Shown here: in pieces, positions 1-64,000 of the stretch | Layout: every line of letters begins with the position of its first letter | How positions within the stretch are numbered: position 1 is the stretch's first letter | Assembly (NCBI RefSeq): GCF_030813715.1 | Contig: NZ_JAUSUZ010000001.1 | Location: 496,001 to 560,000, forward strand | Reading direction: 5' to 3' | DNA length: 64,000 bases | From: Catenuloplanes indicus | GTDB lineage: Bacteria; Actinomycetota; Actinomycetes; Mycobacteriales; Micromonosporaceae | Made by a program: the position numbers and the translations under genes | The notes under the pieces: model-generated | Told to the model about the DNA's origin: nothing | The model's database searches: none | What the model saw: only the letters and a program-made list of their open reading frames with translations

Positions 1-1082
<1,082 letters not shown>

Positions 1083-1145
1083 CGCGCTACCCGTGCCTGC
1101 CGGAAGGCGTCGCGCCGTCGCGGGAATCCACGGCGGCCGCGTCGT

Positions 1146-1646
1146 TCAGCGCTGAGGCAGCGCACGGACCAGCGCCTCGATGCGGCGCTGCCGTGCCGGT
1201 GCCCGTTCGGCCTCCTCGATCGGCCGCAGCAGCCGCCGGCGCTCGGCGGGACGGCAGCGCGCGAAGGCGTCGTTACGGCCCGAGGCGTCGAGGGCCACCT
1301 GGACGTCGGCCGGCACCGGTACGTGGTCGGGGTCGGCCGGCCGCAGCCGGCATGCCACGACGCCGCCGGCCTGAGCGCCGATCCTGCGTTGCAGCGCGAC
1401 GCCGACGTACATGAACGGGCGGCGCGCGACGTCGGCCTTGTTGACCCCGAGGTTGACGTCCACCGTGCCGAGGCGGCCCTCGACGCGCCGGGTGGCCGCC
1501 ACGGTGACGGCGTCCTGGAGAAGGTCGTCGAGGTACAGGACGGTGTACGTGTTACGGCCCCACGGGAGAAGCTCGAGCGGAGCGTCGAAAGCGACCCACC
1601 CGCCGCCTGCGTCAGCCTCCGGGGGATGCGGTTCCAGCTCGTCCAC
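1146..1646 (-). CDS. DUF1905 / YdeI (OmpD-associated) family protein
   Basis: 166 residues from a GTG start. The N-terminal half (about residues 20-95) resembles the DUF1905 barrel. The C-terminal half resembles the YdeI/OmpD-associated family: a DVQVALDASGRNDAF segment followed by a basic helical stretch with RRLLRPIEEAERAPARQRR. This two-part layout is common in actinobacteria and the biochemical role is not established. The gene stands alone, tail-to-tail with the upstream kinase. The family call rests on recognising these segments by eye, so I hold it at moderate confidence. Confidence 0.65.
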   Translation of the reverse strand: MDELEPHPPEADAGGGWVAFDAPLELLPWGRNTYTVLYLDDLLQDAVTVAATRRVEGRLGTVDVNLGVNKADVARRPFMYVGVALQRRIGAQAGGVVACRLRPADPDHVPVPADVQVALDASGRNDAFARCRPAERRRLLRPIEEAERAPARQRRIEALVRALPQR

Positions 1647-2037
1647 CTGCTCACCGGCTTCCGCGGGTTAGGCCGTCACGCACCGGGTGCGACAGCCGGG
1701 CCGAGACCTCGGCAGCTGCCGGTATCGCAGTCTACGGCGCGTCCGCCGTGCGCGAGGCCAGGACGCGGATGATCGAGCGAACGTGCACTGTGCGTTCCCG
1801 TCTGCGGTCGGCGAATGACCTGACACCCCGCACGACGCCCGCGCCGGTACGGCCGAGCCAGGCGCTGTTCGTCCTGGTGACGGCGGCGCCACCCGGCTGT
1901 GCGGGCGGCGCGGGGTGGTGCCGTCACCACCTGGTTGCGCATCCGCGCCGAGGCGATACTGGGCGAAGGGACCTGGCGGCACTGGGCGGATTCCTCAGGT
2001 CACGCCGCGATCGGCTCGACCCACGGGAACTCGGTTT
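1647..2037. other. Gene-free stretch with one hairpin
   Basis: I see no convincing coding sequence here: the open frames on both strands are Arg/Pro-rich and look like GC-bias artefacts. A hairpin with 9-bp arms (GGTGACGGC at 1876-1884, GCCGTCACC at 1920-1928) and a 35-base loop is present. It has no T-run and could be chance in DNA this GC-rich. Confidence 0.4.
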
Positions 2038-2283
2038 CGGCGGCTGCTGAGGACCAGCGCCGAGTTCCGGGACCTGTGGGCTCGGCAGCACGTGGCCGTC
2101 CGCCGCGCGGACCGTGAACGTCTCCTGCACCCCACGGTCGGCGAGATCGAGCTGAACTGCCTGAGCCTGCTCAGCGAGGACGGCGGCCAGCGCCTGCTGT
2201 GGTTCACCCCCGTCCCGGGCAGCACCGCCGTGGAGCAGCTCGAACTGCTGAACGTCATCGGCCGGATCGACGTGCCGGGGTAG
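2038..2283 (+). pseudogene. Remnant of an MmyB-type HTH regulator (C-terminal ligand-binding part only)
   Basis: The last ~80 codons before the TAG at 2281 read FRRLLRTSAEFRDLWARQHV, then a segment with HPTVGEIELNCLSLL and LLWFTPVPGSTAVEQLELL. This matches the C-terminal end of the MmyB-like ligand-binding domain of actinobacterial XRE regulators (SxEFRxLWARHDV ... HPxVGELELxY ... YTAEPGSxSxExLxLL). The N-terminal helix-turn-helix and most of the sensor domain are missing, and the upstream frame does not look like this family. The fragment overlaps the 3' end of the convergent gene by 29 bases. I read it as a decayed gene, not a functional short protein. Confidence 0.6.
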
Positions 2284-4588
2284 CGGCGGCCGCGCGGCCC
2301 TCCGGCACGCTCGCCGCGGTGCGGTGCCGGGTGTCGTCGAGCCAGGCCGCCGCGAGCGCGGCGGTGTCCGGGCCGGAGTGCCACAACCGCTCCGGGTCGG
2401 TGGGCATGGCCGCGTGCAGCAGCCGGCGCAGCCGGTCCGCGGGCAGGCGGGCCAGTTTGCGGGCCTCGGCCCGCTCCCGGCGCGCGGTCAGGCCGGTCGC
2501 GGACAGGAACCCGGGCGGCACCGCCGGGTCGTCGGCCGCCACGTAGAGCGCACCGGTCAGCAGGACCGTGGCGGTGGCCGGCGGCATCGGCAGGTGGAGC
2601 GCCCAGCCGGGATCCCACCGGACCGGGCCGCGGTCCGCCAGCAGTTCCACCAGCCGCCGCAGCGGGCCGTACCCGGCGTCCGGCTCCTCGGCCGTGAGCA
2701 GCACGATCGTCTCGCGCCCGGGCGTGCTGCCCAGCCGCTCCAGCACGATCCCGCCGGCCGGGGCGTCCGCCCCGTGATCGATCTCCACGGTGACCGCGCG
2801 GGCGCGGGCGAACTCGGGGGTGGTCAGCTCGGTCAGCAGCGCGGCCAGTGCCTCGCGGACCGGTTCCGGCGTGGTCGCCATCGCGGCCCGCAACCCGGCC
2901 GCGCCGAGCGTGGGAAGGACACGCCACCACAGCGGTACGTCCGGCCACCCGCCGGCCGTGCCGCCCTGCCCGGCACGGAGCAAGTCGCGCACGTGGGCCA
3001 GGTGTTCGAGGGTGCGATATCCGGGCAGCGTGCCCGGGGCGGCGGCCGTCCGGTACCGCGGACGGCCGGCGGACGAGAACCCGGACAGGCCATTGGTGAC
3101 GTGCAGATCGTGGGCGCCCGGTGCGGCTTCCGGCGTACCCGCGACGGTGGTGAACCGGTTCGTCTCCGCGGCGAGCCGGGCGGCCTCGGCGGTGACGCGG
3201 TGCACCGCGCCGGCCAGCACCCGGTCGGTGTGCGCGGGTGGGGCGGTGCCGGCGCGCAGCATCGCCGACGCCGCCGGGTCACGCGGCCGCATCAGGTGCC
3301 ACCAGCCGGCCGGGGGCAGCCACATCGGCCCGCCCGCCTCCGGCTCCCCGTGGGCGGCCGTGCCGGTCAGCGGGTCCCAGATCGTCACCGTGCCGATCGG
3401 GGTGGCGGTGAACAGCACGTCCGTTCCGGGGAGGCGCAGCACTCCGGCGATCTCGGCGACGTCCGCGTCCGGGGGCAGCGGCAGCTCCCGGCCGTCGGAC
3501 GTGCGCACGACCGGTCCGTGCGCGGTCTGCGCCACGGCCCAGTCCCGGACGCCGGGCGGGGGTTGCTCCGGGGGGTCCGGGAGCGTGCCGGCGTCGGAGT
3601 CGCCGAGCGGGAACACGGTCTCCGGGCGGTCCGCCCAGTAGCCGTGGCCGCCGTCCTGGTCGTACCAGGTCACCAGCAGGCGGCCGGCCCGCAGCTCGCA
3701 CAGCGCCGTGCCGGCCGCCTCCGGCTGGCCCGGCACCCCGGCGGCGTAGCGCCCGGCGATGCCGTCGGGTGTGAGGACCACCGCGCTCGTGCCGTCGTAG
3801 AGGGCCAGCAGCGGCCACCGCCCGACCCGGCGGACGCGCGACGGGTCCAGTTCCGCGTACGCCTGCTCGTACGCGGGCCAGACCAGTTCCTCGGCGAGAC
3901 CGGCGCGCAGCGTCCGGCCGAGTGCGGCGGCGACGTCGAGGCCGGCGACCCGGTCCAGCAGCGGGCCGAACGCGGCACGCCCGGCCGCGGACCGTAGCGG
4001 CGCCAACCGGCCCACCACCTCGGCGATCGGGCCGATCGGCAGTTCGCCGAGGCGCGCGGTCGACGACTCCACCTCGGCCCGCAGCGCCGCGGCCACGCCG
4101 GGCACGGACATCGCCCGGGCCAGCACCAGCGGATGCAGCGGCCGGCGGCCGGACGGATCGGCCCCGAAGTCACGCCGGGTCAGCAGCGCGAACGCCGCCT
4201 CCCGGAACCGGTCGCGCACCGCGGGGTGGGAGGCCAGCGCCCGCAGGTCCCGGCGCCCGGGCGTGTCGTCGGCGAACCAGGCGACCAGGTCGACGGTGCC
4301 CGGATCGACCGGTGCGCCCGCCGCCAGCAGCAGGTCGTAGACGTCCAGGTCGCGGGACATCGAGCGGTGCGGTGGCACGACCGGCACGCCGTCGGCCCGG
4401 AGCCGCCCGGCGAGCAGGCCGGCCAGTTCCAGCAGGACGGGGGACCGGGCGCCGGCGTGGGCGTCCGCCCGGCGGGCCAGGATCCGGTTGATCAGGCGCG
4501 CGGCGTCCCCGGGTGCCGCCGCGCGGGCCCGCTCGTCCACCCGTGCCGCGAGCGTCCCCCGCGCGGCTGTCTCCCGGCGTGCTCCCAT
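2255..4588 (-). CDS. Large protein of unknown function
   Basis: About 777 residues if translation starts at the ATG at 4588 (MGARRETAARG); an in-frame ATG at 4618 is an alternative, and the frame stays open further upstream without looking like protein. I do not recognise a family. It has no signal peptide or membrane span. The middle (about residues 290-460) contains repeated short beta-type segments such as LLALYDGTSAVVLTPDGIAG, GRLLVTWYDQDGG and VLFTATPIGTVTIWDPLTG, which look like WD40/beta-propeller blades. The rest is Ala/Leu/Arg-rich and probably helical. The amino-acid composition and third-position GC pattern support a real gene on this strand, whereas the overlapping plus-strand frames are low-complexity. 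Confidence 0.6.
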   Translation of the reverse strand: MGARRETAARGTLAARVDERARAAAPGDAARLINRILARRADAHAGARSPVLLELAGLLAGRLRADGVPVVPPHRSMSRDLDVYDLLLAAGAPVDPGTVDLVAWFADDTPGRRDLRALASHPAVRDRFREAAFALLTRRDFGADPSGRRPLHPLVLARAMSVPGVAAALRAEVESSTARLGELPIGPIAEVVGRLAPLRSAAGRAAFGPLLDRVAGLDVAAALGRTLRAGLAEELVWPAYEQAYAELDPSRVRRVGRWPLLALYDGTSAVVLTPDGIAGRYAAGVPGQPEAAGTALCELRAGRLLVTWYDQDGGHGYWADRPETVFPLGDSDAGTLPDPPEQPPPGVRDWAVAQTAHGPVVRTSDGRELPLPPDADVAEIAGVLRLPGTDVLFTATPIGTVTIWDPLTGTAAHGEPEAGGPMWLPPAGWWHLMRPRDPAASAMLRAGTAPPAHTDRVLAGAVHRVTAEAARLAAETNRFTTVAGTPEAAPGAHDLHVTNGLSGFSSAGRPRYRTAAAPGTLPGYRTLEHLAHVRDLLRAGQGGTAGGWPDVPLWWRVLPTLGAAGLRAAMATTPEPVREALAALLTELTTPEFARARAVTVEIDHGADAPAGGIVLERLGSTPGRETIVLLTAEEPDAGYGPLRRLVELLADRGPVRWDPGWALHLPMPPATATVLLTGALYVAADDPAVPPGFLSATGLTARRERAEARKLARLPADRLRRLLHAAMPTDPERLWHSGPDTAALAAAWLDDTRHRTAASVPEGRAAAATPARRSGR

Positions 4589-4771
4589 GCCGCGCACGAT
4601 AGCCGTCCCCACCGACATTCCCGGGTCCGCGCGCCGGGTGTCATCGGTACCCGGCACCCGGCGCACGTACGGCGCCGCCGGCCACCAGACGCGCGAGGCG
4701 ATCGGCGTCCGGGGTGTCCGGCGCCGGTGAGCAGACGACGATCCGCACGTCGCTGCCGGGGACCTGCAGGC

Positions 4772-4945
4772 GCCGTGTACGGGCGGCTGGACGTGCTGGT
4801 CGACAACGCGGCCGTGAACAGCGTGGTCGCGCCGCTGGAGCACACCGGCGCGGCCGCGGCCGCCGCGCTCCTGGACGCGAACGTGCTGGGCTCGCTGCGG
4901 GTCACCGACGCGTTCGTCGACCGCCACGGGCCGGTGCAACGGTGA
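4772..4945 (+). pseudogene. Short-chain dehydrogenase fragment
   Basis: The segment reads AVYGRLDVLVDNAAVNSVVA, followed by a helix and an ALLDANVLGSLRVTDAF stretch, then stops after ~57 codons. It matches the central part of SDR enzymes: the GRLDVLVNNA motif (here VDNA instead of VNNA) and the following N-x-x-G-x helix. The Gly-rich NAD(P) loop and the Tyr-x-x-x-Lys active site are absent. It is a decayed remnant lying between two intact genes. Confidence 0.6.
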
Positions 4946-4964
4946 GTGCGGTCACCTCGCGTGC

Positions 4965-5684
4965 TCAGGCACGGCTTCGGCGGACCTGGCGGACGGCCTC
5001 GGCGAGACCGCCGTTCCACGGCGTGCCGTGCCCCGGCAGCACCCAGGTCGCCGCGATCCCCCGGGCCACGAGCCGGTCGAGCGAGGCGAGCGCGGCGGCC
5101 GGGTCGTCGGTGAACGGCGCCGGCTGCGGGCCGCGCCGGCCGGTCAGCACGTGCCGGGTGGTGAGACCGTCACCGACGAAGATCGCGTCCACCATCGGCA
5201 CGTGCACCGCGATGCTGCCCGGCGAGTGCCCCGGCAGCCCGACCACGCGCGGCGTGCCGGGCAGACCGAGCACGTCGCCGTCGTTCACCTCGACGACCTC
5301 GCGCGGGTACGCCGTGCGGAGCCCGCCCCGGCTCGCCGCGTACCCGATGAACCGGGCCAGCGGCCCGAGGCGCACCCGGCCCCACGCGGGACTGGTGCTG
5401 ACCTCGCCGCGGGCGCGGGCGGCGTCGCCGCCGTGGACGTGGATCGGCACGCCGTGGTCGCGCCGCAGCCGTTCGGCGAACCCGACGTGGTCGCTGTCGC
5501 CGTGGGTGAGCACGACGCCGCGCACGTCGGCCGGCCCGAGCCCCAGCATGCGCAGTTCCGCGACCAGCTCCCGCCAGTGCCCGGGCAGCCCGGCGTCGAT
5601 CACGGTGACGCCGTCACCGGTCACCACCAGGTACGCCGCGACGATGTCGTTGCCGATCCGGTGCAGTCCGTCGTGGAGTCTCAT
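4965..5684 (-). CDS. Metallo-beta-lactamase-fold hydrolase
   Basis: 239 residues. The beta-lactamase fold is shown by VIDAGLPGH near residue 30, the metal motif THGDSDHVG near residue 60 (an H-x-D-x-D-H variant of the usual H-x-H-x-D-H), GLPGHSPGS in the middle and LPGHGTPW near the C terminus. The substrate cannot be told; glyoxalase II-like or quorum-quenching-like hydrolases have similar layouts. It is transcribed divergently from a TetR-family gene 87 bases away. A palindrome-rich operator fills the gap, so it is probably controlled by that repressor. Confidence 0.8.
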   Translation of the reverse strand: MRLHDGLHRIGNDIVAAYLVVTGDGVTVIDAGLPGHWRELVAELRMLGLGPADVRGVVLTHGDSDHVGFAERLRRDHGVPIHVHGGDAARARGEVSTSPAWGRVRLGPLARFIGYAASRGGLRTAYPREVVEVNDGDVLGLPGTPRVVGLPGHSPGSIAVHVPMVDAIFVGDGLTTRHVLTGRRGPQPAPFTDDPAAALASLDRLVARGIAATWVLPGHGTPWNGGLAEAVRQVRRSRA

Positions 5685-5714
5685 GATGGTCCGTCCTTCC
5701 TGGGGCCCGGGTAG

Positions 5715-5758
5715 GATGGCTACGATACATAGCCATCATGGCTATGGTCCATAGCTAT
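5715..5758. promoter_or_regulatory. Overlapping palindromes: probable TetR operator
   Basis: Three overlapping inverted repeats share the half-site ATGGCTA/TAGCCAT. They are GATGGCTA-N7-TAGCCATC (5715-5737), CATAGCCAT-C-ATGGCTATG (5728-5746, perfect) and CTATGG-T-CCATAG (5742-5754, perfect). ATAGCTAT follows at 5751-5758. The array lies between the divergent hydrolase and TetR genes, so one repressor could silence both. This stretch is AT-rich compared with its surroundings. Confidence 0.75.
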
Positions 5759-5771
5759 CAAGGGAGTACAC

Positions 5772-6353
5772 ATGCCGGCGCCGGAACGGACGTCGCTGAC
5801 GGAGATCATCACGGCCGCGCGCGACCTCCTGGAACGGGACGGGCTCGCCGGCCTGACCATGCAGGCCGTCGCGACCCGGGTCGGCGTGCGGGCACCGTCG
5901 CTCTACAAGCGGGTACGCGGCCGCGACGACCTGATCCGGCTGACCGCCGAGGCGAGCGTGCGCGATCTCGGCGAGGCGCTGGCCGCGGTGGAGACCACGG
6001 GCGAGCCCCGGCGGGTGCTGGCCGACGCGGTCCGGGCGTTCCGCGCGTTCGCCCACGCGCACCCGGCCGCCTATCACCTGATCTTCGCGAGCGCACCGGG
6101 TGCCGCCCGCCCCGACCCCGGCGCGGTGGCCGACGCCGCCGCTCCGGTCCTGCGGGTGGCCGCCGCGCTCGCCGGGCCCGAGCACGCGCTGGAGGCCGCC
6201 CGCACACTGACCGCGTGGGCGCACGGTTTCGTCAGCATGGAACTGGCCGGCGCGTTCAACCTCGGCGGAGACGTGAACGACGCCTACGAGTTCGGCATCA
6301 CCCGCCTCGCCGACGCGCTGACCGCCCCCACCCGGCCCACGCCGGCGGACTGA
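5772..6353 (+). CDS. TetR-family transcriptional regulator
   Basis: 193 residues. The N-terminal helix-turn-helix covers about residues 8-55 (IITAARDLLERDGLAGLTMQ, then AVATRVGV and APSLYKRVRGRDDLI, with the typical LYKRVRGRDDL recognition-helix end). The C-terminal part (about 80-185) resembles the TetR_C_33/WHG ligand-binding type with AYHLIFASAPG and LTAWAHGFVSMELAGAF. GGGAG precedes the ATG. It is the likely repressor of itself and of the divergent metallo-hydrolase through the palindromes just upstream. Confidence 0.9.
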   Translation: MPAPERTSLTEIITAARDLLERDGLAGLTMQAVATRVGVRAPSLYKRVRGRDDLIRLTAEASVRDLGEALAAVETTGEPRRVLADAVRAFRAFAHAHPAAYHLIFASAPGAARPDPGAVADAAAPVLRVAAALAGPEHALEAARTLTAWAHGFVSMELAGAFNLGGDVNDAYEFGITRLADALTAPTRPTPAD

Positions 6354-6373
6354 CCGCCGCTGGCGTCCCGGAG

Positions 6374-6412
6374 CGTCCCGGGCTCCCTCCGCGGCGGAGG
6401 GCACCCGGGACG
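6374..6412. terminator. Bidirectional hairpin terminator
   Basis: Outer arms CGTCCCGGG (6374-6382) and CCCGGGACG (6404-6412) enclose an inner stem of CCCTCCGC against GCGGAGGG. It sits between the convergent TetR and thioesterase genes, 4 bases from the thioesterase stop. There is no T-run, as is usual for high-GC actinobacterial terminators. It marks the left end of the biosynthetic operon. Confidence 0.75.
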
Positions 6413-6415
6413 GGA

Positions 6416-7168
6416 TCAGGCGAGGTGGGTGGTGAGGTCGGCGAGCAGGGTGGTTTCCTCGGGGACGAGGAAGAAGTGGCCGCCGGGGAAGACGCGCAAG
6501 CGGAATCCGCCGGTGGTGGTGTGGGACCAGGCCTCGAAGTCGGGGAGCCGGCCGTCGGTGTCGCGGGCGCCGGCGTAGGCGGTGACGGGTGCGGCCAGGC
6601 GCGGCAGGATCGGTGGCGGGCGGTAGGTCTCGATCATGCGGTAGTCGGCGCGCAGCACCGGGAGCAGCAGCTCGGCCAGGTCCGGATCGTCCCAGGCGGA
6701 CCGGTGCACGTCGTCGAGCCGGCGCACGGCGTCGATCAGGGCCTGGTCGGCGCCGCGGTGCAGCGTGCCGGGCGGCACCCGGTGCGGGGCGGCACGGCCG
6801 GAGACGAAGACCCGCCGGGGTACGGCGCCGTGTCGTTCCAGGCGCAGCGCCACCTCGTACGCGACGGTGGCGCCCATGCTGTGGCCGAACAGCGCGACCG
6901 GCCGGTCCAGCAGCGGCAGCAGCGCCTCGGCGAGCGGATCGGCCAGCGCGGCCAGCGTCGCGGGGATCGGCTCGCGCATGCGGTCCTGGCGGCCCGGATA
7001 ACAGGCGGAGAGCAGCTCCACGTCGTCCGGCAGGCCGCCGGCCCAGGTGCGGAACGCGGTGGGCCCGCCACCGGCGTGCGGCAGGCAGACCAGCCGCAGG
7101 CGAGGGCGGGCCACCGGGCGGTAGCGGCGGAACCAGCGGGTCGACGTGCCGGGCAGCGCCGTGGTCAC
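6416..7168 (-). CDS. Type II thioesterase
   Basis: 250 residues, the usual size for editing thioesterases that clear misprimed or stalled carrier proteins in NRPS/PKS systems. Visible landmarks are the CLPHAGGG start, the CYPGRQDRMREP substrate loop, the nucleophile elbow GHSMGA near residue 94 and the catalytic His in GGHFF near residue 229. The catalytic Asp is probably in AGARDTDGR. It is the last gene of the minus-strand operon and overlaps its upstream neighbour by ATGA. Confidence 0.92.
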   Translation of the reverse strand: MTTALPGTSTRWFRRYRPVARPRLRLVCLPHAGGGPTAFRTWAGGLPDDVELLSACYPGRQDRMREPIPATLAALADPLAEALLPLLDRPVALFGHSMGATVAYEVALRLERHGAVPRRVFVSGRAAPHRVPPGTLHRGADQALIDAVRRLDDVHRSAWDDPDLAELLLPVLRADYRMIETYRPPPILPRLAAPVTAYAGARDTDGRLPDFEAWSHTTTGGFRLRVFPGGHFFLVPEETTLLADLTTHLA

Positions 7169-8127
7169 GAGGCCACCGGCGTGCCGTGGTGTGCCTCGGC
7201 CATCGCCACCGCGATCCGGCGCGGGCCGGTGAACGGCTCCCGGCCGTGCGCCGCGGTCATGTTGTCGACCACCAGCAGGTCGTCGAGCTGCCAGTCGAAG
7301 CGTACGGTCGCGGCGCGGTAGCAGGAGCGCAGGTGGTCCATCACCTCGTCCGGGATCCGCCCGCCGTCACCGTAGTAGGTGTTGGTCGGCAGCTCCTCCT
7401 CGGTGAACAGTTCCAGCAGGCCTTCGCGCACGTCCGGCGCGAGCGTGGTGACGTGGAAGAACGTGGCGTGGTTGAACCAGACCGGCACGCCGGTGTCCGG
7501 GTGGACGTGCACGGCGTCCCGGACCGCGGTGGTGCGCAACGCGTCACCGTGCCACTCGGCGCGCAGCCCGGACCGGGCGCAGTACGCCTCGACGACGGCC
7601 CGGTCGCCGGTGTTGAACGCACGCTGCCACGGGGTGCCGATGCGCGGGTGGAAGTTCCGGACCACCATCCACCGGCGCCGCGCGAACTCGTCCCGGATCG
7701 CGGGGTCGATCAGCCGGTACACCTCGCGGACGTCGGCCAGCGGCGTGGCGCCCCGCGTGCCGGGCGGGCTGACGCAGTAGAAGAACAGCGTGCGCGGCCA
7801 GCCGGCCTGGTACGAGTTCTCGTTGTGCAGGAAGATCTCCTCGTCGGCCGGGTAGTCCGTCGAGGTGTAGACGCGCCCCTCGATCGTGCTGCGCGGCGAC
7901 GAGCGCTCCTCGTAGGCCAGTGGTTCGCCGGAGAGCGCGCGGACGGCCGCGTCCATGCCGGGCACGCCGCCGACCGTGTACCCGCGGAACAGCACGGCGC
8001 CGTGCCGGACGAGCCGGTCGTGCAGTGCGGCGCGGTCCGCTGCCAGCCGGGCCGTGAGGTCGTCGCCGGGGCCGTCCGCCTCGATCACGTACGGCAGGGT
8101 GGTCCGGGCCGGTGCTTGCGGTGTCAT
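7165..8127 (-). CDS. SyrP-like Fe(II)/2-oxoglutarate dioxygenase (1)
   Basis: 320 residues of the TauD/TfdA superfamily. The closest recognisable type is SyrP and related beta-hydroxylases that act on carrier-bound amino acids: YTSTDYP, then the iron motif H-x-E in FLHNENSYQ near residue 101, WPRTLFFYC, and the distal His in AAHGREPF near residue 293. SyrP hydroxylates peptidyl-carrier-bound Asp in syringomycin synthesis. Given the Asn/Asp-like adenylation pockets in this cluster, a beta-hydroxylation of such a residue is a reasonable inference. It is a distant paralogue of its neighbour and both lie at the end of the NRPS operon. Confidence 0.87.
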   Translation of the reverse strand: MTPQAPARTTLPYVIEADGPGDDLTARLAADRAALHDRLVRHGAVLFRGYTVGGVPGMDAAVRALSGEPLAYEERSSPRSTIEGRVYTSTDYPADEEIFLHNENSYQAGWPRTLFFYCVSPPGTRGATPLADVREVYRLIDPAIRDEFARRRWMVVRNFHPRIGTPWQRAFNTGDRAVVEAYCARSGLRAEWHGDALRTTAVRDAVHVHPDTGVPVWFNHATFFHVTTLAPDVREGLLELFTEEELPTNTYYGDGGRIPDEVMDHLRSCYRAATVRFDWQLDDLLVVDNMTAAHGREPFTGPRRIAVAMAEAHHGTPVAS

Positions 8128-8142
8128 GCGGTGCCCCTCCCG

Positions 8143-9087
8143 TCAGTCCGACATCGCGACGAGCACGCGCCGCTTGCCGGTGAACGACCGGCGGCCGTGG
8201 CCGACCGCGATGTTGTCGATGAGCATCAGATCGCCGGTACGCCAGTCGACGTCCACCGCGGACGCCAGCCCGACGTCGCGGATGTGCACCGCCCACTCCC
8301 CCGGGATCGGCGAGCCGTCGGCGAACGCGACCGACTGGGGCAGGTCCTCCGGCGGCATGATGGCCGCGAGGGCGGCCGCGGTGTCGTCGCCGAGTGCGGC
8401 CGCGTGCCACTGGTCGGCCTGGTTGAACCAGACCTCCTCGCCGGTGACCGGGTGCTTGACGGTCGCCGGGCGCAGCTGGGTGACGCGCAGGCTGCCGTCC
8501 GGCTTCCAGGTCCACTCGGCCTCGGTACCGGCCAGGAAACGCTCCACCTCCGCGCGGTCGCCGGTCTCGAACGTGTCCTGCCAGCTCTTGCCCAGGCCGT
8601 ACCCGTCGTGCAGGTTCTGGGTGTAGCGCAGGCCGGCGGCGAACGCCGCGGAGACCTCCGGGTCGAGCGAGTCCAGCCACAGCGTGCCGTCGACGACGGG
8701 CGTGGCGCCGCCGGTCTCGGCCGCCTGCTCGCAGAAGAACATCAGCCGGGTCGGCCACTTCGCCGCGTACGACAGCTCGTTGTGCATCGAGATGACGAAC
8801 TCCGGCGGGTACTCCGTGGAGGTGTAGAGGTTCGCGCCGACCTTGGTGCGCGGCGAGTTGCCGTGCACGTACGCGAGCCGGTTCGGCAGCAGGAAGTTCA
8901 TGATCGGCTCCAGCGCGTCCGGTCGCAGGCCGAAGCCGCGGAAGACCAGCGCCTTGGCCTCGGTCAGCCGGTCCTCCAGCGGCGCTCCCCCGTCGGTGAG
9001 GTGGCGCAGCAGGCCCTCCGGGGTCGCCGGTACGCCGGCGGTCTCCGGGTCGATCTCGGTGGGCAGCCAGCGGCGGCGGGTCTCCAT
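8143..9087 (-). CDS. SyrP-like Fe(II)/2-oxoglutarate dioxygenase (2)
   Basis: 314 residues with the ATG at 9087, chosen because GAGGGAGG lies just upstream; the frame is open further but the extra residues do not fit the family. The iron ligands are H-x-E in SMHNELSYA near residue 100 and the distal His in VGHGRRSF near residue 294. YTSTEYPPEF and WPTRLMFFC match the SyrP-type pattern. Only 15 bases separate it from the other dioxygenase. Two such enzymes suggest two different sites or residues of the peptide are hydroxylated. Confidence 0.87.
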   Translation of the reverse strand: METRRRWLPTEIDPETAGVPATPEGLLRHLTDGGAPLEDRLTEAKALVFRGFGLRPDALEPIMNFLLPNRLAYVHGNSPRTKVGANLYTSTEYPPEFVISMHNELSYAAKWPTRLMFFCEQAAETGGATPVVDGTLWLDSLDPEVSAAFAAGLRYTQNLHDGYGLGKSWQDTFETGDRAEVERFLAGTEAEWTWKPDGSLRVTQLRPATVKHPVTGEEVWFNQADQWHAAALGDDTAAALAAIMPPEDLPQSVAFADGSPIPGEWAVHIRDVGLASAVDVDWRTGDLMLIDNIAVGHGRRSFTGKRRVLVAMSD

Positions 9088-9139
9088 CGGTTCCTCCCTC
9101 AGGGGATGGACTGTCACCGGGGCAGGATGCGACCGGTCT

Positions 9140-10372
9140 CTATACCGTTTCCATATGCGCGACCGCGTCCGGTGCCGGTGCGCGCAGGCTCGGGCTGAGC
9201 ACGGCGACGACGGCGAGCGCGAGCATGACCGCGCCGAGCCCGAGCAGCACGTGCCCGGTGCCGGCCGCGGACAGGGCGGCGCCACCGGCGGCCGGGCCGA
9301 GCGCGTTCGCGCCGGAGCCGAGCAGCGCCAGCACGCTGGCCACCCGGCCCTGTTGCGCGTCCGGTGTAGTGCGGACCTGGTAGATCGCGCCGGCCACGTT
9401 GAACACCGCGCCGATGTAGCTCATCAGCGCATAGAGCAGTCCGAGCAGCACCGGGTGACGGGCCGGCACGGCCAGCGGGATGAGCACCGCCCAGGCGGCG
9501 AAGCCGGTGATCACCACGGCCCGGGTGCTGAGCCGGGACGTCCAGGCGTTGCCGGTGAGCGCGCCCGCCACGCCGCCGGCGCCGCTCATCGCCATCACCA
9601 CGCCGACCGCGGCCGGTGAGCCGCCCGCGTCATGGATGATCATGATGACGGCCAGCGTGAACACCTGGAACAGCACGTTGCTGCCGGCCACCAGGAACAT
9701 CACCACCCGCAGGAACCGGTCGGACCAGGCCGCGCGCACCCCGTCGGCCAGCTCCGCGGTGAGGCTGCGCTCCCGGCGCCGGGCGGCCGGCGGCGCGGTG
9801 GCCCGGATGCCCCAGACGGAGATCAGCGACACCAGGTACGCCAGTGTCGTGAACACGAACGGCAGCCAGCGCAGCAGCGCGAACAGCGCGGTCCCGGCCG
9901 GCTGGCCGATCAGCCCGGCGGCCCGGCCGCGGGCCTCGTGCCGGGACAGCGCCGCGGACAGGTCGTCCGGGTGCACGACGGTGCGCACCAGCGCCCGGTC
10001 GGCGAGCCGGTGGAACACGCCGAGCGCACCCTCCAGGAACGCCACGGCCAGCAGCACCGGCAGCGACCAGTGCCCGAGCAGCAGCCCGGCGGCGAGCGCG
10101 CCGGTCAGCAGCGCGCGGCCGGCGTCGCAGGCGAGCATGGTGCGCCGCCGGTTCCAGCGGTCGACCAGCACCCCGGCGGGCAGCTGCGCCACCAGCTGCG
10201 GCAGCTGTACGGCGAGGCCGACCAGCCCGGCCTGGGCCGGTGAGCCGGTGTGCCAGAGGACCAGCAGCGGGTAGACGATCGAGTCGGCACGCCAGGCCAG
10301 CTGGCCGAGCCCGGCACCGGTCCACAGCAGCAGGAAGTCGCGGTTGCGGCGCAGGCCCGGTGCGGCGGTCAC
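9140..10372 (-). CDS. Major facilitator superfamily exporter
   Basis: 410 residues from a GTG at 10372 that overlaps the preceding stop as GTGA. It has about 12 hydrophobic segments in two halves. The loop motif LVDRWNRRRTM after the second span matches the MFS signature (G-x-x-x-D-R-x-x-R-R). The charged RRRERSLTAELADG stretch in the middle is the inter-half loop, typical of the MFS_3 group that includes enterobactin-type exporters. Its place inside the biosynthetic operon suggests export of the peptide or self-resistance. Confidence 0.88.
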   Translation of the reverse strand: MTAAPGLRRNRDFLLLWTGAGLGQLAWRADSIVYPLLVLWHTGSPAQAGLVGLAVQLPQLVAQLPAGVLVDRWNRRRTMLACDAGRALLTGALAAGLLLGHWSLPVLLAVAFLEGALGVFHRLADRALVRTVVHPDDLSAALSRHEARGRAAGLIGQPAGTALFALLRWLPFVFTTLAYLVSLISVWGIRATAPPAARRRERSLTAELADGVRAAWSDRFLRVVMFLVAGSNVLFQVFTLAVIMIIHDAGGSPAAVGVVMAMSGAGGVAGALTGNAWTSRLSTRAVVITGFAAWAVLIPLAVPARHPVLLGLLYALMSYIGAVFNVAGAIYQVRTTPDAQQGRVASVLALLGSGANALGPAAGGAALSAAGTGHVLLGLGAVMLALAVVAVLSPSLRAPAPDAVAHMETV

Positions 10373-11292
10373 CGGCCGGCGCCGCGGCACCACTCCAGCA
10401 CCGCCATGGCGCTGTACATCTTCATCGCCGCCTGGTCGAAGGCGAGGCTGTGCGGGCCGTCGAGCACCTCCGCGGTCACCTCGTCGCCGCGGTGGGCCGG
10501 CAGGTCGTGCAGGAACACGGCCTTGGGGTTGTCGTCCCACAGCCGCGCGGAGACCTGGAACGGCGCGTAGACGGTGCGCCAGTCCGGGTCCGGTTTGACG
10601 GTGCCGGTCGTCTCCCACCGGGTGGTGTAGACGACGTCGACGCCGGTGGGCAGGTCGTCCATGTCGTGGCGTTCCCGGATCACCGTGCCGGCGGCCGTAC
10701 CGGCCCGGCGCAGCCGCTCGTGGACCTGCGGCGTCAGGCCGTACCCGGGCGGGGTGCGCAGGTCGAGCGTGACGCCGGGGTATCGGCTGAGAGCCAGCGC
10801 GAGCGCGGACGCGGTGTTGTTGCCCTCGCCCACGTAGAGCAGCCGCAGCCCGTCGACGGCGCCGAACCGGCGCTGCAGGGTGGACAGGTCGGCCAGTGCC
10901 TGGGTGGGGTGCTCGTCCGCGCTCATCGCGTTGATCACCGCCATCCGCCGCTGGCCGGCCCAGGCGCGCATCTCGGCGGGGTCGTCCGCGGTGCGGGCCA
11001 CCAGCACGTCGAGCATCAGCGACAGCACCCGCCCGGTGTCCTCGGTGGTCTCGCCCGTGTTCGTCTGCAGGTCACCGGGCCCGTACGTGACGAGCCGGCC
11101 GCCGAGGCGCAGCGTGCCGGCGCTGAACGCGGTCCGGGTGCGGGTGGAGGTGCGGCGGAAGTAGACGCCGACGACCGCGCCGTCCAGGCCGGTGCCGTCC
11201 ACCGGGCCCGCGGCGTGCTGCACACCGCGGGCCACGATCCAGTGCAGCGCCTCGTCGTCGAGGTCGTCGATGGAGATGAGGTGCCGTGTCAT
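10369..11292 (-). CDS. Ornithine-carbamoyltransferase-like enzyme, probably diaminopropionate N-carbamoyltransferase
   Basis: 307 residues, normal length for the family. The carbamoyl-phosphate loop STRTRT is near residue 48 and HPTQAL near residue 129. The ornithine-transferase H-C-L-P loop is here FLHDLPAHRGDE (near residue 259), with Asp in place of the Cys that contacts ornithine. The enzyme is therefore probably not a housekeeping OTCase. Viomycin and capreomycin clusters also pair Dap synthesis with an OTCase-like enzyme that makes beta-ureidoalanine. The same operon here encodes SbnA- and SbnB-like Dap enzymes, so the inferred product is beta-ureidoalanine, either free or peptide-bound. 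Confidence 0.82.
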   Translation of the reverse strand: MTRHLISIDDLDDEALHWIVARGVQHAAGPVDGTGLDGAVVGVYFRRTSTRTRTAFSAGTLRLGGRLVTYGPGDLQTNTGETTEDTGRVLSLMLDVLVARTADDPAEMRAWAGQRRMAVINAMSADEHPTQALADLSTLQRRFGAVDGLRLLYVGEGNNTASALALALSRYPGVTLDLRTPPGYGLTPQVHERLRRAGTAAGTVIRERHDMDDLPTGVDVVYTTRWETTGTVKPDPDWRTVYAPFQVSARLWDDNPKAVFLHDLPAHRGDEVTAEVLDGPHSLAFDQAAMKMYSAMAVLEWCRGAGR

Positions 11293-11305
11293 GGTCGTGC
11301 TCCCG

Positions 11306-14300
11306 TCACTCGTGTCCGGCCCAGTCGGCGGCCAGTTCGCCGCGCCCGAAGTCCTCGTCCGCGCGCCCGACAGCCGCGGCGAGCAGGCGGACGACCTCCT
11401 TGCCGGACTCGCCGTTGGTCAGCGCGACGAACCCGCTGCCGGCCCGGACCCGGCTGATCGCCATGTTCCAGTAGCCGACCGGCTCGCCGCCGTGGCCGAA
11501 CTCCACGTCCGCGCCGGTGTCGTCGACGATCGCGCCGAGCCCGTAGAACGCGCCCGGGTGCGGGGTCAGCTGCTGCGCGGCCAGCTCCGGGGTGAGCAGC
11601 AGCGACGGCCGGCCGAGATAGGCCCGCCGGACCTGCGGGGCCAGCCGGGCCAGGTCGGTCGCGGTGGACCAGAGGCCGGCCGCGGCCACCTCCAGCCGGA
11701 CCCGCCAGCCGCCGGGCATCGGCACGCCGTACTGGTCGTGGCCGACGGCGACCTCCCGGCCGGGCTCCTCCGGCCAGGACTGCTCGTATCCGCTGTGCGT
11801 CATGCCGAGCGGGTCGAGGACCAGCTCGCGCATCAGGTCCGGGAAACGCCGGCCGGTCACGTCGGTGAGCAGCTGTTGCAGCACCGACCAGTGCACGTTG
11901 GACCGGCGGAACGTGGTGCCCGGGGTCAGCTCGACCCGTACCGGCGGGGTGGTGATCGTGCCGGTGCCGTTGAGCAGGTCCAGCAGGTCCGCGACGGGCG
12001 CGCCGCGCTGGTAGCCCTTGTGCGGGGTGACGGCGAGCCCGGCGACGTTGCCGAGCAGGTGACGCACGGTCACGCCGGGTGTGGGCACCCGCCACGAGGT
12101 GAGGTAGTCGTTGACGTCGGTGTCCAGGGCGAGCACGCCGTCGCGGACCAGCCGCAGCGTGCCCAGCGCGGTCACGTGCTTGCTGATCGAGCCGGCCTGG
12201 AAGACGGTTTCCGGGGTGACCGGGTCGCTGCCGTCCGCGCTCCGCACACCGGCGCAGTGCACGTCGGCGATCTCCCCGTCGCGCAGGATCGCGATGCTGA
12301 CGCCCGGCACCCGCGCGGACTCCATCGTGGACAGCAGCGTGCCCAGGTCGAGGTGGTGGGTGCGGCGGTGCACGGCCGGTGCGGCCCGGCCGGTCGAGGT
12401 CAGGCCGGTCAGCAGCTCCAGGTGCCGGTGCGCGAGCCGGCGTACCGTGGCCTCGTCGTGCCGTGCCGGGTCGAAGCTCCACCGCAGGTAGAGCTGGCCG
12501 GCGCCGCTGGCGGCGCGCACGTCGAGCGCGTGGGTGCGCGGCGCCGACGAGGACCGGACGAGCGCCCTGGTCCCGGCGGGCGGCGTGTGCGAGAAACGGA
12601 CCTCGGCCGGTGGCTGCGCGGCCAGCGCCTCGGCGATCTCCGGGTCGGGCGCGTGGCGCAGCAGGCCGTACGCGCCGTCGCCGCGCATCGGGCGCAGCTG
12701 GTCGCGGACCGCGCGGACCAGCGCGGTCCCGGTGGCCCGCGGCGGGATCCACATCGCCACCGGCGTGAGGTCGCCGAACTGGCCGACGCCGCCGCCGGCG
12801 GGGCGCAGATCACCGGCGACGTCGATGAGCGCGCGGTCGCCACCGGTCCACCCGGTGAGCACGGCGGCGAGCGTGGCCAGCAGCGCCTCCTCGACGGTCC
12901 AGCCGTCCTGCGCGGACCGTGCGGTCAGCGCCCGGGTCAGGCCGGCGTCGAGCGCCACGGTGACCACCTCGTCGCCGGGCTCACCGGCGCCGTCCACGGG
13001 GAGCGCGGGGACCGGTGGGCGATGCAGCCAGAGGTGGGCGCGGGCGGTGACGTCGTCGCCGCCGGCGCGGGCCGCGTGCGCGTCGGCCCACGCGCACCAG
13101 TCGGGCGCCGTGGGCAGCTCCACCGGCTCGCCGGCGGTGGCGAGCGCGTACCCGGTGGCGAGTTCGTCGGCCACCACGAGTAGCGAGGGTTCGTCGACCA
13201 GCAGCGCGTCCGCGATCAGCAGCAGCCGGGCGGACGCGTCGCCGTGGCGGACCAGCAGCCCCCGGATCGCCTGGCCGGGTGCGGCCTCGAGGTCGGCGGC
13301 GATCCGGTCGGCGGCCTGCGCGACCGCGGCCTCCTGGTCGGCGGCGGACAGCTGTGCCACGTCGATCGGGGTGGGCGCGACGGTCTGCGGGCGCGGGTCG
13401 GGCAGGACCGCGTGGTCGGCGTCCGCGGCCGGGCGCAGCCAGACCGCGGTGTGCCGGGTCAGGACCGTCTCCCACACCCGGGTGAGGATCTCGCCGTCCG
13501 CGGCCGGGCCGAGCGGCAGTACCGCGCGGTGGTGGCCCGCGGCGGCGCGCAGCCGGCGCTGCTCGGCGGTGAGCGGGACCTGCCGGGCCGCGGCGAGCTG
13601 GTCCTCGTCGACGGAGCGGGCCAGCTCGGCGAGGGTCTCCTGCTGGTACATGCGCCAGATCGCGATGGACAGGCCGTGCTTGCGGGCCTCGGCCAACACC
13701 TTGATCATCAGCAGTGAGTGGCCGCCGAGGTCGAAGAAGCGGTCCTGGGTGCCGACGCGCGCGACGCCGAGCACGTCGGTCCAGATGCCGGCCAGGATCT
13801 GTTCGGTACGGGTGGCCGGCGCGACGTACGCGTGTGTGGACCGCAGCGCGCGCAGGTCGGGGTCGGGCAGCGCGGTCCGGTCGACCTTGCCGTTGCGGTT
13901 GAGCGGCAGCGCGTCCACCGCGATCAGCTGTGCCGGGACCATGTAGTCCGGCAGCCGTTCCCGCAGGTGCTCCGACACCGCGTCGCCGCTCTCGCCGACG
14001 ACGTAGGCGACCAGGCGGATGTCCGCGCCCTCACCGACCGGCAACACGAACGCGTCCGTGACCCGCTCGTGCGCGACCAGCGCGGCGCGGACCTCACCCA
14101 GCTCGACCCGGTAACCGCGCACCTTCACCTGGTCGTCGACCCGGCCCAGGAACTCGATCTGCCCGTCACCACGACGGCGCACCAGATCACCGGTGCGGTA
14201 GAGCCGCCCGCCGCCGAACGGGTCCGGCACGAACCGCTGCGCCGTCAGATCCGGCCGGCCCAGGTAGCCGCGGGCCACGCCGACGCCGCCGACGAACAGC

Positions 14301-17300
14301 TCGCCGGCCACGCCGAGCGGGACCGGGCGCAGGCGAGAGTTGAGGACGTAGAGTGCCATGCCGGGCAGCGCACGGCCGATCGGGACCGGGCCGGGCCCGA
14401 CCGCGCCGATCTCGAAGATCGACGAGCCGACGGACGCCTCGGTCGGACCGTATTCGTTGATCAGGCGGCCGGGGCCGGTCGCCTGGCGGGCGAGCGAGGC
14501 CAGCTCCGGCGGGAGGACCTCACCGGCGACGACCATCGCGGCGGCGAGCGTGCCGGCCTGCGTCGAGTTCATCTGTTCGGTGAGCACGCGCAGATATCCG
14601 GGGGTGAGCTTGAGGAAGCTGAACGGGCCGTGCTCCAGCAGCCACGGGCCGAGGGTGTCGAGACCGACGCCGGCCGGGGCGACCGCGAGCCGCTGCCCCG
14701 CGGCCAGCGGCGCCCACACGTTCGGCACCGGCAGATCGAACGCCACCGACGAGAACAACGCACCACCACCGGAACCGGAACCGGCCAACCGCTCCACCGC
14801 CCACGCGATGTGATTCGCCACCCCCCGGTGCGAGACCAGCACACCCTTCGGCCGCCCGGTCGAACCCGAGGTGTAGATGACATAGGCAAGCGAGTCCAGA
14901 TCGACCGGCCGGGGTACGAAGCCGCTCTCCGGCAGCTCGGCGTCGGCGCAGACGACTTCGTGGCCCGCGGGAATCCGGTCACGCAGCGACTCCTGGGTGA
15001 CCACCACCCGCACACCCGCATCCGCCAGCACGGTCCGCAACCGGTCCACCGGGATCATCGGGTCCAGCGGCAGATACGCACCACCGGAACGCCACACACC
15101 GTAGAGCGCACCGATCAACTCCGCCGACCGGTCCATCACCACCGCCACCACCGACTCACACCCCACCCCATGACCCGCCAGCACACCGGCCAGCCGGTCA
15201 GCACGAGCCCGGAGATCACCGAAGGTCCACCGCACCTCCCCGCACTCGACCGCCAGCGCCGCCGGATCCTGCGCCGCGACCAGCTCCGGGACCGCGACCA
15301 GGACGGACGGCGCCGGGGACACGTCGCCGAGAACCAGGCCGGTCTCGCCGGCGGGCAGGTGGGCGCCGGAGGCGTCACCGAGCGGGTCGGCGGCCATCGC
15401 CTCCAGGACCGAGCGGTACATCTGCACCAGACGTTCGGCGTTCGCGCGGCTGAGTACGCCGGTGTTCGTGGTCAGCACCAGGTAGCCGCCGACCGCGGCC
15501 ACGGCCAGCGGGAACTCGGTCGCGCCCTCGCCGAGGCTGGCGTCGACGTCCACCCGTTCCGTGTCGACCTGGTCGAAGTCCTGGTAGCTGAAGCGCACGT
15601 CGAGCAGCCGGTCCCCGGCCATCTCGCGCTGGATCACGGGCATCGGGAACGCCCGGTGCGGCCACAGTTCCACCTCGCGGTCGAAGACCGACCGGACCAC
15701 GTCCAGCCAGGTGCCGGCCGGGCGGTCGAACGCGAACGGCAGCGTGTTGAGGTACATGCCGTACACCCGGTCCGCGCCGACCGCCTCCGGCCGGGCGCTG
15801 GTGACCAGGCCGGCGCAGAACCGCTCGTCCGGGGTGAGCTGGGACAGCACCGTGAAGTGCGCGGCGAGCAGCACGCTCTTCAGCGACGCGCGGGCCCGGG
15901 CGGCCAGCGCGCGCAGCCCGGCCTCCAGGTCGGTCAGCGGCACGCCGGCCCGGAACGGCGCCGGCTCCGGCTCGAGGTCGGCCCAGGCCGGCGGCAGCGT
16001 GAACCGCGGGTACCGGTCGATGACGTCCTGCCAGTACGCCCGGTCGCCGTCCCCGTCGATCGACGCCAGCTCGGCCGCGACGAAGTCGGCGTACCGGATC
16101 GACGGCGGGGCCTCCGGCGCGGGCGGCCGGCCGTCCCGGAACTCCCGGTACGCGTCCAGCAGCTCCATCATCAGCGTACGGTGGCTCCAGCCCTCGGTGA
16201 TGGCGTGCGCGACGGTCAGCGACAGCCACCACGCGTCGTCCGCGTCCCGGTGCACGGCCATCCGCAGCATCGGCACGTCACCGGGCGTGAACACGTCCGC
16301 GCGCTCGGCGGCCCGGTGCGCGCGCAGCCGCTGCTCGACCTCGGTCGCGTCCACTTCCCGCAGGTCGGTGACGGTCAGCGGGATCCGCGCGGAGGCGTGC
16401 ACCAGCTGCATCGGCACCGAGCAGGTGTCCAGGTCGAACGAGGTGCGCAGCATCTCGTGCCGGGCGGTGACCAGGTCGGCGGCGGCCCGCAGCGCGTCCG
16501 CGGAGAACGGCCCGTCGTCGCGGATCCGGAACGAGGCCACGTTGTGGTACGGCCGGCGGCGGGTGTCGGCCAGCATCTCGACCAGCATGCCGAGCTGCAC
16601 CTGCGACAGCGGGTACGCGTCCGTGAGCCCGTCCGGTAGCAGCGCCCGGTCGGCGGCGCCGATCAGCGCGAACGGCGCGACCGGCACGGCCGCGGCCGCG
16701 GGTGCGGGCCGGCCGGTGACCAGTTCGCAGAGCGCGGCGACGGTCCGGTGCTCGAACACGTCCCGGACGCCGATGTCGAATCCGGCGGTACGTAGCGCGC
16801 CGACCAGCATGACCGCGCGGATGGAGTGCCCGCCGACGTCGAAGAAGCTGTCGTCGCGGCCGACCCGCTCCAGGCCGAGCACCTGCGCCCACACGTCGGC
16901 GATCCGCTGCTCGGTGACGGTGCGGGGGGCCTCGTACCGGTCGGCGGTCAGGTCGGGGTCGGGCAGCGCGGTCCGGTCGACCTTGCCGTTGCGGTTGAGC
17001 GGCAGCGCGTCCACCGCGATCAGCTGTGCCGGGACCATGTAGTCCGGCAGCCGGGTGCGCAGGTGCCCGAGGATCTCCTCGCCGCCGACGCCCACCACGT
17101 AGGCGACCAGCCGGATGTCGGCGCCGTCACCGACCGGCAGCACGTACGCGTCGGTGACCCGCTCGTGCGCGACCAGCGCCGCGCGGACCTCACCCAGCTC
17201 GACCCGGTAGCCACGCACCTTCACCTGGTCGTCGACCCGGCCCAGGAACTCGATCTGCCCGTCACCACGACGGCGCACCAGATCACCGGTGCGATAGAGC

Positions 17301-20300
17301 CGCCCGGTCCCGAACGGATCCGGCACGAACCGCTGCGCGGTCAGGCCGGGACGGCCCAGGTAGCCGCGGGCCACGCCCACACCGCCGACGAACAGCTCAC
17401 CGACCACGCCGTACGGCACGGGCCGCATACGCGGATCGAGGACGTACAACGCCATGCCGGGCAGCGCACGGCCGATCGGGACCGGGCCGGGCTCGACCGC
17501 ACCGATCTCGAAGATCGACGAGCCGACGGACGCCTCGGTCGGACCGTACTCGTTGATCAAACCCTCCCGGGCCAGCTCCACCGGCAACGCCTCACCGGCC
17601 ACGACCATCGCACCCGCCCGCGGAACGGCGCCCTGATCGGTGAGCACGCGCAGGTATCCGGGGGTGAGCTTGAGGAAGCTGAACGGGCCGTGCTCCAGCA
17701 GCCACGGGCCGAGGGTGTCGAGACCGACGCCGGCCGGGGCGACCGCGAGCCGCTGCCCCGCGGCCAGCGGCGCCCACACGTTCGGCACCGGCAGATCGAA
17801 CGCCACCGACGAGAACAACGCACCACCACCGGAACCGGAACCGGCCAACCGCTCCACCGCCCACGCGATGTGATTCGCCACCCCCCGGTGCGAGACCAGC
17901 ACACCCTTCGGCCGCCCGGTCGAACCCGAGGTGTAGATGACATAGGCAAGCGAGTCCAGATCGACCGGCCGAGGCGCGAAGCCGCTCTCCGGCAGCTCGG
18001 CGTCGGCGCAGACGACTTCGTGGCCCGCGGGAATCCGGTCACGCAGCGACTCCTGGGTGACCACCACCCGCACACCCGCATCCGCCAGCACGGTCCGCAA
18101 CCGGTCCACCGGGATCATCGGGTCCAGCGGCAGATACGCACCACCGGAACGCCACACACCGTAGAGCGCACCGATCAACTCCGCCGACCGGTCCATCACC
18201 ACCGCCACCACCGACTCACACCCCACCCCATGACCCGCCAGCACACCGGCCAGCCGGTCAGCACGAGCCCGGAGATCACCGAAGGTCCACCGCACCTCCC
18301 CGCACTCGACCGCCAGCGCCGCCGGATCCTGCGCCGCGACCAGCTCCGGGACCGCGACCACGGCCGGCATGGGCGGGGAGGCGTCGCCGAGAACCAGCGC
18401 GTCCTCGCCGGACGGCAGGTAGGTACGGGCCGCGTCGGCGAGCGGGTCCGCGGCCATCGACTCCAGCACGCCCCGGTACATCTGTTGCAGGCGTGCCGCG
18501 TTCGCCCGGCTGACCACGCCGGTGCTGGTGGTGACGATCACGTAGCCGACGCGGGTGGAGACCGACAGCGGGAACTCCGTCGGGCTGTCGTCGATGCTGG
18601 CCAGGTAGTCGATCAGTTCCGTGTCGACCTGGTGGAAGTCCTGATAGCTGAAGCTGACCTGGACCAGGCGCTCGTCCGCCATCTCGCGCTGGATGACCGG
18701 CATCGGGAAGAACCGGTGCGGCCACAGCTGCACCTCCCGGTCGAAGACGTCCCGGACCAGCTCCAGCCACGAGCCGGCCGGGCGGTCGAACGCGAACGGC
18801 AGCGTGTTCAGGTACATGCCGTACACCCGGTCCGCGCCGACCACCTCGGGGCGGGCGTTGCAGACCAGGCCGGCGCAGAACCGCTCCTCCGGCGTCAGCT
18901 GGGACAGCACCTTGAAGTGCGCGGCGAGCAGCACGCTCTTCAGCGACGCGCGCGCCCGCGCGGCCAGCGCGCGCAGGCCCGGCTCCAGGTCGTGGAACGG
19001 GATGACGAACTGGTGCTTGCGGTTCTCCGTCCCGGTGTCGCCCCAGCCGGCCGGCATGGCGAAGCCCGGGTACCCGTCGACGATCTCCTGCCAGTAGTCG
19101 CGGTGATCGCCGCGGTCCAGCAGCTCGACCTCGGCGGCGATGAAGTCCGCGTACCGGACGGCGGCCTGGCCGGCCGGGGCGGGCGCCTGACCGGACCGGA
19201 TCGCACGGTACGCGTCCAGCAGCTCCATCAGCAGCGAGTGGTGGCTCCAGCCCTCCAGGATCGGGTGGCACTCGGTGACCGACAGCCACCAGGTCTTGTC
19301 GTCGCAGAGGTGGGCGAACAGCCGCAGCATCGGTGGCCGGCGCAGGTCGAACAGCCGGGCCCGGTCCCGCCGGGTGAACTCGTGCAGCTCCCGCTCGATC
19401 TCCTGCTCGTCGAGGTGGGAGAGGTCCTGCACGCCGATCGGCACCTCGGCCGTACCGTGCACCAGTTGCAGCGGCGTCGTGTAGGTCTCCAGGTCGAACG
19501 ACGTGCGCAGCACCTCGTGCCGCTCGGTGACCAGCGCGGCCGCGGCCCGCAGCGCGTCCGCCGAGAACGGCGCGTCGTCACGGATCCGGAACGAGGTGGT
19601 GTTGTGGTACTTGTTCACGCCGTCGTCGGCGAGCATCTCGACGAGCATGCCGAGCTGCACCTGCGACAGCGGGTAGGCGTCCACCACGCCGCGCGGCAGC
19701 CGGGCCCGGTCCTCGTCGCCGGCCATCGCGAACGGCGCGACCGGTACCACCGGCGTCGACGGCGCGGCCCGCCCGGTGGCGAACTCGCACAGCTCCGCGA
19801 CCGTGCGGTACTCGAACACGTCGCGGACGGCCACGTCGAGCCCGGCCGCGCGCAGCTCACCGACCATGGCGACCGCCTTGATCGAGTCACCGCCGACGTC
19901 GAAGAAACTGTCGTGCACGCCGACCCGTTCCAGGCCGAGCACCTGCGCCCAGGCGGCGGCGACGCGCTCCTCGACGGCGGTGCGCGGGCCGACGAACGCG
20001 GTGTCCACGCCGGTGTCCTCGCGCTCCGGCGCGGGCAGCAGCCGCCGGTCGACCTTGCCGTTGCCGGTGAGCGGGATCGCGGCCAGCGTCACGAACGCGG
20101 CCGGGACCATGTAGTCGGGCAGCGTGGCGCGGCAGAACACGGCCAGCTCGGTGGCGTGCGGCACGGCGTGCCCCTCGGCCGGCACCACGTACCCGACCAG
20201 TTCGCCGGCGTGCACGGCGGCGACCGCCTCCTGCACGGCCGGGTGCCCGGCGAGGACCGTCTCGATCTCGCCGAGCTCGATCCGGTGGCCGCGGATCTTC

Positions 20301-22972
20301 ACCTGGTGGTCGACCCGGCCGGCGAACTCGGTGACGCCGTCCGGGCGTAGCCGGCCGAGGTCGCCGGTGCGGTACAGGCGCGCGCCGGGCGGGCCGAACG
20401 GGTCGGGCAGGAACGCGCGGGCGGTCAGGTCGGGGCGGCGGGCGTACCCGCGGGCCAGGCCGGCGCCGCCGATGTAGATCTCGCCGATCACGCCGGGCGG
20501 CACCGGGTTGAGCCACCGGTCGAGCACGTACATGGTGGTGTTGACGATCGGGGTGCCGAGCGGGACCAGCTCGCCGCGCTCGGTGCCGGTGACCGGATAG
20601 CCGGAGTTGCCGACGGTGATCTCGGTCGGGCCGTACTCGGCGGCGAGCCGGGTGCCGTGCTCGCCGGCCGCGGCCCGCCACCGCTCGGCCAGCCGCCAGG
20701 TGAACGCGTCACCGGCCGCGACGACCAGCCCGGCCAGGCCGGCGATCTGCGCGTCCGGCAGCTCGGTGAGCAGGTCGAGGTGGCCGGGCGTGAGCTTGAC
20801 GAAGCTGAACGGGCCGCGCCGGGCCAGTTCGTCCGCGAGGTCGGCGGCGGGCAGCCCGTCGGGCAGCAGGTGCACCGGGCGGCCGAGCATCAGCGGGGTG
20901 TACAGGTCCGGGACGCCGAGGTCGAACGTGATCGGCGAGAACAGCGGTGCACCGCCGGGCGCGGTGGCGTACGCGCCGGCCGTCCAGTGCTGGTAGTTCG
21001 CCAGTCCACGGTGGGTGACCTGCACGCCCTTGGGCCGGCCGGTCGAACCGGAGGTGTAGATGACGTAGGCGAGCGTGTCCTGGTCCACCGGCGCGGGCGG
21101 GTGCGCGAGGCCGGCGGCCGGCAGCTCGTCGATCAGCAGCAGCGGCGGGTGGCCGTCCGGGAGCCGGGCGGCCAGCGCCCGGTCGGTGACCACGACCCGC
21201 GCGTCCGCGTCGCCGAGCACGTATCCGGTGCGGTCCGCGGGCGATTCCGGGTCCAGCGGCACGTAGGCGCCACCGGCCCGCCAGACGCCCAGCAGCGCGC
21301 CGACCAGCTCCGGGGAGCGTTCCAGCAGCACGCCGACGACGGACTCGGTGCCGATCCCGGCCGCGCGCAACGCGGCCGCGACCCGGTCGGCGTAGGCGCC
21401 GAGCTCGCCGAACGTCCAGTCGGCACGGTCGGACCGGATCGCGGTCGCGTCCGGGACCTCGGCGACCCGCTCGAAGATCGTCTCGGGGAGCGCGCGGTCC
21501 GGCAGCCGGCCGGCGGTGTCGTTCCACTCGGCCACGATCCGGTGGCGTTCCCGCGGCGTGAGCAGGTCCACGTCGCGCAGCGGGGTGGACGGCGCGGCGG
21601 TGACCGTCTCCAGCAGGCGCACGTAGTGGCCGGCCATCCGGTGCGCGGTCGCCGCGTCGAACAGGCCGGTGGCGTACTCGAGGTGGCCGGTCATGGTGCC
21701 GTCGGCGCGTTCCTCGATCTGGAGCGTGAGGTCGAAGCGCGCGGTGCGCCGCTCGCCGGTCACCGCGCCGACGGTCACGCCGGGCAGCGCGAACCCGTCG
21801 CCGCGGGTCTCCACGAGATCGAAGACGACCTGGAACAGCGGCGTACGGGACAGGTCCCGCTCCGGTGCGAGCGCGTCGACGAGCCGGGCGAACGGGGTGG
21901 CCTGGTGGTCGAACGCGTCCAGCACCATGCCGCGGGTCCGGTCGAGCAGCTCCGCGAACGTGGTCGTGCCGGTCCAGCGGTTGCGCAGCACGAGGCTGTT
22001 GATCCCGTACCCGGCCAGGCGCTCCAGCCCGGGGCGGCCGCGCAGCGACACGGCGGTGCCGACCGCGACGTCCTCGGTGCCGCCGTACCGGCCGAGCAGC
22101 ACGTGCAGCGCGGCCAGCAGCGTCATGAACGGGGTGGCCTCGTGCCGGCGGGCCAGGTCCCGGACCGCCTCGGCGAGCGGCGCCGGGATCGGGAACGACA
22201 GGCTCGCGCCCGCGGAGTCACGGACGGCCGGGCGCGGACGGTCGGTGGGCAGCTCCAGCGGCGGCAGACCGGCCAGCCGCGCCCGCCAGTGCTCCAGGTC
22301 GTGGCCGGCCGGCCGGGCGCGTTCCCAGGCGGCGTAGTCGGCGTACTGGACCGGCAGTTCCGGCAGCGCGGGCGCGACACCGACGGTCGCGGCGCGGTAC
22401 AGCTCGGCCAGGTCCTCCAGCAGGATCCGGGTGGACCAGGCGTCGCAGGCGATGTGGTGCAGCGCCAGCACCAGCACCACGTCGTCGGCGGCGAGCCGGA
22501 GCAGGGTGAGCCGGGCCGGCCACTCCCGCTCCAGGTCGAACGGTGTGGCGGCCAGCGCGGCCGCGCGCGCCTCGGCCTCGGCCTCGGACGCGTCGGTCAT
22601 CTCCTCGACGGTCACCGCGGCGGCGTCGGCCGCGTCGACGACCTGCCACGGCTCGCCGTCGGCCAGCACGTACCGGGTGCGCAGGATCTCGTGCCGGTGC
22701 ACCAGTCCGGACCAGGCGTGCCGCAGCGCCGTCAGGTCGACGGCGCCGTGCAGTCGCAGCACCAGCGGGACCAGGTATTCGGCGCTGTCCGGGGCGAGGC
22801 GGTGCAGGAACCACATCTGGCGCTGGCCGGAGGAGAGCGGCAGCGGGGCGGTCCGGTCCGCGCGCGGGATGTCGGTGCGCGCGCCGCCGCCCGCGCGGCC
22901 GGCGAGCCGGCGCCGGAGCAGCTCGGCGCGGGCCTCGCCGTGGCCGGCCGGTGAGGTGCTGGTGTCGGTCAT
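11306..22972 (-). CDS. NRPS-1: C-A-T-C-A-T-C-A-T-E(decayed)-PBP-type thioesterase
   Basis: 3888 residues, three modules. C1 is about residues 40-470 with HHIACDAWS near 172. A1 spans 490-980 and T1 has GGDSIK near 1027. C2 is 1065-1500 with CHPILEGWS near 1236, A2 1515-2000, T2 with GGHS near 2047. C3 is 2095-2525 with AHAITEGWS near 2256, A3 2540-3040, T3 with GGHS near 3086. Residues 3128-3530 look like an epimerisation domain ([21 protein letters not shown]) but the HHxxxDG motif reads ADALLVDE. Residues 3537-3888 form a serine beta-lactamase/PBP-type domain (SISK near 3595, HGGEP near 3823), which resembles the SurE-type release enzymes. All three A pockets read about DLPKVAEVGK by eye (Asn/Asp-like). 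The start overlaps the NRPS-2 stop as ATGA, so the two are translationally coupled. The terminal release domain makes this the last synthetase of the line. Confidence 0.93.
14577..15300 (-). repeat. Copy 1 of a 724-bp near-identical intragenic repeat (A3 of NRPS-1)
   Basis: Compared base by base with 17637-18360, I count four differences in 724 positions, at a constant offset of 3060. It covers the N-terminal half of adenylation domain A3, including the ATP-binding and A4 pocket region. Identity drops sharply on both sides. This points to recent duplication or gene conversion between A2 and A3. Confidence 0.9.
17637..18360 (-). repeat. Copy 2 of the 724-bp intragenic repeat (A2 of NRPS-1)
   Basis: This is the partner of 14577-15300 and lies in the same orientation, in the N-terminal half of adenylation domain A2. 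NRPS-2's second A domain (about 23.95-24.7 kb) carries a clearly more diverged version of the same segment. The exchange between A2 and A3 therefore looks younger than the family as a whole. Confidence 0.9.
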
Positions 22973-25900
22973 GCCAGGTGCTCCTTCGAGGATGCGGCTT
23001 CGGCCAGCACGTCCGCGTCGGACAGCGCGGCTACGTCGGCGGTGATCCGCTCCACCAGCGCGGCGGCGAGCTGCGCCACCGTGGGGTGCTCGAACACCAT
23101 CCGGATGGGTACGTCCACGGCGAACTCGTCCTGCAACCGGGAGATGAGCCGGATCGCCAGGATGGAGTTGCCGCCGACCTGGAAGAAGTCGTCGTTGCGG
23201 CCGGCCCGGGGCCGGCCGGGCAGCAGGTCGGCCCAGATCTCGGCGATCCGCTGCTCGGTGACGGTCTCCGGGGTCTCGTACCGGCCGGGGTCGGTCAGGC
23301 CGGGGTCGGGCAGCGCGGTCCGGTCGACCTTGCCGTTGCGGTTGAGCGGCAGCGCGTCGAGCGCGACGAGCTGCGCCGGGACCATGTAGTCGGGCAGGAG
23401 TGCGCGGACGTGCGCGAGCACCTCGTCATCGGCGGCGCCGACGACGTAGCCGATCAGCCGGATGTCGGTGCCCTCACCGACCGGGAGCACGAACGCGTCG
23501 GACACCCGCTCGTCGGCGACCAGCGCGGCCCGGATCTCGCCCAGCTCGACCCGGTAGCCGCGGACCTTCACCTGGTCGTCGACGCGGCCGAGGAACTCGA
23601 TCTGACCGTCGGGGCGGCGGCGCACCAGGTCACCGGTGCGGTAGAGACGACCGCTGCCGAACGGATTCGGGACGAACCGCTGGGCGGTCAGGTCGGGGCG
23701 GCCCAGGTAGCCACGGGCGACGCCGACACCACCGACGAACAGCTCACCGACCACGCCGCACGGGACCGGGTGCATGTGCGGGTCGAGGACGTAGAGGGCC
23801 ATGCCGGGCAGGGCGCGGCCGATCGGGACCGGGCCGTGCCCACCGGCGACGATCTCGAAGATCGACGAGCCGACGGACGCCTCGGTCGGGCCGTACTCGT
23901 TGATCAGCCCTTCCCGGGCCAGGTCCGACGGCAGTACCTCGCCGGCGACCACCATCGCGCCCGCTGGTGGGACGGCGTCCTGGTCGGTGAGGACCCGCAG
24001 GTAGCCGGGGGTGAGCTTGAGGAAGCTGAACGGGCCGTTGTCCAGCAGCCAGGGGCCGAGGGTGTCGAGTTCGATCTCGGCCGGGGCGACCGCGAGACGC
24101 TGACCGGCGGCCAGCGGTGCCCACACGTTCGGGACCGGCAGATCGAACGCCACCGACGAGAACAACGCACCACCACCGGTGCCCGCACCCGCCAACCGCT
24201 CGACCGCCCAGGCGATGTGGTTCCCCACACCCCGATGCGACACCAGCACACCCTTGGGCCGGCCCGTCGAACCCGACGTGTAGATGACGTAGGCCAGCGA
24301 GTCCAGGTCGACCGGGACGGGCACGAAAACACCGTCCGGCAAGTCGGCGTCGGCGCAGACCACCTCTAAACCGGCCGGGATCCGCTCACGCAAGGACTTC
24401 TGCGTGACCACCACCCGTACCCCGGCATCGGCCAGCACGGTCCGCAGACGGTCGGCCGGGGTCGCCGGATCAAGCGGCAGATAGGCGCCACCGGACCGCC
24501 ACACACCGTAGAGCGCACCGATCAACTCGGCCGACCGGTCCATCACCACCGCCACCACCGACTCGGCGGCCACGCCGAGTCCGGACAGGACAGTGGCGAG
24601 CCGGTCGGCACGCTGCTGAAGATCGCCGAACGTCCAGCGGGTCGCTCCGCACTCGACCGCGAGCGCGGCCGGGTCCCGCGCGGCGACCAGGTCCGGAACC
24701 GCGACCACGGACGGCAGGGCCGGGGACACGTCGCCGAGGGCCGGTGCGCGCTCCAGCCCGGGCAGCAGGTCCAGGGCGGACAGCGGGGTGGCCGGGGCGG
24801 CGACGGCGGATTCCAGCAGGCGCAGGAAGTGGCGGGCCAGGGCGGCGATCGTGGACTCGTCGAACAGCGTGGTGGCGTACTCGAGGACCGCGGCCATCGC
24901 GCCGTCCGGGCGCCGCCGGACGAAGAGCGTCAGGTCGGTCTTGGCGATCCGCCACGAGCGCTGGAACAGCGTCAGCTCGTCGGTGTCCGCGCCGCCGCGG
25001 GTCAGCGACGCGTCGTGCAGGTCGAACGCCACCTGGTAGAGCGGGGTGCGGGACAGGTCGCGGCGGGGCGCGAGCTCGTCGACGAGCCGCTCGAACGGCA
25101 CACCCTGGTGGGCGAACGCGGCGCGGGCGGTGTCGCGGACCCGGTCGAGCGCGTCGCCGAACGCGGGGTCGCCGGTCAGGTCGCAGCGCAGCACCAGGGA
25201 GTTGAGGAAGAAGCCGACCGTGCCCTCGATCTCGGGGCGTACCCGGCCGGCGACCGGGCTGCCGATCGCGACGTCCCACTCGCCGCTGTGCCGGGCCAGC
25301 AGCGTGGCGAACGCGGTCAGCAGCGTCATGAAGTCGGTCGCACCGTGCGCGCGGCCGAGCCCGGTCAGCGCCGTGACCAGCGGCTCCGGGATCAGGAACG
25401 GCAGTACCGCGCCGGCCGGGTCGCGCTCGGCCGGGCGGGGGTGGTCGGTGCGCAGCGGCAGCGGGCGCAGGCCGTCGAGCCGGGCACGCCAGAAGCCGAG
25501 GTCCTCGGCCAGGCCGTCGGTCAGGCGCTCGTGCTGCCAGCGGGCGTAGTCGGCGTACTGGAGCGGCACCTCGGGCAGCGTGCCGCCGGGGGTGCAGAGG
25601 ATCAGCAGTTCGCGTTCCAGGATGCCGGCGGACCAGCCGTCGCAGGCGATGTGGTGCAGGGTGAGCAGCAGCAGGTCGTCCTCGCCGGCCCGGCGGATCA
25701 GCCGGGCCCGCCACACCGGGCCGGTGGCCAGGTCGAAACCGTCGGCGAACGCGGCGCGCAGCGTGGCCGGCAGCTCGTCCGGCTTCTCCTCCGACTCCGG
25801 CAGCGCGACCGGCGCGAGCGCGGTGACCGGGTCGACGACCTGGACCGGCTCGCCGTTGACCACCGGGTACCGGGTGCGCAGGATCTCGTGCCGGGCGACC

Positions 25901-27801
25901 AGCGCGGCCAGCGCATCACGGACGGTGCCGGTGGCGGTGCCGGGCGGCAGCCGGACCAGCAGCGGGGCGAGCCACTCCGGGCTGCCGGGGCGCATCCGGT
26001 CGAGGAACCACAGGCGGCGCTGGCCGGAGGACAGCGGCCCGGGGCCGGAACGGGTGGCCGGGCGGATCACGTCCGGGTCGGGGGTGGCCGCCTCCAGCAG
26101 GCGGGCCTGCTGCTCCACGGTGACGGCGTCGAAGAGGCCGCGTAGCTGCACGTCGCCGCCGGACGCGGTGCGCAGCCGGTTGGCCAGCCGGGTCAGGTGC
26201 AGGGAGGAGCCGCCGAGCGCGAAGAAGTCGTCGTGCACGCCGACGTGGTCGACGCCGAGCAGCCGCTGCCAGATCTCGGCCACGGTGCGCTCGGCCGGGG
26301 TGCGCGGGGCCACCCGGGCCGGGGCGTCGTCGCCGGTGACCGGGGGCAGCGCGGCGCGGTCGACCTTGCCGCTGGCGTTGAGCGGCAGACTGTCCGCGGC
26401 GCGGAAGACGACCGGGACGTAGGCCTCGGGCAGCCGGCGGCGCAGCGCGTCCCGCAGCGCGGTCTCGTCGACCGGCGCGGCGGTGAGCAGGTGGGCGCCC
26501 AGGCGGGTGGAGCCGTCCGGCGCGGTGAACGGCACCACGACCGCGCCCCGGATCCCGGGCTGGGCGCTGAGCGCGGCCTCGACCTCGCCCGGCTCGATCC
26601 GTACCCCGTTGATCTTCACTTGGGTGTCGCGGCGGCCGAGGTAGTGCAGCAGCCCGTCGGACTGCCAGCGGACCAGGTCGCCGGTGCGGTAGAGCCGGGA
26701 GCCGGGCGGCCCGAACGGGTCGGGTACGAAGCGGGCGGCGGTCAGGCCGGGGCGGCCGAGGTAGCCGCGGCCGACGCCGGGACCGCCGACGAACAGCTCG
26801 CCCGGCACGCCGACCGGTGCGGGATCGCCGTCCTCGTCGAGGACGAGCGCGCGCATGCCGTCCAGCGGGCGGCCGATCGGGACCGGGCCGGAGACCGCCC
26901 GTGGGTCGACCCGGTGTGCGGTCACGTCGATGGCGCACTCGGTCGGACCGTACGTGTTCCACACCTCGACGTCGCGGCGGGCCAGCAGCCGCTGCACGAG
27001 TTCGAAGTGCAGCGGCTCGCCGGCGGAGAACAGCAGCCGCAGCCGGTCGCAGCGGTCCCAGCCGGGCGCCTCGACCAGCTCGCGCAGCACCGACGGCACG
27101 ACCTGGAGCACCGTGACGCCGTGCGCGGCGACCGCGGCCAGCATGCGCGCCGGGTCGCGTTCCGCGCCGTCCGGGGCGAGCACCACCGCGCCGCCGCTGA
27201 CCAGCGGCGCGAACAGCTCCCAGACGGAGGCGTCGAAGCCCAGCGAGGTCTTCTGCAGCACCCGGTCACCGGCGCCGAGGCCGTGCCGGCGGACCGTCCA
27301 CATCACCCGGTTGGCGATGCCCTCGTGCGTGACGACGACGCCCTTGGGACGGCCGGTCGAGCCGGAGGTGAAGATGACGTAGGCCGCGTCCGCGCCGGTG
27401 ACCGCGGCGGTGGCCGGCCCGGCCGGGCCGGCCGCGTCCGGGCCGGCCACCGTCAGGCCGGACGCCCCGGCCGGTGCGGGCCGGTCGCTGACCAGCAGGC
27501 GCACACCGGCGTCGGCGAGCATCCAGGCCTGGCGCTCCTCCGGTTGCAGCCGGTCCAGCGGCAGGTAGGCGGCCCCGGCCTTCCAGATCGCCAGCAGCGC
27601 CACGACCAGGCCGGGCGTGCGCGGCAGGCGCACACCGACCGGCCGGTCCGGGCCGGCGCCGTGCCGTCGCAGCGCCGCGGCGAGGTCGTCGGATCGCCGG
27701 TCCAGCTCGGCGTAGGTCAGCGTCCGGTCGCCGCTGATCACGGCGGTGGCGGACGGGGTCTCGGACGCCTGAGCCGAAACGCGCTCGTGCAGCAAGGTCA
27801 T
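22969..27801 (-). CDS. NRPS-2: A-T-C-A-T
   Basis: 1610 residues from the ATG at 27801, preceded by CAGGAG; the open frame upstream of this does not look like protein. A1 is about residues 1-500 with [11 protein letters not shown] near 142 and a pocket reading roughly DAWQFATIDK, nearest by eye to Gln-type codes. T1 has GGSS near 528. C is about 590-1015 with the canonical HHIACDGWS near 717. A2 is 1040-1500 with a DLPKVAEVGK-like pocket, and T2 has GGNS near 1540. There is no N-terminal condensation domain and no release domain. It therefore either starts the peptide or is fed by the free condensation protein at 31.2-32.5 kb, and it passes its product on, presumably to NRPS-1, which is encoded immediately downstream. 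Confidence 0.92.
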
Positions 27802-27839
27802 CGCGTGCTCCTGTGGGTGTCTCGGCTCGGGCGGTCGTC

Positions 27840-28037
27840 TCAGGCGGCGTCCTGCGCCATCCGGCGGCGCAGGCTCAGCGGGCGCAGGTCCGTCCAGACC
27901 TCGTTGATCCGGGCCAGGCACTCGTCCTCGGTGCCCTCGGTGCCCTCGGCACGCCAGCCGTCGGGCAGGTCCCGGCCGGCCCACCAGATCGAGTACTGCT
28001 CCTCGTCGTTGAGGACCACGCGGTACTGCTCGCTCAT
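27840..28037 (-). CDS. MbtH-like protein
   Basis: 65 residues, the standard size. It contains the family signature: [18 protein letters not shown] followed by [22 protein letters not shown] (compare SxWPxxxxxPxGW ... CLxYIxExWTDMRPLSL). MbtH proteins bind and activate NRPS adenylation domains. It is coupled to the SbnB-like gene by an ATGA overlap and lies 38 bases before NRPS-2, its probable partner. Confidence 0.96.
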
Positions 28038-29065
28038 GACTTCTCCTCGGTGTTGTCGGTGTCTCCGGGCAGGAAGCCGGGAACGGTCACGCCGCGGCCG
28101 CCGGCGACCGCGCGGGCGCGGACCAGCTCGGCGACCGCGAGGTCGAGCACGCCCAGGCCGAACGGCGAGAACACCACCACCCGGCCGGGCGCGACGTGCA
28201 CGCTCTTGCGGCCGAGCAGCAGGTCGCCGATGGTGGCGTCGATGAAGTCCCGGTGGCCGAGCAGGCCCTCGCCCAGGTGCAGCGAGGTGGACTCGCGGAC
28301 CGCGTGGTCGACGTCGTCGACGACGTTGTGCTGCCGGACGATGTCCTCGGCCACGATGTCGCGCAGCGACAGGTGCAGCACCAGCGAGCCGGGCGCGCAG
28401 GCGTCCAGCCGCAGGTGCGGGGTGGTGGCCGTGGTCGCGACCGACACCAGCGGGTGCGCGGCCAGCACGGCCTCCGGGGTGGGCGCGACGGTCAGCCGGG
28501 TGCCCGGCGCGACGAGCGGCGCGGCGCGGCGCAGGAACGCCTCGGCGCGGGCCGGGTCGACGTCGAAGACGGTGAGCGCGCCGCAAACCGGCGCGACCGC
28601 GGCCAGGTAGCGCAGCACCTCGAAATTGATGACGCCGCAGCCGATCAGGCCGGTGCCGTCGCCGTCCGGTGCGCGGCCCAGCGTGCGGGCGGCCAGGGCG
28701 GCGCTCGCGGCGGTGCGCCCGGCGGAGATCAGCGACGCCTCCAGCAGCGTGTGCGGGCGCCCGGTGCGCATCGAGTTGAGCACCACGACGGCGCTGGCGC
28801 GGGGCAGGCCGGCCGCGAGGTTGCCGGGGAACGAGGCGATCCACTTGATGCCGGCGTACCCGGAGTCCCCGTCGTCGCCGGACAGGTGGGCGGGCAGCCC
28901 GATGATCCGCTCGCCGCGGGTGCCGGGCAGCCGCAGGAACGACGAGTGCGGCAGCGTGCTGCGGCCCTCCGCGTGCCACCGGTAGGCACGGTCGACCGCG
29001 TCGATGACCTCGGTCTCCCGGCCGGCGAGCAGTTCCCGGACCTCGTCGTACGAGACGATCAGCAT
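28034..29065 (-). CDS. sbnB: SbnB-like dehydrogenase (2,3-diaminopropionate synthesis)
   Basis: 343 residues of the ornithine cyclodeaminase/mu-crystallin family, started at the ATG at 29065 (GGGAG upstream); an earlier in-frame start at 29095 is less likely. It has the LIVSYDEV start, [11 protein letters not shown] and a Rossmann loop GLIGCGVIN near residue 140. In staphyloferrin B synthesis SbnB oxidatively cleaves the SbnA product to give L-2,3-diaminopropionate and 2-oxoglutarate. The assignment over plain ornithine cyclodeaminase rests on the adjacent, overlapping SbnA-like gene and the NRPS context. Confidence 0.88.
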
Positions 29066-30063
29066 GTCGTCGCTCCCGCCATGGTGTCCTTCCACAGGTG
29101 TGAGACCTCACCGAAGTGCCGGTTGATCCACGCGTCGGAGTAGATGGTGTCGAGGTAGCGGTCGCCGCCGTCCGGGAAGACGAGCACGCAGGTGCTCCCG
29201 GCCGGGATATCCGGCAGCATGCGCTCCAGCGCCGAGGCCACCGCCCCGGACGAGCCACCGGCCAGGATCGCCTCCCGGTTGCTCAGCCGCCGGCAGCCGA
29301 CCACCGCCTCCAGGTCGGTCACGTGCACCACCCGCTGCGCGGCGGTCAGGTCCAGCAGCGCCGGCGCGACCGCGGCGCCGTACCCGGGGATCAGGCGCCG
29401 GCCGGGCGGCTGCCCGAACAGGACGCTGCCGCTGGCGTCCACCGCGACCACGGTGGTGTCCATCCCCTGACCGCGCACGTACGCGGCGCAGCCGCCGAGC
29501 GTGCCGCAGGTGCTGGTCGCGCAGAACAGGTAGTCGACCCGGTGGTCGAGCGCCTCGGCGATCTCCCGCATGGTCGTCTCGTGCGCCAGCGGGTTCAGCG
29601 GGTTGGCGTACTGGTCCGGCCAGAACGCGTGCGGTGTCGCCGCGACCAGTTCCCGCACCCGCGCCAGCCGGGCCGGCAGGAACTCGCCGTTCTCGTCCGG
29701 CTCGTCGACCACCTCGACGGTGACCTGGAGTGCCTTGAGGATCGCCAGGTTCTGCGTGGTGGTCTTGGAGTCCACGACGCAGACGAACTTGAGCCCGTGG
29801 TAGCGGCAGATCTGCGCCATGCCGATCGCCAGGTTGCCCGAACTGGACTCGATCACCACGGACAGGCCGGGTTTCAGCGCGCCACTGTCCAGGGCGTGCA
29901 TGAGCATCGTCCGGGCCGACCGGTCCTTGATGCTGCCGCCCGGGTTGAACCTCTCCATCTTCGCGAACACCCGGCCGTCGAAGCCCGGCGCCAGCCGGGT
30001 CAGCTCCACCAGGGGTGTGTCGCCAATGGTCCCGAGAATCCCCTTGCTGGTCCTCGCCCTCAC
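29059..30063 (-). CDS. sbnA: SbnA-like synthase (2,3-diaminopropionate synthesis)
   Basis: 334 residues from a GTG at 30063 with GGAGAG upstream. It is a cysteine synthase-fold PLP enzyme: ILGTIGDTPLVEL, MERFNPGGSIKDRSA with the PLP lysine near residue 43, the SSSGNLAIGM phosphate-binding loop and ATSTCGTLGGCA. SbnA condenses O-phospho-L-serine with glutamate, and SbnB completes formation of L-2,3-diaminopropionate. First gene of the long minus-strand operon. A SARP-type repeat lies 52 bases upstream of the start codon. Confidence 0.9.
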   Translation of the reverse strand: MRARTSKGILGTIGDTPLVELTRLAPGFDGRVFAKMERFNPGGSIKDRSARTMLMHALDSGALKPGLSVVIESSSGNLAIGMAQICRYHGLKFVCVVDSKTTTQNLAILKALQVTVEVVDEPDENGEFLPARLARVRELVAATPHAFWPDQYANPLNPLAHETTMREIAEALDHRVDYLFCATSTCGTLGGCAAYVRGQGMDTTVVAVDASGSVLFGQPPGRRLIPGYGAAVAPALLDLTAAQRVVHVTDLEAVVGCRRLSNREAILAGGSSGAVASALERMLPDIPAGSTCVLVFPDGGDRYLDTIYSDAWINRHFGEVSHLWKDTMAGATTC

Positions 30064-30114
30064 GGACTCTCCTCGCCTCGCACCGATGCTGGAGCGACTG
30101 CATCGTGGGACGGG

Positions 30115-30132
30115 TGCCTATCCGCCTTCTAT
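30115..30132 (-). promoter_or_regulatory. SARP-type direct-repeat box upstream of the sbnA-NRPS operon
   Basis: On the minus strand: ATAGAAG GCGG ATAGGCA, two ATAG heptamers with an 11-base period, the spacing used by SARP regulators. It lies 52 bases before the GTG at 30063. Four more copies with the same geometry precede other operons of the cluster. Confidence 0.75.
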
Positions 30133-30145
30133 AAGCGCCGCGCGG

Positions 30146-30163
30146 ATAGAGGGGTGATAGGCG
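30146..30163 (+). promoter_or_regulatory. SARP-type direct-repeat box upstream of the VioC/AsnO-like gene
   Basis: On the plus strand: ATAGAGG GGTG ATAGGCG, with an 11-base period. It lies 50 bases before the ATG at 30214 and back-to-back with the minus-strand box 13 bases away, giving each divergent transcript its own site. Confidence 0.75.
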
Positions 30164-30213
30164 ACGGCGGGAAGCTGCGTGCGCCCGTCCCTTCGACCGA
30201 AAGCGACTTGACG

Positions 30214-31200
30214 ATGACGACGGCTCACACGGTCGACCGGGACTCCGGCGCCGGTCGACCAGCCCTGGACGACAACGACCGGGCCGCGCTCGCCCGGCTC
30301 GCCGACGACCTGGCCGCGACCGCGCCCGGCCGCACCGACGACCCGGACTGGGTCGCGGCGGCACGCCGGCTGTCCAACCGCCTCCCGCTGTCCCTGCTGG
30401 ACACGCTGCGGTCGTTCCGCGCCGATCCCGGCCCGGACGGTGTGCTGCTGCTGCGCGGCCTGCCGCTCGGCGCGGACCTGCCGCCCACGCCGAGCGTTCC
30501 CGAGTCGGTCGAGCGTCGCGCGGCACGGCCGTCGGCGCTGATCGCGCTGATCGGGATGGCGCTGGGCGAGCTGGCCGCGTACCGGGACGAGAAGTCCGGC
30601 GCGCTGGTGCAGAACGTGGTGCCGGTGCCGGGCCGGGAGGAGTCGCAGAGCAACGCCGGCTCGACGATGCTGGAGATGCACATCGAGAACGCGTTCCACC
30701 CGTACCGGCCGGACCTGGTCGGGCTGCTCTGCCTGCGCAACGACCACGACGACCTGGCCGGGCTGCGGACCGCGTCGATCCGGCGGGCGGTGGCGCTGCT
30801 GGACGCGCCGACGCTGGCGGTGCTGCGCGAGCCGCGGTTCCGGACGGCCGCGCCGCCGTCGTTCCACGACCTGGCCGGCGTGACCACGCCGCATCCGCTG
30901 CTGGCCGGCGCGCCGGAGGACCCGGACCTTCGGGTCGACTTCACCAGCACCGCGCCGGACGACCCGGCCGCGGAGAAGGCGATGAGCGTGCTCGGCGACG
31001 CGCTGTCCATGGTGGCCGAGACCGTGATCCTGCACTCCGGCGATTTGGCGTGGGTGGACAACCGGGTCACCATCCACGGGCGGACCGCGTTCACGCCGCG
31101 TTACGACGGGCGGGACCGGTGGCTGCACCGCTGCTTCGTGCACCTGGACCGCCGGCGGTCGCGGGGCGCGCGGCCGGGCGACGGCAGCGTCCTGATCTAG
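30214..31200 (+). CDS. VioC/AsnO-like Fe(II)/2-oxoglutarate hydroxylase
   Basis: 328 residues. It matches the clavaminate-synthase-like group that beta-hydroxylates free amino acids (VioC on Arg, AsnO on Asn): EMHIENAFHPYRPDLVGLLC with the H-x-E iron ligands near residue 154, then CLRNDHDD, and the distal His in VTIHGRTAF near residue 287. The ATG was chosen because family similarity begins soon after it; the open frame upstream is the antisense of sbnA. With Asn/Asp-like A domains in the cluster, free Asn is a plausible substrate, but this cannot be read from the sequence. It differs from the two SyrP-like enzymes, so two mechanistic classes of hydroxylase are present. Confidence 0.87.
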   Translation: MTTAHTVDRDSGAGRPALDDNDRAALARLADDLAATAPGRTDDPDWVAAARRLSNRLPLSLLDTLRSFRADPGPDGVLLLRGLPLGADLPPTPSVPESVERRAARPSALIALIGMALGELAAYRDEKSGALVQNVVPVPGREESQSNAGSTMLEMHIENAFHPYRPDLVGLLCLRNDHDDLAGLRTASIRRAVALLDAPTLAVLREPRFRTAAPPSFHDLAGVTTPHPLLAGAPEDPDLRVDFTSTAPDDPAAEKAMSVLGDALSMVAETVILHSGDLAWVDNRVTIHGRTAFTPRYDGRDRWLHRCFVHLDRRRSRGARPGDGSVLI

Positions 31201-31208
31201 AGCCCGGC

Positions 31209-31239
31209 GCCGTCGCGGGGCGCGCGGCCCCGCGACGGC
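31209..31239. terminator. Bidirectional terminator hairpin
   Basis: Perfect 13-bp arms GCCGTCGCGGGGC (31209-31221) and GCCCCGCGACGGC (31227-31239) around a 5-base loop. It exactly fills the space between the convergent hydroxylase and condensation-domain genes. Confidence 0.85.
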
Positions 31240-32520
31240 TCAGGCGGTCGCGCCGCCCCAGGCGAGCACGTCAGCGGGGGCCGGCACGGCCCGGACCCGG
31301 GTGTCCGGGGCGGTACCGGCGGTGTCGAGCATGCGCAGGTAGAGGTCGCCGAAGCGGGCGACGGTCGCGGCGTCGAACAGCTCGGTGTCGTAGCGGAGCA
31401 CCACGGTGAGGGAGTCCGGGCCGCGGCGCAGCTCCACGTTCAGGTCGAACTGGCCCTCCATGTGCGGCAGGTCGACGAGCTCCAGGCGCAGCCCGTCCCG
31501 GGTGATCCCGCCGGTGGCCAGGCCACGGACCGGTAGCCGGTCGACTGCCACCATCGTCACCGCGATCCGGAAGCCGGGCGGCGGGCCGGCCGGTTCCGGG
31601 CGGCGCAGGGCCGCGAACGCGCCGAGTACCTGGGCGTGCGCGTCCCGGACGGTGCCGGCGAGCGTGCTGTCCCGGTGCAGTCGCGCGGTCACCGGCACGG
31701 TCCGGACCAGATAGCCGACCAGATCCCGCAACCCCGGCACGGTACGGGTGGTGGCCGGGCAGCCGAGCGTGAACTCCTTCTGCCCGCCGGTGCGGTGCAC
31801 GGCCGCCTGGAACGCGCCGAGCAGCACCGCGAACGGCGTGACCCGCAGCCGCAGCGCGAGCGCGGTCAGCGCGGCCGCGGTCCCGGCGGCGACGGGCAGG
31901 GTCAGCGTGGCGCCGGCGAACCCGGGCCGGGCCGGGCGGGGGCGGTCGGTGGGCAGCTCGGCCGCGGGCGGCAGCACGGGCGGCGCGGGCCGGGCGCGGG
32001 CCAGCTCGTCGCGCACGTACCGGTCGAAGTCGATCGGCAGGTGCGGCCAGTCCGGCTGCCGGTCCTGGCGGAACGCGCCGTAGGCGTCGAGCAGGTCGCG
32101 GACCACCAGCCAGTGCGAGGTGGCGTCGCTGACGATGTGGTGGGTGACCACGATCAGCACCGCGTCGCCGGGTGCCCGGCGCAGCAGGGTCACGCGCAGT
32201 CCGGGCTCGGCGGTCAGCCGGAACGGTGCGCGCGCCGCCCGCTCGGCCGCGCCGGGCGCGTCGTCGCGGACGGTCAGCGGCGCCGGGCCGGGCGGGCCGA
32301 CCACCCGGTACGGCACGCCGTCTCGCTCACCGAAGCGGGAGCGCAGCACGTCGTGCCGGGCGGCGAGCGCGGCCGTGGCCCGCCGCAGCGCGGCCTCGTC
32401 CAGCGGCCCGCGGGCCGACAGTGCCACCACGATGTTGTACGCGGCGCTGTCCGGTGCGAGCCGGTGCAGCAGCCACATCGCCTCCTGGCCGGGGGTCAGG
32501 GGCAGCAGCTCGCCGGTCAA
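31240..32520 (-). CDS. Free-standing NRPS condensation domain
   Basis: 426 residues, one complete C domain and nothing else. It has the LTPGQEAMWLLHRL start, RHDVLRSRF, the catalytic HHIVSDATS near residue 130 (second His and Asp intact) and PLLVR-type later core segments. Start is TTG at 32520, overlapping the ACP stop as TTGA. Because it is co-translated with an ACP and acyl-activating enzymes, and NRPS-2 lacks an N-terminal C domain, I infer that it joins the acyl chain on the ACP to the first amino acid in trans. It could instead bridge two synthetases. Confidence 0.88.
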   Translation of the reverse strand: MTGELLPLTPGQEAMWLLHRLAPDSAAYNIVVALSARGPLDEAALRRATAALAARHDVLRSRFGERDGVPYRVVGPPGPAPLTVRDDAPGAAERAARAPFRLTAEPGLRVTLLRRAPGDAVLIVVTHHIVSDATSHWLVVRDLLDAYGAFRQDRQPDWPHLPIDFDRYVRDELARARPAPPVLPPAAELPTDRPRPARPGFAGATLTLPVAAGTAAALTALALRLRVTPFAVLLGAFQAAVHRTGGQKEFTLGCPATTRTVPGLRDLVGYLVRTVPVTARLHRDSTLAGTVRDAHAQVLGAFAALRRPEPAGPPPGFRIAVTMVAVDRLPVRGLATGGITRDGLRLELVDLPHMEGQFDLNVELRRGPDSLTVVLRYDTELFDAATVARFGDLYLRMLDTAGTAPDTRVRAVPAPADVLAWGGATA

Positions 32521-32780
32521 CGTGCCGTCAGCTCCTTCGCCAGGTGCGCGGCCATCGCGTTGACCGTGGGATGGTCCCAGGGCAGCGTGGGCTCGACGAT
32601 CAGCCCGAAACGCTCCTCCACGTCACCGCAGATGGTCAGCGCGTAGACCGAGTCCAGGCCCATCTCCAGCAGCGGCGTGTCCGGGTCGACCCGCTCGGCC
32701 GGCTGCTCGATGTAGAACGCGACCCGTTCGATCAGCCAGTCCCGGATGGTCACGGCCGGTTCCGTCGAGGTGTCCGTCAT
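32517..32780 (-). CDS. Acyl carrier protein (lipid-initiation module)
   Basis: 87 residues. The phosphopantetheine site is in LLEMGLDSVYALTICGDVE, with Ser near residue 43. Its neighbours are a FAAL-ACAD fusion, a second ACAD and a free C domain, which fits a carrier that holds the starter acyl chain during desaturation and transfer. It differs from the two ACPs of the polyketide operon (ADSL and VDSL motifs). Confidence 0.92.
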   Translation of the reverse strand: MTDTSTEPAVTIRDWLIERVAFYIEQPAERVDPDTPLLEMGLDSVYALTICGDVEERFGLIVEPTLPWDHPTVNAMAAHLAKELTAR

Positions 32781-32821
32781 GGTGCTCCTCCCCTGCCGGC
32801 GGTCGTGGCCGCCGGCGTGTG

Positions 32822-34516
32822 TCAGGTGGTCGCGCCCGCGAGCCGGGTCGCGCCGAGGTCCAGGGTGCGGGCGTCGGCGAGCCGGCGACGCAGCTCCGCG
32901 TGCAGCGGTTCGTGCAGCCCGGCCGGGGTGGGGCCGGCCGCCGTGCCGAGCCGGGCTGCGAGCCGGTGCAGCGCCGCCTCCAGCCAGGCCGGGTCGCGCA
33001 GGAACGCGGACTCCGCCTGCCGCCAGACGCCGACGCAGGCGGCGGCCGCGACGAGCGTGGCGTACCGGTCGGCGAGCGCGAACGCGGCCGGGCCGGCGAT
33101 CACGGTGCGGTCCCGGGGCGGCAGCTCCCGGCAGTCGTCCCGCAGCCGGCGCAGTTCCCCGGCGAACACCCGGCACAGTGCGGCGATGCGCGGGTCGGTG
33201 TCCGCGCGGGCGGCCTCGGCGGGCAGCACCGCGGTGATCCGGTCCCGGCCGCGGGCGGTGATCTCCAGCGCGTCGAAGCGCAGCGGTGGCAGCGCCGCGT
33301 CCAGGCGGAACACCTCGGCCGGGGCCGGTTCGGCGCCGGACCACGCCGCGGCGGCCATCCGGGGCAGCTGCGGGATGATCGTGGCCTGGCAGACCGCGGC
33401 GCCGGCGTGGGCGAGGCTCACCACCGGCAGGTCGCGCAGGTTCTTCTGGAACATCGCACAGTCGCCGTCGCGCAGGAACGAGCGGGCGCCGAGCAGTACG
33501 GCGAGCCGGTGGTTGGCGTCCTCCAGCAGCTTCGGCACCAGGTACTTGACCACGGCGGTGGGCACGCTGGTCTCGGCCGGGAGCACGTGCAGCGCGCGGG
33601 CGCCGACGGTGGCCAGGCAGTCCGCGACGAGCAGGTCGGTGAAGACCCCGGCCAGCACCGCCCGCGCGTGCGGCAGGTCGGCCACGGTACGCCCGTAGAG
33701 GCGCCGGCCGGCGGCGAAGCGCAGCACGATGCGCAGCTGGGTGTCCAGCACGCCGACCATCACGCCGGGCAGCACCGCGCGGGTGGTCTGGAAGGCGCGC
33801 AGCACGGTCTCCATCGCGCCGCCCTGTTCGCCGATCATCGCGGCGCGCGGGACCGGGCTGTCGCGGAACTCGACGCCGCCGAGCATGCATCCGCGTACCC
33901 CCGAGGTGTGGAACCTGGGCAGGTGGCGCAGCGTGCGGCTGGGCAGCGTGGTCAGGTCGACCATCAGGTGCGAGTGGCTGCGGCTGCCCGGGCGCAGCTC
34001 GGTGCGGGTGAACAGCACCAGCGTCTCGGCCCGCCCGACGTTGTTGATCAGTTCCTTGCGGCCGTCGACGAGCAGGCTGCTGCGGTACGGCCGGGCGGTC
34101 AGCTCCGCGCGGGAGAAGTCGTTGCCGTGCGCGAGTTCGGTGTAGCCGGCCGCGGCCCGTCCGCCGCCGAGCAGCAGGCCGGCGAGCCGGCGGCGCTGGT
34201 TGTCGTCGCCGGAGGTCCACACCGGCGCGGCCGCCACGAAGTTGGTGATGCCGTAGCCGAGTCCGAGCGTGCAGTCGCGGCGGAACACGGCGCGCACGGT
34301 GCGGGCCAGCCCGTCCGCGGTACGCAGCCGCCCGCCCAGCTCGGCCGGGACGAACTCGGCGTTCATCCCGAAGTCGGCCAGCGCCGTCTCGCCGTCGGCG
34401 AGCAGTTCGCCGCGCTCGTCCGCGGCCAGCACGGCCGCGGTGCCGAGCGGGTTGGCCGCGTCGTCCGGGTCGCCGAGCCGGGTCTCGAGATCGCTCAGGG
34501 TGCCGGCGGCGGTCAT
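32822..34516 (-). CDS. Acyl-CoA dehydrogenase-like flavoprotein
   Basis: 564 residues, start ATG at 34516 overlapping the upstream stop as ATGA. It shows an acyl-CoA dehydrogenase layout: N-terminal helices, a beta-domain segment with YTELAHGNDFSRAEL and VDGRKELINNVGRAETLVLF, RYGRTVADLPHARAVLAGVF-like helices and a long C-terminal helical extension. It resembles the ACADs of ramoplanin/enduracidin-type clusters that desaturate the acyl side chain. The usual catalytic Glu cannot be placed with confidence. The parallel domain in the next gene suggests two successive desaturations or a heteromer. Confidence 0.82.
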   Translation of the reverse strand: MTAAGTLSDLETRLGDPDDAANPLGTAAVLAADERGELLADGETALADFGMNAEFVPAELGGRLRTADGLARTVRAVFRRDCTLGLGYGITNFVAAAPVWTSGDDNQRRRLAGLLLGGGRAAAGYTELAHGNDFSRAELTARPYRSSLLVDGRKELINNVGRAETLVLFTRTELRPGSRSHSHLMVDLTTLPSRTLRHLPRFHTSGVRGCMLGGVEFRDSPVPRAAMIGEQGGAMETVLRAFQTTRAVLPGVMVGVLDTQLRIVLRFAAGRRLYGRTVADLPHARAVLAGVFTDLLVADCLATVGARALHVLPAETSVPTAVVKYLVPKLLEDANHRLAVLLGARSFLRDGDCAMFQKNLRDLPVVSLAHAGAAVCQATIIPQLPRMAAAAWSGAEPAPAEVFRLDAALPPLRFDALEITARGRDRITAVLPAEAARADTDPRIAALCRVFAGELRRLRDDCRELPPRDRTVIAGPAAFALADRYATLVAAAACVGVWRQAESAFLRDPAWLEAALHRLAARLGTAAGPTPAGLHEPLHAELRRRLADARTLDLGATRLAGATT

Positions 34517-37500
34517 GGCTGTTCCTCTCGGAGGCGGCACGTGAGCGGGGAGAACAGCAGCCCGTCGCGATGCTGGCCGAGCATCGGCGCGGCCAGGCCG
34601 GTCAGGTCGTCACCGGCCGGCTCACCGAGGTGCTGCAGCGCGCGGGTCAGGCAGGCGCGCACCCAGAGTTCGTCGCGCCACAGCAGCCCGGCCGGGCCGG
34701 TGGTCTCCGCGGGGGTGCGCCGCCACAGGTGCAGGCAGGCCGCGGCCGCCCAGATCCGGCAGTACCGCTCGGCGAGCGTGTAGGACGACTCGGGGACGTC
34801 CCGCGCGGAGACCGGTTGCGCGGCCATCTGCCGGTGCAGCCGGTCCGCGGCGCGATGCAGCCGCCCGGCGAGCGCGGCCAGCGGCGCGGGCAGCCCGTCG
34901 GCCGCCTCGGCGAGCGTCTGTACGACGCTCGCGCCGTGCCGGGCGACCAGCGACAGCCGGCCCGGGTCGAACGCCGGGACCGGGGTGTGCAGCCCGGCCG
35001 CGGCGTCCAGGCCGGCCCGGTCGGCCCGGCCGGCGCGGTACCCGGCCGCCAGAACCCCGAACTGGTTGATCACCATGTTCAGGTTGACCAGCGTGCTGCC
35101 GTCGAAGATGCCGACGATGTGGTGGTCGCGCCGGACCTTCTGGAACGTGCCGTCGGTCAGCAGTGAGCGGGCGCCGAGCACGCCGGCCAGCCGGTCGGTG
35201 ATGTCGTCGACCAGCGTCGGCACCAGGTACTTCACGACCGCGGACGCGATGCTCTGCTCGCCGGGCAGCGCGTGCAGGCTGCGGGTGGCGACCAGGGTGA
35301 CCGCCTCGGCGGTGAGCAGGTCGGCGTAGGCGGCGCACAGCGTGTGCCGGGCCTGGGGCAGGTCGGCCAGCACCCGGTCGTAGAGCCGGTGGCCGGTGGC
35401 GAAGTCCAGGGTGAGCCGCAGCGCGCGGTCGGCGGCGCCGAGCGACAGCCCGGCGCAGAGCGTGCGGGTCAGCTGCATGCCCTTGATGACCAGTTCCAGG
35501 CCCTCGCCGGGGCGGCCGACGAGGTCGGCGTGCCGGGCCGGGGCACCGGTGAACGTGATCCCACTGATGTCGGCGCCGCGGATGCCGTGCAGCCGGACCG
35601 CGGGCAGGTGGGTGACGGTGCCGGCGGGCAGCCGCCGTTTGTCCATCAGCAGCATGCTGAACCCGCGCGGGCCGCCGCCCGGGTCGGTGCGGGTGAGCAG
35701 GCAGACCACGTCGGACCGGGTGGCGTTGTTGATCAGCCACTTCTCGCCGTCGACCGTCCAGCCGTCCGCGGTGGGCCGGCCCTCGACCTCGCCGGCGAGC
35801 AGGTCGCTGCCGTGGTCGCGTTCGGTGAGTCCCCAGGAGACGACCGCGCCGGCCAGCACGTCGGCGGACATCCGGGCGGCCGCGGCCGGGTCGTCGGCCA
35901 CCCAGGCGGAGACCGCGCCGAGGAACGTCTTGCCGTGCGCGATCGCCACGGTCAGGTCACGGCGGGCCATCAGGCGCACCACTTGCAGCGTCTCCTCGAA
36001 ACTGCGGGCCGCGCCGCCGTGCGCGGCGGGCACGTACCAGGCGGGGATGCCGGCCTTGTCCAGCAGCGCGCAGACGTCGTCCGGGAAGTCCTCGCGGGCG
36101 TCGAGCTCCAGGCAGCGCGCCAGTGAGAACGTGTGCCCGGGCAGGTGCGGGCTGCCCAGCTCGCTCTCCAGCGTCTCGGTGAGCGCGTACGGCGGGTAGC
36201 CGGGCCGGGCCGGGTCCTCGAGGATCGGGTCGAGCTGCCCGGCGAGGTAGAGCTCGCGCATCCGGTTGCGGCGGATCTTGCCGCTGGTGGTCCGCTCGAT
36301 CCGGCCGGGCCGGACGAACACGACGGCCGCGGGGCTCGTCCCGGCGTGCGCGGTCAGCGTGGCGCGGACCGTGCCGGCCAGGGCCTCCAGGCCGGCGGCG
36401 GTCAGGTGCCGGCCGCGCGCCTCCTGCACGACGACGAGCCGTTCCGGTGGGCCCGGTACGGTGAACACGCAGGACGGCAGCGCGGCCAGCCGCTCGTCGG
36501 CCTCGGCGATGCGGCGTTCCAGGTCGTGCGGGTAAAGGTTGCGGCCGTGCAGGATCAGCGTCTCCTTGATCCGGCCGGTGACGTACAGCTCGCCGTCGAG
36601 CAGGGCGCCGAGGTCGCCGGTGCGCAGGAACGGGCCGTCGCCGGTGCCGGTGCGCGCGCCGAACGTGCGGGCGGTCTCGTCCGGGCGTCCCCAGTAGCCG
36701 CGGGCGACGCTGGCGCCGCTGACCCAGATCTCGCCGACCGTGCCGTCCGGGAGCACGGCCGCGGTGTCCGGGTCGACGATGCGTACCGTCAGGTCGTGCA
36801 CGGTACCGCTGCTGACCAGGGTGGTGGTGGTCTCGCCGGGCGCGGGCGGGCGCAGCCGGTGGCCGTGCAGCGACTCGGTGCCGACGTCGCGCAGCACCGG
36901 CGGGCGGCCGGTCCCGGCGCCGGAGACGTAGAGCGTGGTCTCGGCCAGGCCGTAGCCGGGCAGCAGCGCCTCGCGGCGGAAGCCGGCGGCGGCGAACCGG
37001 CGGGCGAACCGGTCGAGCGTGCCCGGGTCGATCGGCTCGGCGCCGTTGCAGGCGTCCCGCCACGTGCTCAGGTCCAGACCGGCCAGCTGGTCGTCGGCGA
37101 TCAGGCGGGCGCACAGGTCGTAGGCGAAGTTCGGCGCGCAGCTGACCGTGGCCCGGAACTCGCTGATCAGCTCCAGCCACAGCCGCGGACGTTTGAGGAA
37201 GTCCGTCGGGGCGGTGATGATCGTGCGCGCGCCCAGCAACAGCGGCGTGAGCAGCATCGCGATCAGGCCCATGTCGTGGTGACCGGGCAGCCAGCCGCAG
37301 AAGACGCTGTCGCGGTCCCAGCCGTGCCGGTCGCGCATGGTCTCGATGTTGTGCAGCAGGTTCGCCTGGCTGACCATGACGCCTTTGGGGTCGCTGGTCG
37401 AGCCGGAGGTGTACTGCAGCAGCGCGAGCGCGTCCGGGCCGGCCGCGGGCGGGTCCCAGGCGGCGGGGGTGAGCGTGTCGGTGGCGAGCGGTCGCGGGGC

Positions 37501-37899
37501 GACGTCCTCGGCGGCGAGCCGCGCCGTGACCAGGGGGAGCGTGGCGGCACCGGTGAGCACCACGGCGGCGGCGCAGTCCGCGGCGATGCCGGTGGCGCGG
37601 GCGGACTGCGGGCCGTACTGGCCGGGCAGCGGGACCGGGACCGGGACGACACCGGCGTAGAGGCAGCCGAGCATGGCCTCGACGAACGCGGGCCCGGCCG
37701 GGTACATCAGCAGCGCCCGGTCGCCCGGCGCGCAGTGCCGGGACAGCCACTCCCCCACGGTACGCGCGGCTCGGTCCAGCTCGCCGTAGGTGCGGGTGAC
37801 CCGGACCGGTCGCGCGGCCGGTCCGGTGTGGAACAGCAGCGCGTCGCGATCCGGCTCGGCGCCGGCGACGTGCCGGAAACGCTCGGCGTAGGTGGCCAT
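34513..37899 (-). CDS. Fatty-acyl-AMP ligase / acyl-CoA dehydrogenase fusion
   Basis: 1128 residues from the ATG at 37899 (GAGGAG upstream). Residues ~1-570 are a fatty-acyl-AMP ligase: LQYTSGSTSDPKGVMVSQAN near residue 160, LPGHHDMGLI, GYGLAETTLYVSG and RTGDLGALLDGELYVTGRIK, ending in TSGKIRRNRM. Residues ~590-1128 are an acyl-CoA dehydrogenase (WGLTERDHGSDLL, GEKWLINNATRSDVV, a GTFQKVRRDHHIVGIFDGS segment). Free FAALs load fatty acids onto ACPs, so the fused enzyme would activate, transfer and oxidise the chain on the downstream ACP. In related lipopeptide clusters these two activities are usually separate proteins. First gene of its operon, with a SARP-type box 35 bases upstream. Confidence 0.92.
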   Translation of the reverse strand: MATYAERFRHVAGAEPDRDALLFHTGPAARPVRVTRTYGELDRAARTVGEWLSRHCAPGDRALLMYPAGPAFVEAMLGCLYAGVVPVPVPLPGQYGPQSARATGIAADCAAAVVLTGAATLPLVTARLAAEDVAPRPLATDTLTPAAWDPPAAGPDALALLQYTSGSTSDPKGVMVSQANLLHNIETMRDRHGWDRDSVFCGWLPGHHDMGLIAMLLTPLLLGARTIITAPTDFLKRPRLWLELISEFRATVSCAPNFAYDLCARLIADDQLAGLDLSTWRDACNGAEPIDPGTLDRFARRFAAAGFRREALLPGYGLAETTLYVSGAGTGRPPVLRDVGTESLHGHRLRPPAPGETTTTLVSSGTVHDLTVRIVDPDTAAVLPDGTVGEIWVSGASVARGYWGRPDETARTFGARTGTGDGPFLRTGDLGALLDGELYVTGRIKETLILHGRNLYPHDLERRIAEADERLAALPSCVFTVPGPPERLVVVQEARGRHLTAAGLEALAGTVRATLTAHAGTSPAAVVFVRPGRIERTTSGKIRRNRMRELYLAGQLDPILEDPARPGYPPYALTETLESELGSPHLPGHTFSLARCLELDAREDFPDDVCALLDKAGIPAWYVPAAHGGAARSFEETLQVVRLMARRDLTVAIAHGKTFLGAVSAWVADDPAAAARMSADVLAGAVVSWGLTERDHGSDLLAGEVEGRPTADGWTVDGEKWLINNATRSDVVCLLTRTDPGGGPRGFSMLLMDKRRLPAGTVTHLPAVRLHGIRGADISGITFTGAPARHADLVGRPGEGLELVIKGMQLTRTLCAGLSLGAADRALRLTLDFATGHRLYDRVLADLPQARHTLCAAYADLLTAEAVTLVATRSLHALPGEQSIASAVVKYLVPTLVDDITDRLAGVLGARSLLTDGTFQKVRRDHHIVGIFDGSTLVNLNMVINQFGVLAAGYRAGRADRAGLDAAAGLHTPVPAFDPGRLSLVARHGASVVQTLAEAADGLPAPLAALAGRLHRAADRLHRQMAAQPVSARDVPESSYTLAERYCRIWAAAACLHLWRRTPAETTGPAGLLWRDELWVRACLTRALQHLGEPAGDDLTGLAAPMLGQHRDGLLFSPLTCRLREEQP

Positions 37900-37933
37900 G
37901 CGACTCCTCTCTCCGTGCACAGCGTGTCGTCCC

Positions 37934-37951
37934 CGGCTATCCGCGCCCTAT
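37934..37951 (-). promoter_or_regulatory. SARP-type direct-repeat box upstream of the FAAL operon
   Basis: On the minus strand: ATAGGGC GCGG ATAGCCG, with an 11-base period. It lies between the isomerase stop at 37960 and the FAAL-ACAD start at 37899. The lipid module can therefore be transcribed independently of the polyketide operon that precedes it on the same strand. Confidence 0.72.
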
Positions 37952-37959
37952 AGCGGCGC

Positions 37960-38637
37960 TCAGCCGCAGCCGCCCGCGTGCCCCTCGTCGGTGGCGCGCT
38001 CGCGCACGGCCGGGTGGGCCGGCTCGCGTGGCACGCCGACCGCACCGGCCCCGGCCGCGAACGCGGGCAGCCGGTCGACGCCCCAGAACCGGTCCCGGCC
38101 ACGGACGAAGAACGGCACGCCGAAGACGCCGTCGCGGTGCAGGGCCAGCAGCGCGGTCACGCCCTCGGCGCGGACCGCGGGATCCCGTGCCGCGCGGGCC
38201 AGCTCGGCGCCGTCCACGCCGATCTCCGTGCCGAGCCCGGCGACGGTTGCCGGGTCGCAGATGTCGCGGCCGTGCTCCCAGCGGGCGCGGTAGGCGGCGT
38301 CGACGAACGCCCGGCCGCGGCCCTGCCGGTCGGCGACCAGGTACGCCAGGTGCGGCACCTCCCACCACGGGTCGCGGTCGACCGGCCAGCGCATGCTCAG
38401 TCCCCGGTCGACGGCCAGGCGGCGGACGTCCTGCAGCACGTAGAGGTGCTTGGCGCGCGACATCGGCGTGTAGAGGAACGCGCCGCCGGCCTCGTCGAGC
38501 GCCTTGAGGTTGTCGTCGTCCGGCTCCCAGAACGGCCGCCATTCGATCTCCTCCGCCAGGCCCGGGTAGCGGTCCAGCAGGTCGCGGTAGGCCAGCCAGG
38601 AGTACGGGCTGCGCAGCGAGAAGTAGAAGCGGGCCAT
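37960..38637 (-). CDS. DsbA-fold isomerase (2-hydroxychromene-2-carboxylate isomerase-like)
   Basis: 225 residues of the kappa-GST/DsbA thioredoxin-like family. It starts RFYFSLRSPYSWLAYRDLL, with the active-site Ser of SPYSW, continues EWRPFWEP and ends with GVFGVPFFVRGRDRFWGVDRL, the typical cis-Pro region (GVPFF). Isomerases of this fold occur in clusters for polyene or cinnamoyl chains made by reducing type II polyketide synthases, where they are thought to set double-bond geometry. Last gene of the 15-gene polyketide operon. The His/Cys-rich tail (GHAGGCG) is unusual but may be irrelevant. Confidence 0.82.
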   Translation of the reverse strand: MARFYFSLRSPYSWLAYRDLLDRYPGLAEEIEWRPFWEPDDDNLKALDEAGGAFLYTPMSRAKHLYVLQDVRRLAVDRGLSMRWPVDRDPWWEVPHLAYLVADRQGRGRAFVDAAYRARWEHGRDICDPATVAGLGTEIGVDGAELARAARDPAVRAEGVTALLALHRDGVFGVPFFVRGRDRFWGVDRLPAFAAGAGAVGVPREPAHPAVRERATDEGHAGGCG

Positions 38638-38654
38638 CCGGGCTCCTTGCCGGT

Positions 38655-39398
38655 TCACAGGGCGAGTCCGCCGTCGATCTGGAAGACCTGGCCGGTGACG
38701 TACGCGGCGCGGCCGGAGAGCAGGAACCCGGTCAGCTCCGCCACCTCCTCGGGCGTGCCGAACCGGCGCAGCGAGGTGCGCCGCCGCATCTCCTCGACGA
38801 CCTTGGCGGGCAGCTCGGCGGTCATGTCGGTGGTGATGAACCCGGGCGCGACCACGTTGGCCCGGATGCCGAACCGGCCGGTCTCCTTGGACAGCGCCTT
38901 GGTGAAGCCGATGATCCCGGCCTTGGACGCGGCGTAGTTCGTCTGGCCGGTGTTGCCGGCCACGCCCGCGACCGAGGAGAGCGTGACGACCGCGCCGGCC
39001 CGCCGCTTCATCATGGCGAACACGGCGGCCTGACAGACGTGGAAGGTGCCGTCCAGGTTGGTGCGCAGCACGGTGTCCCAGGCGTCGGGGTCGAGGAGCA
39101 CCATGGACGCGTCCCGGGTCACGCCGGCCGCGGTGACCAGCGCGGTGATCGGCCCGAGCTCGGCCTCGGTGCGGTGCACGACCGCGCGGGCCTCGTCCCG
39201 GACCGCGACGTCGGCGCGGATGGCCAGCGTCCGCCCGCCGTGCCGGCCGGCGTCCTTGGCGACCGTCGCCGCGGCGTCCTCCTGGGACCGGTAGCAGAAC
39301 GCGACGTCGTACCCCTCCGCGGCCAGGTGCGTGACGATCGCGCGGCCGATGCCGCGGGACCCGCCGGTGACCAGCGCGACCGGCCGGCCGGCGGTCAT
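38655..39398 (-). CDS. 3-oxoacyl-ACP reductase (FabG-like ketoreductase)
   Basis: 247 residues, classical SDR. The cofactor loop is TGGSRGIGRAI near residue 12, with VTAAGVTRD, the catalytic Ser in VVTLSSVAG and Tyr/Lys in YAASKAG, and the C terminus GQVFQIDGGLAL. It reduces the beta-keto group after each condensation. It overlaps the dehydratase gene as ATGA and lies with both dehydratases and an enoyl reductase. Confidence 0.95.
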   Translation of the reverse strand: MTAGRPVALVTGGSRGIGRAIVTHLAAEGYDVAFCYRSQEDAAATVAKDAGRHGGRTLAIRADVAVRDEARAVVHRTEAELGPITALVTAAGVTRDASMVLLDPDAWDTVLRTNLDGTFHVCQAAVFAMMKRRAGAVVTLSSVAGVAGNTGQTNYAASKAGIIGFTKALSKETGRFGIRANVVAPGFITTDMTAELPAKVVEEMRRRTSLRRFGTPEEVAELTGFLLSGRAAYVTGQVFQIDGGLAL

Positions 39399-39862
39399 GC
39401 CGCACCGGTCCGCAGCTCGGCAAGGTCGCGCAGCGCCACCACGAAGTGCCCGACGGTCAGCACCCGGCCGCCGTCGGCGTCGGTCTCCCCGGCCAGGATC
39501 GCGGTGTCGCCGATGCCGCGGACCAGCCGGACCCGGTGCCGCAGCACCTCACCCGGGTGGACCGGCACGCCGACCCGCAGGTCCTTGATCGCCCCGGCCA
39601 GCTCGATCTTGCCGGCCAGCACGTCCGGGTTGGGCTGCTCCCAGACGGCCAGCAGGACCGCGGCCTGCGCCCACGACTCGATCAGCAGCGGTACGGGGTA
39701 GGCGTGGTCACCGTCGGCGGCGTCCCGGTAGTGCGGCTCGTTGACGGTGATCGCCTTGACCGCGGTCAGCTCCCGGCCCGGCCGCACCTCGATCACCCGG
39801 TCGACCAGCAGGATGGGGTAGCGGTGCGGGATGATGCGTTTGATGGCGTCGGCGCCGATCAC
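39395..39862 (-). CDS. FabZ-like beta-hydroxyacyl-ACP dehydratase (complete active site)
   Basis: 155 residues from a GTG at 39862. It shows the FabZ start IIPHRYPILLVDRVIEV. The active-site region NEPHYRDAADGDHAYPVPLL is followed by IESWAQ, which supplies both the His (in GDHAYP) and the Glu (in LLIESWAQ) of the hotdog dehydratase pair. It probably works with the smaller hotdog protein encoded immediately before it. Paired dehydratase subunits are known from aryl-polyene and other reducing type II systems. Confidence 0.9.
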   Translation of the reverse strand: MIGADAIKRIIPHRYPILLVDRVIEVRPGRELTAVKAITVNEPHYRDAADGDHAYPVPLLIESWAQAAVLLAVWEQPNPDVLAGKIELAGAIKDLRVGVPVHPGEVLRHRVRLVRGIGDTAILAGETDADGGRVLTVGHFVVALRDLAELRTGAA

Positions 39863-40212
39863 CGGGCGTCTCCCTCCGCGGGCGGGTATCCGAGCGTGAG
39901 CGTGGCGACGGTCTGCCCGCCGGCCGTGGCGACCGCCGTGCAGATCAGCCCGCCGCCGGCGTCCGGGCGCAGCCGCGCGGTGACGGTGACCCGGTCGCCG
40001 GGGTAGACCGGTCGCCGGAACCGGATGCTGTCCACGCTGGACAGCCGTGGCAGGCCGGGACCGGCGGCGGCGCGCGCGGCCCGGTCGGCGTACCCGATGA
40101 GGTAGACGCCGGGCAGCACCGGATAACCGGGGTAGTGCCCGGCGAAGACCGGGTCGTCGGCGGGCACACCGACGACGATCTCCGCGGGTGCGATCTCCAG
40201 CGCGCCGGTCAC
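39859..40212 (-). CDS. Second hotdog dehydratase subunit, lacking the catalytic Glu
   Basis: 117 residues. I chose the GTG at 40212, which overlaps the ACP stop as GTGA; the frame is open further upstream, but that part is the antisense of other genes' frames. The FabA/FabZ motif is clear (FAGHYPGYPVLPGV, with the His). The helix that normally carries the catalytic Glu reads VYLIGYADRAA, with Gly where Glu is expected. It may be a structural partner of the neighbouring complete dehydratase. Confidence 0.82.
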   Translation of the reverse strand: MTGALEIAPAEIVVGVPADDPVFAGHYPGYPVLPGVYLIGYADRAARAAAGPGLPRLSSVDSIRFRRPVYPGDRVTVTARLRPDAGGGLICTAVATAGGQTVATLTLGYPPAEGDAR

Positions 40213-40466
40213 GACGCCAGCTTGTCGAGCAGCAGCTTGTAGGTGCCGTTGAGCGAGGAGACCCCGCGCATCTCGGACTCGTCCAGGCTGATGCCGTACC
40301 GCTTCTCCAGCCGGACCGTGATCTCCAGCGCCATCAGCGAGTCGACCTCGAGGTCGTCGACGAAGTTCGCGTCGTCGGTGATCTCCTCGACGTCGGCCTC
40401 GAGCGTCTCGGCGATGATCCGGCGTAGTTCTTCCTTCTCCGGTACGGACGTCGTCTGCTCGGTCAT
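40209..40466 (-). CDS. Acyl carrier protein (polyketide operon, second copy)
   Basis: 85 residues, strongly acidic. The carrier motif is DDLEVDSLMALEITVRLEKR, with the phosphopantetheine Ser near residue 43 and FabZ/FabG-type neighbours. It is a typical type II ACP. It is one of two in this operon; the other is the first gene at 49.9 kb. Confidence 0.94.
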   Translation of the reverse strand: MTEQTTSVPEKEELRRIIAETLEADVEEITDDANFVDDLEVDSLMALEITVRLEKRYGISLDESEMRGVSSLNGTYKLLLDKLAS

Positions 40467-40511
40467 GGTGTGCCTCTCCCCTCGGCGGCCCGCCCCTGCG
40501 GCGGCCGTGTG

Positions 40512-41573
40512 CTATCGGTCGGTGGTCAGGCGCAGCAGCAGGCAGCCGACACGGCCGTCCCGGTCCACGGCCGTGACCAGCGCTGCCTCGCCGGGCCGGG
40601 CCGCGGGCCCGGCCAGCACCTCGGCGATCTGGAACGCGCCGGCCGCGGCCGCGGTGTCGCCGAGCAGGGCGCGGTGCGCGGCGCCGGGCGTGACGTCGCC
40701 GTCGCAGATCGCGCGTACGGCGGCACGCTCCTGGTCGCCGAGCGGGCCGGGCGGCGCGCTGACCGAGACCGCGCGGATCTCGGAGGCCTTGACACCGCTG
40801 TCGGCCAGCAGCGCGGTGACGCACCGTTCCAGGGCCTCCCGCGCGGTCCCGCCGGGCCGGGTGGCGCCGAAGCGCAGCCCGGCGACCTCGGCCAGCGCGT
40901 GCCCGGCGGTCTCCGCCGGCTCCAGCCGGAACACGGCGGCGCCCTCGCCGGCCGGGCCGGGCGTGACGCCGGGTGCGGCTCCGGTGTGCTCGATCCAGGC
41001 GCGCTGCGCTGAGTATTCCTCGGCCGCGCCGCACAGCGCCCGCGTGCAGCGACCGGCGCGCAGCAGCCGGGCCGCGTAGCCGAGCGCGAGCAGCCCGGTG
41101 AGCGCGCCGCCGGCGATCGTGGTGTTCGGCCCGCGGATGCCGTGCCAGATGGCGCTGGTCCCGGCCGCGCGGTTCATCACCGTGTTCGGGAACCGGGCCG
41201 GGTCGACCAGGTACGGCTTGTCGCCGGTCAGCGCGTCCCGGGTGAAGTCCATGATGCTCTGCACGCTGCCGGTGCCGGTGCCGAGCACCAGCGCGGTGTC
41301 CGGGCCGGCCGGTTCCGGGCCGAGCAGTTCGCCGACCGCGGTGATCGCGATGGCGGTGACCCGGTCCATCGCACGGGTGCCCTTGCGGCCCAGCCGGCCG
41401 ACGACGTCGAAGCCGGGGATCACCGCGCCGGTCCGGGCCGGTCCGGGCCAGCTGCCGGGGTCGAGCGCGGCGATCGCGGTCCGGCCGGCGGCGAGCCCGT
41501 CGGCGAACGCGGCCGCGCCGACGCCGAACGGTGAGACCGCCGACCATCCGGACAGCACGAGTCGGTACGTCAT
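40512..41573 (-). CDS. Ketosynthase-like protein without active-site Cys (1)
   Basis: 353 residues with a thiolase fold of the KS/chain-length-factor type (LSGWSAVSPFGVG start, VLGTGTGSVQS). Where a ketosynthase has TACASG, this has IAGGALTG, so the Cys is lost. The GTGT and GHT histidine motifs are also absent (SAPPGPL and LLGDTAAAAGAF instead). It is therefore a chain-length-factor-like partner or a structural subunit, not a condensing enzyme. It could pair with one of the three active ketosynthases encoded upstream. Confidence 0.82.
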   Translation of the reverse strand: MTYRLVLSGWSAVSPFGVGAAAFADGLAAGRTAIAALDPGSWPGPARTGAVIPGFDVVGRLGRKGTRAMDRVTAIAITAVGELLGPEPAGPDTALVLGTGTGSVQSIMDFTRDALTGDKPYLVDPARFPNTVMNRAAGTSAIWHGIRGPNTTIAGGALTGLLALGYAARLLRAGRCTRALCGAAEEYSAQRAWIEHTGAAPGVTPGPAGEGAAVFRLEPAETAGHALAEVAGLRFGATRPGGTAREALERCVTALLADSGVKASEIRAVSVSAPPGPLGDQERAAVRAICDGDVTPGAAHRALLGDTAAAAGAFQIAEVLAGPAARPGEAALVTAVDRDGRVGCLLLRLTTDR

Positions 41574-41583
41574 CGTTCGCTCC

Positions 41584-42390
41584 TCACTCGCCGTGCCGGG
41601 CCCAGGCGTGCCCGGCCGCGTGCAGCTCGCCGCCGTCGACGCCGATGGTGTTGCCGGTGATCCACGAGCCGGGGGCGGCGGTCAGCGCCACGATCGCCTC
41701 GGCCACGTCCCGCGGCCGGGTCAGCCGGCCGTGCGGGTTGCTCAGCGCGGCCTCGTCGATGAAGGCGGCGTGTTCCGGGATGCGTTCCAGCGACGGGGTG
41801 ACCGTGACGCCGGCCCGCAGCGCGTTGACCGCGACGCCGCGCGGTGCCAGCTCCAGCGCGAGCTGCCGCACGTGCGACTCCAGCGCGGACTTGGCCGCGG
41901 AGACCGCGCCGTAACTGGGCAGGTGCTGGGTGGTCCCGGAGCTGGTCAACGCGAAGATCTTGGCGCCGTCGCCGAACAGGCCGGCGGCGGCGAGGTCCTG
42001 GGTCCAGTGCACGAGGCTGTGCGCCATCACCTCCAGCGTCATGGTCAGCTGCCGGGAGGTGAGCCCGTCCGGGAAGCCCGGCCGGGGCAGGTACGGCACC
42101 AGCGTGCCGAAGGCGAGCGAGTGGACCAGCACGCGCAGCCCGCCGTCGCCGGCCAGCTCGGCCAGCCGCGGTACGACCTCGGCACGGGTCCGGTGCGCGG
42201 CCGCGTTCGCGTTGACCAGGTCGTGCTTGACGCCGAGGCGGTCGAGCTCGGCGCGCAGCGCGTCGGCCTCGGCCGCCCGGGCCGCGGTGTCGAAGTGCAG
42301 GCCGGCGATGTTCAGGCCGGTCTCGGCCAGCGCCACGGCGGTGGCCCGGCCCATGCCGCTGGACACGCCGAGGATCAGGGCCCAGGTCAC
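41584..42390 (-). CDS. FabI-like enoyl-ACP reductase
   Basis: 268 residues, SDR fold. Unlike FabG it has FabI hallmarks: VHSLAFG (FabI: VHSIAF), and the active-site Tyr-N6-Lys in SYGAVSAAK near residue 158, followed by LESHVRQLALELAPRGVAVN and the end TGNTIGVDGGELH. It would saturate some double bonds and so decide which parts of the chain remain polyene. A dedicated enoyl reductase is notable in a type II cluster of this kind. Overlaps the upstream gene as ATGA. Confidence 0.87.
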   Translation of the reverse strand: MTWALILGVSSGMGRATAVALAETGLNIAGLHFDTAARAAEADALRAELDRLGVKHDLVNANAAAHRTRAEVVPRLAELAGDGGLRVLVHSLAFGTLVPYLPRPGFPDGLTSRQLTMTLEVMAHSLVHWTQDLAAAGLFGDGAKIFALTSSGTTQHLPSYGAVSAAKSALESHVRQLALELAPRGVAVNALRAGVTVTPSLERIPEHAAFIDEAALSNPHGRLTRPRDVAEAIVALTAAPGSWITGNTIGVDGGELHAAGHAWARHGE

Positions 42391-43352
42391 GGTGTTCCTC
42401 CTCTGCTGGGTGCGGCGGTCAGCGCGGCCACGGCCACGTTCCCGGCCGCGGTGGCCGCGACGACGAGATGGTCACCGGCGCCGGTCGCGGCGAGCCGGGT
42501 GAGCGTGAGCATCGGGGACAGGCAGCCGGCGCCGGCCGGGACGACGCTGACCGGCGTACCGCCGCCGACCGCCGCGACGACCGCCGCGACGACCGCCTCG
42601 CCGACCGGTGAGTCGTCGACGATCACGTACGCGGGTGGGCGGGCGCCGCCGGTGACGTCGTCGATCGCGGCGGTGACCAGCTCGCGCACGGTCGCCGGGT
42701 CCGGCGGGACGAACAGCGTCCGGCTCCGGCAGCGGGTGCGCCCGGGACCGGCGGGCGCGGTGGCGGGCTCCAGCAGCAACGCCACCGCCCCCAGCTCCGG
42801 TGCCGCCGGCCCGGTGCCCGGCGGCGGTTGTTCCACGGCGCCGGCCAGCAGCACCGTGCATCGCCCGGCGGCGAGCGCGCGGGCGCCGGTGGCCAGCGCC
42901 TCGAGCCCGGCCACCAGCGGCGAGGTGAACGTCAGTGCGAAGCCGTGCGTGCGCTGCTCGGTCGCGGGGCGGTTGGCGAGCACGTTCACGGCGAAGAACG
43001 GCGCGGTCGCCGGGCTCAGCCCGGCCGCGGAGCCGGACACGACCGCGTCGTCCATGGCGTCCAGCGTGGCGGTGAGCCCGGCGTTGGTGGCCAGGGCCAG
43101 GCCGCGGTCCTCGCCGGGCACCTCGTCGAGGCCGCCGCGCCCGGCGACCGCGCGGCGGGTGGCCAGCAGCAGGTACCGGCCGGAGTCGGGCAGGTAGCGG
43201 TAGCCGCGCGGGCCGAGCAGCGCGGCCGTGTCGAACCAGTCCGCCGGCGGTGGCCCGGCCGGCGGCGGGGCGGCCTCGGCCGGGTCGGCGGTCCACGGCA
43301 GCGCCACGCCGAGCCCGGTCACGGCCAGCTCCGGTGAGCGCGGCACGGTCAT
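42387..43352 (-). CDS. Ketosynthase-like protein without active-site Cys (2)
   Basis: 321 residues from the ATG at 43352 (ATGA overlap with the ketosynthase stop); the frame is open upstream but unrelated there. It has a thiolase-fold start (LAVTGLGVALPW), a FTSPLVAGLEALATGARAL segment at the nucleophile elbow with no Cys, and an Ala/Val-rich C-terminal half without GTGT or GHT. It is short for a KS. Position directly after an active ketosynthase suggests a KS/CLF pair (43349-44479 with this one). Confidence 0.8.
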   Translation of the reverse strand: MTVPRSPELAVTGLGVALPWTADPAEAAPPPAGPPPADWFDTAALLGPRGYRYLPDSGRYLLLATRRAVAGRGGLDEVPGEDRGLALATNAGLTATLDAMDDAVVSGSAAGLSPATAPFFAVNVLANRPATEQRTHGFALTFTSPLVAGLEALATGARALAAGRCTVLLAGAVEQPPPGTGPAAPELGAVALLLEPATAPAGPGRTRCRSRTLFVPPDPATVRELVTAAIDDVTGGARPPAYVIVDDSPVGEAVVAAVVAAVGGGTPVSVVPAGAGCLSPMLTLTRLAATGAGDHLVVAATAAGNVAVAALTAAPSRGGTP

Positions 43353-44479
43353 GACGCGGTCTCGATCAGCAGCGAGGCGTTGCTGCCGCCGAACGCGTAC
43401 GCGTTGACCAGCACCCGCCCGTCCGTGAGCGGCCGCTCGCCGCCGGGCAGGTCGACCGGGCAGTCCGGGTCGGGGTGCTCGACCGGCACGTTCGGCGGGA
43501 TCCGCCCGGCCCGCAGGATCAGCGCGGCGGCGCAGGCGGCCAGCGCGGCCGCGGCACCGCCGGTGTGCCCGAGCAGTGCCTTGACGCTGTAGAGCGGCGG
43601 CGGCCCGCCGTCGAAGACGGTGTGCAGCGCCTGGCTCTCCACCAGGTCGTTGTGCCGGGTGCCGGTGCCGTGCGGGATGACGCAGCCGACCGGTGCGGGC
43701 GCGGGCCCGAGCGCGGCGCGCATCGCCCGGACGATCTGGGTGCCGGCCGGGTCCGGCGCGGTCGGGTGGAAGGCGTCGCAGCTCCACCCGGACTCGGCGA
43801 CCCGGCCGTAGGCGGTGGCGCCGCGGGCGCGGGCGTGGTCACCGCGCTCCAGGACCAGCACGCCGGCGCCCTCGCCGAAGACGGTGCCGGCCCGCCGGGC
43901 GTCGAACGGCCGGCACCGGACCGGGTCGACCGCGCCGAGCCGGTTGAAGCAGGCCAGTGCCACCCGGGAGTAACCGTCCGCACCACCGGCGAGGACCACG
44001 TCGGCCTCGCCGGTGCGGATCAGGTCGGCGGCGATGCCGATGGCGAACCCGCCCGCGGCGCATGCGGCGGCGACGCTGATGTTGGGCCCGTGCGCGCCGA
44101 ACCGCGCGCCGACGCGCGCCGCGACCGGGAACGGCTGACCGAACGGCCGCGGGCCGGGCAGGTCCCCGGCCCGCTCGACGACGTCGGCGTCCCCCATGCA
44201 ACTGCCCATGACCACGCCGGTACGCGCGCCGGTGCCGGACAGCCCGGCGTCGCCGACCGCCTCCCGGGCGGCCCGGACCGCCAGCGACGAGGCCCGGCCG
44301 AGCCCCGCGTCGTCGTGTCCGGGCACCCGGTAGATCATCGGCAGGTCCATGTGGGCCAGCGGGTCGTCGGCACGGTCCGGCAGGCGCACCTCGGCGGCCG
44401 ACATCGCGCGCCACAGCCGTGGCGCGCCCGCGCCGCAGGCCGAGACGGCGCCGATCCCGGTCACCAGCACGTCGGTCAT
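43349..44479 (-). CDS. Beta-ketoacyl-ACP synthase (active, 1)
   Basis: 376 residues with a complete catalytic triad: Cys in AAACAAGGFAIG near residue 139, His in PHGTGTRHND near 268 and His in LLGHTGGAAA near 305, plus the C-terminal NAYAFGGSNASLL. It elongates the ACP-bound chain by decarboxylative condensation. It is coupled by ATGA to a Cys-less KS-like protein, like the KS/CLF couples of type II polyketide synthases. Confidence 0.93.
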   Translation of the reverse strand: MTDVLVTGIGAVSACGAGAPRLWRAMSAAEVRLPDRADDPLAHMDLPMIYRVPGHDDAGLGRASSLAVRAAREAVGDAGLSGTGARTGVVMGSCMGDADVVERAGDLPGPRPFGQPFPVAARVGARFGAHGPNISVAAACAAGGFAIGIAADLIRTGEADVVLAGGADGYSRVALACFNRLGAVDPVRCRPFDARRAGTVFGEGAGVLVLERGDHARARGATAYGRVAESGWSCDAFHPTAPDPAGTQIVRAMRAALGPAPAPVGCVIPHGTGTRHNDLVESQALHTVFDGGPPPLYSVKALLGHTGGAAAALAACAAALILRAGRIPPNVPVEHPDPDCPVDLPGGERPLTDGRVLVNAYAFGGSNASLLIETAS

Positions 44480-45474
44480 GGCCGGGCGCCGGCCCCGGCG
44501 CGGCCCCGGCCGGTCACGGACGCGGCACCGCCGCCGAGCGCGTCGCGCATCCGGTCGTCGAACTCGACCAGGTGCCAGTCGCGTCGGTTCTCGATCACCG
44601 CGTATCCGTGGGTGATCCGGCCGGTCGCCACCGGTGTCAGCACGCCGTCGCGCAGCACGTAGCAGTCCATCCGCGCGGTGTAGGTGAAGCCCTTGAACAC
44701 GTTCTCCACCGTGAGGACGGTGTGCACCTCCTCCTCCATCAGCGCCTCGTCCAGCACCGTGATCTGCGAGTGCGGCACCACCGGGATCCAGGACTGCTCG
44801 CGCAGCAGCGTGTCGATCGAGATCTTGCGCTCGGCCAGGAACAGGTCGACGACCTCCTCCATCAGCCGCAGGTACCCGGACATCTGCACCCGGCGGGTGA
44901 AGTGGCAGTAGAAGTACGGGATCCGCCAGGACCAGGCGACCGCGTTGCGCCCGGCGGTCAGAGCGTCCCGCGGGTCGGTGCCGGCCAGCAGGTCCGGGAC
45001 CCGCGGCGCCCGGCGGGTGACGCCCGCGAGCCGGTCGGTCACGTAGCCGGCGAGCGCGTCCGGTACCGGTTCGGCGTCCGCGCCGTCGGGGTCCAGGCGC
45101 AGCTGGACGAGGACCTTCGCGGCGACGGCGCGCAACCGCTCACCCCGGTCCACGGTGATCTCGACGGCGAACGCCAGCCCGGTCGTGGCCGGGTCGGGCA
45201 GCCGGCGCACCTCGGCCACGGCCACGTCGTCGATGTGGAACGCGTGCAGGATGCGGGTGTCCAGGTCGACGAGGTCCACGCACAGCCCGAACCGTTCGTA
45301 GAGCGTCCCGGCCGGCATGCCGTGGCGGCGCAGGTGGTCCAGCACGGCCTCCTCGACCAGGTAGTTGACGTGCTTGAAGCCGATCCAGGTGCAGATGTTC
45401 GAGCCCTCGTAGCGGGGGCGGACCGGTCGGCGGGTGGTCGCGTCGACGGCCGGCGGGACGATGGTGGCGCTCAC
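44476..45474 (-). CDS. Hotdog-fold acyl thioesterase-like protein
   Basis: 332 residues from a GTG at 45474 (GTGA overlap). Two hotdog-like halves are visible. The first contains SNICTWIGFKHVNYLVEEAV and LHAFHIDDVAVAEVRR. The second contains YFYCHFTRRVQMSGYLRLME and the ILDEALMEEEVHTVLTVENV-type strand region. The layout resembles plant/bacterial acyl-ACP thioesterases or 4HBT enzymes. It could release or edit chains on the polyketide ACPs, though transfer to the NRPS would not need it. Substrate unknown. Confidence 0.7.
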   Translation of the reverse strand: MSATIVPPAVDATTRRPVRPRYEGSNICTWIGFKHVNYLVEEAVLDHLRRHGMPAGTLYERFGLCVDLVDLDTRILHAFHIDDVAVAEVRRLPDPATTGLAFAVEITVDRGERLRAVAAKVLVQLRLDPDGADAEPVPDALAGYVTDRLAGVTRRAPRVPDLLAGTDPRDALTAGRNAVAWSWRIPYFYCHFTRRVQMSGYLRLMEEVVDLFLAERKISIDTLLREQSWIPVVPHSQITVLDEALMEEEVHTVLTVENVFKGFTYTARMDCYVLRDGVLTPVATGRITHGYAVIENRRDWHLVEFDDRMRDALGGGAASVTGRGRAGAGARP

Positions 45475-46277
45475 GGCAGCTCCAGGGTGGTGTCGAGGAA
45501 GGAGTGCACCGCCGCGGCGAATCGCGCGGGCACCTGCATCATGGGGAAGTGGCCGCAGCGGTCGAGGATCTCGGCCCGCCCGTGCGGCAGCGCGGCGGCG
45601 AGCGCTCGCGCGTCGTCCGCCGGGGCCGCGACGTCCCGCTCGCCGGTGATCGCCAGGACCGGCACGGCCAGCGACGACACCGGCAGCAGCGGGGTGCGCA
45701 GATAGCTGTCGAAGAAGCGCATCCAGCCGTACGCGCCGATCCGCTCCCGGACCCGCAGCGCCATGGCGGCACTGATCTCCGGTTCCAGTGGGTTGCGGGT
45801 GGCGGTCCGGATGCCCTCCTCCAGGATCAGGTGGAACCCCTGCTGGTAGTAGGCCATGGTGTCCCAGCCGAAGTCGTGCGTGCTCGGCCGGTAGAACGGC
45901 GAGGCCAGCACGGCCGCCCGGGGCAGGTGCGACGGGTGCGCGGCGAGGTGTTCCAGCAGCAGCGTGGCGGCGAACGAGTGGGCGATCACCACGTCGGCCG
46001 GCCCGTCGAGGGCGTCCCAGACGCCGCCGAGCCAGTCGGTGGTGAACGAGTGCCACGCCCAGGCCGGGTCGCCCTCGGACTCCCAGGGCAGTTCCGCGGT
46101 CCAGAGTTCCCAGTCCGGGTCCGCGCAGCGCACGAAGCAGTCCCACACGTCCGCGGTGCTGGCCAGCCCGTGCAGCAGCAGCATCCGGCCGGTGGGCGTG
46201 CCGCGGGCCGGGCGGCGCAGCCGGGCGCCGACGCGCGGGCCGGGCGGCACGGTGCGCTCCAGCGGCGTGAGCGTCAT
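45471..46277 (-). CDS. Alpha/beta-hydrolase
   Basis: 268 residues from the ATG at 46277. It shows LLLHGLASTADVWDCF (oxyanion hole), the nucleophile elbow IAHSFAATLL near residue 99 (G-x-S-x-G with Ala at both ends), the acid in ITGERDVAAP and the His in CGHFPMMQ. It may hydrolyse or transfer an acyl intermediate, or act in trans on the product. It sits between a KS-like and a thioesterase gene with 4-base overlaps on both sides, so it belongs to the operon. Confidence 0.85.
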   Translation of the reverse strand: MTLTPLERTVPPGPRVGARLRRPARGTPTGRMLLLHGLASTADVWDCFVRCADPDWELWTAELPWESEGDPAWAWHSFTTDWLGGVWDALDGPADVVIAHSFAATLLLEHLAAHPSHLPRAAVLASPFYRPSTHDFGWDTMAYYQQGFHLILEEGIRTATRNPLEPEISAAMALRVRERIGAYGWMRFFDSYLRTPLLPVSSLAVPVLAITGERDVAAPADDARALAAALPHGRAEILDRCGHFPMMQVPARFAAAVHSFLDTTLELP

Positions 46278-47239
46278 CGGCCCGCCCCGGTCAGCAGCAG
46301 GGCCGCGCCCGCGTCCTCGCCACCGGCCGCGCCGAGCCCGGCGGTGGCCAGCACCGAACCGGTACCGCCGCGGCCGAGCCAGGCCACACCGGCCGCGGCC
46401 TGCACCACGCCGAGCGCGCCGGAGCAGTGGCCGAGCCGGCCGGCCAGGTCGCGGGCGTCGTGGTGCGGCGGCGCGTCGAACGGCAGCGGCCGCGTGCTCT
46501 CCGGCCGCAGCCACAGCCGGGCGCCGTCCGGGGCGACCGCGTGCACGGCGTCGCGTACGTCCCGGCGGCGGGCGTATCCGCCGATCGTGGCGCGGGCGGG
46601 CACGCCGTGCGCGGCGGCGCCGTCGGTGGTCCACAGCACCAGGGCCGCCGCACCGTCCAGCATCGGCGTGCCGGCGTGCCGGTCGCCGTGCGCGACGTGC
46701 CGGGCCGGGCCGTTCGCGGGTTCCACGCCGACGACCAGGACCGCCCGGGCCCGGCCCGCGGCCAGCAGCATCCGCGCCCAGTGCAGCGCGTCCAGTCCGG
46801 AGGTCGGGCCGTTGCACAGCGTCAGGTTCGGGCCCTGCAGCCCCCAGCCGATCGCGACCCAGGACGCGGTGACGTTGGAGGCGGTGCCGGGTAGTTTCAT
46901 CGGGCTGGTGCCGGTGTAGGTCTCCGCGGCGATCGTGCTGACCGTCTCGCAGACCGTGTCCAGGTTGCCGTAGTTGGTGCTCACCACCACGCCGACCGAG
47001 GCGGCCGGCAGCGCGAGGCCGTCGTCGCCGAGCACGCCGCCGTCGCGCAGCGCGGCGCCGGCCGCGACCAGCGCGAGTTTGGTGGCCCGGTCCCGGTAGC
47101 GCAGGCCGCGGCCGGTGAGCCGGCGGGCCGGGTCCGCGGCGCCGTCCGGTCGGGCGCCGGCGGCCAGCAGGTCGTCCGCGGTCTCCAGACCGGACACCGC
47201 GATCCCGGTTCCGGTGACGACGACGGGGGTCAGGGGCAT
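46274..47239 (-). CDS. Ketosynthase-like protein without active-site Cys (3)
   Basis: 321 residues, thiolase fold (VVVTGTGIAVSG start, VVSTNYGNLDTV). The nucleophile position reads CNGPTSGLDAL, with Pro where KS enzymes have Cys. LGHCSGALGV retains a His in the GH motif, but GTGT is missing. It follows two active ketosynthases and could be the chain-length-factor partner of either. Short length and missing residues rule out a stand-alone condensing enzyme. Confidence 0.82.
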   Translation of the reverse strand: MPLTPVVVTGTGIAVSGLETADDLLAAGARPDGAADPARRLTGRGLRYRDRATKLALVAAGAALRDGGVLGDDGLALPAASVGVVVSTNYGNLDTVCETVSTIAAETYTGTSPMKLPGTASNVTASWVAIGWGLQGPNLTLCNGPTSGLDALHWARMLLAAGRARAVLVVGVEPANGPARHVAHGDRHAGTPMLDGAAALVLWTTDGAAAHGVPARATIGGYARRRDVRDAVHAVAPDGARLWLRPESTRPLPFDAPPHHDARDLAGRLGHCSGALGVVQAAAGVAWLGRGGTGSVLATAGLGAAGGEDAGAALLLTGAGR

Positions 47240-47240
47240 C

Positions 47241-48386
47241 TCAGTCCATCCGTTCCACGACCGCGACGGCGTTCAGGCCGCCGAATCCGAACGAGTCGAC
47301 CTGCGCGATCCGCATCTCCTCGGCGATCGCGGAGCCGCGCACCAGCGGGAACCCGGCGACCTCGTCGATCGGGTCGTCGAGGTGCAGGATCGGCGGTACG
47401 AAACCGGCACGCAGCGACTCGATCGCGACCAGCAGGCTGTGCAGGCCGGACGCGCCCGCGGTGTGCCCGGTCATCGACTTGATCGCGGTCATCCGGGGCA
47501 GCCGGGGCACGCCGCCGAAGACCTTGCCGATCGCGTGCGCCTCGGCCTCGTCGTTCAGCGCGGTGCCGGTGCCGTGCAGCATGAGCAGGTCCACGTCCTC
47601 GGGGCCGACGCGGGCACGCCGGTGCGCCTCGGTGACGGCCGCGGCGATGGTGGCCGCGTCCGGTGCGGACGGGTGCACCGCGTCGCAGTTGACGGCCACG
47701 CCCCGCAGCCGGGCGTAGACCCGCCCGCCGGCCGGGCCGTCCTCCTCGCGGCGCAGCACGATCGCGGCCGCGCCCTCGCCCTGGAGCATGCCGCGCCGGG
47801 CCCGGTCGAACGGGCGTACCCGGTCCGGCGCCTCCGCGTAGCAGCGGTCGAGCAGCCCGTAGGTGCTCTCCGTGATGGTGTCCACGCCCGCGACCAGCAC
47901 GGTGTCGGCCGCGCCGGTGGTCAGCAGGTCCACGCCGAGCGCGGCCGCGTAGAGCGAGGCGGAGCAGGCGTTGGCCACCGTGTACGTCTGCGCCGCGCCG
48001 AACCGCCGGGCCAGCGCGGTGCCGAAGTGCAGGTCACGTACGTCGAACGGGATGCCGTCGCGCCAGCTCAGCTCCACCGAGCGCAGTTCCCGCAGCGTGG
48101 TGCCGATCAGCACCGGCACGTCGGAGAGGTCGTCGCCGAGCCCGGCCTCGGCGGCCGCCTGCGCGACCGCGTGCTCCAGCCAGCGGGTGGCACGCAGCGG
48201 CACGTCGCCGCCGGCCGGCCGGTCGTCGATCTCGTACGCGTGCCGGGTCCGGAACCGCCCGCGGTCGAAGCCCTTGATCTCGCCGAGCCCGCTGTGCCCG
48301 GCGCAGAGCGAGTCGAAGATCTCCGCGCTGGTCCGGCCGATGCCCGCGATCGCGCCCAGGCCGGTGACCAGGTGCCCGCCGTTCAC
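47241..48386 (-). CDS. Beta-ketoacyl-ACP synthase (active, 2)
   Basis: 381 residues from a GTG at 48386 (GTGA overlap with the preceding stop). Catalytic Cys in NACSASLYAA near residue 141, His in LHGTGTALND near 272 and His in MTGHTAGASG near 308, and the C terminus DSFGFGGLNAVAV. It is not closely similar to the adjacent ketosynthase (NACSAS against PTACAAG), so the three active KSs probably differ in chain-length or acyl preference. Confidence 0.92.
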   Translation of the reverse strand: MNGGHLVTGLGAIAGIGRTSAEIFDSLCAGHSGLGEIKGFDRGRFRTRHAYEIDDRPAGGDVPLRATRWLEHAVAQAAAEAGLGDDLSDVPVLIGTTLRELRSVELSWRDGIPFDVRDLHFGTALARRFGAAQTYTVANACSASLYAAALGVDLLTTGAADTVLVAGVDTITESTYGLLDRCYAEAPDRVRPFDRARRGMLQGEGAAAIVLRREEDGPAGGRVYARLRGVAVNCDAVHPSAPDAATIAAAVTEAHRRARVGPEDVDLLMLHGTGTALNDEAEAHAIGKVFGGVPRLPRMTAIKSMTGHTAGASGLHSLLVAIESLRAGFVPPILHLDDPIDEVAGFPLVRGSAIAEEMRIAQVDSFGFGGLNAVAVVERMD

Positions 48387-49615
48387 GCCGGCGCCTCCGC
48401 CCGGTCGCGCGGCTCGCCGAGGATCAGCACCGCGTTGTTGCCGCCGAACGCGAGCGCGTTGTTCTGCGCCACCCGCAGCCGGGCCGGGCGGGCCTGGTTC
48501 GGCACGCAGTCGAGGTCGCACGCCGGGTCGGTCTGCCGGTGGTTGATGGTCGGCGGGATGAACCCGTCGGCGATCGCGAGCGCGCAGGCCGCGGCGGCGA
48601 GCGCGCTGGCCGCGCCCATGGTGTGCCCGATCATCGCCTTGATCGAGATGGTGGGCGGCGGGCGTTCGCCGAAGACCTGGTGGATCGCGCCGGCCTCGAC
48701 GACGTCGTTGGCCTTGGTGCCGGTGCCGTGCGCGGAGATGAAGTCGACCTCCTCCGGCCGGATGCCGGCGTTGCGGTGCGCGCGGGTGATGCAGTCGGCG
48801 AGGCTGTCCCGGTCCGGGGCGACCGGGTGCAGCGCGTCGCAGTTGAGCCCGTATCCGCGGATCTCGGCGTAGACGCGCGCGCCGCGGGCCCGGGCCGACT
48901 CCTCGCTCTCCATCACCAGGATCCCGGCGCCCTCGCCGGTGAGGATGCCGCGGCGGTGCAGGTCGAACGGCTGGCAGATCTCCGGTGCGATGGTGCCCAG
49001 GCGGTAGAAGCCGGTGAACGTCTTGCGGCACATCGCGTCCGCGCCGCCGCACAGCGCCAGGTCGACGTCGCCGGCTCGGATCGCGTCGAAGCCGTAGCCG
49101 ACGGCGTAGTTGCCGGCCGCGCACGCGGTGGGGATGGTGACCGCCTCCACGTCGTACAGGCCGAGTTCGCGCACGATGCCGGCGGACAGCTGCCCGGCGC
49201 CGGTGCGGCGGGCCACCCGCGGGTCCGCGTCCTCGCCGCGCAGCTGGCCGGCGACCAGGGCGTCGAGGTCGCGGGACTCGCCGTCGGTGGTGCCGATCGA
49301 GATCAGGGAGCGGCGGTCCCGGGCCGCGTCGAGGTCGAGGCCGGCGTCCCGCAGGCCCATCCGCGCGGCGGCGACCGCGAACTGCGCGGCCCGGCCCAGC
49401 TCGGCCGGGTCGCTCTCGCGCACCCACCGCTCGGGTACGAAGTCGCCGACCTCGCATCCGTTGGCGTAGGCGAACCCGGCGGTGTCGAACGCGGTGATCG
49501 GGCTGACCCCGCTGCGGCCGGCGCGCAGTCCCGCGCGGAACTCGTCCACGCCCGTGCCGATGCTGGTGACGATGCCGAGGCCCGTCACGACCACCCGGCG
49601 TTGCCGATTGTCCAT
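48383..49615 (-). CDS. Beta-ketoacyl-ACP synthase (active, 3; FabF-like)
   Basis: 410 residues from the ATG at 49615, full FabF length; the extra upstream residues of the open frame are not family-like. Cys in PTACAAGNYAVG near residue 163, His in AHGTGTKAND near 293, His in IGHTMGAAS near 328, and NNALAFGGNNAVL at the C terminus. It follows the first ACP of the operon and is the best candidate for the main elongating enzyme. Confidence 0.94.
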   Translation of the reverse strand: MDNRQRRVVVTGLGIVTSIGTGVDEFRAGLRAGRSGVSPITAFDTAGFAYANGCEVGDFVPERWVRESDPAELGRAAQFAVAAARMGLRDAGLDLDAARDRRSLISIGTTDGESRDLDALVAGQLRGEDADPRVARRTGAGQLSAGIVRELGLYDVEAVTIPTACAAGNYAVGYGFDAIRAGDVDLALCGGADAMCRKTFTGFYRLGTIAPEICQPFDLHRRGILTGEGAGILVMESEESARARGARVYAEIRGYGLNCDALHPVAPDRDSLADCITRAHRNAGIRPEEVDFISAHGTGTKANDVVEAGAIHQVFGERPPPTISIKAMIGHTMGAASALAAAACALAIADGFIPPTINHRQTDPACDLDCVPNQARPARLRVAQNNALAFGGNNAVLILGEPRDRAEAPA

Positions 49616-49661
49616 GCTGTCCACCGTCCTTGAGGGCCGCGCGCGGAGATGCCGGTCCGGT

Positions 49662-49928
49662 TCAGGCGCGGCGCGCGTCGTCGACGACGGCGTAGACGCC
49701 CTCAAGGTTGACCATCCGGCTCAGCTCGGCCTGGTCGATCTCGATGCGCAGCTCCCGCTCGAGGGCCGCGAGGATCTCGATGGCCCGCAGCGAGTCGGCG
49801 TCGTGCTCCTCCTTGAAGAGGCTGGTCTCGGTGACCTCGTCCGCGTCGATCTCCAGGACGTCGCAGATGATCTCCTTGATCGTGCTCTTCTGCTGCGCGT
49901 CGAGGGTGGTGGGGTTCGCGCTGGTCAT
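49662..49928 (-). CDS. Acyl carrier protein (polyketide operon, first copy)
   Basis: 88 residues, acidic, with the carrier motif EEHDADSLRAIEILAALERE and the Ser near residue 46. First gene of the 15-gene reducing polyketide operon. A SARP-type box lies 96 bases upstream. Confidence 0.93.
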   Translation of the reverse strand: MTSANPTTLDAQQKSTIKEIICDVLEIDADEVTETSLFKEEHDADSLRAIEILAALERELRIEIDQAELSRMVNLEGVYAVVDDARRA

Positions 49929-50023
49929 GTCGCCTCCGCTGCGATCTCGGCGCGGCGGCGGGCATGCTGCTCGCCCGGTCGCTGCCGATTCCTGTGGTCC
50001 GGTGGATCGCAGCGTGCCGGGCG

Positions 50024-50041
50024 GCGCTATGAGATTCCTAT
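50024..50041 (-). promoter_or_regulatory. SARP-type direct-repeat box upstream of the polyketide operon
   Basis: On the minus strand: ATAGGAA TCTC ATAGCGC, with an 11-base period. It is placed between the response-regulator stop (50051) and the first ACP (49928), so the polyketide operon has its own promoter and is not just read through from the two-component genes. Confidence 0.72.
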
Positions 50042-50050
50042 CAGCTCGGC

Positions 50051-50710
50051 TCAGCGGCGCAGATACGCCAGCACGGCGAGCACCCGGCGGTGGTCGTCGC
50101 CGTCCGCGCGGATCTCCAGCTTGGCGAGGATGCTGCCGATGTGCTTGCCGACCGCGGCCTCGGTGACGCTCAGCGCCCGCGCGATGCCGGCGTTGGACCG
50201 GCCCTCGGCCATCAGCCCGAGCACCTCCCGCTCGCGCGGGGTGAGCCGGTCGACCGGGTCGCGGTAGCGGCGCATCACCATCCGGACCACGTCCGGGTCG
50301 ATGACGGTGGTGCCGGCGGCGACCCCGGCGAGCGCGTCCATGAAGTCCCGCACGTCGCCGATGCGGTCCTTGAGCAGGTAGCCGACGCCGCCGTCGCCGG
50401 CGGAGTCGAGCAGTTCCATCGCGTAGGTCTGCTCGACGTACTGGCTGAGCACCAGCACGGCCAGGCCGGGGTGGCGCCCGCGCAGCGTGACCGCGGCCCG
50501 CAGCCCCTCGTCGGTGAAGGTGGGCGGCATCCGCACGTCCGCGATCACCAGGTCCGGACGGTGCGCCTCGACCTCCGTGATCAGGTCCGCGGCGTTGCCG
50601 ACGGTGGCGACGACGTCGTGGCCGAACCGGCCGAGCAGGTGCGCCACGCCCATCCGGACGAGCACGCCGTCCTCGGCGATGATCACGCGTAGGGAGCCGT
50701 CGGTCGGCAA
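50051..50710 (-). CDS. NarL/LuxR-type response regulator
   Basis: 219 residues with the TTG at 50710, chosen because GGAGGT lies four bases upstream and no ATG/GTG precedes the conserved RVIIAEDGVLVRMG start. The receiver has its phospho-Asp in LVIADVRMPP near residue 57 and Lys in YLLKDRIGD. The C-terminal LuxR helix-turn-helix (about 150-215) reads LTPREREVLGLMAEGRSNAG, then IARALSVTEAAVGKHIGSIL. It overlaps the kinase gene by 28 bases. It forms a DesK/DesR-type pair and probably controls the divergent ABC transporter. Confidence 0.93.
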   Translation of the reverse strand: MPTDGSLRVIIAEDGVLVRMGVAHLLGRFGHDVVATVGNAADLITEVEAHRPDLVIADVRMPPTFTDEGLRAAVTLRGRHPGLAVLVLSQYVEQTYAMELLDSAGDGGVGYLLKDRIGDVRDFMDALAGVAAGTTVIDPDVVRMVMRRYRDPVDRLTPREREVLGLMAEGRSNAGIARALSVTEAAVGKHIGSILAKLEIRADGDDHRRVLAVLAYLRR

Positions 50711-51966
50711 GGGACCTCCAGTCGGAGCAGCGTCGGCCCGCCGCGCGGGCTGGACAGGATGACGGTGCCGTCCAGCACGGCCAGCCGGTCGGCCAGCCCG
50801 GCCAGCCCGGTGCCCGCGCCCGCGTCCGCGCCGCCGACGCCGTCGTCGCGCACCTCGACGACGAGCCGGCCGGCGTCGATCCGGCCGTCCACAGTAGCCG
50901 AACCGGCCCCGCTGTGCCGGGCCACGTTCGCCAGTGCCTCGCAGACCGCGAAGTAGGCGGTCGACTCCACCGCGGACGGCAGCCGGTCCGGAAGATCGAA
51001 ACGGACCTGCACGGGTACGGCGGACCGGTCGGCCACCGCGCCGACCGCGGCCGGCAGCCCGCGGTCGGTGAGCACCTGCGGGTGGATGCCGCGGATCAGC
51101 TCGCGGATCTCCTCCAGCGCGAGCCGCGCCTCGTCCCGCGCCTGCGCGACCAGCGCGCCCACCTCGTCCGGCTCGCAGACCTCGGCCAGGCCGAGGGTCA
51201 TGGACAGTGACAGCAGCCGCTGCTGCGCGCCGTCGTGCAGGTCCCGCTCGATGCGCCGGCGTTCGGCCTCGAACGCGTCGACCAGGCGGGCGCGGGAGCG
51301 GGACAGCTCCTGCACCCGCTCGGTCAGCTCGACCTGGGTGCTGCCCAGCAACCGGCGGCTGAGCACCGCGCGGGCCGCGGCCAGGCCGGTCAGCACGTAT
51401 CCGCCGGGGACGAGCAGGACCAGGCCGGCCACCGCCGTCGCCCACGCGGGTCCCCAGGAGACGATCTGCCACGTCTTGAGGACCTTGACGCCCTCCTCGT
51501 CGGCGAACGCGAGCAGCAGCGGGGTGACCAGCAGCGCCAGCGGGACGACCAGGCCGCCGAGCAGCGCGGTGACCTCGACCAGCCACAGCACCAGCGCGCT
51601 GAGCATCAGGTGGCCCAGCTCGCGCCAGGTGCCCGGTTCCCGCCACCGGGTCCGCAGCCAGCACCACAGCCCGGGCTCGGCCGGCACCCGGTGCGGGCCG
51701 TCGATGGGGGCGCTGTCGACGAGCGGCAGCAGCCGCCGCTCGATCACGGCGGCCGGCACGCCGGCCAGGGTCACACCGCACAGCAGCGGTACGCCGACGA
51801 GCAGCACGACGGTGGCGGTGCCGAGCAGGAACAGGCTGAGCACGACGATCAGCCCGATCACGCCGAGCGTGGCGGTGGCCGTCAGGTAGGCGGCGGAGCG
51901 CCAGGGCCACGCGGTGAGCAGCAGATCGCGCCGCCGGAGTGCGGCCCAGGCGGTTGGCGTGTGCAC
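50683..51966 (-). CDS. DesK-type sensor histidine kinase
   Basis: 427 residues from a GTG at 51966. The N-terminal ~200 residues carry about four to five membrane spans with little extracellular loop, as in kinases that sense membrane stress. The HisKA_3 box RDLHDGAQQRLLSLSMTLGL lies near residue 240. The HATPase has EALANVARHSGAG and DDGVGGADAGAGTGLAGLADR near residue 385. The partner regulator follows directly. The divergent MacB-like transporter suggests a module that senses and removes a cell-envelope-active compound, possibly the product itself. Confidence 0.92.
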   Translation of the reverse strand: MHTPTAWAALRRRDLLLTAWPWRSAAYLTATATLGVIGLIVVLSLFLLGTATVVLLVGVPLLCGVTLAGVPAAVIERRLLPLVDSAPIDGPHRVPAEPGLWCWLRTRWREPGTWRELGHLMLSALVLWLVEVTALLGGLVVPLALLVTPLLLAFADEEGVKVLKTWQIVSWGPAWATAVAGLVLLVPGGYVLTGLAAARAVLSRRLLGSTQVELTERVQELSRSRARLVDAFEAERRRIERDLHDGAQQRLLSLSMTLGLAEVCEPDEVGALVAQARDEARLALEEIRELIRGIHPQVLTDRGLPAAVGAVADRSAVPVQVRFDLPDRLPSAVESTAYFAVCEALANVARHSGAGSATVDGRIDAGRLVVEVRDDGVGGADAGAGTGLAGLADRLAVLDGTVILSSPRGGPTLLRLEVPCRPTAPYA

Positions 51967-52098
51967 CGCATCACCCTATGTCATGGTCCGGGTGAGTCCC
52001 AGGGTCCTCGTACCACTACCGGGGGTATGCCTAGCACTACCCCAAGACTCCATCCTGTACCAATGTGCCGGCGGCCCGGATCGCGTTGACTGTGCATC
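51967..52098. promoter_or_regulatory. Divergent promoter region with a 21-bp-phased direct repeat
   Basis: The 132 bases between the kinase gene and the ABC transporter hold CACTACC at 52014-52020 and again at 52035-52041, exactly 21 bases apart (two helical turns). The second copy precedes the GTG of the ATPase gene by about 58 bases. It is a candidate site for the NarL-type regulator. I see no clear -35/-10 pair. Confidence 0.5.
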
Positions 52099-52851
52099 GT
52101 GGAATCCGCTGCCCTTCGCACCCCCGCCGTCCGTCTCGCCGCGGTGTCCAAGACATACGGCACCGGCTCCGCCGCCGTACCCGCGCTGCGGGACGTGAGC
52201 GTGGAGTTCGCCGCCGGCGCGCTCACCGCGATCATGGGGCCGTCCGGGTCCGGCAAGTCCACGCTGCTCCAGGTGGCGGCCGGGCTGGACCGGGCGGACA
52301 CCGGCGAGATCGTGGTCGGCGAGGTGGAGCTGTCCCGGCTCAGCGAGACCCGGCTGACGCTGCTGCGCCGTACCCACATCGGGTTCGTCTTCCAGGCGTT
52401 CAACCTGCTGCCGGCGCTGACCGCGGAGCAGAACGTGAGCCTGCCGCTGCGCCTGGCCGGGAAGCGGCCGGGACGCGCCGCGGTCCGGGACGTGCTGGCG
52501 CGGGTCGGCCTCGCCGACCGGGCCCGGCACCGGCCGGCCGAGATGTCCGGCGGCCAGCAGCAGCGAGTGGCGATCGCCCGCGCGCTGGTCACCCGCCCGG
52601 CCGTGCTCTTCGCCGACGAGCCGACCGGCGCGCTGGACAGCGTGACCGGCCGGGAGGTGCTGGTCATGCTGCGTGAGCTGGTCGACCGGGAACGGCAGAC
52701 GATCATCATGGTCACCCACGACCCGGTCGCCGCGTCGTACGCGGACCGGGTGGTGTTCTTCGCCGACGGCCGGCCCGCCGGTGAACTGCTGCGGCCCACC
52801 GCCGAGGCGGTCGCCGCGCGGATGACCGGCAGTGGGGCGCTGGCGTGCTGA
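52099..52851 (+). CDS. ABC transporter ATP-binding protein (MacB/LolD-like)
   Basis: 250 residues from a GTG at 52099. Walker A GPSGSGKSTLL near residue 48, Q-loop in FVFQAFNLLPALT (the FQxFNLLP signature of the MacB/LolD/FtsE branch), ABC signature MSGGQQQRVAIARAL, Walker B VLFADEPTGALDS and the His loop MVTHD. Transporters of this branch move substrates out of the membrane or transmit force across it. It is coupled with the permease by a 7-base overlap. Confidence 0.95.
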   Translation: MESAALRTPAVRLAAVSKTYGTGSAAVPALRDVSVEFAAGALTAIMGPSGSGKSTLLQVAAGLDRADTGEIVVGEVELSRLSETRLTLLRRTHIGFVFQAFNLLPALTAEQNVSLPLRLAGKRPGRAAVRDVLARVGLADRARHRPAEMSGGQQQRVAIARALVTRPAVLFADEPTGALDSVTGREVLVMLRELVDRERQTIIMVTHDPVAASYADRVVFFADGRPAGELLRPTAEAVAARMTGSGALAC

Positions 52852-55325
52852 TCGTGGCACTGCAGACGCTGCGCAGCCGGTGGGCGGGCTTCCTCGGCAC
52901 GTTCGTCGCGCTCGCGCTCGGCGTCGCACTGCTGACCGCGACCGGTCTGGTGCTGAACGCGACGGTCAGCGCGCCGGCCCGGGCGCCGCAGCGGTACGCG
53001 GCGGTGCCGACCGTGGTGACCGGCTACGACCAGCTGCGGGTGGAGACCACCAACGGCGTGGACAGTCAGCCGCTGGGCGTGCCGTCCGGCGTGCCCGCCG
53101 AGGTGATCGACGGCGTGCGGCGCCTCGATCCCGGCGCGGTGCTCGACCGCACGTTCTACGCGCAGCTGGTGCGGGACGGGCGGGGCGGCGGCGCGCGCAC
53201 CGGGCACCCGTGGCCGGCGGCGGCGCTCACGCCGTACCAGCTGGTCGACGGCACCGCGCCGGGTGACGACGGCGAGATCGTGGCCGGCACGGACGCGGGC
53301 GTGGCCGTGGGCGCGTCCGTGCCGGTCCTGACCGTCGCCGGCGTCCGCGACTACCGGGTGTCCGGCCTGGTCCGGCCGGTGCCGTTCGAATCGGCGCTGT
53401 TCTTCAGCGAGGCGGAGGCCGCGCGGATCTCGCCGCGGGTCGACGCGGTGGCCACCTCGGCCGGCGCGGACGCGGTGACCGGCGTGGTGGGCGCGACCGG
53501 CGGGCGGGTGCTGCACGGCGACGGCCGGCGGGAGGCCGACCCGGACCGGGCCGCCGACGCGGAGGCGCTGGTCACGGTGAACGCGATCGTGGGCACCTCG
53601 GCCGGCATCGCCGGGTTCGTGGCGATCTTCGTGGTCGCGTCGACGTTCTCGTTCGCGGTGGTGCAGCGGCGGCGGGAGTTCGGGTTGCTGCGGGTGGTCG
53701 GGCTGACGCCCGGCCAGGTGCGCCGCATGGTCTACACGGAGGCGCTGGCCGTCGGGCTGGTGGCGGCCGCGGCCGGGGTGTGGCTGGGCCGGGCCGGCGC
53801 GGCACCGCTCGGCCGGTGGATGACCGGCCTGGGCCTGGCGCCGCCGTGGTTCACGGTCGGGCCCGCGACCTGGCCGATGATCACGGCGTTCGCGATCGGT
53901 GTGCTGGTGGCGCTGGCCGGGGTGGCGGCGGCGTCCGCGCGGGCCGGGCGGGTGCGCCCGGTGGAGGCGCTGCGGGACGCGGCGGTCGAGGGCCGGGCGA
54001 TGACGCCGGTGCGGTGGCTGGCCGGTCTGCTGTTCCTTTCCGGCGGTCTGTACCTGATGCTGTCCGCCGCGGCCACCGATCCGGAGAGCGTGGTCGGCCG
54101 CAAGTGGTACACGACCGTACCGATGCTGCTCCTCGTCGCTTTCGGGCTTCTCGCCCCGGCGCTGGTGCCGCCGGTGGTCCGCCTGGTCGGGCTGCCGTTG
54201 CGCGCGATGCGCGGCGCGGGTGCGATGGTGGTCCGGCAGAGCGCGCTGACCGCGGCACGCCGGACCGCGTCCACGGCCGCGCCGGTGATGCTCGCGGTCG
54301 GGCTGACCGGGTCGCTGCTGGGCGCGACCGCCACCATCGACGCGGCGAAGGCGACCGAGCGGCGGGAGCGGATCGCCGCGGACTTCGTGGTGCTGCCGCG
54401 CGACACGCCGGGGCTCAGCGAGACGGCCGTGGCCCGGGTCCGGGCGGTGCCCGGTGCGGACGTGCTGGCGTCCCGGGCGACCACGCTGTACGTCGTGGAG
54501 GGTGGCGAGACGTTGCTGCGGCAGTCCGCCGAGGCGGTCGACCCGGGCGCGCTGGGCCGGGTGGCGCTGCCGCCGGTCGCCGCCGGATCGCTGGCCGGAC
54601 TCGACGACGGCGCGATCGCGGTGAACGCGGAGTGGGATCGCGCGGTCGGCGACGAGGTGGCGGTGTGGCGGGCGGACGGCAGCGCCGCGACGCTGCGGGT
54701 GGTGGCCGTGCTCGACGCCGGCATCTCCGGCGCGGGCGTGTACGTGACCCCGGCCAACGCCCCCGCCGGGCTGACCGGCGCGGTGTACGTCAAGGCCCAC
54801 CCCGGCACCGACACCGGCGCGCTTCGCCGGGCACTGGCCGCGGCGACCGACGGGCTCGCCGCCTCGGTCACGCCGATGCCGGAGTGGGCGGCCGCCACGG
54901 CGGCGAAGAACCGGCAGACCACGGTGCGCGGTCTGCAGGCGGTGCTCGGCGTGACGCTGCTGTACACCGCGATCGCGATCGTGAACACGTTGCTGATGGC
55001 GGTGGCCGGCCGGTCACGGGACCTGGCGGTGTTCCGGCTGTCCGGTGCGACGCGAGCGCAGGCGCTGCGCACGATCGCCGGTGAGTCGCTGGTCGTGGTG
55101 GCGGTCGGCGTGGCGCTGGCGGCGGGCGCCGCGGCGCTCAACCTGGCCGGCATGTGGCTGTCGGTGGTCCGACTCGTCGGGTTCACGTCGATCGCCGTGC
55201 CGTGGGCCGCGGTGGCGGCGGTGGCCGGGATCTGCGCGGTGCTGGCGCTGGTCGCGTCGATCATGCCCGCGTACTTTGCGCTGGTCCGGCGGCGTGCGAT
55301 TAGCGCCGCGGCGGCCCGGGAGTAA
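52845..55325 (+). CDS. ABC transporter permease with two FtsX domains
   Basis: 826 residues from a GTG at 52845. It has an N-terminal span (about residues 15-38) and a large extracytoplasmic domain to about 240. A first FtsX block covers about 245-370, followed by further spans to about 440 with the linker loop after the second group. A second extracytoplasmic domain and a second FtsX block complete it (spans near 700-815). A single polypeptide with two FtsX modules is the form seen in actinobacterial exporters next to peptide-antibiotic clusters. Role in self-resistance or export is inferred from the context. Confidence 0.92.
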   Translation: MLIVALQTLRSRWAGFLGTFVALALGVALLTATGLVLNATVSAPARAPQRYAAVPTVVTGYDQLRVETTNGVDSQPLGVPSGVPAEVIDGVRRLDPGAVLDRTFYAQLVRDGRGGGARTGHPWPAAALTPYQLVDGTAPGDDGEIVAGTDAGVAVGASVPVLTVAGVRDYRVSGLVRPVPFESALFFSEAEAARISPRVDAVATSAGADAVTGVVGATGGRVLHGDGRREADPDRAADAEALVTVNAIVGTSAGIAGFVAIFVVASTFSFAVVQRRREFGLLRVVGLTPGQVRRMVYTEALAVGLVAAAAGVWLGRAGAAPLGRWMTGLGLAPPWFTVGPATWPMITAFAIGVLVALAGVAAASARAGRVRPVEALRDAAVEGRAMTPVRWLAGLLFLSGGLYLMLSAAATDPESVVGRKWYTTVPMLLLVAFGLLAPALVPPVVRLVGLPLRAMRGAGAMVVRQSALTAARRTASTAAPVMLAVGLTGSLLGATATIDAAKATERRERIAADFVVLPRDTPGLSETAVARVRAVPGADVLASRATTLYVVEGGETLLRQSAEAVDPGALGRVALPPVAAGSLAGLDDGAIAVNAEWDRAVGDEVAVWRADGSAATLRVVAVLDAGISGAGVYVTPANAPAGLTGAVYVKAHPGTDTGALRRALAAATDGLAASVTPMPEWAAATAAKNRQTTVRGLQAVLGVTLLYTAIAIVNTLLMAVAGRSRDLAVFRLSGATRAQALRTIAGESLVVVAVGVALAAGAAALNLAGMWLSVVRLVGFTSIAVPWAAVAAVAGICAVLALVASIMPAYFALVRRRAISAAAARE

Positions 55326-55336
55326 GGAAGCGGGCC

Positions 55337-55367
55337 GAGGCGCCGGATTCCCCCGGTCCGGCGCCTC
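55337..55367 (+). terminator. Terminator hairpin after the ABC transporter
   Basis: Perfect 11-bp arms GAGGCGCCGGA (55337-55347) and TCCGGCGCCTC (55357-55367) with a 9-base loop, 12 bases after the permease stop codon. There is no T-run. Confidence 0.82.
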
Positions 55368-55403
55368 CCACTTCCCGCAGTGCTATCACCCATCGTTACC
55401 GGG

Positions 55404-55432
55404 TTGACACGCAGATGAAATCTGCATTAGCT
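55404..55432 (+). promoter_or_regulatory. Promoter with an inverted repeat in its spacer, upstream of the SARP gene
   Basis: TTGACA at 55404-55409 and TTAGCT at 55427-55432 are separated by 17 bases, a good sigma-70-type layout. The spacer contains a perfect inverted repeat, GCAGAT-GAA-ATCTGC (55411-55425), which would place a dimeric repressor directly on the promoter. The surrounding DNA is much less GC-rich than the rest of the window. It is the most likely promoter of the SARP gene and would give a leader of about 250 bases. Confidence 0.65.
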
Positions 55433-55691
55433 TCCACCACGGCGCACGACGATGGGGGGGAATCGATCATGGCCACGGTGGATAGCTGACGACCAGCACC
55501 TCCACAGCTCGTTCACAACATTCACTCAGGTCTTCATCCAGGTGCTCGGCGGACGATGCCGTCCCCGTCCTGAAGACGGCCTGACCTGCTCAGCAGTGCG
55601 AACCGCGCCGACCATGACGGGCGGCGCGTCGTCATGCCCGCACACGTGAATGAACAGCGGAAGAGCAGGGCTCATACGCCACGGGGGAAAG
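55433..55691 (+). other. Long untranslated leader of the SARP gene
   Basis: About 260 bases without a credible gene. A six-codon reading frame (ATG at 55469, stop at 55487-55489) follows a GGGGGGG run and could be a leader peptide, but it is too short to judge. A 65-codon frame over 55452-55649 has no family likeness and I do not call it. No SARP-type ATAG direct repeat is present, so the regulator does not appear to autoregulate through that site. Confidence 0.4.
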
Positions 55692-57536
55692 ATGCAGTTT
55701 CGCATTCTTGGACCGGTCGAAGCATGGGACAGAGGAATCGAGATCCCGCTCGGCGGGCATAAACAGAGAACGGTTCTGGCCGCTCTGCTATTGGCTCGCG
55801 GTCGCATTCTCTCCGATGATTACCTGAGCGATATCCTCTGGGGCGACAATGCGCCCAGCACCGCTACCGCGCAGATCTACAATTACGTCTCCCGGTTGCG
55901 CAAGCAGCTGGAACCCTCGGTGCGGATCATCCGGCAACGCCCCGGATACCTGCTGCGGATGGGCTCGGCGGACTTCGACTACGACACCTTCCGGCGGGTG
56001 GCGCAGACCGGGCATCACGCGTTGCGCCGCGGCGAGCACCAGGAGGCCGCCCGGCACCTGCGGGCCGCACTCGCCCTGTGGCGCGGCCGGCCGCTGATGA
56101 ACGTCACGGACCTGCTCGCCGACGCGGAACTGCCGGCGCTGCAGGAGAGCCGGCTGGCCGCGGCCAAGGACCGCATCGACGCCGACCTCGCGCTCGGGCA
56201 GCACGCCGAGCTCGTGCCGGAACTGTCCGCGCTGCTCGCCGAGCACCCGCTCCAGGAGTGCCTGCGCATCCAGCTGATGACCGCGCTGTACCGGGCCGGC
56301 CGCCAGGCGGAGGCGCTGGACGTCTACCACGACGGGCGGCTGACCCTGGCCGACAGCCTCGGCGTGGAGCCGAGCCCGGCGCTGTTCGCCACGTACAAGG
56401 CGATCCTCGACGGTGACCTGGAGCTCGTGCCGCCACCGGAGCGGGCGCAGGTGACGGTCCGGCCGGTCATCACACCGCGGATGCTGCCGGCCGACATCAC
56501 CGACTTCACCGCCCGCGACGCCGAGGTGTCGGCGATCCGCGCGTTCCTGGGCAGCCCGCCCTCGGGCAGCCATCCCAGCGTGCTGCTGATCACCGGCCTG
56601 CCCGGCGTCGGCAAGTCCGCGATCGGCACGCACGGCGTGCACCGGTGCCGCGACCGGTTCCCGGACGGGGAGCTGCACGCGGATCTGCGCGGTTCCACCG
56701 ACGCGCCGGTCGATCCCGGCGTCGTCCTCGGCTGGTTCCTGCGAGGGCTCGGCGTGGCACCGGACGACATCCCGGACAGCACGCCGGAGCGGCAGCAGCT
56801 CTACCGCAGCCAGCTGGCCGGCCGGCGGCTGGTGGTGGTGCTGGACGACGCGGCCGACTCCGCGCAGGTGCGGCCGCTGCTGCCCGGTGGCGCGACCTGC
56901 CGGGTGATCGTGACCAGCAGGTCGTACCCGGGAGTGGTCGAGGCCAGCCGGTCACTGGAGATCCGGCCGTGGAGCACCGAGGCGTCGCTGAGCCTGCTGG
57001 CCGACATCATCAGTCACGACCGGGTGGCCCGCCGCCCGCACGCGGCACGCCGGATCGCCGACCTGTGCGCCGGGCTGCCGATGGCGGTGCGCATCCTCGG
57101 CGCCCGGCTGGCCGCCAAGCCGCACCTGGCCATCGACAAGCTGGCCCGGCGGGTCGCCTGTGACCCGCTGCGGGAGCTGCGGCTCGGCCCGGTCACCGTG
57201 CGCGGCAACCTCGAGGCGATGTACGACCGGCTGGACGAGCCGCACCGACGGGCACTGCGCCGGCTGGCGGCGCAGGAGAGCCCGGCGATCGCGGCGGACA
57301 CCGCGGCGCACCTGCTCGGCCTGACCGAGCACCGCGCCGAGGAGATCCTGGAGGACCTGATCGACGCGCGGCTGCTCCACACCACCGGCGGCGAGGGGGG
57401 CCGGCTGCTGGTCGGCATGCACCCGTTCGTGCGTCAGCTGGCCCGGCACGTGAGCGCGCCGGCCGACCCGGCCCGGCGGGAGACGCCGGTCGCGCGCGCA
57501 CCCGAACGCGTGCTGCTGCGCCCCGCGCTCGCCTGA
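55692..57536 (+). CDS. SARP-family pathway-specific activator with NB-ARC ATPase domain
   Basis: 614 residues from the ATG at 55692 (GGGGGAAAG upstream); an in-frame start 14 codons earlier is less likely because the family begins MxFRILGPVE. Residues ~1-95 are the OmpR-like winged helix (MQFRILGPVEAWDRGIEIPL). Residues ~97-245 are the bacterial transcriptional activation domain. Residues ~270-560 are an NB-ARC-type ATPase with P-loop GLPGVGKSAIG near 303 and Walker B RLVVVLDDAAD near 378. The TPR tail of AfsR-size proteins is missing, giving a medium-length SARP. It is the only pathway-type activator visible and is the obvious candidate to bind the five ATAG direct-repeat boxes at the cluster's operon heads. 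Confidence 0.93.
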   Translation: MQFRILGPVEAWDRGIEIPLGGHKQRTVLAALLLARGRILSDDYLSDILWGDNAPSTATAQIYNYVSRLRKQLEPSVRIIRQRPGYLLRMGSADFDYDTFRRVAQTGHHALRRGEHQEAARHLRAALALWRGRPLMNVTDLLADAELPALQESRLAAAKDRIDADLALGQHAELVPELSALLAEHPLQECLRIQLMTALYRAGRQAEALDVYHDGRLTLADSLGVEPSPALFATYKAILDGDLELVPPPERAQVTVRPVITPRMLPADITDFTARDAEVSAIRAFLGSPPSGSHPSVLLITGLPGVGKSAIGTHGVHRCRDRFPDGELHADLRGSTDAPVDPGVVLGWFLRGLGVAPDDIPDSTPERQQLYRSQLAGRRLVVVLDDAADSAQVRPLLPGGATCRVIVTSRSYPGVVEASRSLEIRPWSTEASLSLLADIISHDRVARRPHAARRIADLCAGLPMAVRILGARLAAKPHLAIDKLARRVACDPLRELRLGPVTVRGNLEAMYDRLDEPHRRALRRLAAQESPAIAADTAAHLLGLTEHRAEEILEDLIDARLLHTTGGEGGRLLVGMHPFVRQLARHVSAPADPARRETPVARAPERVLLRPALA

Positions 57537-57546
57537 CCGGCGGCGC

Positions 57547-57583
57547 GACGCCGCCCGGGTCCGCCACCGGTCCGGGCGGCGTC
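57547..57583 (+). terminator. Terminator hairpin after the SARP gene
   Basis: Perfect 12-bp arms GACGCCGCCCGG (57547-57558) and CCGGGCGGCGTC (57572-57583), starting 10 bases after the stop codon. It insulates NRPS-3 from SARP transcription and ends 3 bases before the next regulatory box. Confidence 0.8.
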
Positions 57584-57586
57584 CTG

Positions 57587-57604
57587 ATAGGGGCGTCATA
57601 GCGG
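57587..57604 (+). promoter_or_regulatory. SARP-type direct-repeat box upstream of NRPS-3
   Basis: On the plus strand: ATAGGGG CGTC ATAGCGG, with an 11-base period, 48 bases before the NRPS-3 ATG. Its distance to the start codon nearly equals that of the two boxes at 30.1 kb (50 and 52 bases). Confidence 0.75.
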
Positions 57605-57651
57605 CTGCGGGAAGGCTGACCGGGTCGCCGCCGCCCGCACAGGAGCCGCTC

Positions 57652-60600
57652 ATGACGATGCCGAATCAGCCGGACCCGCGCGGAGAGCTTCTGCGCCGCA
57701 GGCTCGCCGGTGCCGCCGCCGGTGACCGGGCCGGGATCCCCCGGGTGCCGCGCACCGGGCCGCTGCCGCTGTCCGACGGGCAGCGGCAGATGTGGTTCCT
57801 GCACCGGCTCGACCCGGACAGTACCGAGTACCACCTGCCGCTCGCCCTGCGGTTGCGCGGCCCGCTGGACGTGGCCGCGCTCGGCCGGGCCTGGGCCGCC
57901 ACGATCGCCCGCCACGACATCCTGCGCACCCGGTACGTCGTGGTCGACGGGGTGCCGGCGCAGGTCGTCGACCCGCCCACCGGCGCGGGCCTGCCGGACG
58001 GCGAGCCGGCCGGCACGCCGTTCGACCTGGCGGCCGAGTGGCCGATCCGGGCGGGCCTGCGCCGGCTCGCCGACGACGACCACGTGCTCAGCCTGGTCGT
58101 GCACCACATCTGCTGGGACGCGTGGTCGTTCGGCGTGCTGGCCGCGGACCTGGCCGCGGCCTACCGCGGCGAGCCGCTGCCCGCGCCGGACATCCAGTAC
58201 GCCGACTACGCGGCATGGCAGCGCGCGCAGGTGACGGACCGGCAGCTCGGCTACTGGCGGTCCCGGCTGGACGGGATCGAGCCGCTGGACCTGCCCACCG
58301 ACCGTCCCCGCCCGGCCGTGCGCGGTCACGCGGGCGCGGCGGCGTCGTTCGTGGTGCCCGCGCGGACCGTCGCCCGCCTGGACGCGCTGGGCGCGACCCC
58401 GTTCGTGGTGCTGCTCACCGCGTTCGCGGTGCTGCTGTCCCGCTACACCGGCCGCACCGACGTCCCGATCGGCACCGTGGTCTCCGCCCGCACCCGCCCG
58501 GAGCTGGAGCACCTCATCGGGTACGGGATCAACACGCTGGTGATGCGCGCGGTGTGGGACGGCCCGGAGTCGTTCGCGGAGCTGGTCCGGCGGGTCCGGG
58601 CCACGGTCCTGGACGCCTACGACCACCAGGCGGCGCCGTTCGCCCGGCTGGTCGACGCGCTGCAGCCCGGCCGGGACCTGTCCCGCACGCCGCTGTTCCA
58701 GGCCGCGTACACCACCCACGCCGGCACCGGCGGGCTGCTGCGCCTGCCGGGTGTGACGGCGGAGCCGTACGGTCCGGGCGAGCCGGTCGCCAAGTGGGAC
58801 CTGGAGCTGCAGACCCGGCAGGACCCCGACGGCACCGTGCACGGCCGGCTGATCTATCCGACCGCGCTGTTCGACGCGCCGACCGTGGACCGGATGGCCC
58901 GGCAGCTGGCGTGCCTGCTGGACCGGGCCGCCGCCGACCCGGCCGCACCGGCCGACGCGATCGACGTGCTGGACGAGGCGGAACGGGCGGTCACGCTCGG
59001 CGCCCCGGCCGCACCGGCGCCGCCGGTACCGGCGCGGTCCGTCCCGGAGGCGTTCGCGGCACGGGCCGCGGCGGCACCGGACGCGACCGCGGTGCTCCAC
59101 GGCGACGCCCGGCTCAGCTACGCACAGCTCGACGCGCGGGCCGAGGCGGTGGCACGCCGGTTGCGGGCCCTCGGCGCCGGCCCGCAGGCCCCGGTCGCGG
59201 TACTGCTGGAACGCGACCTCGACCTGGTGCCCGCGTTGCTCGGCGTGCTCCGGACCGGGGCCGGCTACCTGCCGCTGGACCCGGCGCACCCGGTGGAACG
59301 GCTGCGGCGGATCGCCGGTGGCTCCGGCGCGACCGTGCTGGTGACCGCGCCGACGCTGCGCGACACGGCCGCCCGCTGCCACGACGGCGCGGTGCTGGTG
59401 CTCGGCGAGGACGGCGCCGAGGCGGCCGGCCCGCCGGCCGCGATCGACCCGGACTCGCTGATGTACGTCATCCACACCTCCGGCTCGACCGGACGGCCGA
59501 AGGGCGTGTGCGTGACCCACGCCGCCGTGCACCGTCTGGTCCGCACCGCCCAGGAGCACCTGCGGGCCGGGCCGGGCGACGTGTGGGCGCTGTGCCACTC
59601 GTACGCGTTCGACGTGTCCGTCTTCGAGATCTGGGGCGCGCTGCTGACCGGCGGCGCGGTGAGCGTCGTACCGCAGCGGACCACCCGCTCCCCGGACGAC
59701 CTGCTGGACCTGCTGATCGCGCACCGGGTGACGGTGCTCAGCCAGACACCGTCCGCGTTCGGCGGGCTGGTCGCGGCCGCCGGCGCCGGTGACCCGCGGG
59801 TCGGCCGGTTGCCGGTCCGCGCGGTCGTGCTCGCCGGCGAGAACCTGGACGTGCCGTCGCTGCGCCCGTGGGTGGCCCGGGCCGGGCTGGAGCGCACCGC
59901 GCTGCTCAACATGTACGGCATCACCGAGACGACCGTGCACGCCACCGTCCACCGGATCACCGCCGCCGACCTGGACCCCGCGGCGGCCGGGAGCCCGATC
60001 GGCGTACCGCTGCCGGACCTGACGATCAGGCTGCTGGACGCGGGCGGCCGGCCGGTGCCGATCGGCGTGCCCGGGGAGATCCACGTCGGTGGGCCCGGGC
60101 TGGCGCGCGGCTACCTGGGGCGGCCGGACCTGACCGCGGCCCGGTTCGTGCCGGACCCGTACGGGCCGCCGGGCAGCAGGATGTACCGCAGCGGCGACCT
60201 GGCGCTGCGGACGGCCGACGGCCGGCTGCGGTTCCTGCGCCGGGCCGACGACCAGGTCAAGATCCGCGGGTACCGGGTGGAGCCGGGCGAGATCCGCGCC
60301 GTGCTGCGGGCGCATCCGGCGGTCCGGGACGCGGTGGTCGTCGCCGCCGACGGCCGGCTGCTGGCCTACGTCGTCGGCGACGGAGTGGACGGGCTGCGCG
60401 CGCACTGCGCGGGCCTGCTCCCGGCGTACATGGTGCCGGCCGCGATCGTGCCGCTGGAGGCGTTCCCGCTGACCGCGAACGGCAAGCTGGACACCGGGCG
60501 GCTGCCGGCCCCGGACCGCGGCGCGCTGACCGGCCCGGCCGGGTACGCGGCGCCGGAGTCGGCCGAGCAGGAGCGGATGGCCGCGGTGTGGCGCGCGGTG

Positions 60601-63600
60601 CTGGGGGTGGACCGGGTCGGCGTCCAGGACGGCTTCTTCGACCTCGGCGGGGACTCGATCCGTGCCGTGGCGCTGATCGGGCGGCTGCGCGAGGCCGGTT
60701 TCGACGTCACGGTCCGGGACGTGTTCGCGCACCGGACCGTGGCCGCGCTGTGCGCGCTGGCGTCCGGCCGCCGGGCGCCCACCGTGCCGGTCGTGGCACC
60801 GTTCGCCCTGATCGGCGCGCAGGACCGGCGGCTGCTGCCGGACGGGCTGACCGACGCGTACCCGATGCTGCGCACCCAGGTCGGCATGGTCGCCGACATG
60901 CTGGCCGGGCACCGGCCCGGCAACTATCACAACGTGGCCTCCGCCCGGATCCGCGACGGGCGGCCGTGCGACCCGGACGCGCTGCGTGCGGCGGCACGGC
61001 TGCTGGTGGCCCGGCACGAGGCCCTGCGCACGTCGTTCGACCTGCACACCTGCGCCGCGCCGATGCAGCTGGTGCACGCGCACGCGGAACTGCCGGTTGA
61101 CGTACGGGACCTGCGCGGCCGGGACGCGGACGCGGTGCGCCGGGCGCTGGAGGAGTTCCACGCGGCCGAGCGGGCCCGCCCGTTCGACCTGGCGGCCGCG
61201 CCGATGATGCGGCTGACCGCCCACCTCGCCGACGACGGCTGGTGGCTGTCGATCACCGAGTTCCACGCCGTCGTGGAGGGCTGGAGCTACCACTCGCTGA
61301 TCCGCGAGCTGCTGACCTGCTACCGGGCGCTGCGGGCCGGTGAGCAGCCGCGGCTCGATCCGCTGCCCGCGGTGCGCTTCGCCGACGCGGTCGCCGGCGA
61401 GCTGCGCGCGCTGGCCTCGGCCGACGACCGCGCCTACTGGGCGGACGTGCCGCCGCCGGTCACGCTGCCGGCCGCGTGGGGCGCGCCCGGGGAGTCGGAG
61501 AGCTACTGGGAACACGTGCCGTTCGCCGATCTGGTGCCGGGACTGCGCGCGCTCGCGGCGGCGGCCGGCGCGTCGCTGAAGAGCGTGATCGTGGCCGCGC
61601 ACGGCGCGGTGCTGAGCCGGCTGACGCATCGCGGCGAGTTCAGCACCGGGCTGGTCACGCACATCCGGCCGGAGGCAGCCGGTGCGGAGCAGGTGCTGGG
61701 CATGCACCTGAACACGGTGCCGTTCGCGGTACCGCGTGGCGGGCGCACCTGGCGGGAGCTGGTCGCCGCGGTCTTCGCGCGGGAGACGGCGATGTGGCCG
61801 CACCGGTTCTTCCCGATGCCGGAGATGCAGCGCCTGGCCGGTGGCGCGCGCCCGGTCGACGTGCTGCTCAACTACGTCGACTTCGACGAGCTGCTGCCGG
61901 ACGGCGACACGCTGGACCTGGCGTCGGCGATGACGCCGGGCACGACCGAGTTCGACCTGGCGGTGACCACGGTCGGCGGCCGGGTCTCGCTGAAGAGCCA
62001 CACCCGGGTGCTCGCCCGCGCGCACGGCCGGCGGCTGGCCGGCATGTACCGGTCGGTGCTGGAGGCGATGGCGGCCGATCCGGACGGCGACGCGCACCCG
62101 GTGTTCGGCCCGGCGGCGGTCGCCGGCCATCCGGTGACGGCGTTCCCGCCCCGGTCGGTGCCGGAGACGGTCGCGGACCGGGCCGCCGGCCGGCCGGACG
62201 CGATCGCCGTGGAGTGCGGCGACGTCCGGCTGTCCTACCGGGACCTCGACGGGTACGCCGACCGGGTCGCGGCCCGGCTGCGCACGCTCGGCGTCGGCCC
62301 GGAGTCGGTGGTGGCGGTGTGCTGCCCGCGCGGGCCGGGCCTGGTCGCCGCGCTGCTGGGCGTGTGGAAGGCCGGCGGCGCCTACCTGCCGATCGACGCG
62401 GCCACCCCGGCACCGCGCGTCGAAGCGCTGATCGCCGACTCCGGCGCGGCCGTGCTGGTGGACACCGCGTTCCTCGCCGCGCTGCCGGACGGCCCGGCGC
62501 CCGCGCACCGGCACGTGCCGGACCCGGACCAGCTCGCCTACGTCATCTACACCTCCGGGTCGACCGGCCGGCCGAAGGGCGTGCAGGTCACCCACCGCGG
62601 GCTGGCCGGTCATCTGCACTGGGCCGCGGACGCGCTCGCCGGCCGCGGTCACGACGGTGCACCGCTGTTCTCGCCGGTGGCCTTCGACCTGGTCGTACCG
62701 AACCTGTGGGCGCCGCTGATGACCGGGCAGCGGCTGTGGCTGTGGCCGGACGGCGAGGACCTGTCCGCGCTCGGTGATGCGCTGTCGGCCGCGGCGCCGT
62801 TCAGTTTCGTCAAGCTCACCCCCGGCCACCTGGAGCTGCTGCTCGGCCGGCTCGGCCCGCGGGGCACGGCCGCGCTGGCGCCCCTGCTGCTGGTGGCCGG
62901 TGAGGCGCTGCCCGGCGCGCTGGCCGGCCGGCTCGCCGGGCTCGGTGCCGAGATCGTCAACGAGTACGGGCCGACCGAGACGACCGTCGGGGCGACCGTG
63001 CACACGGTCACCGGCCCGGTGGCGGGCACCGTGCCGATCGGTCGCCCACTGCCGAACGTCACCGTGCACGTGCTGGACGCCGCGCTGCGCCCGGTGCCGG
63101 CCGGCGTGACCGGTGAGCTGTACGTCGGCGGGACCGGGGTGGCCCGCGGCTACCTGGGCCGGCCGGACCTGACCGCCCGGCGCTTCGTGCCCGGTCCGGG
63201 CGGTTCCCGGCTGTACCGGACCGGTGACCTGGTCAGCGTGGACGCGCACGGCGCGCTGGAGTTCGCCGGGCGCGTCGACGACCAGGTCAAGATCCGCGGT
63301 TTCCGGGTCGAGCCCGCCGAGGTGGAGGCGGCGTTGCGCGCGCTGCCGGGCGTCGCCGAGGCGCGTGTCGTGGCTCGGGAGGGGCGGCTGATCGGCTACG
63401 TCACCGGACCGGCCGACGCCGGCGCGGCCCGGGAGGCGCTGTCCCGGACGGTGCCGGACCACCTGGTGCCGGACGTGATCGTGCCGCTGGCGGCGATGCC
63501 GCTGACCGCGAACGGCAAGCTGGACCGGGCCGCGCTGCCCGCACCCGCGGTGCCGGACCGGGTGGCGCCGCGCTCGCCGGCCGAGGGGCGGATGGCCGAG

Positions 63601-64000
63601 GTGTGGCGCGGCGCGCTCGGCGTCGCGCGGGTCGGCGTGCACGACGACTTCTTCTCGCTGGGCGGTGACTCGATCCGGGCGGTGGCGATCGTCGGCCCGC
63701 TGCGGGCGGCCGGGTTCGACGTGACCGTGCGGGACGTGTTCGACCGCCGGACCGTGGCCGGGCTGTGCGCGCTGGCCGAGTCCCGGCCGGCCGCGGCGGA
63801 CGATCCACCGGTCGCGCCGTTCGCGCTGATCGGCGCGGACGACCGGGCCCGGCTACCGGGCGGGCTCACCGACGCGTACCCGATGGCGCGCACCCAGGCC
63901 GGCATGATCGCCGAGATGCTGGCCGACGACACGCTGCACCGATATCACAGCGTGACCACGTTCCGGATCCGCGACGCGGTGCCGTTCGCGGTGGCGGCGT
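57652..64000 (+). CDS. NRPS-3: C-A-T-C-A-T-C..., continues past the window
   Basis: The visible 2116 codons start at the ATG at 57652 (AGGAG upstream; a second ATG two codons on is possible). C1 has the canonical HHICWDAWS near residue 150. A1 has [11 protein letters not shown] near 607 and a pocket of roughly DVFSVAMVHK, whose last three positions resemble Thr-type codes. T1 has GGDSIR near 1001. C2 has the variant FHAVVEGWS near 1203. A2 has [11 protein letters not shown] near 1633 and a pocket of roughly DLPKLAEVGK (Asn-like). T2 has GGDSIR near 2006. From about residue 2050 a third C domain begins with [17 protein letters not shown], the header of the variant type. The N terminus (ELLRRRLAG) is like that of NRPS-1. 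No release domain is visible. The full-length antisense frame here is a GC artefact. Confidence 0.94.

Follow-up and report, generated by a model that had tools for sequence, protein, structure and literature searches.

Known SARP systems and the window

The TCGAG type is one known repeat word of the SARP family of regulators. The literature describes SARP operators with 11 bp between the repeats and a further 8 bp before the −10 element (PMC10936776; PMC4393881). AfsR of Streptomyces coelicolor acts as a global regulator and contains TPRs; its afs box at afsS is built from two 11-bp direct repeats of the form CGTT(T/C)ATCGNN; the afsS −10 is CACTGT (PMC10936776). AfsR residue R92 contacts T−38/T−27, and a change of the contacted T to A abolishes AfsR binding (PMC10936776). 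A single SARP of the oxytetracycline cluster, OtcR, acts on five promoters of its own cluster through repeats 11 bp apart and 8 bp from the −10, exemplified by CGGTCGAAG at oxyI (PMC4393881). The SARP-LAL proteins PimR, SanG, and PolR use the heptamer CGGCAAG with 4-bp spacers in 22-bp double boxes, the PimR operator not overlapping the −35 (PMC5930380). Finally, the medium SARPs CdaR, FdmR1, CpkO, Atr32, and Fzm_SARP are proteins of about 600 aa in which a SARP part is joined to a nucleotide-binding domain; CdaR and Atr32 belong to NRPS clusters, and the motifs of Fzm_SARP are predicted to be RedD- and PapR-like (PMC10972967, PMC12692060).

The window—the whole stretch of 64,000 nt analysed here—encodes a SARP that shares the winged helix, the BTAD, and the nucleotide-binding domain with AfsR and the NRPS setting with CdaR and Atr32. 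In contrast to AfsR, it is a cluster-bound protein of 614 aa. Its putative operators resemble the afs box in that two 11-bp direct repeats overlap the −35 and precede a weak −10, and they share the spacing of the OtcR and PimR/SanG/PolR sites. The repeat itself, however, is TATAG/ATAG and matches none of the known words (TCGAG type, CGGCAAG, CGGTCGAAG, afs box). A TATAG-type SARP recognition word was not found in the literature searched, and within the limits of these searches the suggestion of the first-pass annotation, a possibly new element for this family, still holds. Such a circuit belongs to a known kind; its recognition word looks new.

Six boxes in the window

Exactly five matches to ATAG-N7-ATAG occur in the window, on the strands and at the coordinates claimed for them earlier, and all are confined to 27.5 kb of the cluster; 100 dinucleotide shuffles of the window gave a mean of 0.02 matches and never more than 1. 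When the spacer was varied from 0 to 30 bp, N7 yielded five matches, N9 and N18 one each, and every other spacer zero. The −10-like hexamer nAnnnT follows at one fixed offset in 5/5 exact boxes; with the heptamer read as NATAGNN, the distance from the 3′ repeat to the −10 is 8 bp in these five and in a sixth box. The boxes are direct repeats with the 11-bp period of SARP operators. The proposed tails, (R)3 and (S)3, are inexact—GGC breaks R3 at 37934, GCA breaks S3 at 30115—and ATAG alone is common to the repeats.

The sixth box (9124-9155, −), unnoticed in the first pass, was found with a position matrix trained on relatives only and scanned over 124 kb including the window. Its score of 31.1 is the highest of the 124 kb, six randomised sequences peaking at 10.6–15.4; box 2 is the lowest of the six window boxes at 13.5. 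No box was found upstream of the SARP gene in this matrix scan.

Box 1 (tATAG-N7-ATAG-N10-CACGAT, 30102..30133, −) lies upstream of an sbnA-like gene with the start codon GTG at 30063. Judged by spacing, this gene would head an operon (9140..30063, −) that also comprises an sbnB-like gene, two NRPS genes, a carbamoyltransferase, and an MFS exporter, the sbnA-like and sbnB-like genes being 2,3-diaminopropionate genes by annotation. Divergent from it, box 2 (gATAG-N7-ATAG-N10-GAAGCT, 30145..30176, +) precedes a gene of unknown family (30213..31202, +; ATG 30213), for which profile searches of Pfam and NCBIfam at E 0.001 returned nothing. Box 3 (tATAG-N7-ATAG-N10-CACGCT, 37921..37952, −) stands before lipid-loading genes (31240..37899, −), in which domain matches reveal a fatty-acyl-AMP ligase-like (FAAL)/acyl-CoA dehydrogenase fusion starting at ATG 37899, a second dehydrogenase, an ACP, and a condensation domain. 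Box 4 (gATAG-N7-ATAG-N10-CACGCT, 50011..50042, −) is located upstream of the ACP/ketosynthase genes (ATG 49928) of a type II PKS-like set (37960..49928, −), whose domain matches comprise ACP, ketosynthases, SDRs, FabA-like dehydratases, and thioesterase-like and DsbA-like proteins. Box 5 (gATAG-N7-ATAG-N10-AAGGCT, 57586..57617, +) starts 50 bp past the SARP stop codon and precedes an NRPS gene (57652..64000, +; ATG 57652; domain matches) that continues beyond the window end. Box 6 (tATGG-N7-ATAG-N10-CATCCT, 9124..9155, −) extends into the 3′ part of the MFS gene and lies upstream of TauD-TauD-TE genes (6416..9087, −), that is, two TauD-family oxygenases and a thioesterase by domain matches; the first starts at ATG 9087 with the Shine-Dalgarno sequence GGAGGAA. 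The short box-to-start distance noted in the first pass holds for three boxes (47–51 nt), while it is 34 nt for the box at 37934 and 95 nt, to the ACP start, for that at 50024.

In the whole 9.25 Mb genome, ATAG-N7-ATAG has nine exact matches: the five in the window, one 13 kb beyond its end, and three distant ones. All four outside the window lack nAnnnT at the fixed distance; the sixth match (window-equivalent 76914) was excluded from the regulon on this ground, and none of the three distant matches equals the window boxes. The claim of a self-contained regulon is therefore backed by the genome scan, with its five boxes in place but its number of promoters raised to six by the ATGG-N7-ATAG box at 9124-9155.

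The SARP at 55692-57536

The SARP proposed at 55692..57536 (+) is confirmed by its domains. An N-terminal OmpR-type winged helix (PF00486, 34 bits, cut-off 26.2) followed by a BTAD (PF03704, 147.3 bits, cut-off 22.1) identifies it as a family member, and an NB-ARC domain (PF00931, 44.3 bits), a length near 600 aa (614 from the likely start, picked by the preceding GGGGGAAAG), and no TPR among its Pfam matches assign it to the medium class. A phmmer comparison with AfsR structures gave a best E of 2.8e-46, and the score against the AfsR equivalog NF053617 of NCBIfam was 455.5 bits, below the cut-off of 1430. In a hand-numbered alignment, the window SARP shares residues S91, R92, R94, and K95 with AfsR but has N in place of T88; T88N was rejected as a specificity switch, since the box clade includes members with N and members with T. 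With the −10 hexamer set at −12 to −7, T−38/T−27 coincide with the T of TATAG. This T is present in 16/21 first and 18/21 second repeats of non-redundant relatives; in the window boxes only 3/6 first and 1/6 second repeats keep it, a point against binding by the SARP. A scan of genome contigs for related loci brought up three distant SARPs.

Co-occurrence of box and SARP in relatives

Among SARPs with 47–51% identity, 17/23 have the strict pattern no more than 30 kb away, versus 1/37 of those with 40–46% (Fisher 4e-9); the SARPs counted are a part of all SARPs made up of matches of E 1e-110 or better and three candidates per genome. In a tree, one supported clade carries boxes in 31/33 members, or in 23/24 when limited to the window and members found by similarity. 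Eight boxed members entered through a motif search (G014, G018, G032, G042, G071, G076, G090, and G094), G076 being found by similarity as well, and the label 'box' was also given to four g34 SARPs with sites 55–58 kb away and to G332 with a site on another contig. Box and SARP subclade co-occur across seven genera; this linkage is partly shared ancestry because both descend in one cluster family, and the Fisher values here and below are overstated because genomes of the same genus do not represent independent cases.

At loci of SARP homologues, nAnnnT occupies the fixed offset in 31/35 ATAG pairs and, after removal of near-copies, in 17/21, the next best offset reaching 2/21; loci L109-L128, chosen by a search already demanding the −10, are left out of this statistic. 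Single-mismatch boxes with a −10 number 27 in 668 kb of such loci, whereas control loci totalling 393 kb contain 2. The boxes also keep their place before orthologous genes. In 14 other genomes they stand no more than 100 bp upstream of the earliest start codon that an sbnA-like orthologue could use (13 with a −10), and in six they precede the orthologous ketosynthase genes; they also reach g34 ketosynthase genes at 55–58 kb from the SARP and, as single-mismatch counterparts, occur upstream of TauD orthologues in eight relative loci.

A family-wide search by pattern returned 142 matches versus 73 for the reversed pattern, so that about half of all single matches may be chance. Starting from the motif, a SARP was found within about 10 kb in 13/25 places versus 1/20 reversed-pattern controls (Fisher 9e-4), the places being 15 + 10 of the 142 matches (hand-counted)—15 chosen for multi-box clusters or recurring words, 10 singles chosen by hand—and the 20 controls being hand-picked. 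This search was uneven, with stretches not all centred and the G094 SARP taken from a later whole-genome search, and the count leaves out a 51-bit match in G066 and a SARP at 12 kb in G102. Exceptions occur on both sides. In G173, which carries a clade SARP, the 60 kb read contain no box with a −10 even when one mismatch is allowed, nor did BLAST return a match there to the G246 box region. Boxes are present in G231, whose genome is devoid of a clade-like SARP (best 43%), and in G221 (best 42%; genome completeness 87%). In G141 and G041, clade-like SARPs and boxes lie on separate contigs.

A proposed circuit and its alternatives

Control of the boxes by the SARP, as proposed in the first pass, is supported by the fixed −10 spacing, by the co-occurrence of boxes with one SARP subclade, and by the boxes before orthologous operons. 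With high probability, the SARP binds all six boxes as a dimer, recruits RNA polymerase, and activates the six gene sets. Two protomers would sit side by side on the two TATAG-type repeats, 11 bp apart, in the register NATAGNN 8 bp upstream of the −10. By analogy with AfsR, they would provide the seat for sigma region 4 that a good −35 otherwise offers, and so bring RNA polymerase to promoters whose −35 is poor and whose −10 (nAnnnT) is weak. Within putative operon limits, this would switch on six gene sets jointly: diaminopropionate/NRPS, the divergent gene of unknown family, lipid loading, type II PKS-like, TauD oxygenase, and the NRPS downstream. The activity of the SARP may be gated by its NB-ARC part.

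An improbable alternative is that the boxes are read by the response regulator (50051-50692) of the cluster's two-component pair, a LuxR/GerE-type regulator and a sensor kinase (50051..51966, −; domain matches). Homologues of it occur in nine fetched loci (L077, L079, L081, L083, L109, L113, L117, L125, and L127), and G231 combines a box with such a pair and has no clade-like SARP. However, 10 g23 genomes, each of which has boxes near a clade SARP, were tested, and their regulator homologues of E 1e-50 or better are more than 300 kb from the SARP in five genomes and on other contigs in five drafts, where linkage is not fully excluded. The regulator was rejected as box reader on these positions; its output domain, moreover, is of the GerE/LuxR type, whereas 11-bp repeats 8 bp before a −10 are the described SARP pattern.

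It is still less probable that the reader is a second SARP of 978 aa beyond the window end (window-equivalent 83032-85968), although about 6 kb separate it from the sixth exact ATAG pair of the genome and G105 and G106 have an identical 15-mer close to more distant SARPs. The nearby pair has no −10 at the fixed distance, and this SARP was rejected on its 36% identity to the window SARP and its position outside the box clade.

Equally slight is the chance that the window SARP binds the boxes yet represses the cluster, like Atr32, the medium SARP of the atratumycin NRPS cluster listed as a repressor (PMC10972967). Against this, the box geometry is the same as in the activation complex of AfsR (PMC10936776), and no good −35 at the usual distance is visible by eye in the box sequences.

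That the boxes are AT-rich words arisen by chance in a genome of 75% GC has almost no probability. In favour of chance, 4/9 exact matches lie outside the window, the bare pattern read backwards has 12 genomic matches, and the box-plus-10 pattern with one mismatch has 10, rarer than the 25 of its reversed control, so that single-mismatch genomic matches by themselves mean little; the dinucleotide shuffles nevertheless reject chance for the set as a whole, and the fixed −10 distance and the conservation before orthologous genes argue against it as well.

Implications

The evidence leans towards a SARP DNA-binding clade with a word of its own—T-A-T-A/G-G, then N-A-T-A-G, in 11-bp phase and with a fixed −10—that is kept in at least seven genera by short SARPs (open frames of 289–366 aa) as well as by longer NB-ARC SARPs, with the box as a portable operon label of a cluster family with diaminopropionate genes. 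If this is true, the label covers operons more than 50 kb from their regulator and could be used for drawing cluster borders and for picking the regulator with which to wake silent clusters. For one SARP subclade, the result would be an operator code that can be tested: it predicts the operon membership of the cluster, the gene to overexpress, and the bases to mutate, and it extends to such distant genes as the g34 ketosynthase genes and the TauD genes of the window. How SARPs select their DNA word could, moreover, be studied by a natural comparison with AfsR. One regulator and six matching DNA switches would form an apparent single on/off circuit of an antibiotic-type (lipopeptide) cluster, with the same switch word found beside related regulators in other genera.

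Putative promoter boxes in the cluster

The five ATAG-N7-ATAG direct repeats (boxes; 11-bp period) reported by the first-pass annotation were confirmed, at 30115–30132 (−), 30146–30163 (+), 37934–37951 (−), 50024–50041 (−), and 57587–57604 (+) for boxes 1 to 5. Each is oriented toward a gene directly downstream. Five occurrences in the 64-kb window compare with a mean of 0.02 in dinucleotide shuffles, and N7 is the sole spacer between 0 and 30 bp that recurs. The genome (9,247,015 bases, two contigs) contains nine exact copies, five of them inside the window. A second feature, independent of the repeats, is an nAnnnT element at one constant offset, ten bases 3′ of the second ATAG, in all five boxes (CACGAT, GAAGCT, CACGCT, CACGCT, and AAGGCT in boxes 1 to 5); the remaining four genomic pairs lack it at that offset. 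PMC10936776 describes SARP operators as built of directly repeated elements spaced 11 or 22 bp from each other, with 8 bp between the last of them and the −10 element, and gives CACTGT as the −10 of afsS. If the heptamer is taken as NATAGNN, the window boxes show the same spacing to the −10, exactly 8 bp. Among 35 ATAG pairs of SARP-homologue loci, selected regardless of a −10, 31 carry nAnnnT at the window offset; after removal of near-copies the count is 17 of 21, and the next best offset reaches two.

A matrix built from 21 non-redundant boxes near SARP homologues, taken from other genomes only, was used to scan 124 kb of the source genome. The best match, scoring 31.1, was a site absent from the initial five: box 6 (TATGGAAACGGTATAG, minus strand, ending at 9155). 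CATCCT occupies the expected −10 position. The site extends over the final bases of the MFS gene, and downstream lies an ATG at 9087 preceded by GGAGGAA. In eight relative loci (L079, L081, L083, L098, L100, L102, L104, and L107), a box of this single-mismatch type stands upstream of the TauD orthologue. The original five scored 25.2, 23.4, 22.6, 21.3, and 13.5; since six first-order Markov randomised controls peaked at 10.6–15.4, box 2 (30146, +) is supported by its exact repeats and −10 rather than by the matrix.

Elsewhere in the genome, a pair at window-equivalent 76914–76928 (+) (G000:C1:572914), without the fixed −10, precedes a run of PLP decarboxylase, methylaspartate mutase E, and aminotransferase genes; a second SARP of 978 aa (window-equivalent 83032–85968, −) lies about 6 kb away, and the 15-mer of this pair also occurs near SARPs in genomes G105 and G106. 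Two of the three far exact pairs (G000:C1 1421945 and 1810654) each have another SARP of the genome about 18 kb away (1440500 and 1828884); they lack a −10 at the fixed distance and are possibly due to chance.

Genes downstream of the boxes

With operon limits inferred from gene spacing, box 1 precedes SbnA/SbnB-type diaminopropionate genes (both over the NCBIfam cut-off), two NRPS genes, a carbamoyltransferase, and an MFS exporter. Box 3 is followed by a fatty-acyl-AMP ligase-like/acyl-CoA dehydrogenase fusion, a second dehydrogenase, an ACP, and a condensation domain; box 4 by an ACP, ketosynthases, SDRs, and FabA-like and thioesterase-like genes; box 5 by an NRPS; and box 6 by two TauD oxygenases and a thioesterase. 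The gene content as a whole looks like that of a lipopeptide cluster. Neither Pfam nor NCBIfam assigned the box 2 gene (30213–31202, +) to a family, and relative loci L075–L128 contained no homologue of it at E 1e-15. The NRPS at 11306–22972 (−) ends in a beta-lactamase-fold domain, perhaps a penicillin-binding-protein-type cyclase. The two-component pair is separated from the SARP gene by an ABC transporter (ATPase and FtsX-type permease; 52099–55325, +) that has no box; transporter homologues occur in several relative loci, and it may be self-resistance or signal-linked.

Boxes also precede orthologous genes. In 14 other genomes a box stands no more than 100 bp upstream of the earliest candidate start codon of an sbnA-like orthologue, in 13 with the −10. 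In six genomes a box lies 402–493 bp upstream of the ketosynthase orthologue; in the window the distance is 336 bp, with the ACP gene in between. In genus g23, single-mismatch boxes 21–55 bp past the SARP frame (7 of 12 genomes read) match in position box 5, 50 bp after the SARP stop.

Linkage of boxes and SARP

In 354 genomes of the family, searched at E 1e-110 or better with three candidates scored per genome, 23 SARPs (23 genomes) were 47–51% identical to the window SARP (614 aa; 55692–57536, +) and 37 were 40–46% identical. The strict pattern (both ATAG and −10) lies within 30 kb of 17 of the 23. Four genomes (G333, G334, G335, and G337) carry it 55–58 kb away, upstream of orthologous ketosynthase genes, G332 has it before such genes on a different contig from the SARP, and G173 has none near its SARP. 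Among the 37, a box occurs within 30 kb in one (G076). Genomes of one genus are non-independent samples. Family-wide, the strict pattern gave 142 matches (hand count), distributed over 90 of the 354 genomes; at 15 places, at least two matches lay within about 65 kb. The reversed pattern gave 73 matches in 65 genomes and one multi-match place. About half of the single matches may therefore be due to chance, but the clusters are not. Genomes G231 and G221 have a box and no clade-like SARP.

In a tree of 78 SARP domains (37 labelled as boxed, 41 not), a clade of 33 (support 99/92; genera g1, g4, g9, g22, g23, g30, and g34) contains 31 boxed members; the exceptions are G173 and G141, the latter having boxes on contigs other than this SARP's. 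The label requires 7 changes on the tree, compared with 26 when shuffled. Eight of the 31 were brought in by the motif search and hence do not test linkage; the similarity-entered members and the window SARP together number 24, of which 23 are boxed, five (g34) by distant or other-contig sites only. Six more distant SARPs near ATAG boxes (G044, G101, G102, G105, G106, and G150) were all motif-entered. Because the clade includes open frames of only 289–366 aa, too short to add an NB-ARC domain, the box tracks the DNA-binding part. SARP, boxes, and cluster are co-inherited, so that linkage by itself is no proof of binding.

Proposed mechanism and novelty

Alignment with AfsR (8k60, 8hvr) shows S91, R92, R94, and K95 to be identical in the window SARP, whereas AfsR T88 is replaced by N. 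According to PMC10936776, AfsR R92 contacts T-38 and T-27, and T88 contacts the template strand at positions −36 and −25. If the −10 hexamer is assumed to span −12 to −7, TATAG has its T at −38 and −27. In relatives this T is kept in the first and second repeat at 16 and 18 of 21 sites; in the window it is kept in only 3 and 1 of 6, which counts against a simple transfer of the AfsR contact. On the best reading, a SARP dimer would bind the repeats cooperatively and carry sigma region 4 at promoters with a weak −10 and without a good −35, all six promoters would be activated together, and the NB-ARC nucleotide state would act as the gate. Sequence and comparison underlie the first half of this reading, analogy with AfsR the second. 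The matrix scan of 124 kb found no box upstream of the SARP gene, and its own switch therefore lies elsewhere; the two-component pair of the cluster (LuxR/GerE-type regulator and sensor kinase; 50051–51966, −) is a candidate. In G018 (L111; G018:C1:6370941, −), an ATAG pair without a standard −10 lies 115 bp upstream of the earliest candidate start of the SARP gene, a possible case of self-control.

Among the matches listed in searches of the running text of openly accessible papers, no TATAG-type SARP operator was found, and ‘ATAG’ as a word start is absent from the review PMC10972967. Matches for ‘antibiotic regulatory protein’ with TATAG include one with TATAG in a primer, as far as its available text goes, and one on a cyanobacterial cluster. 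The architecture is known; the recognition word and its SARP clade look new.
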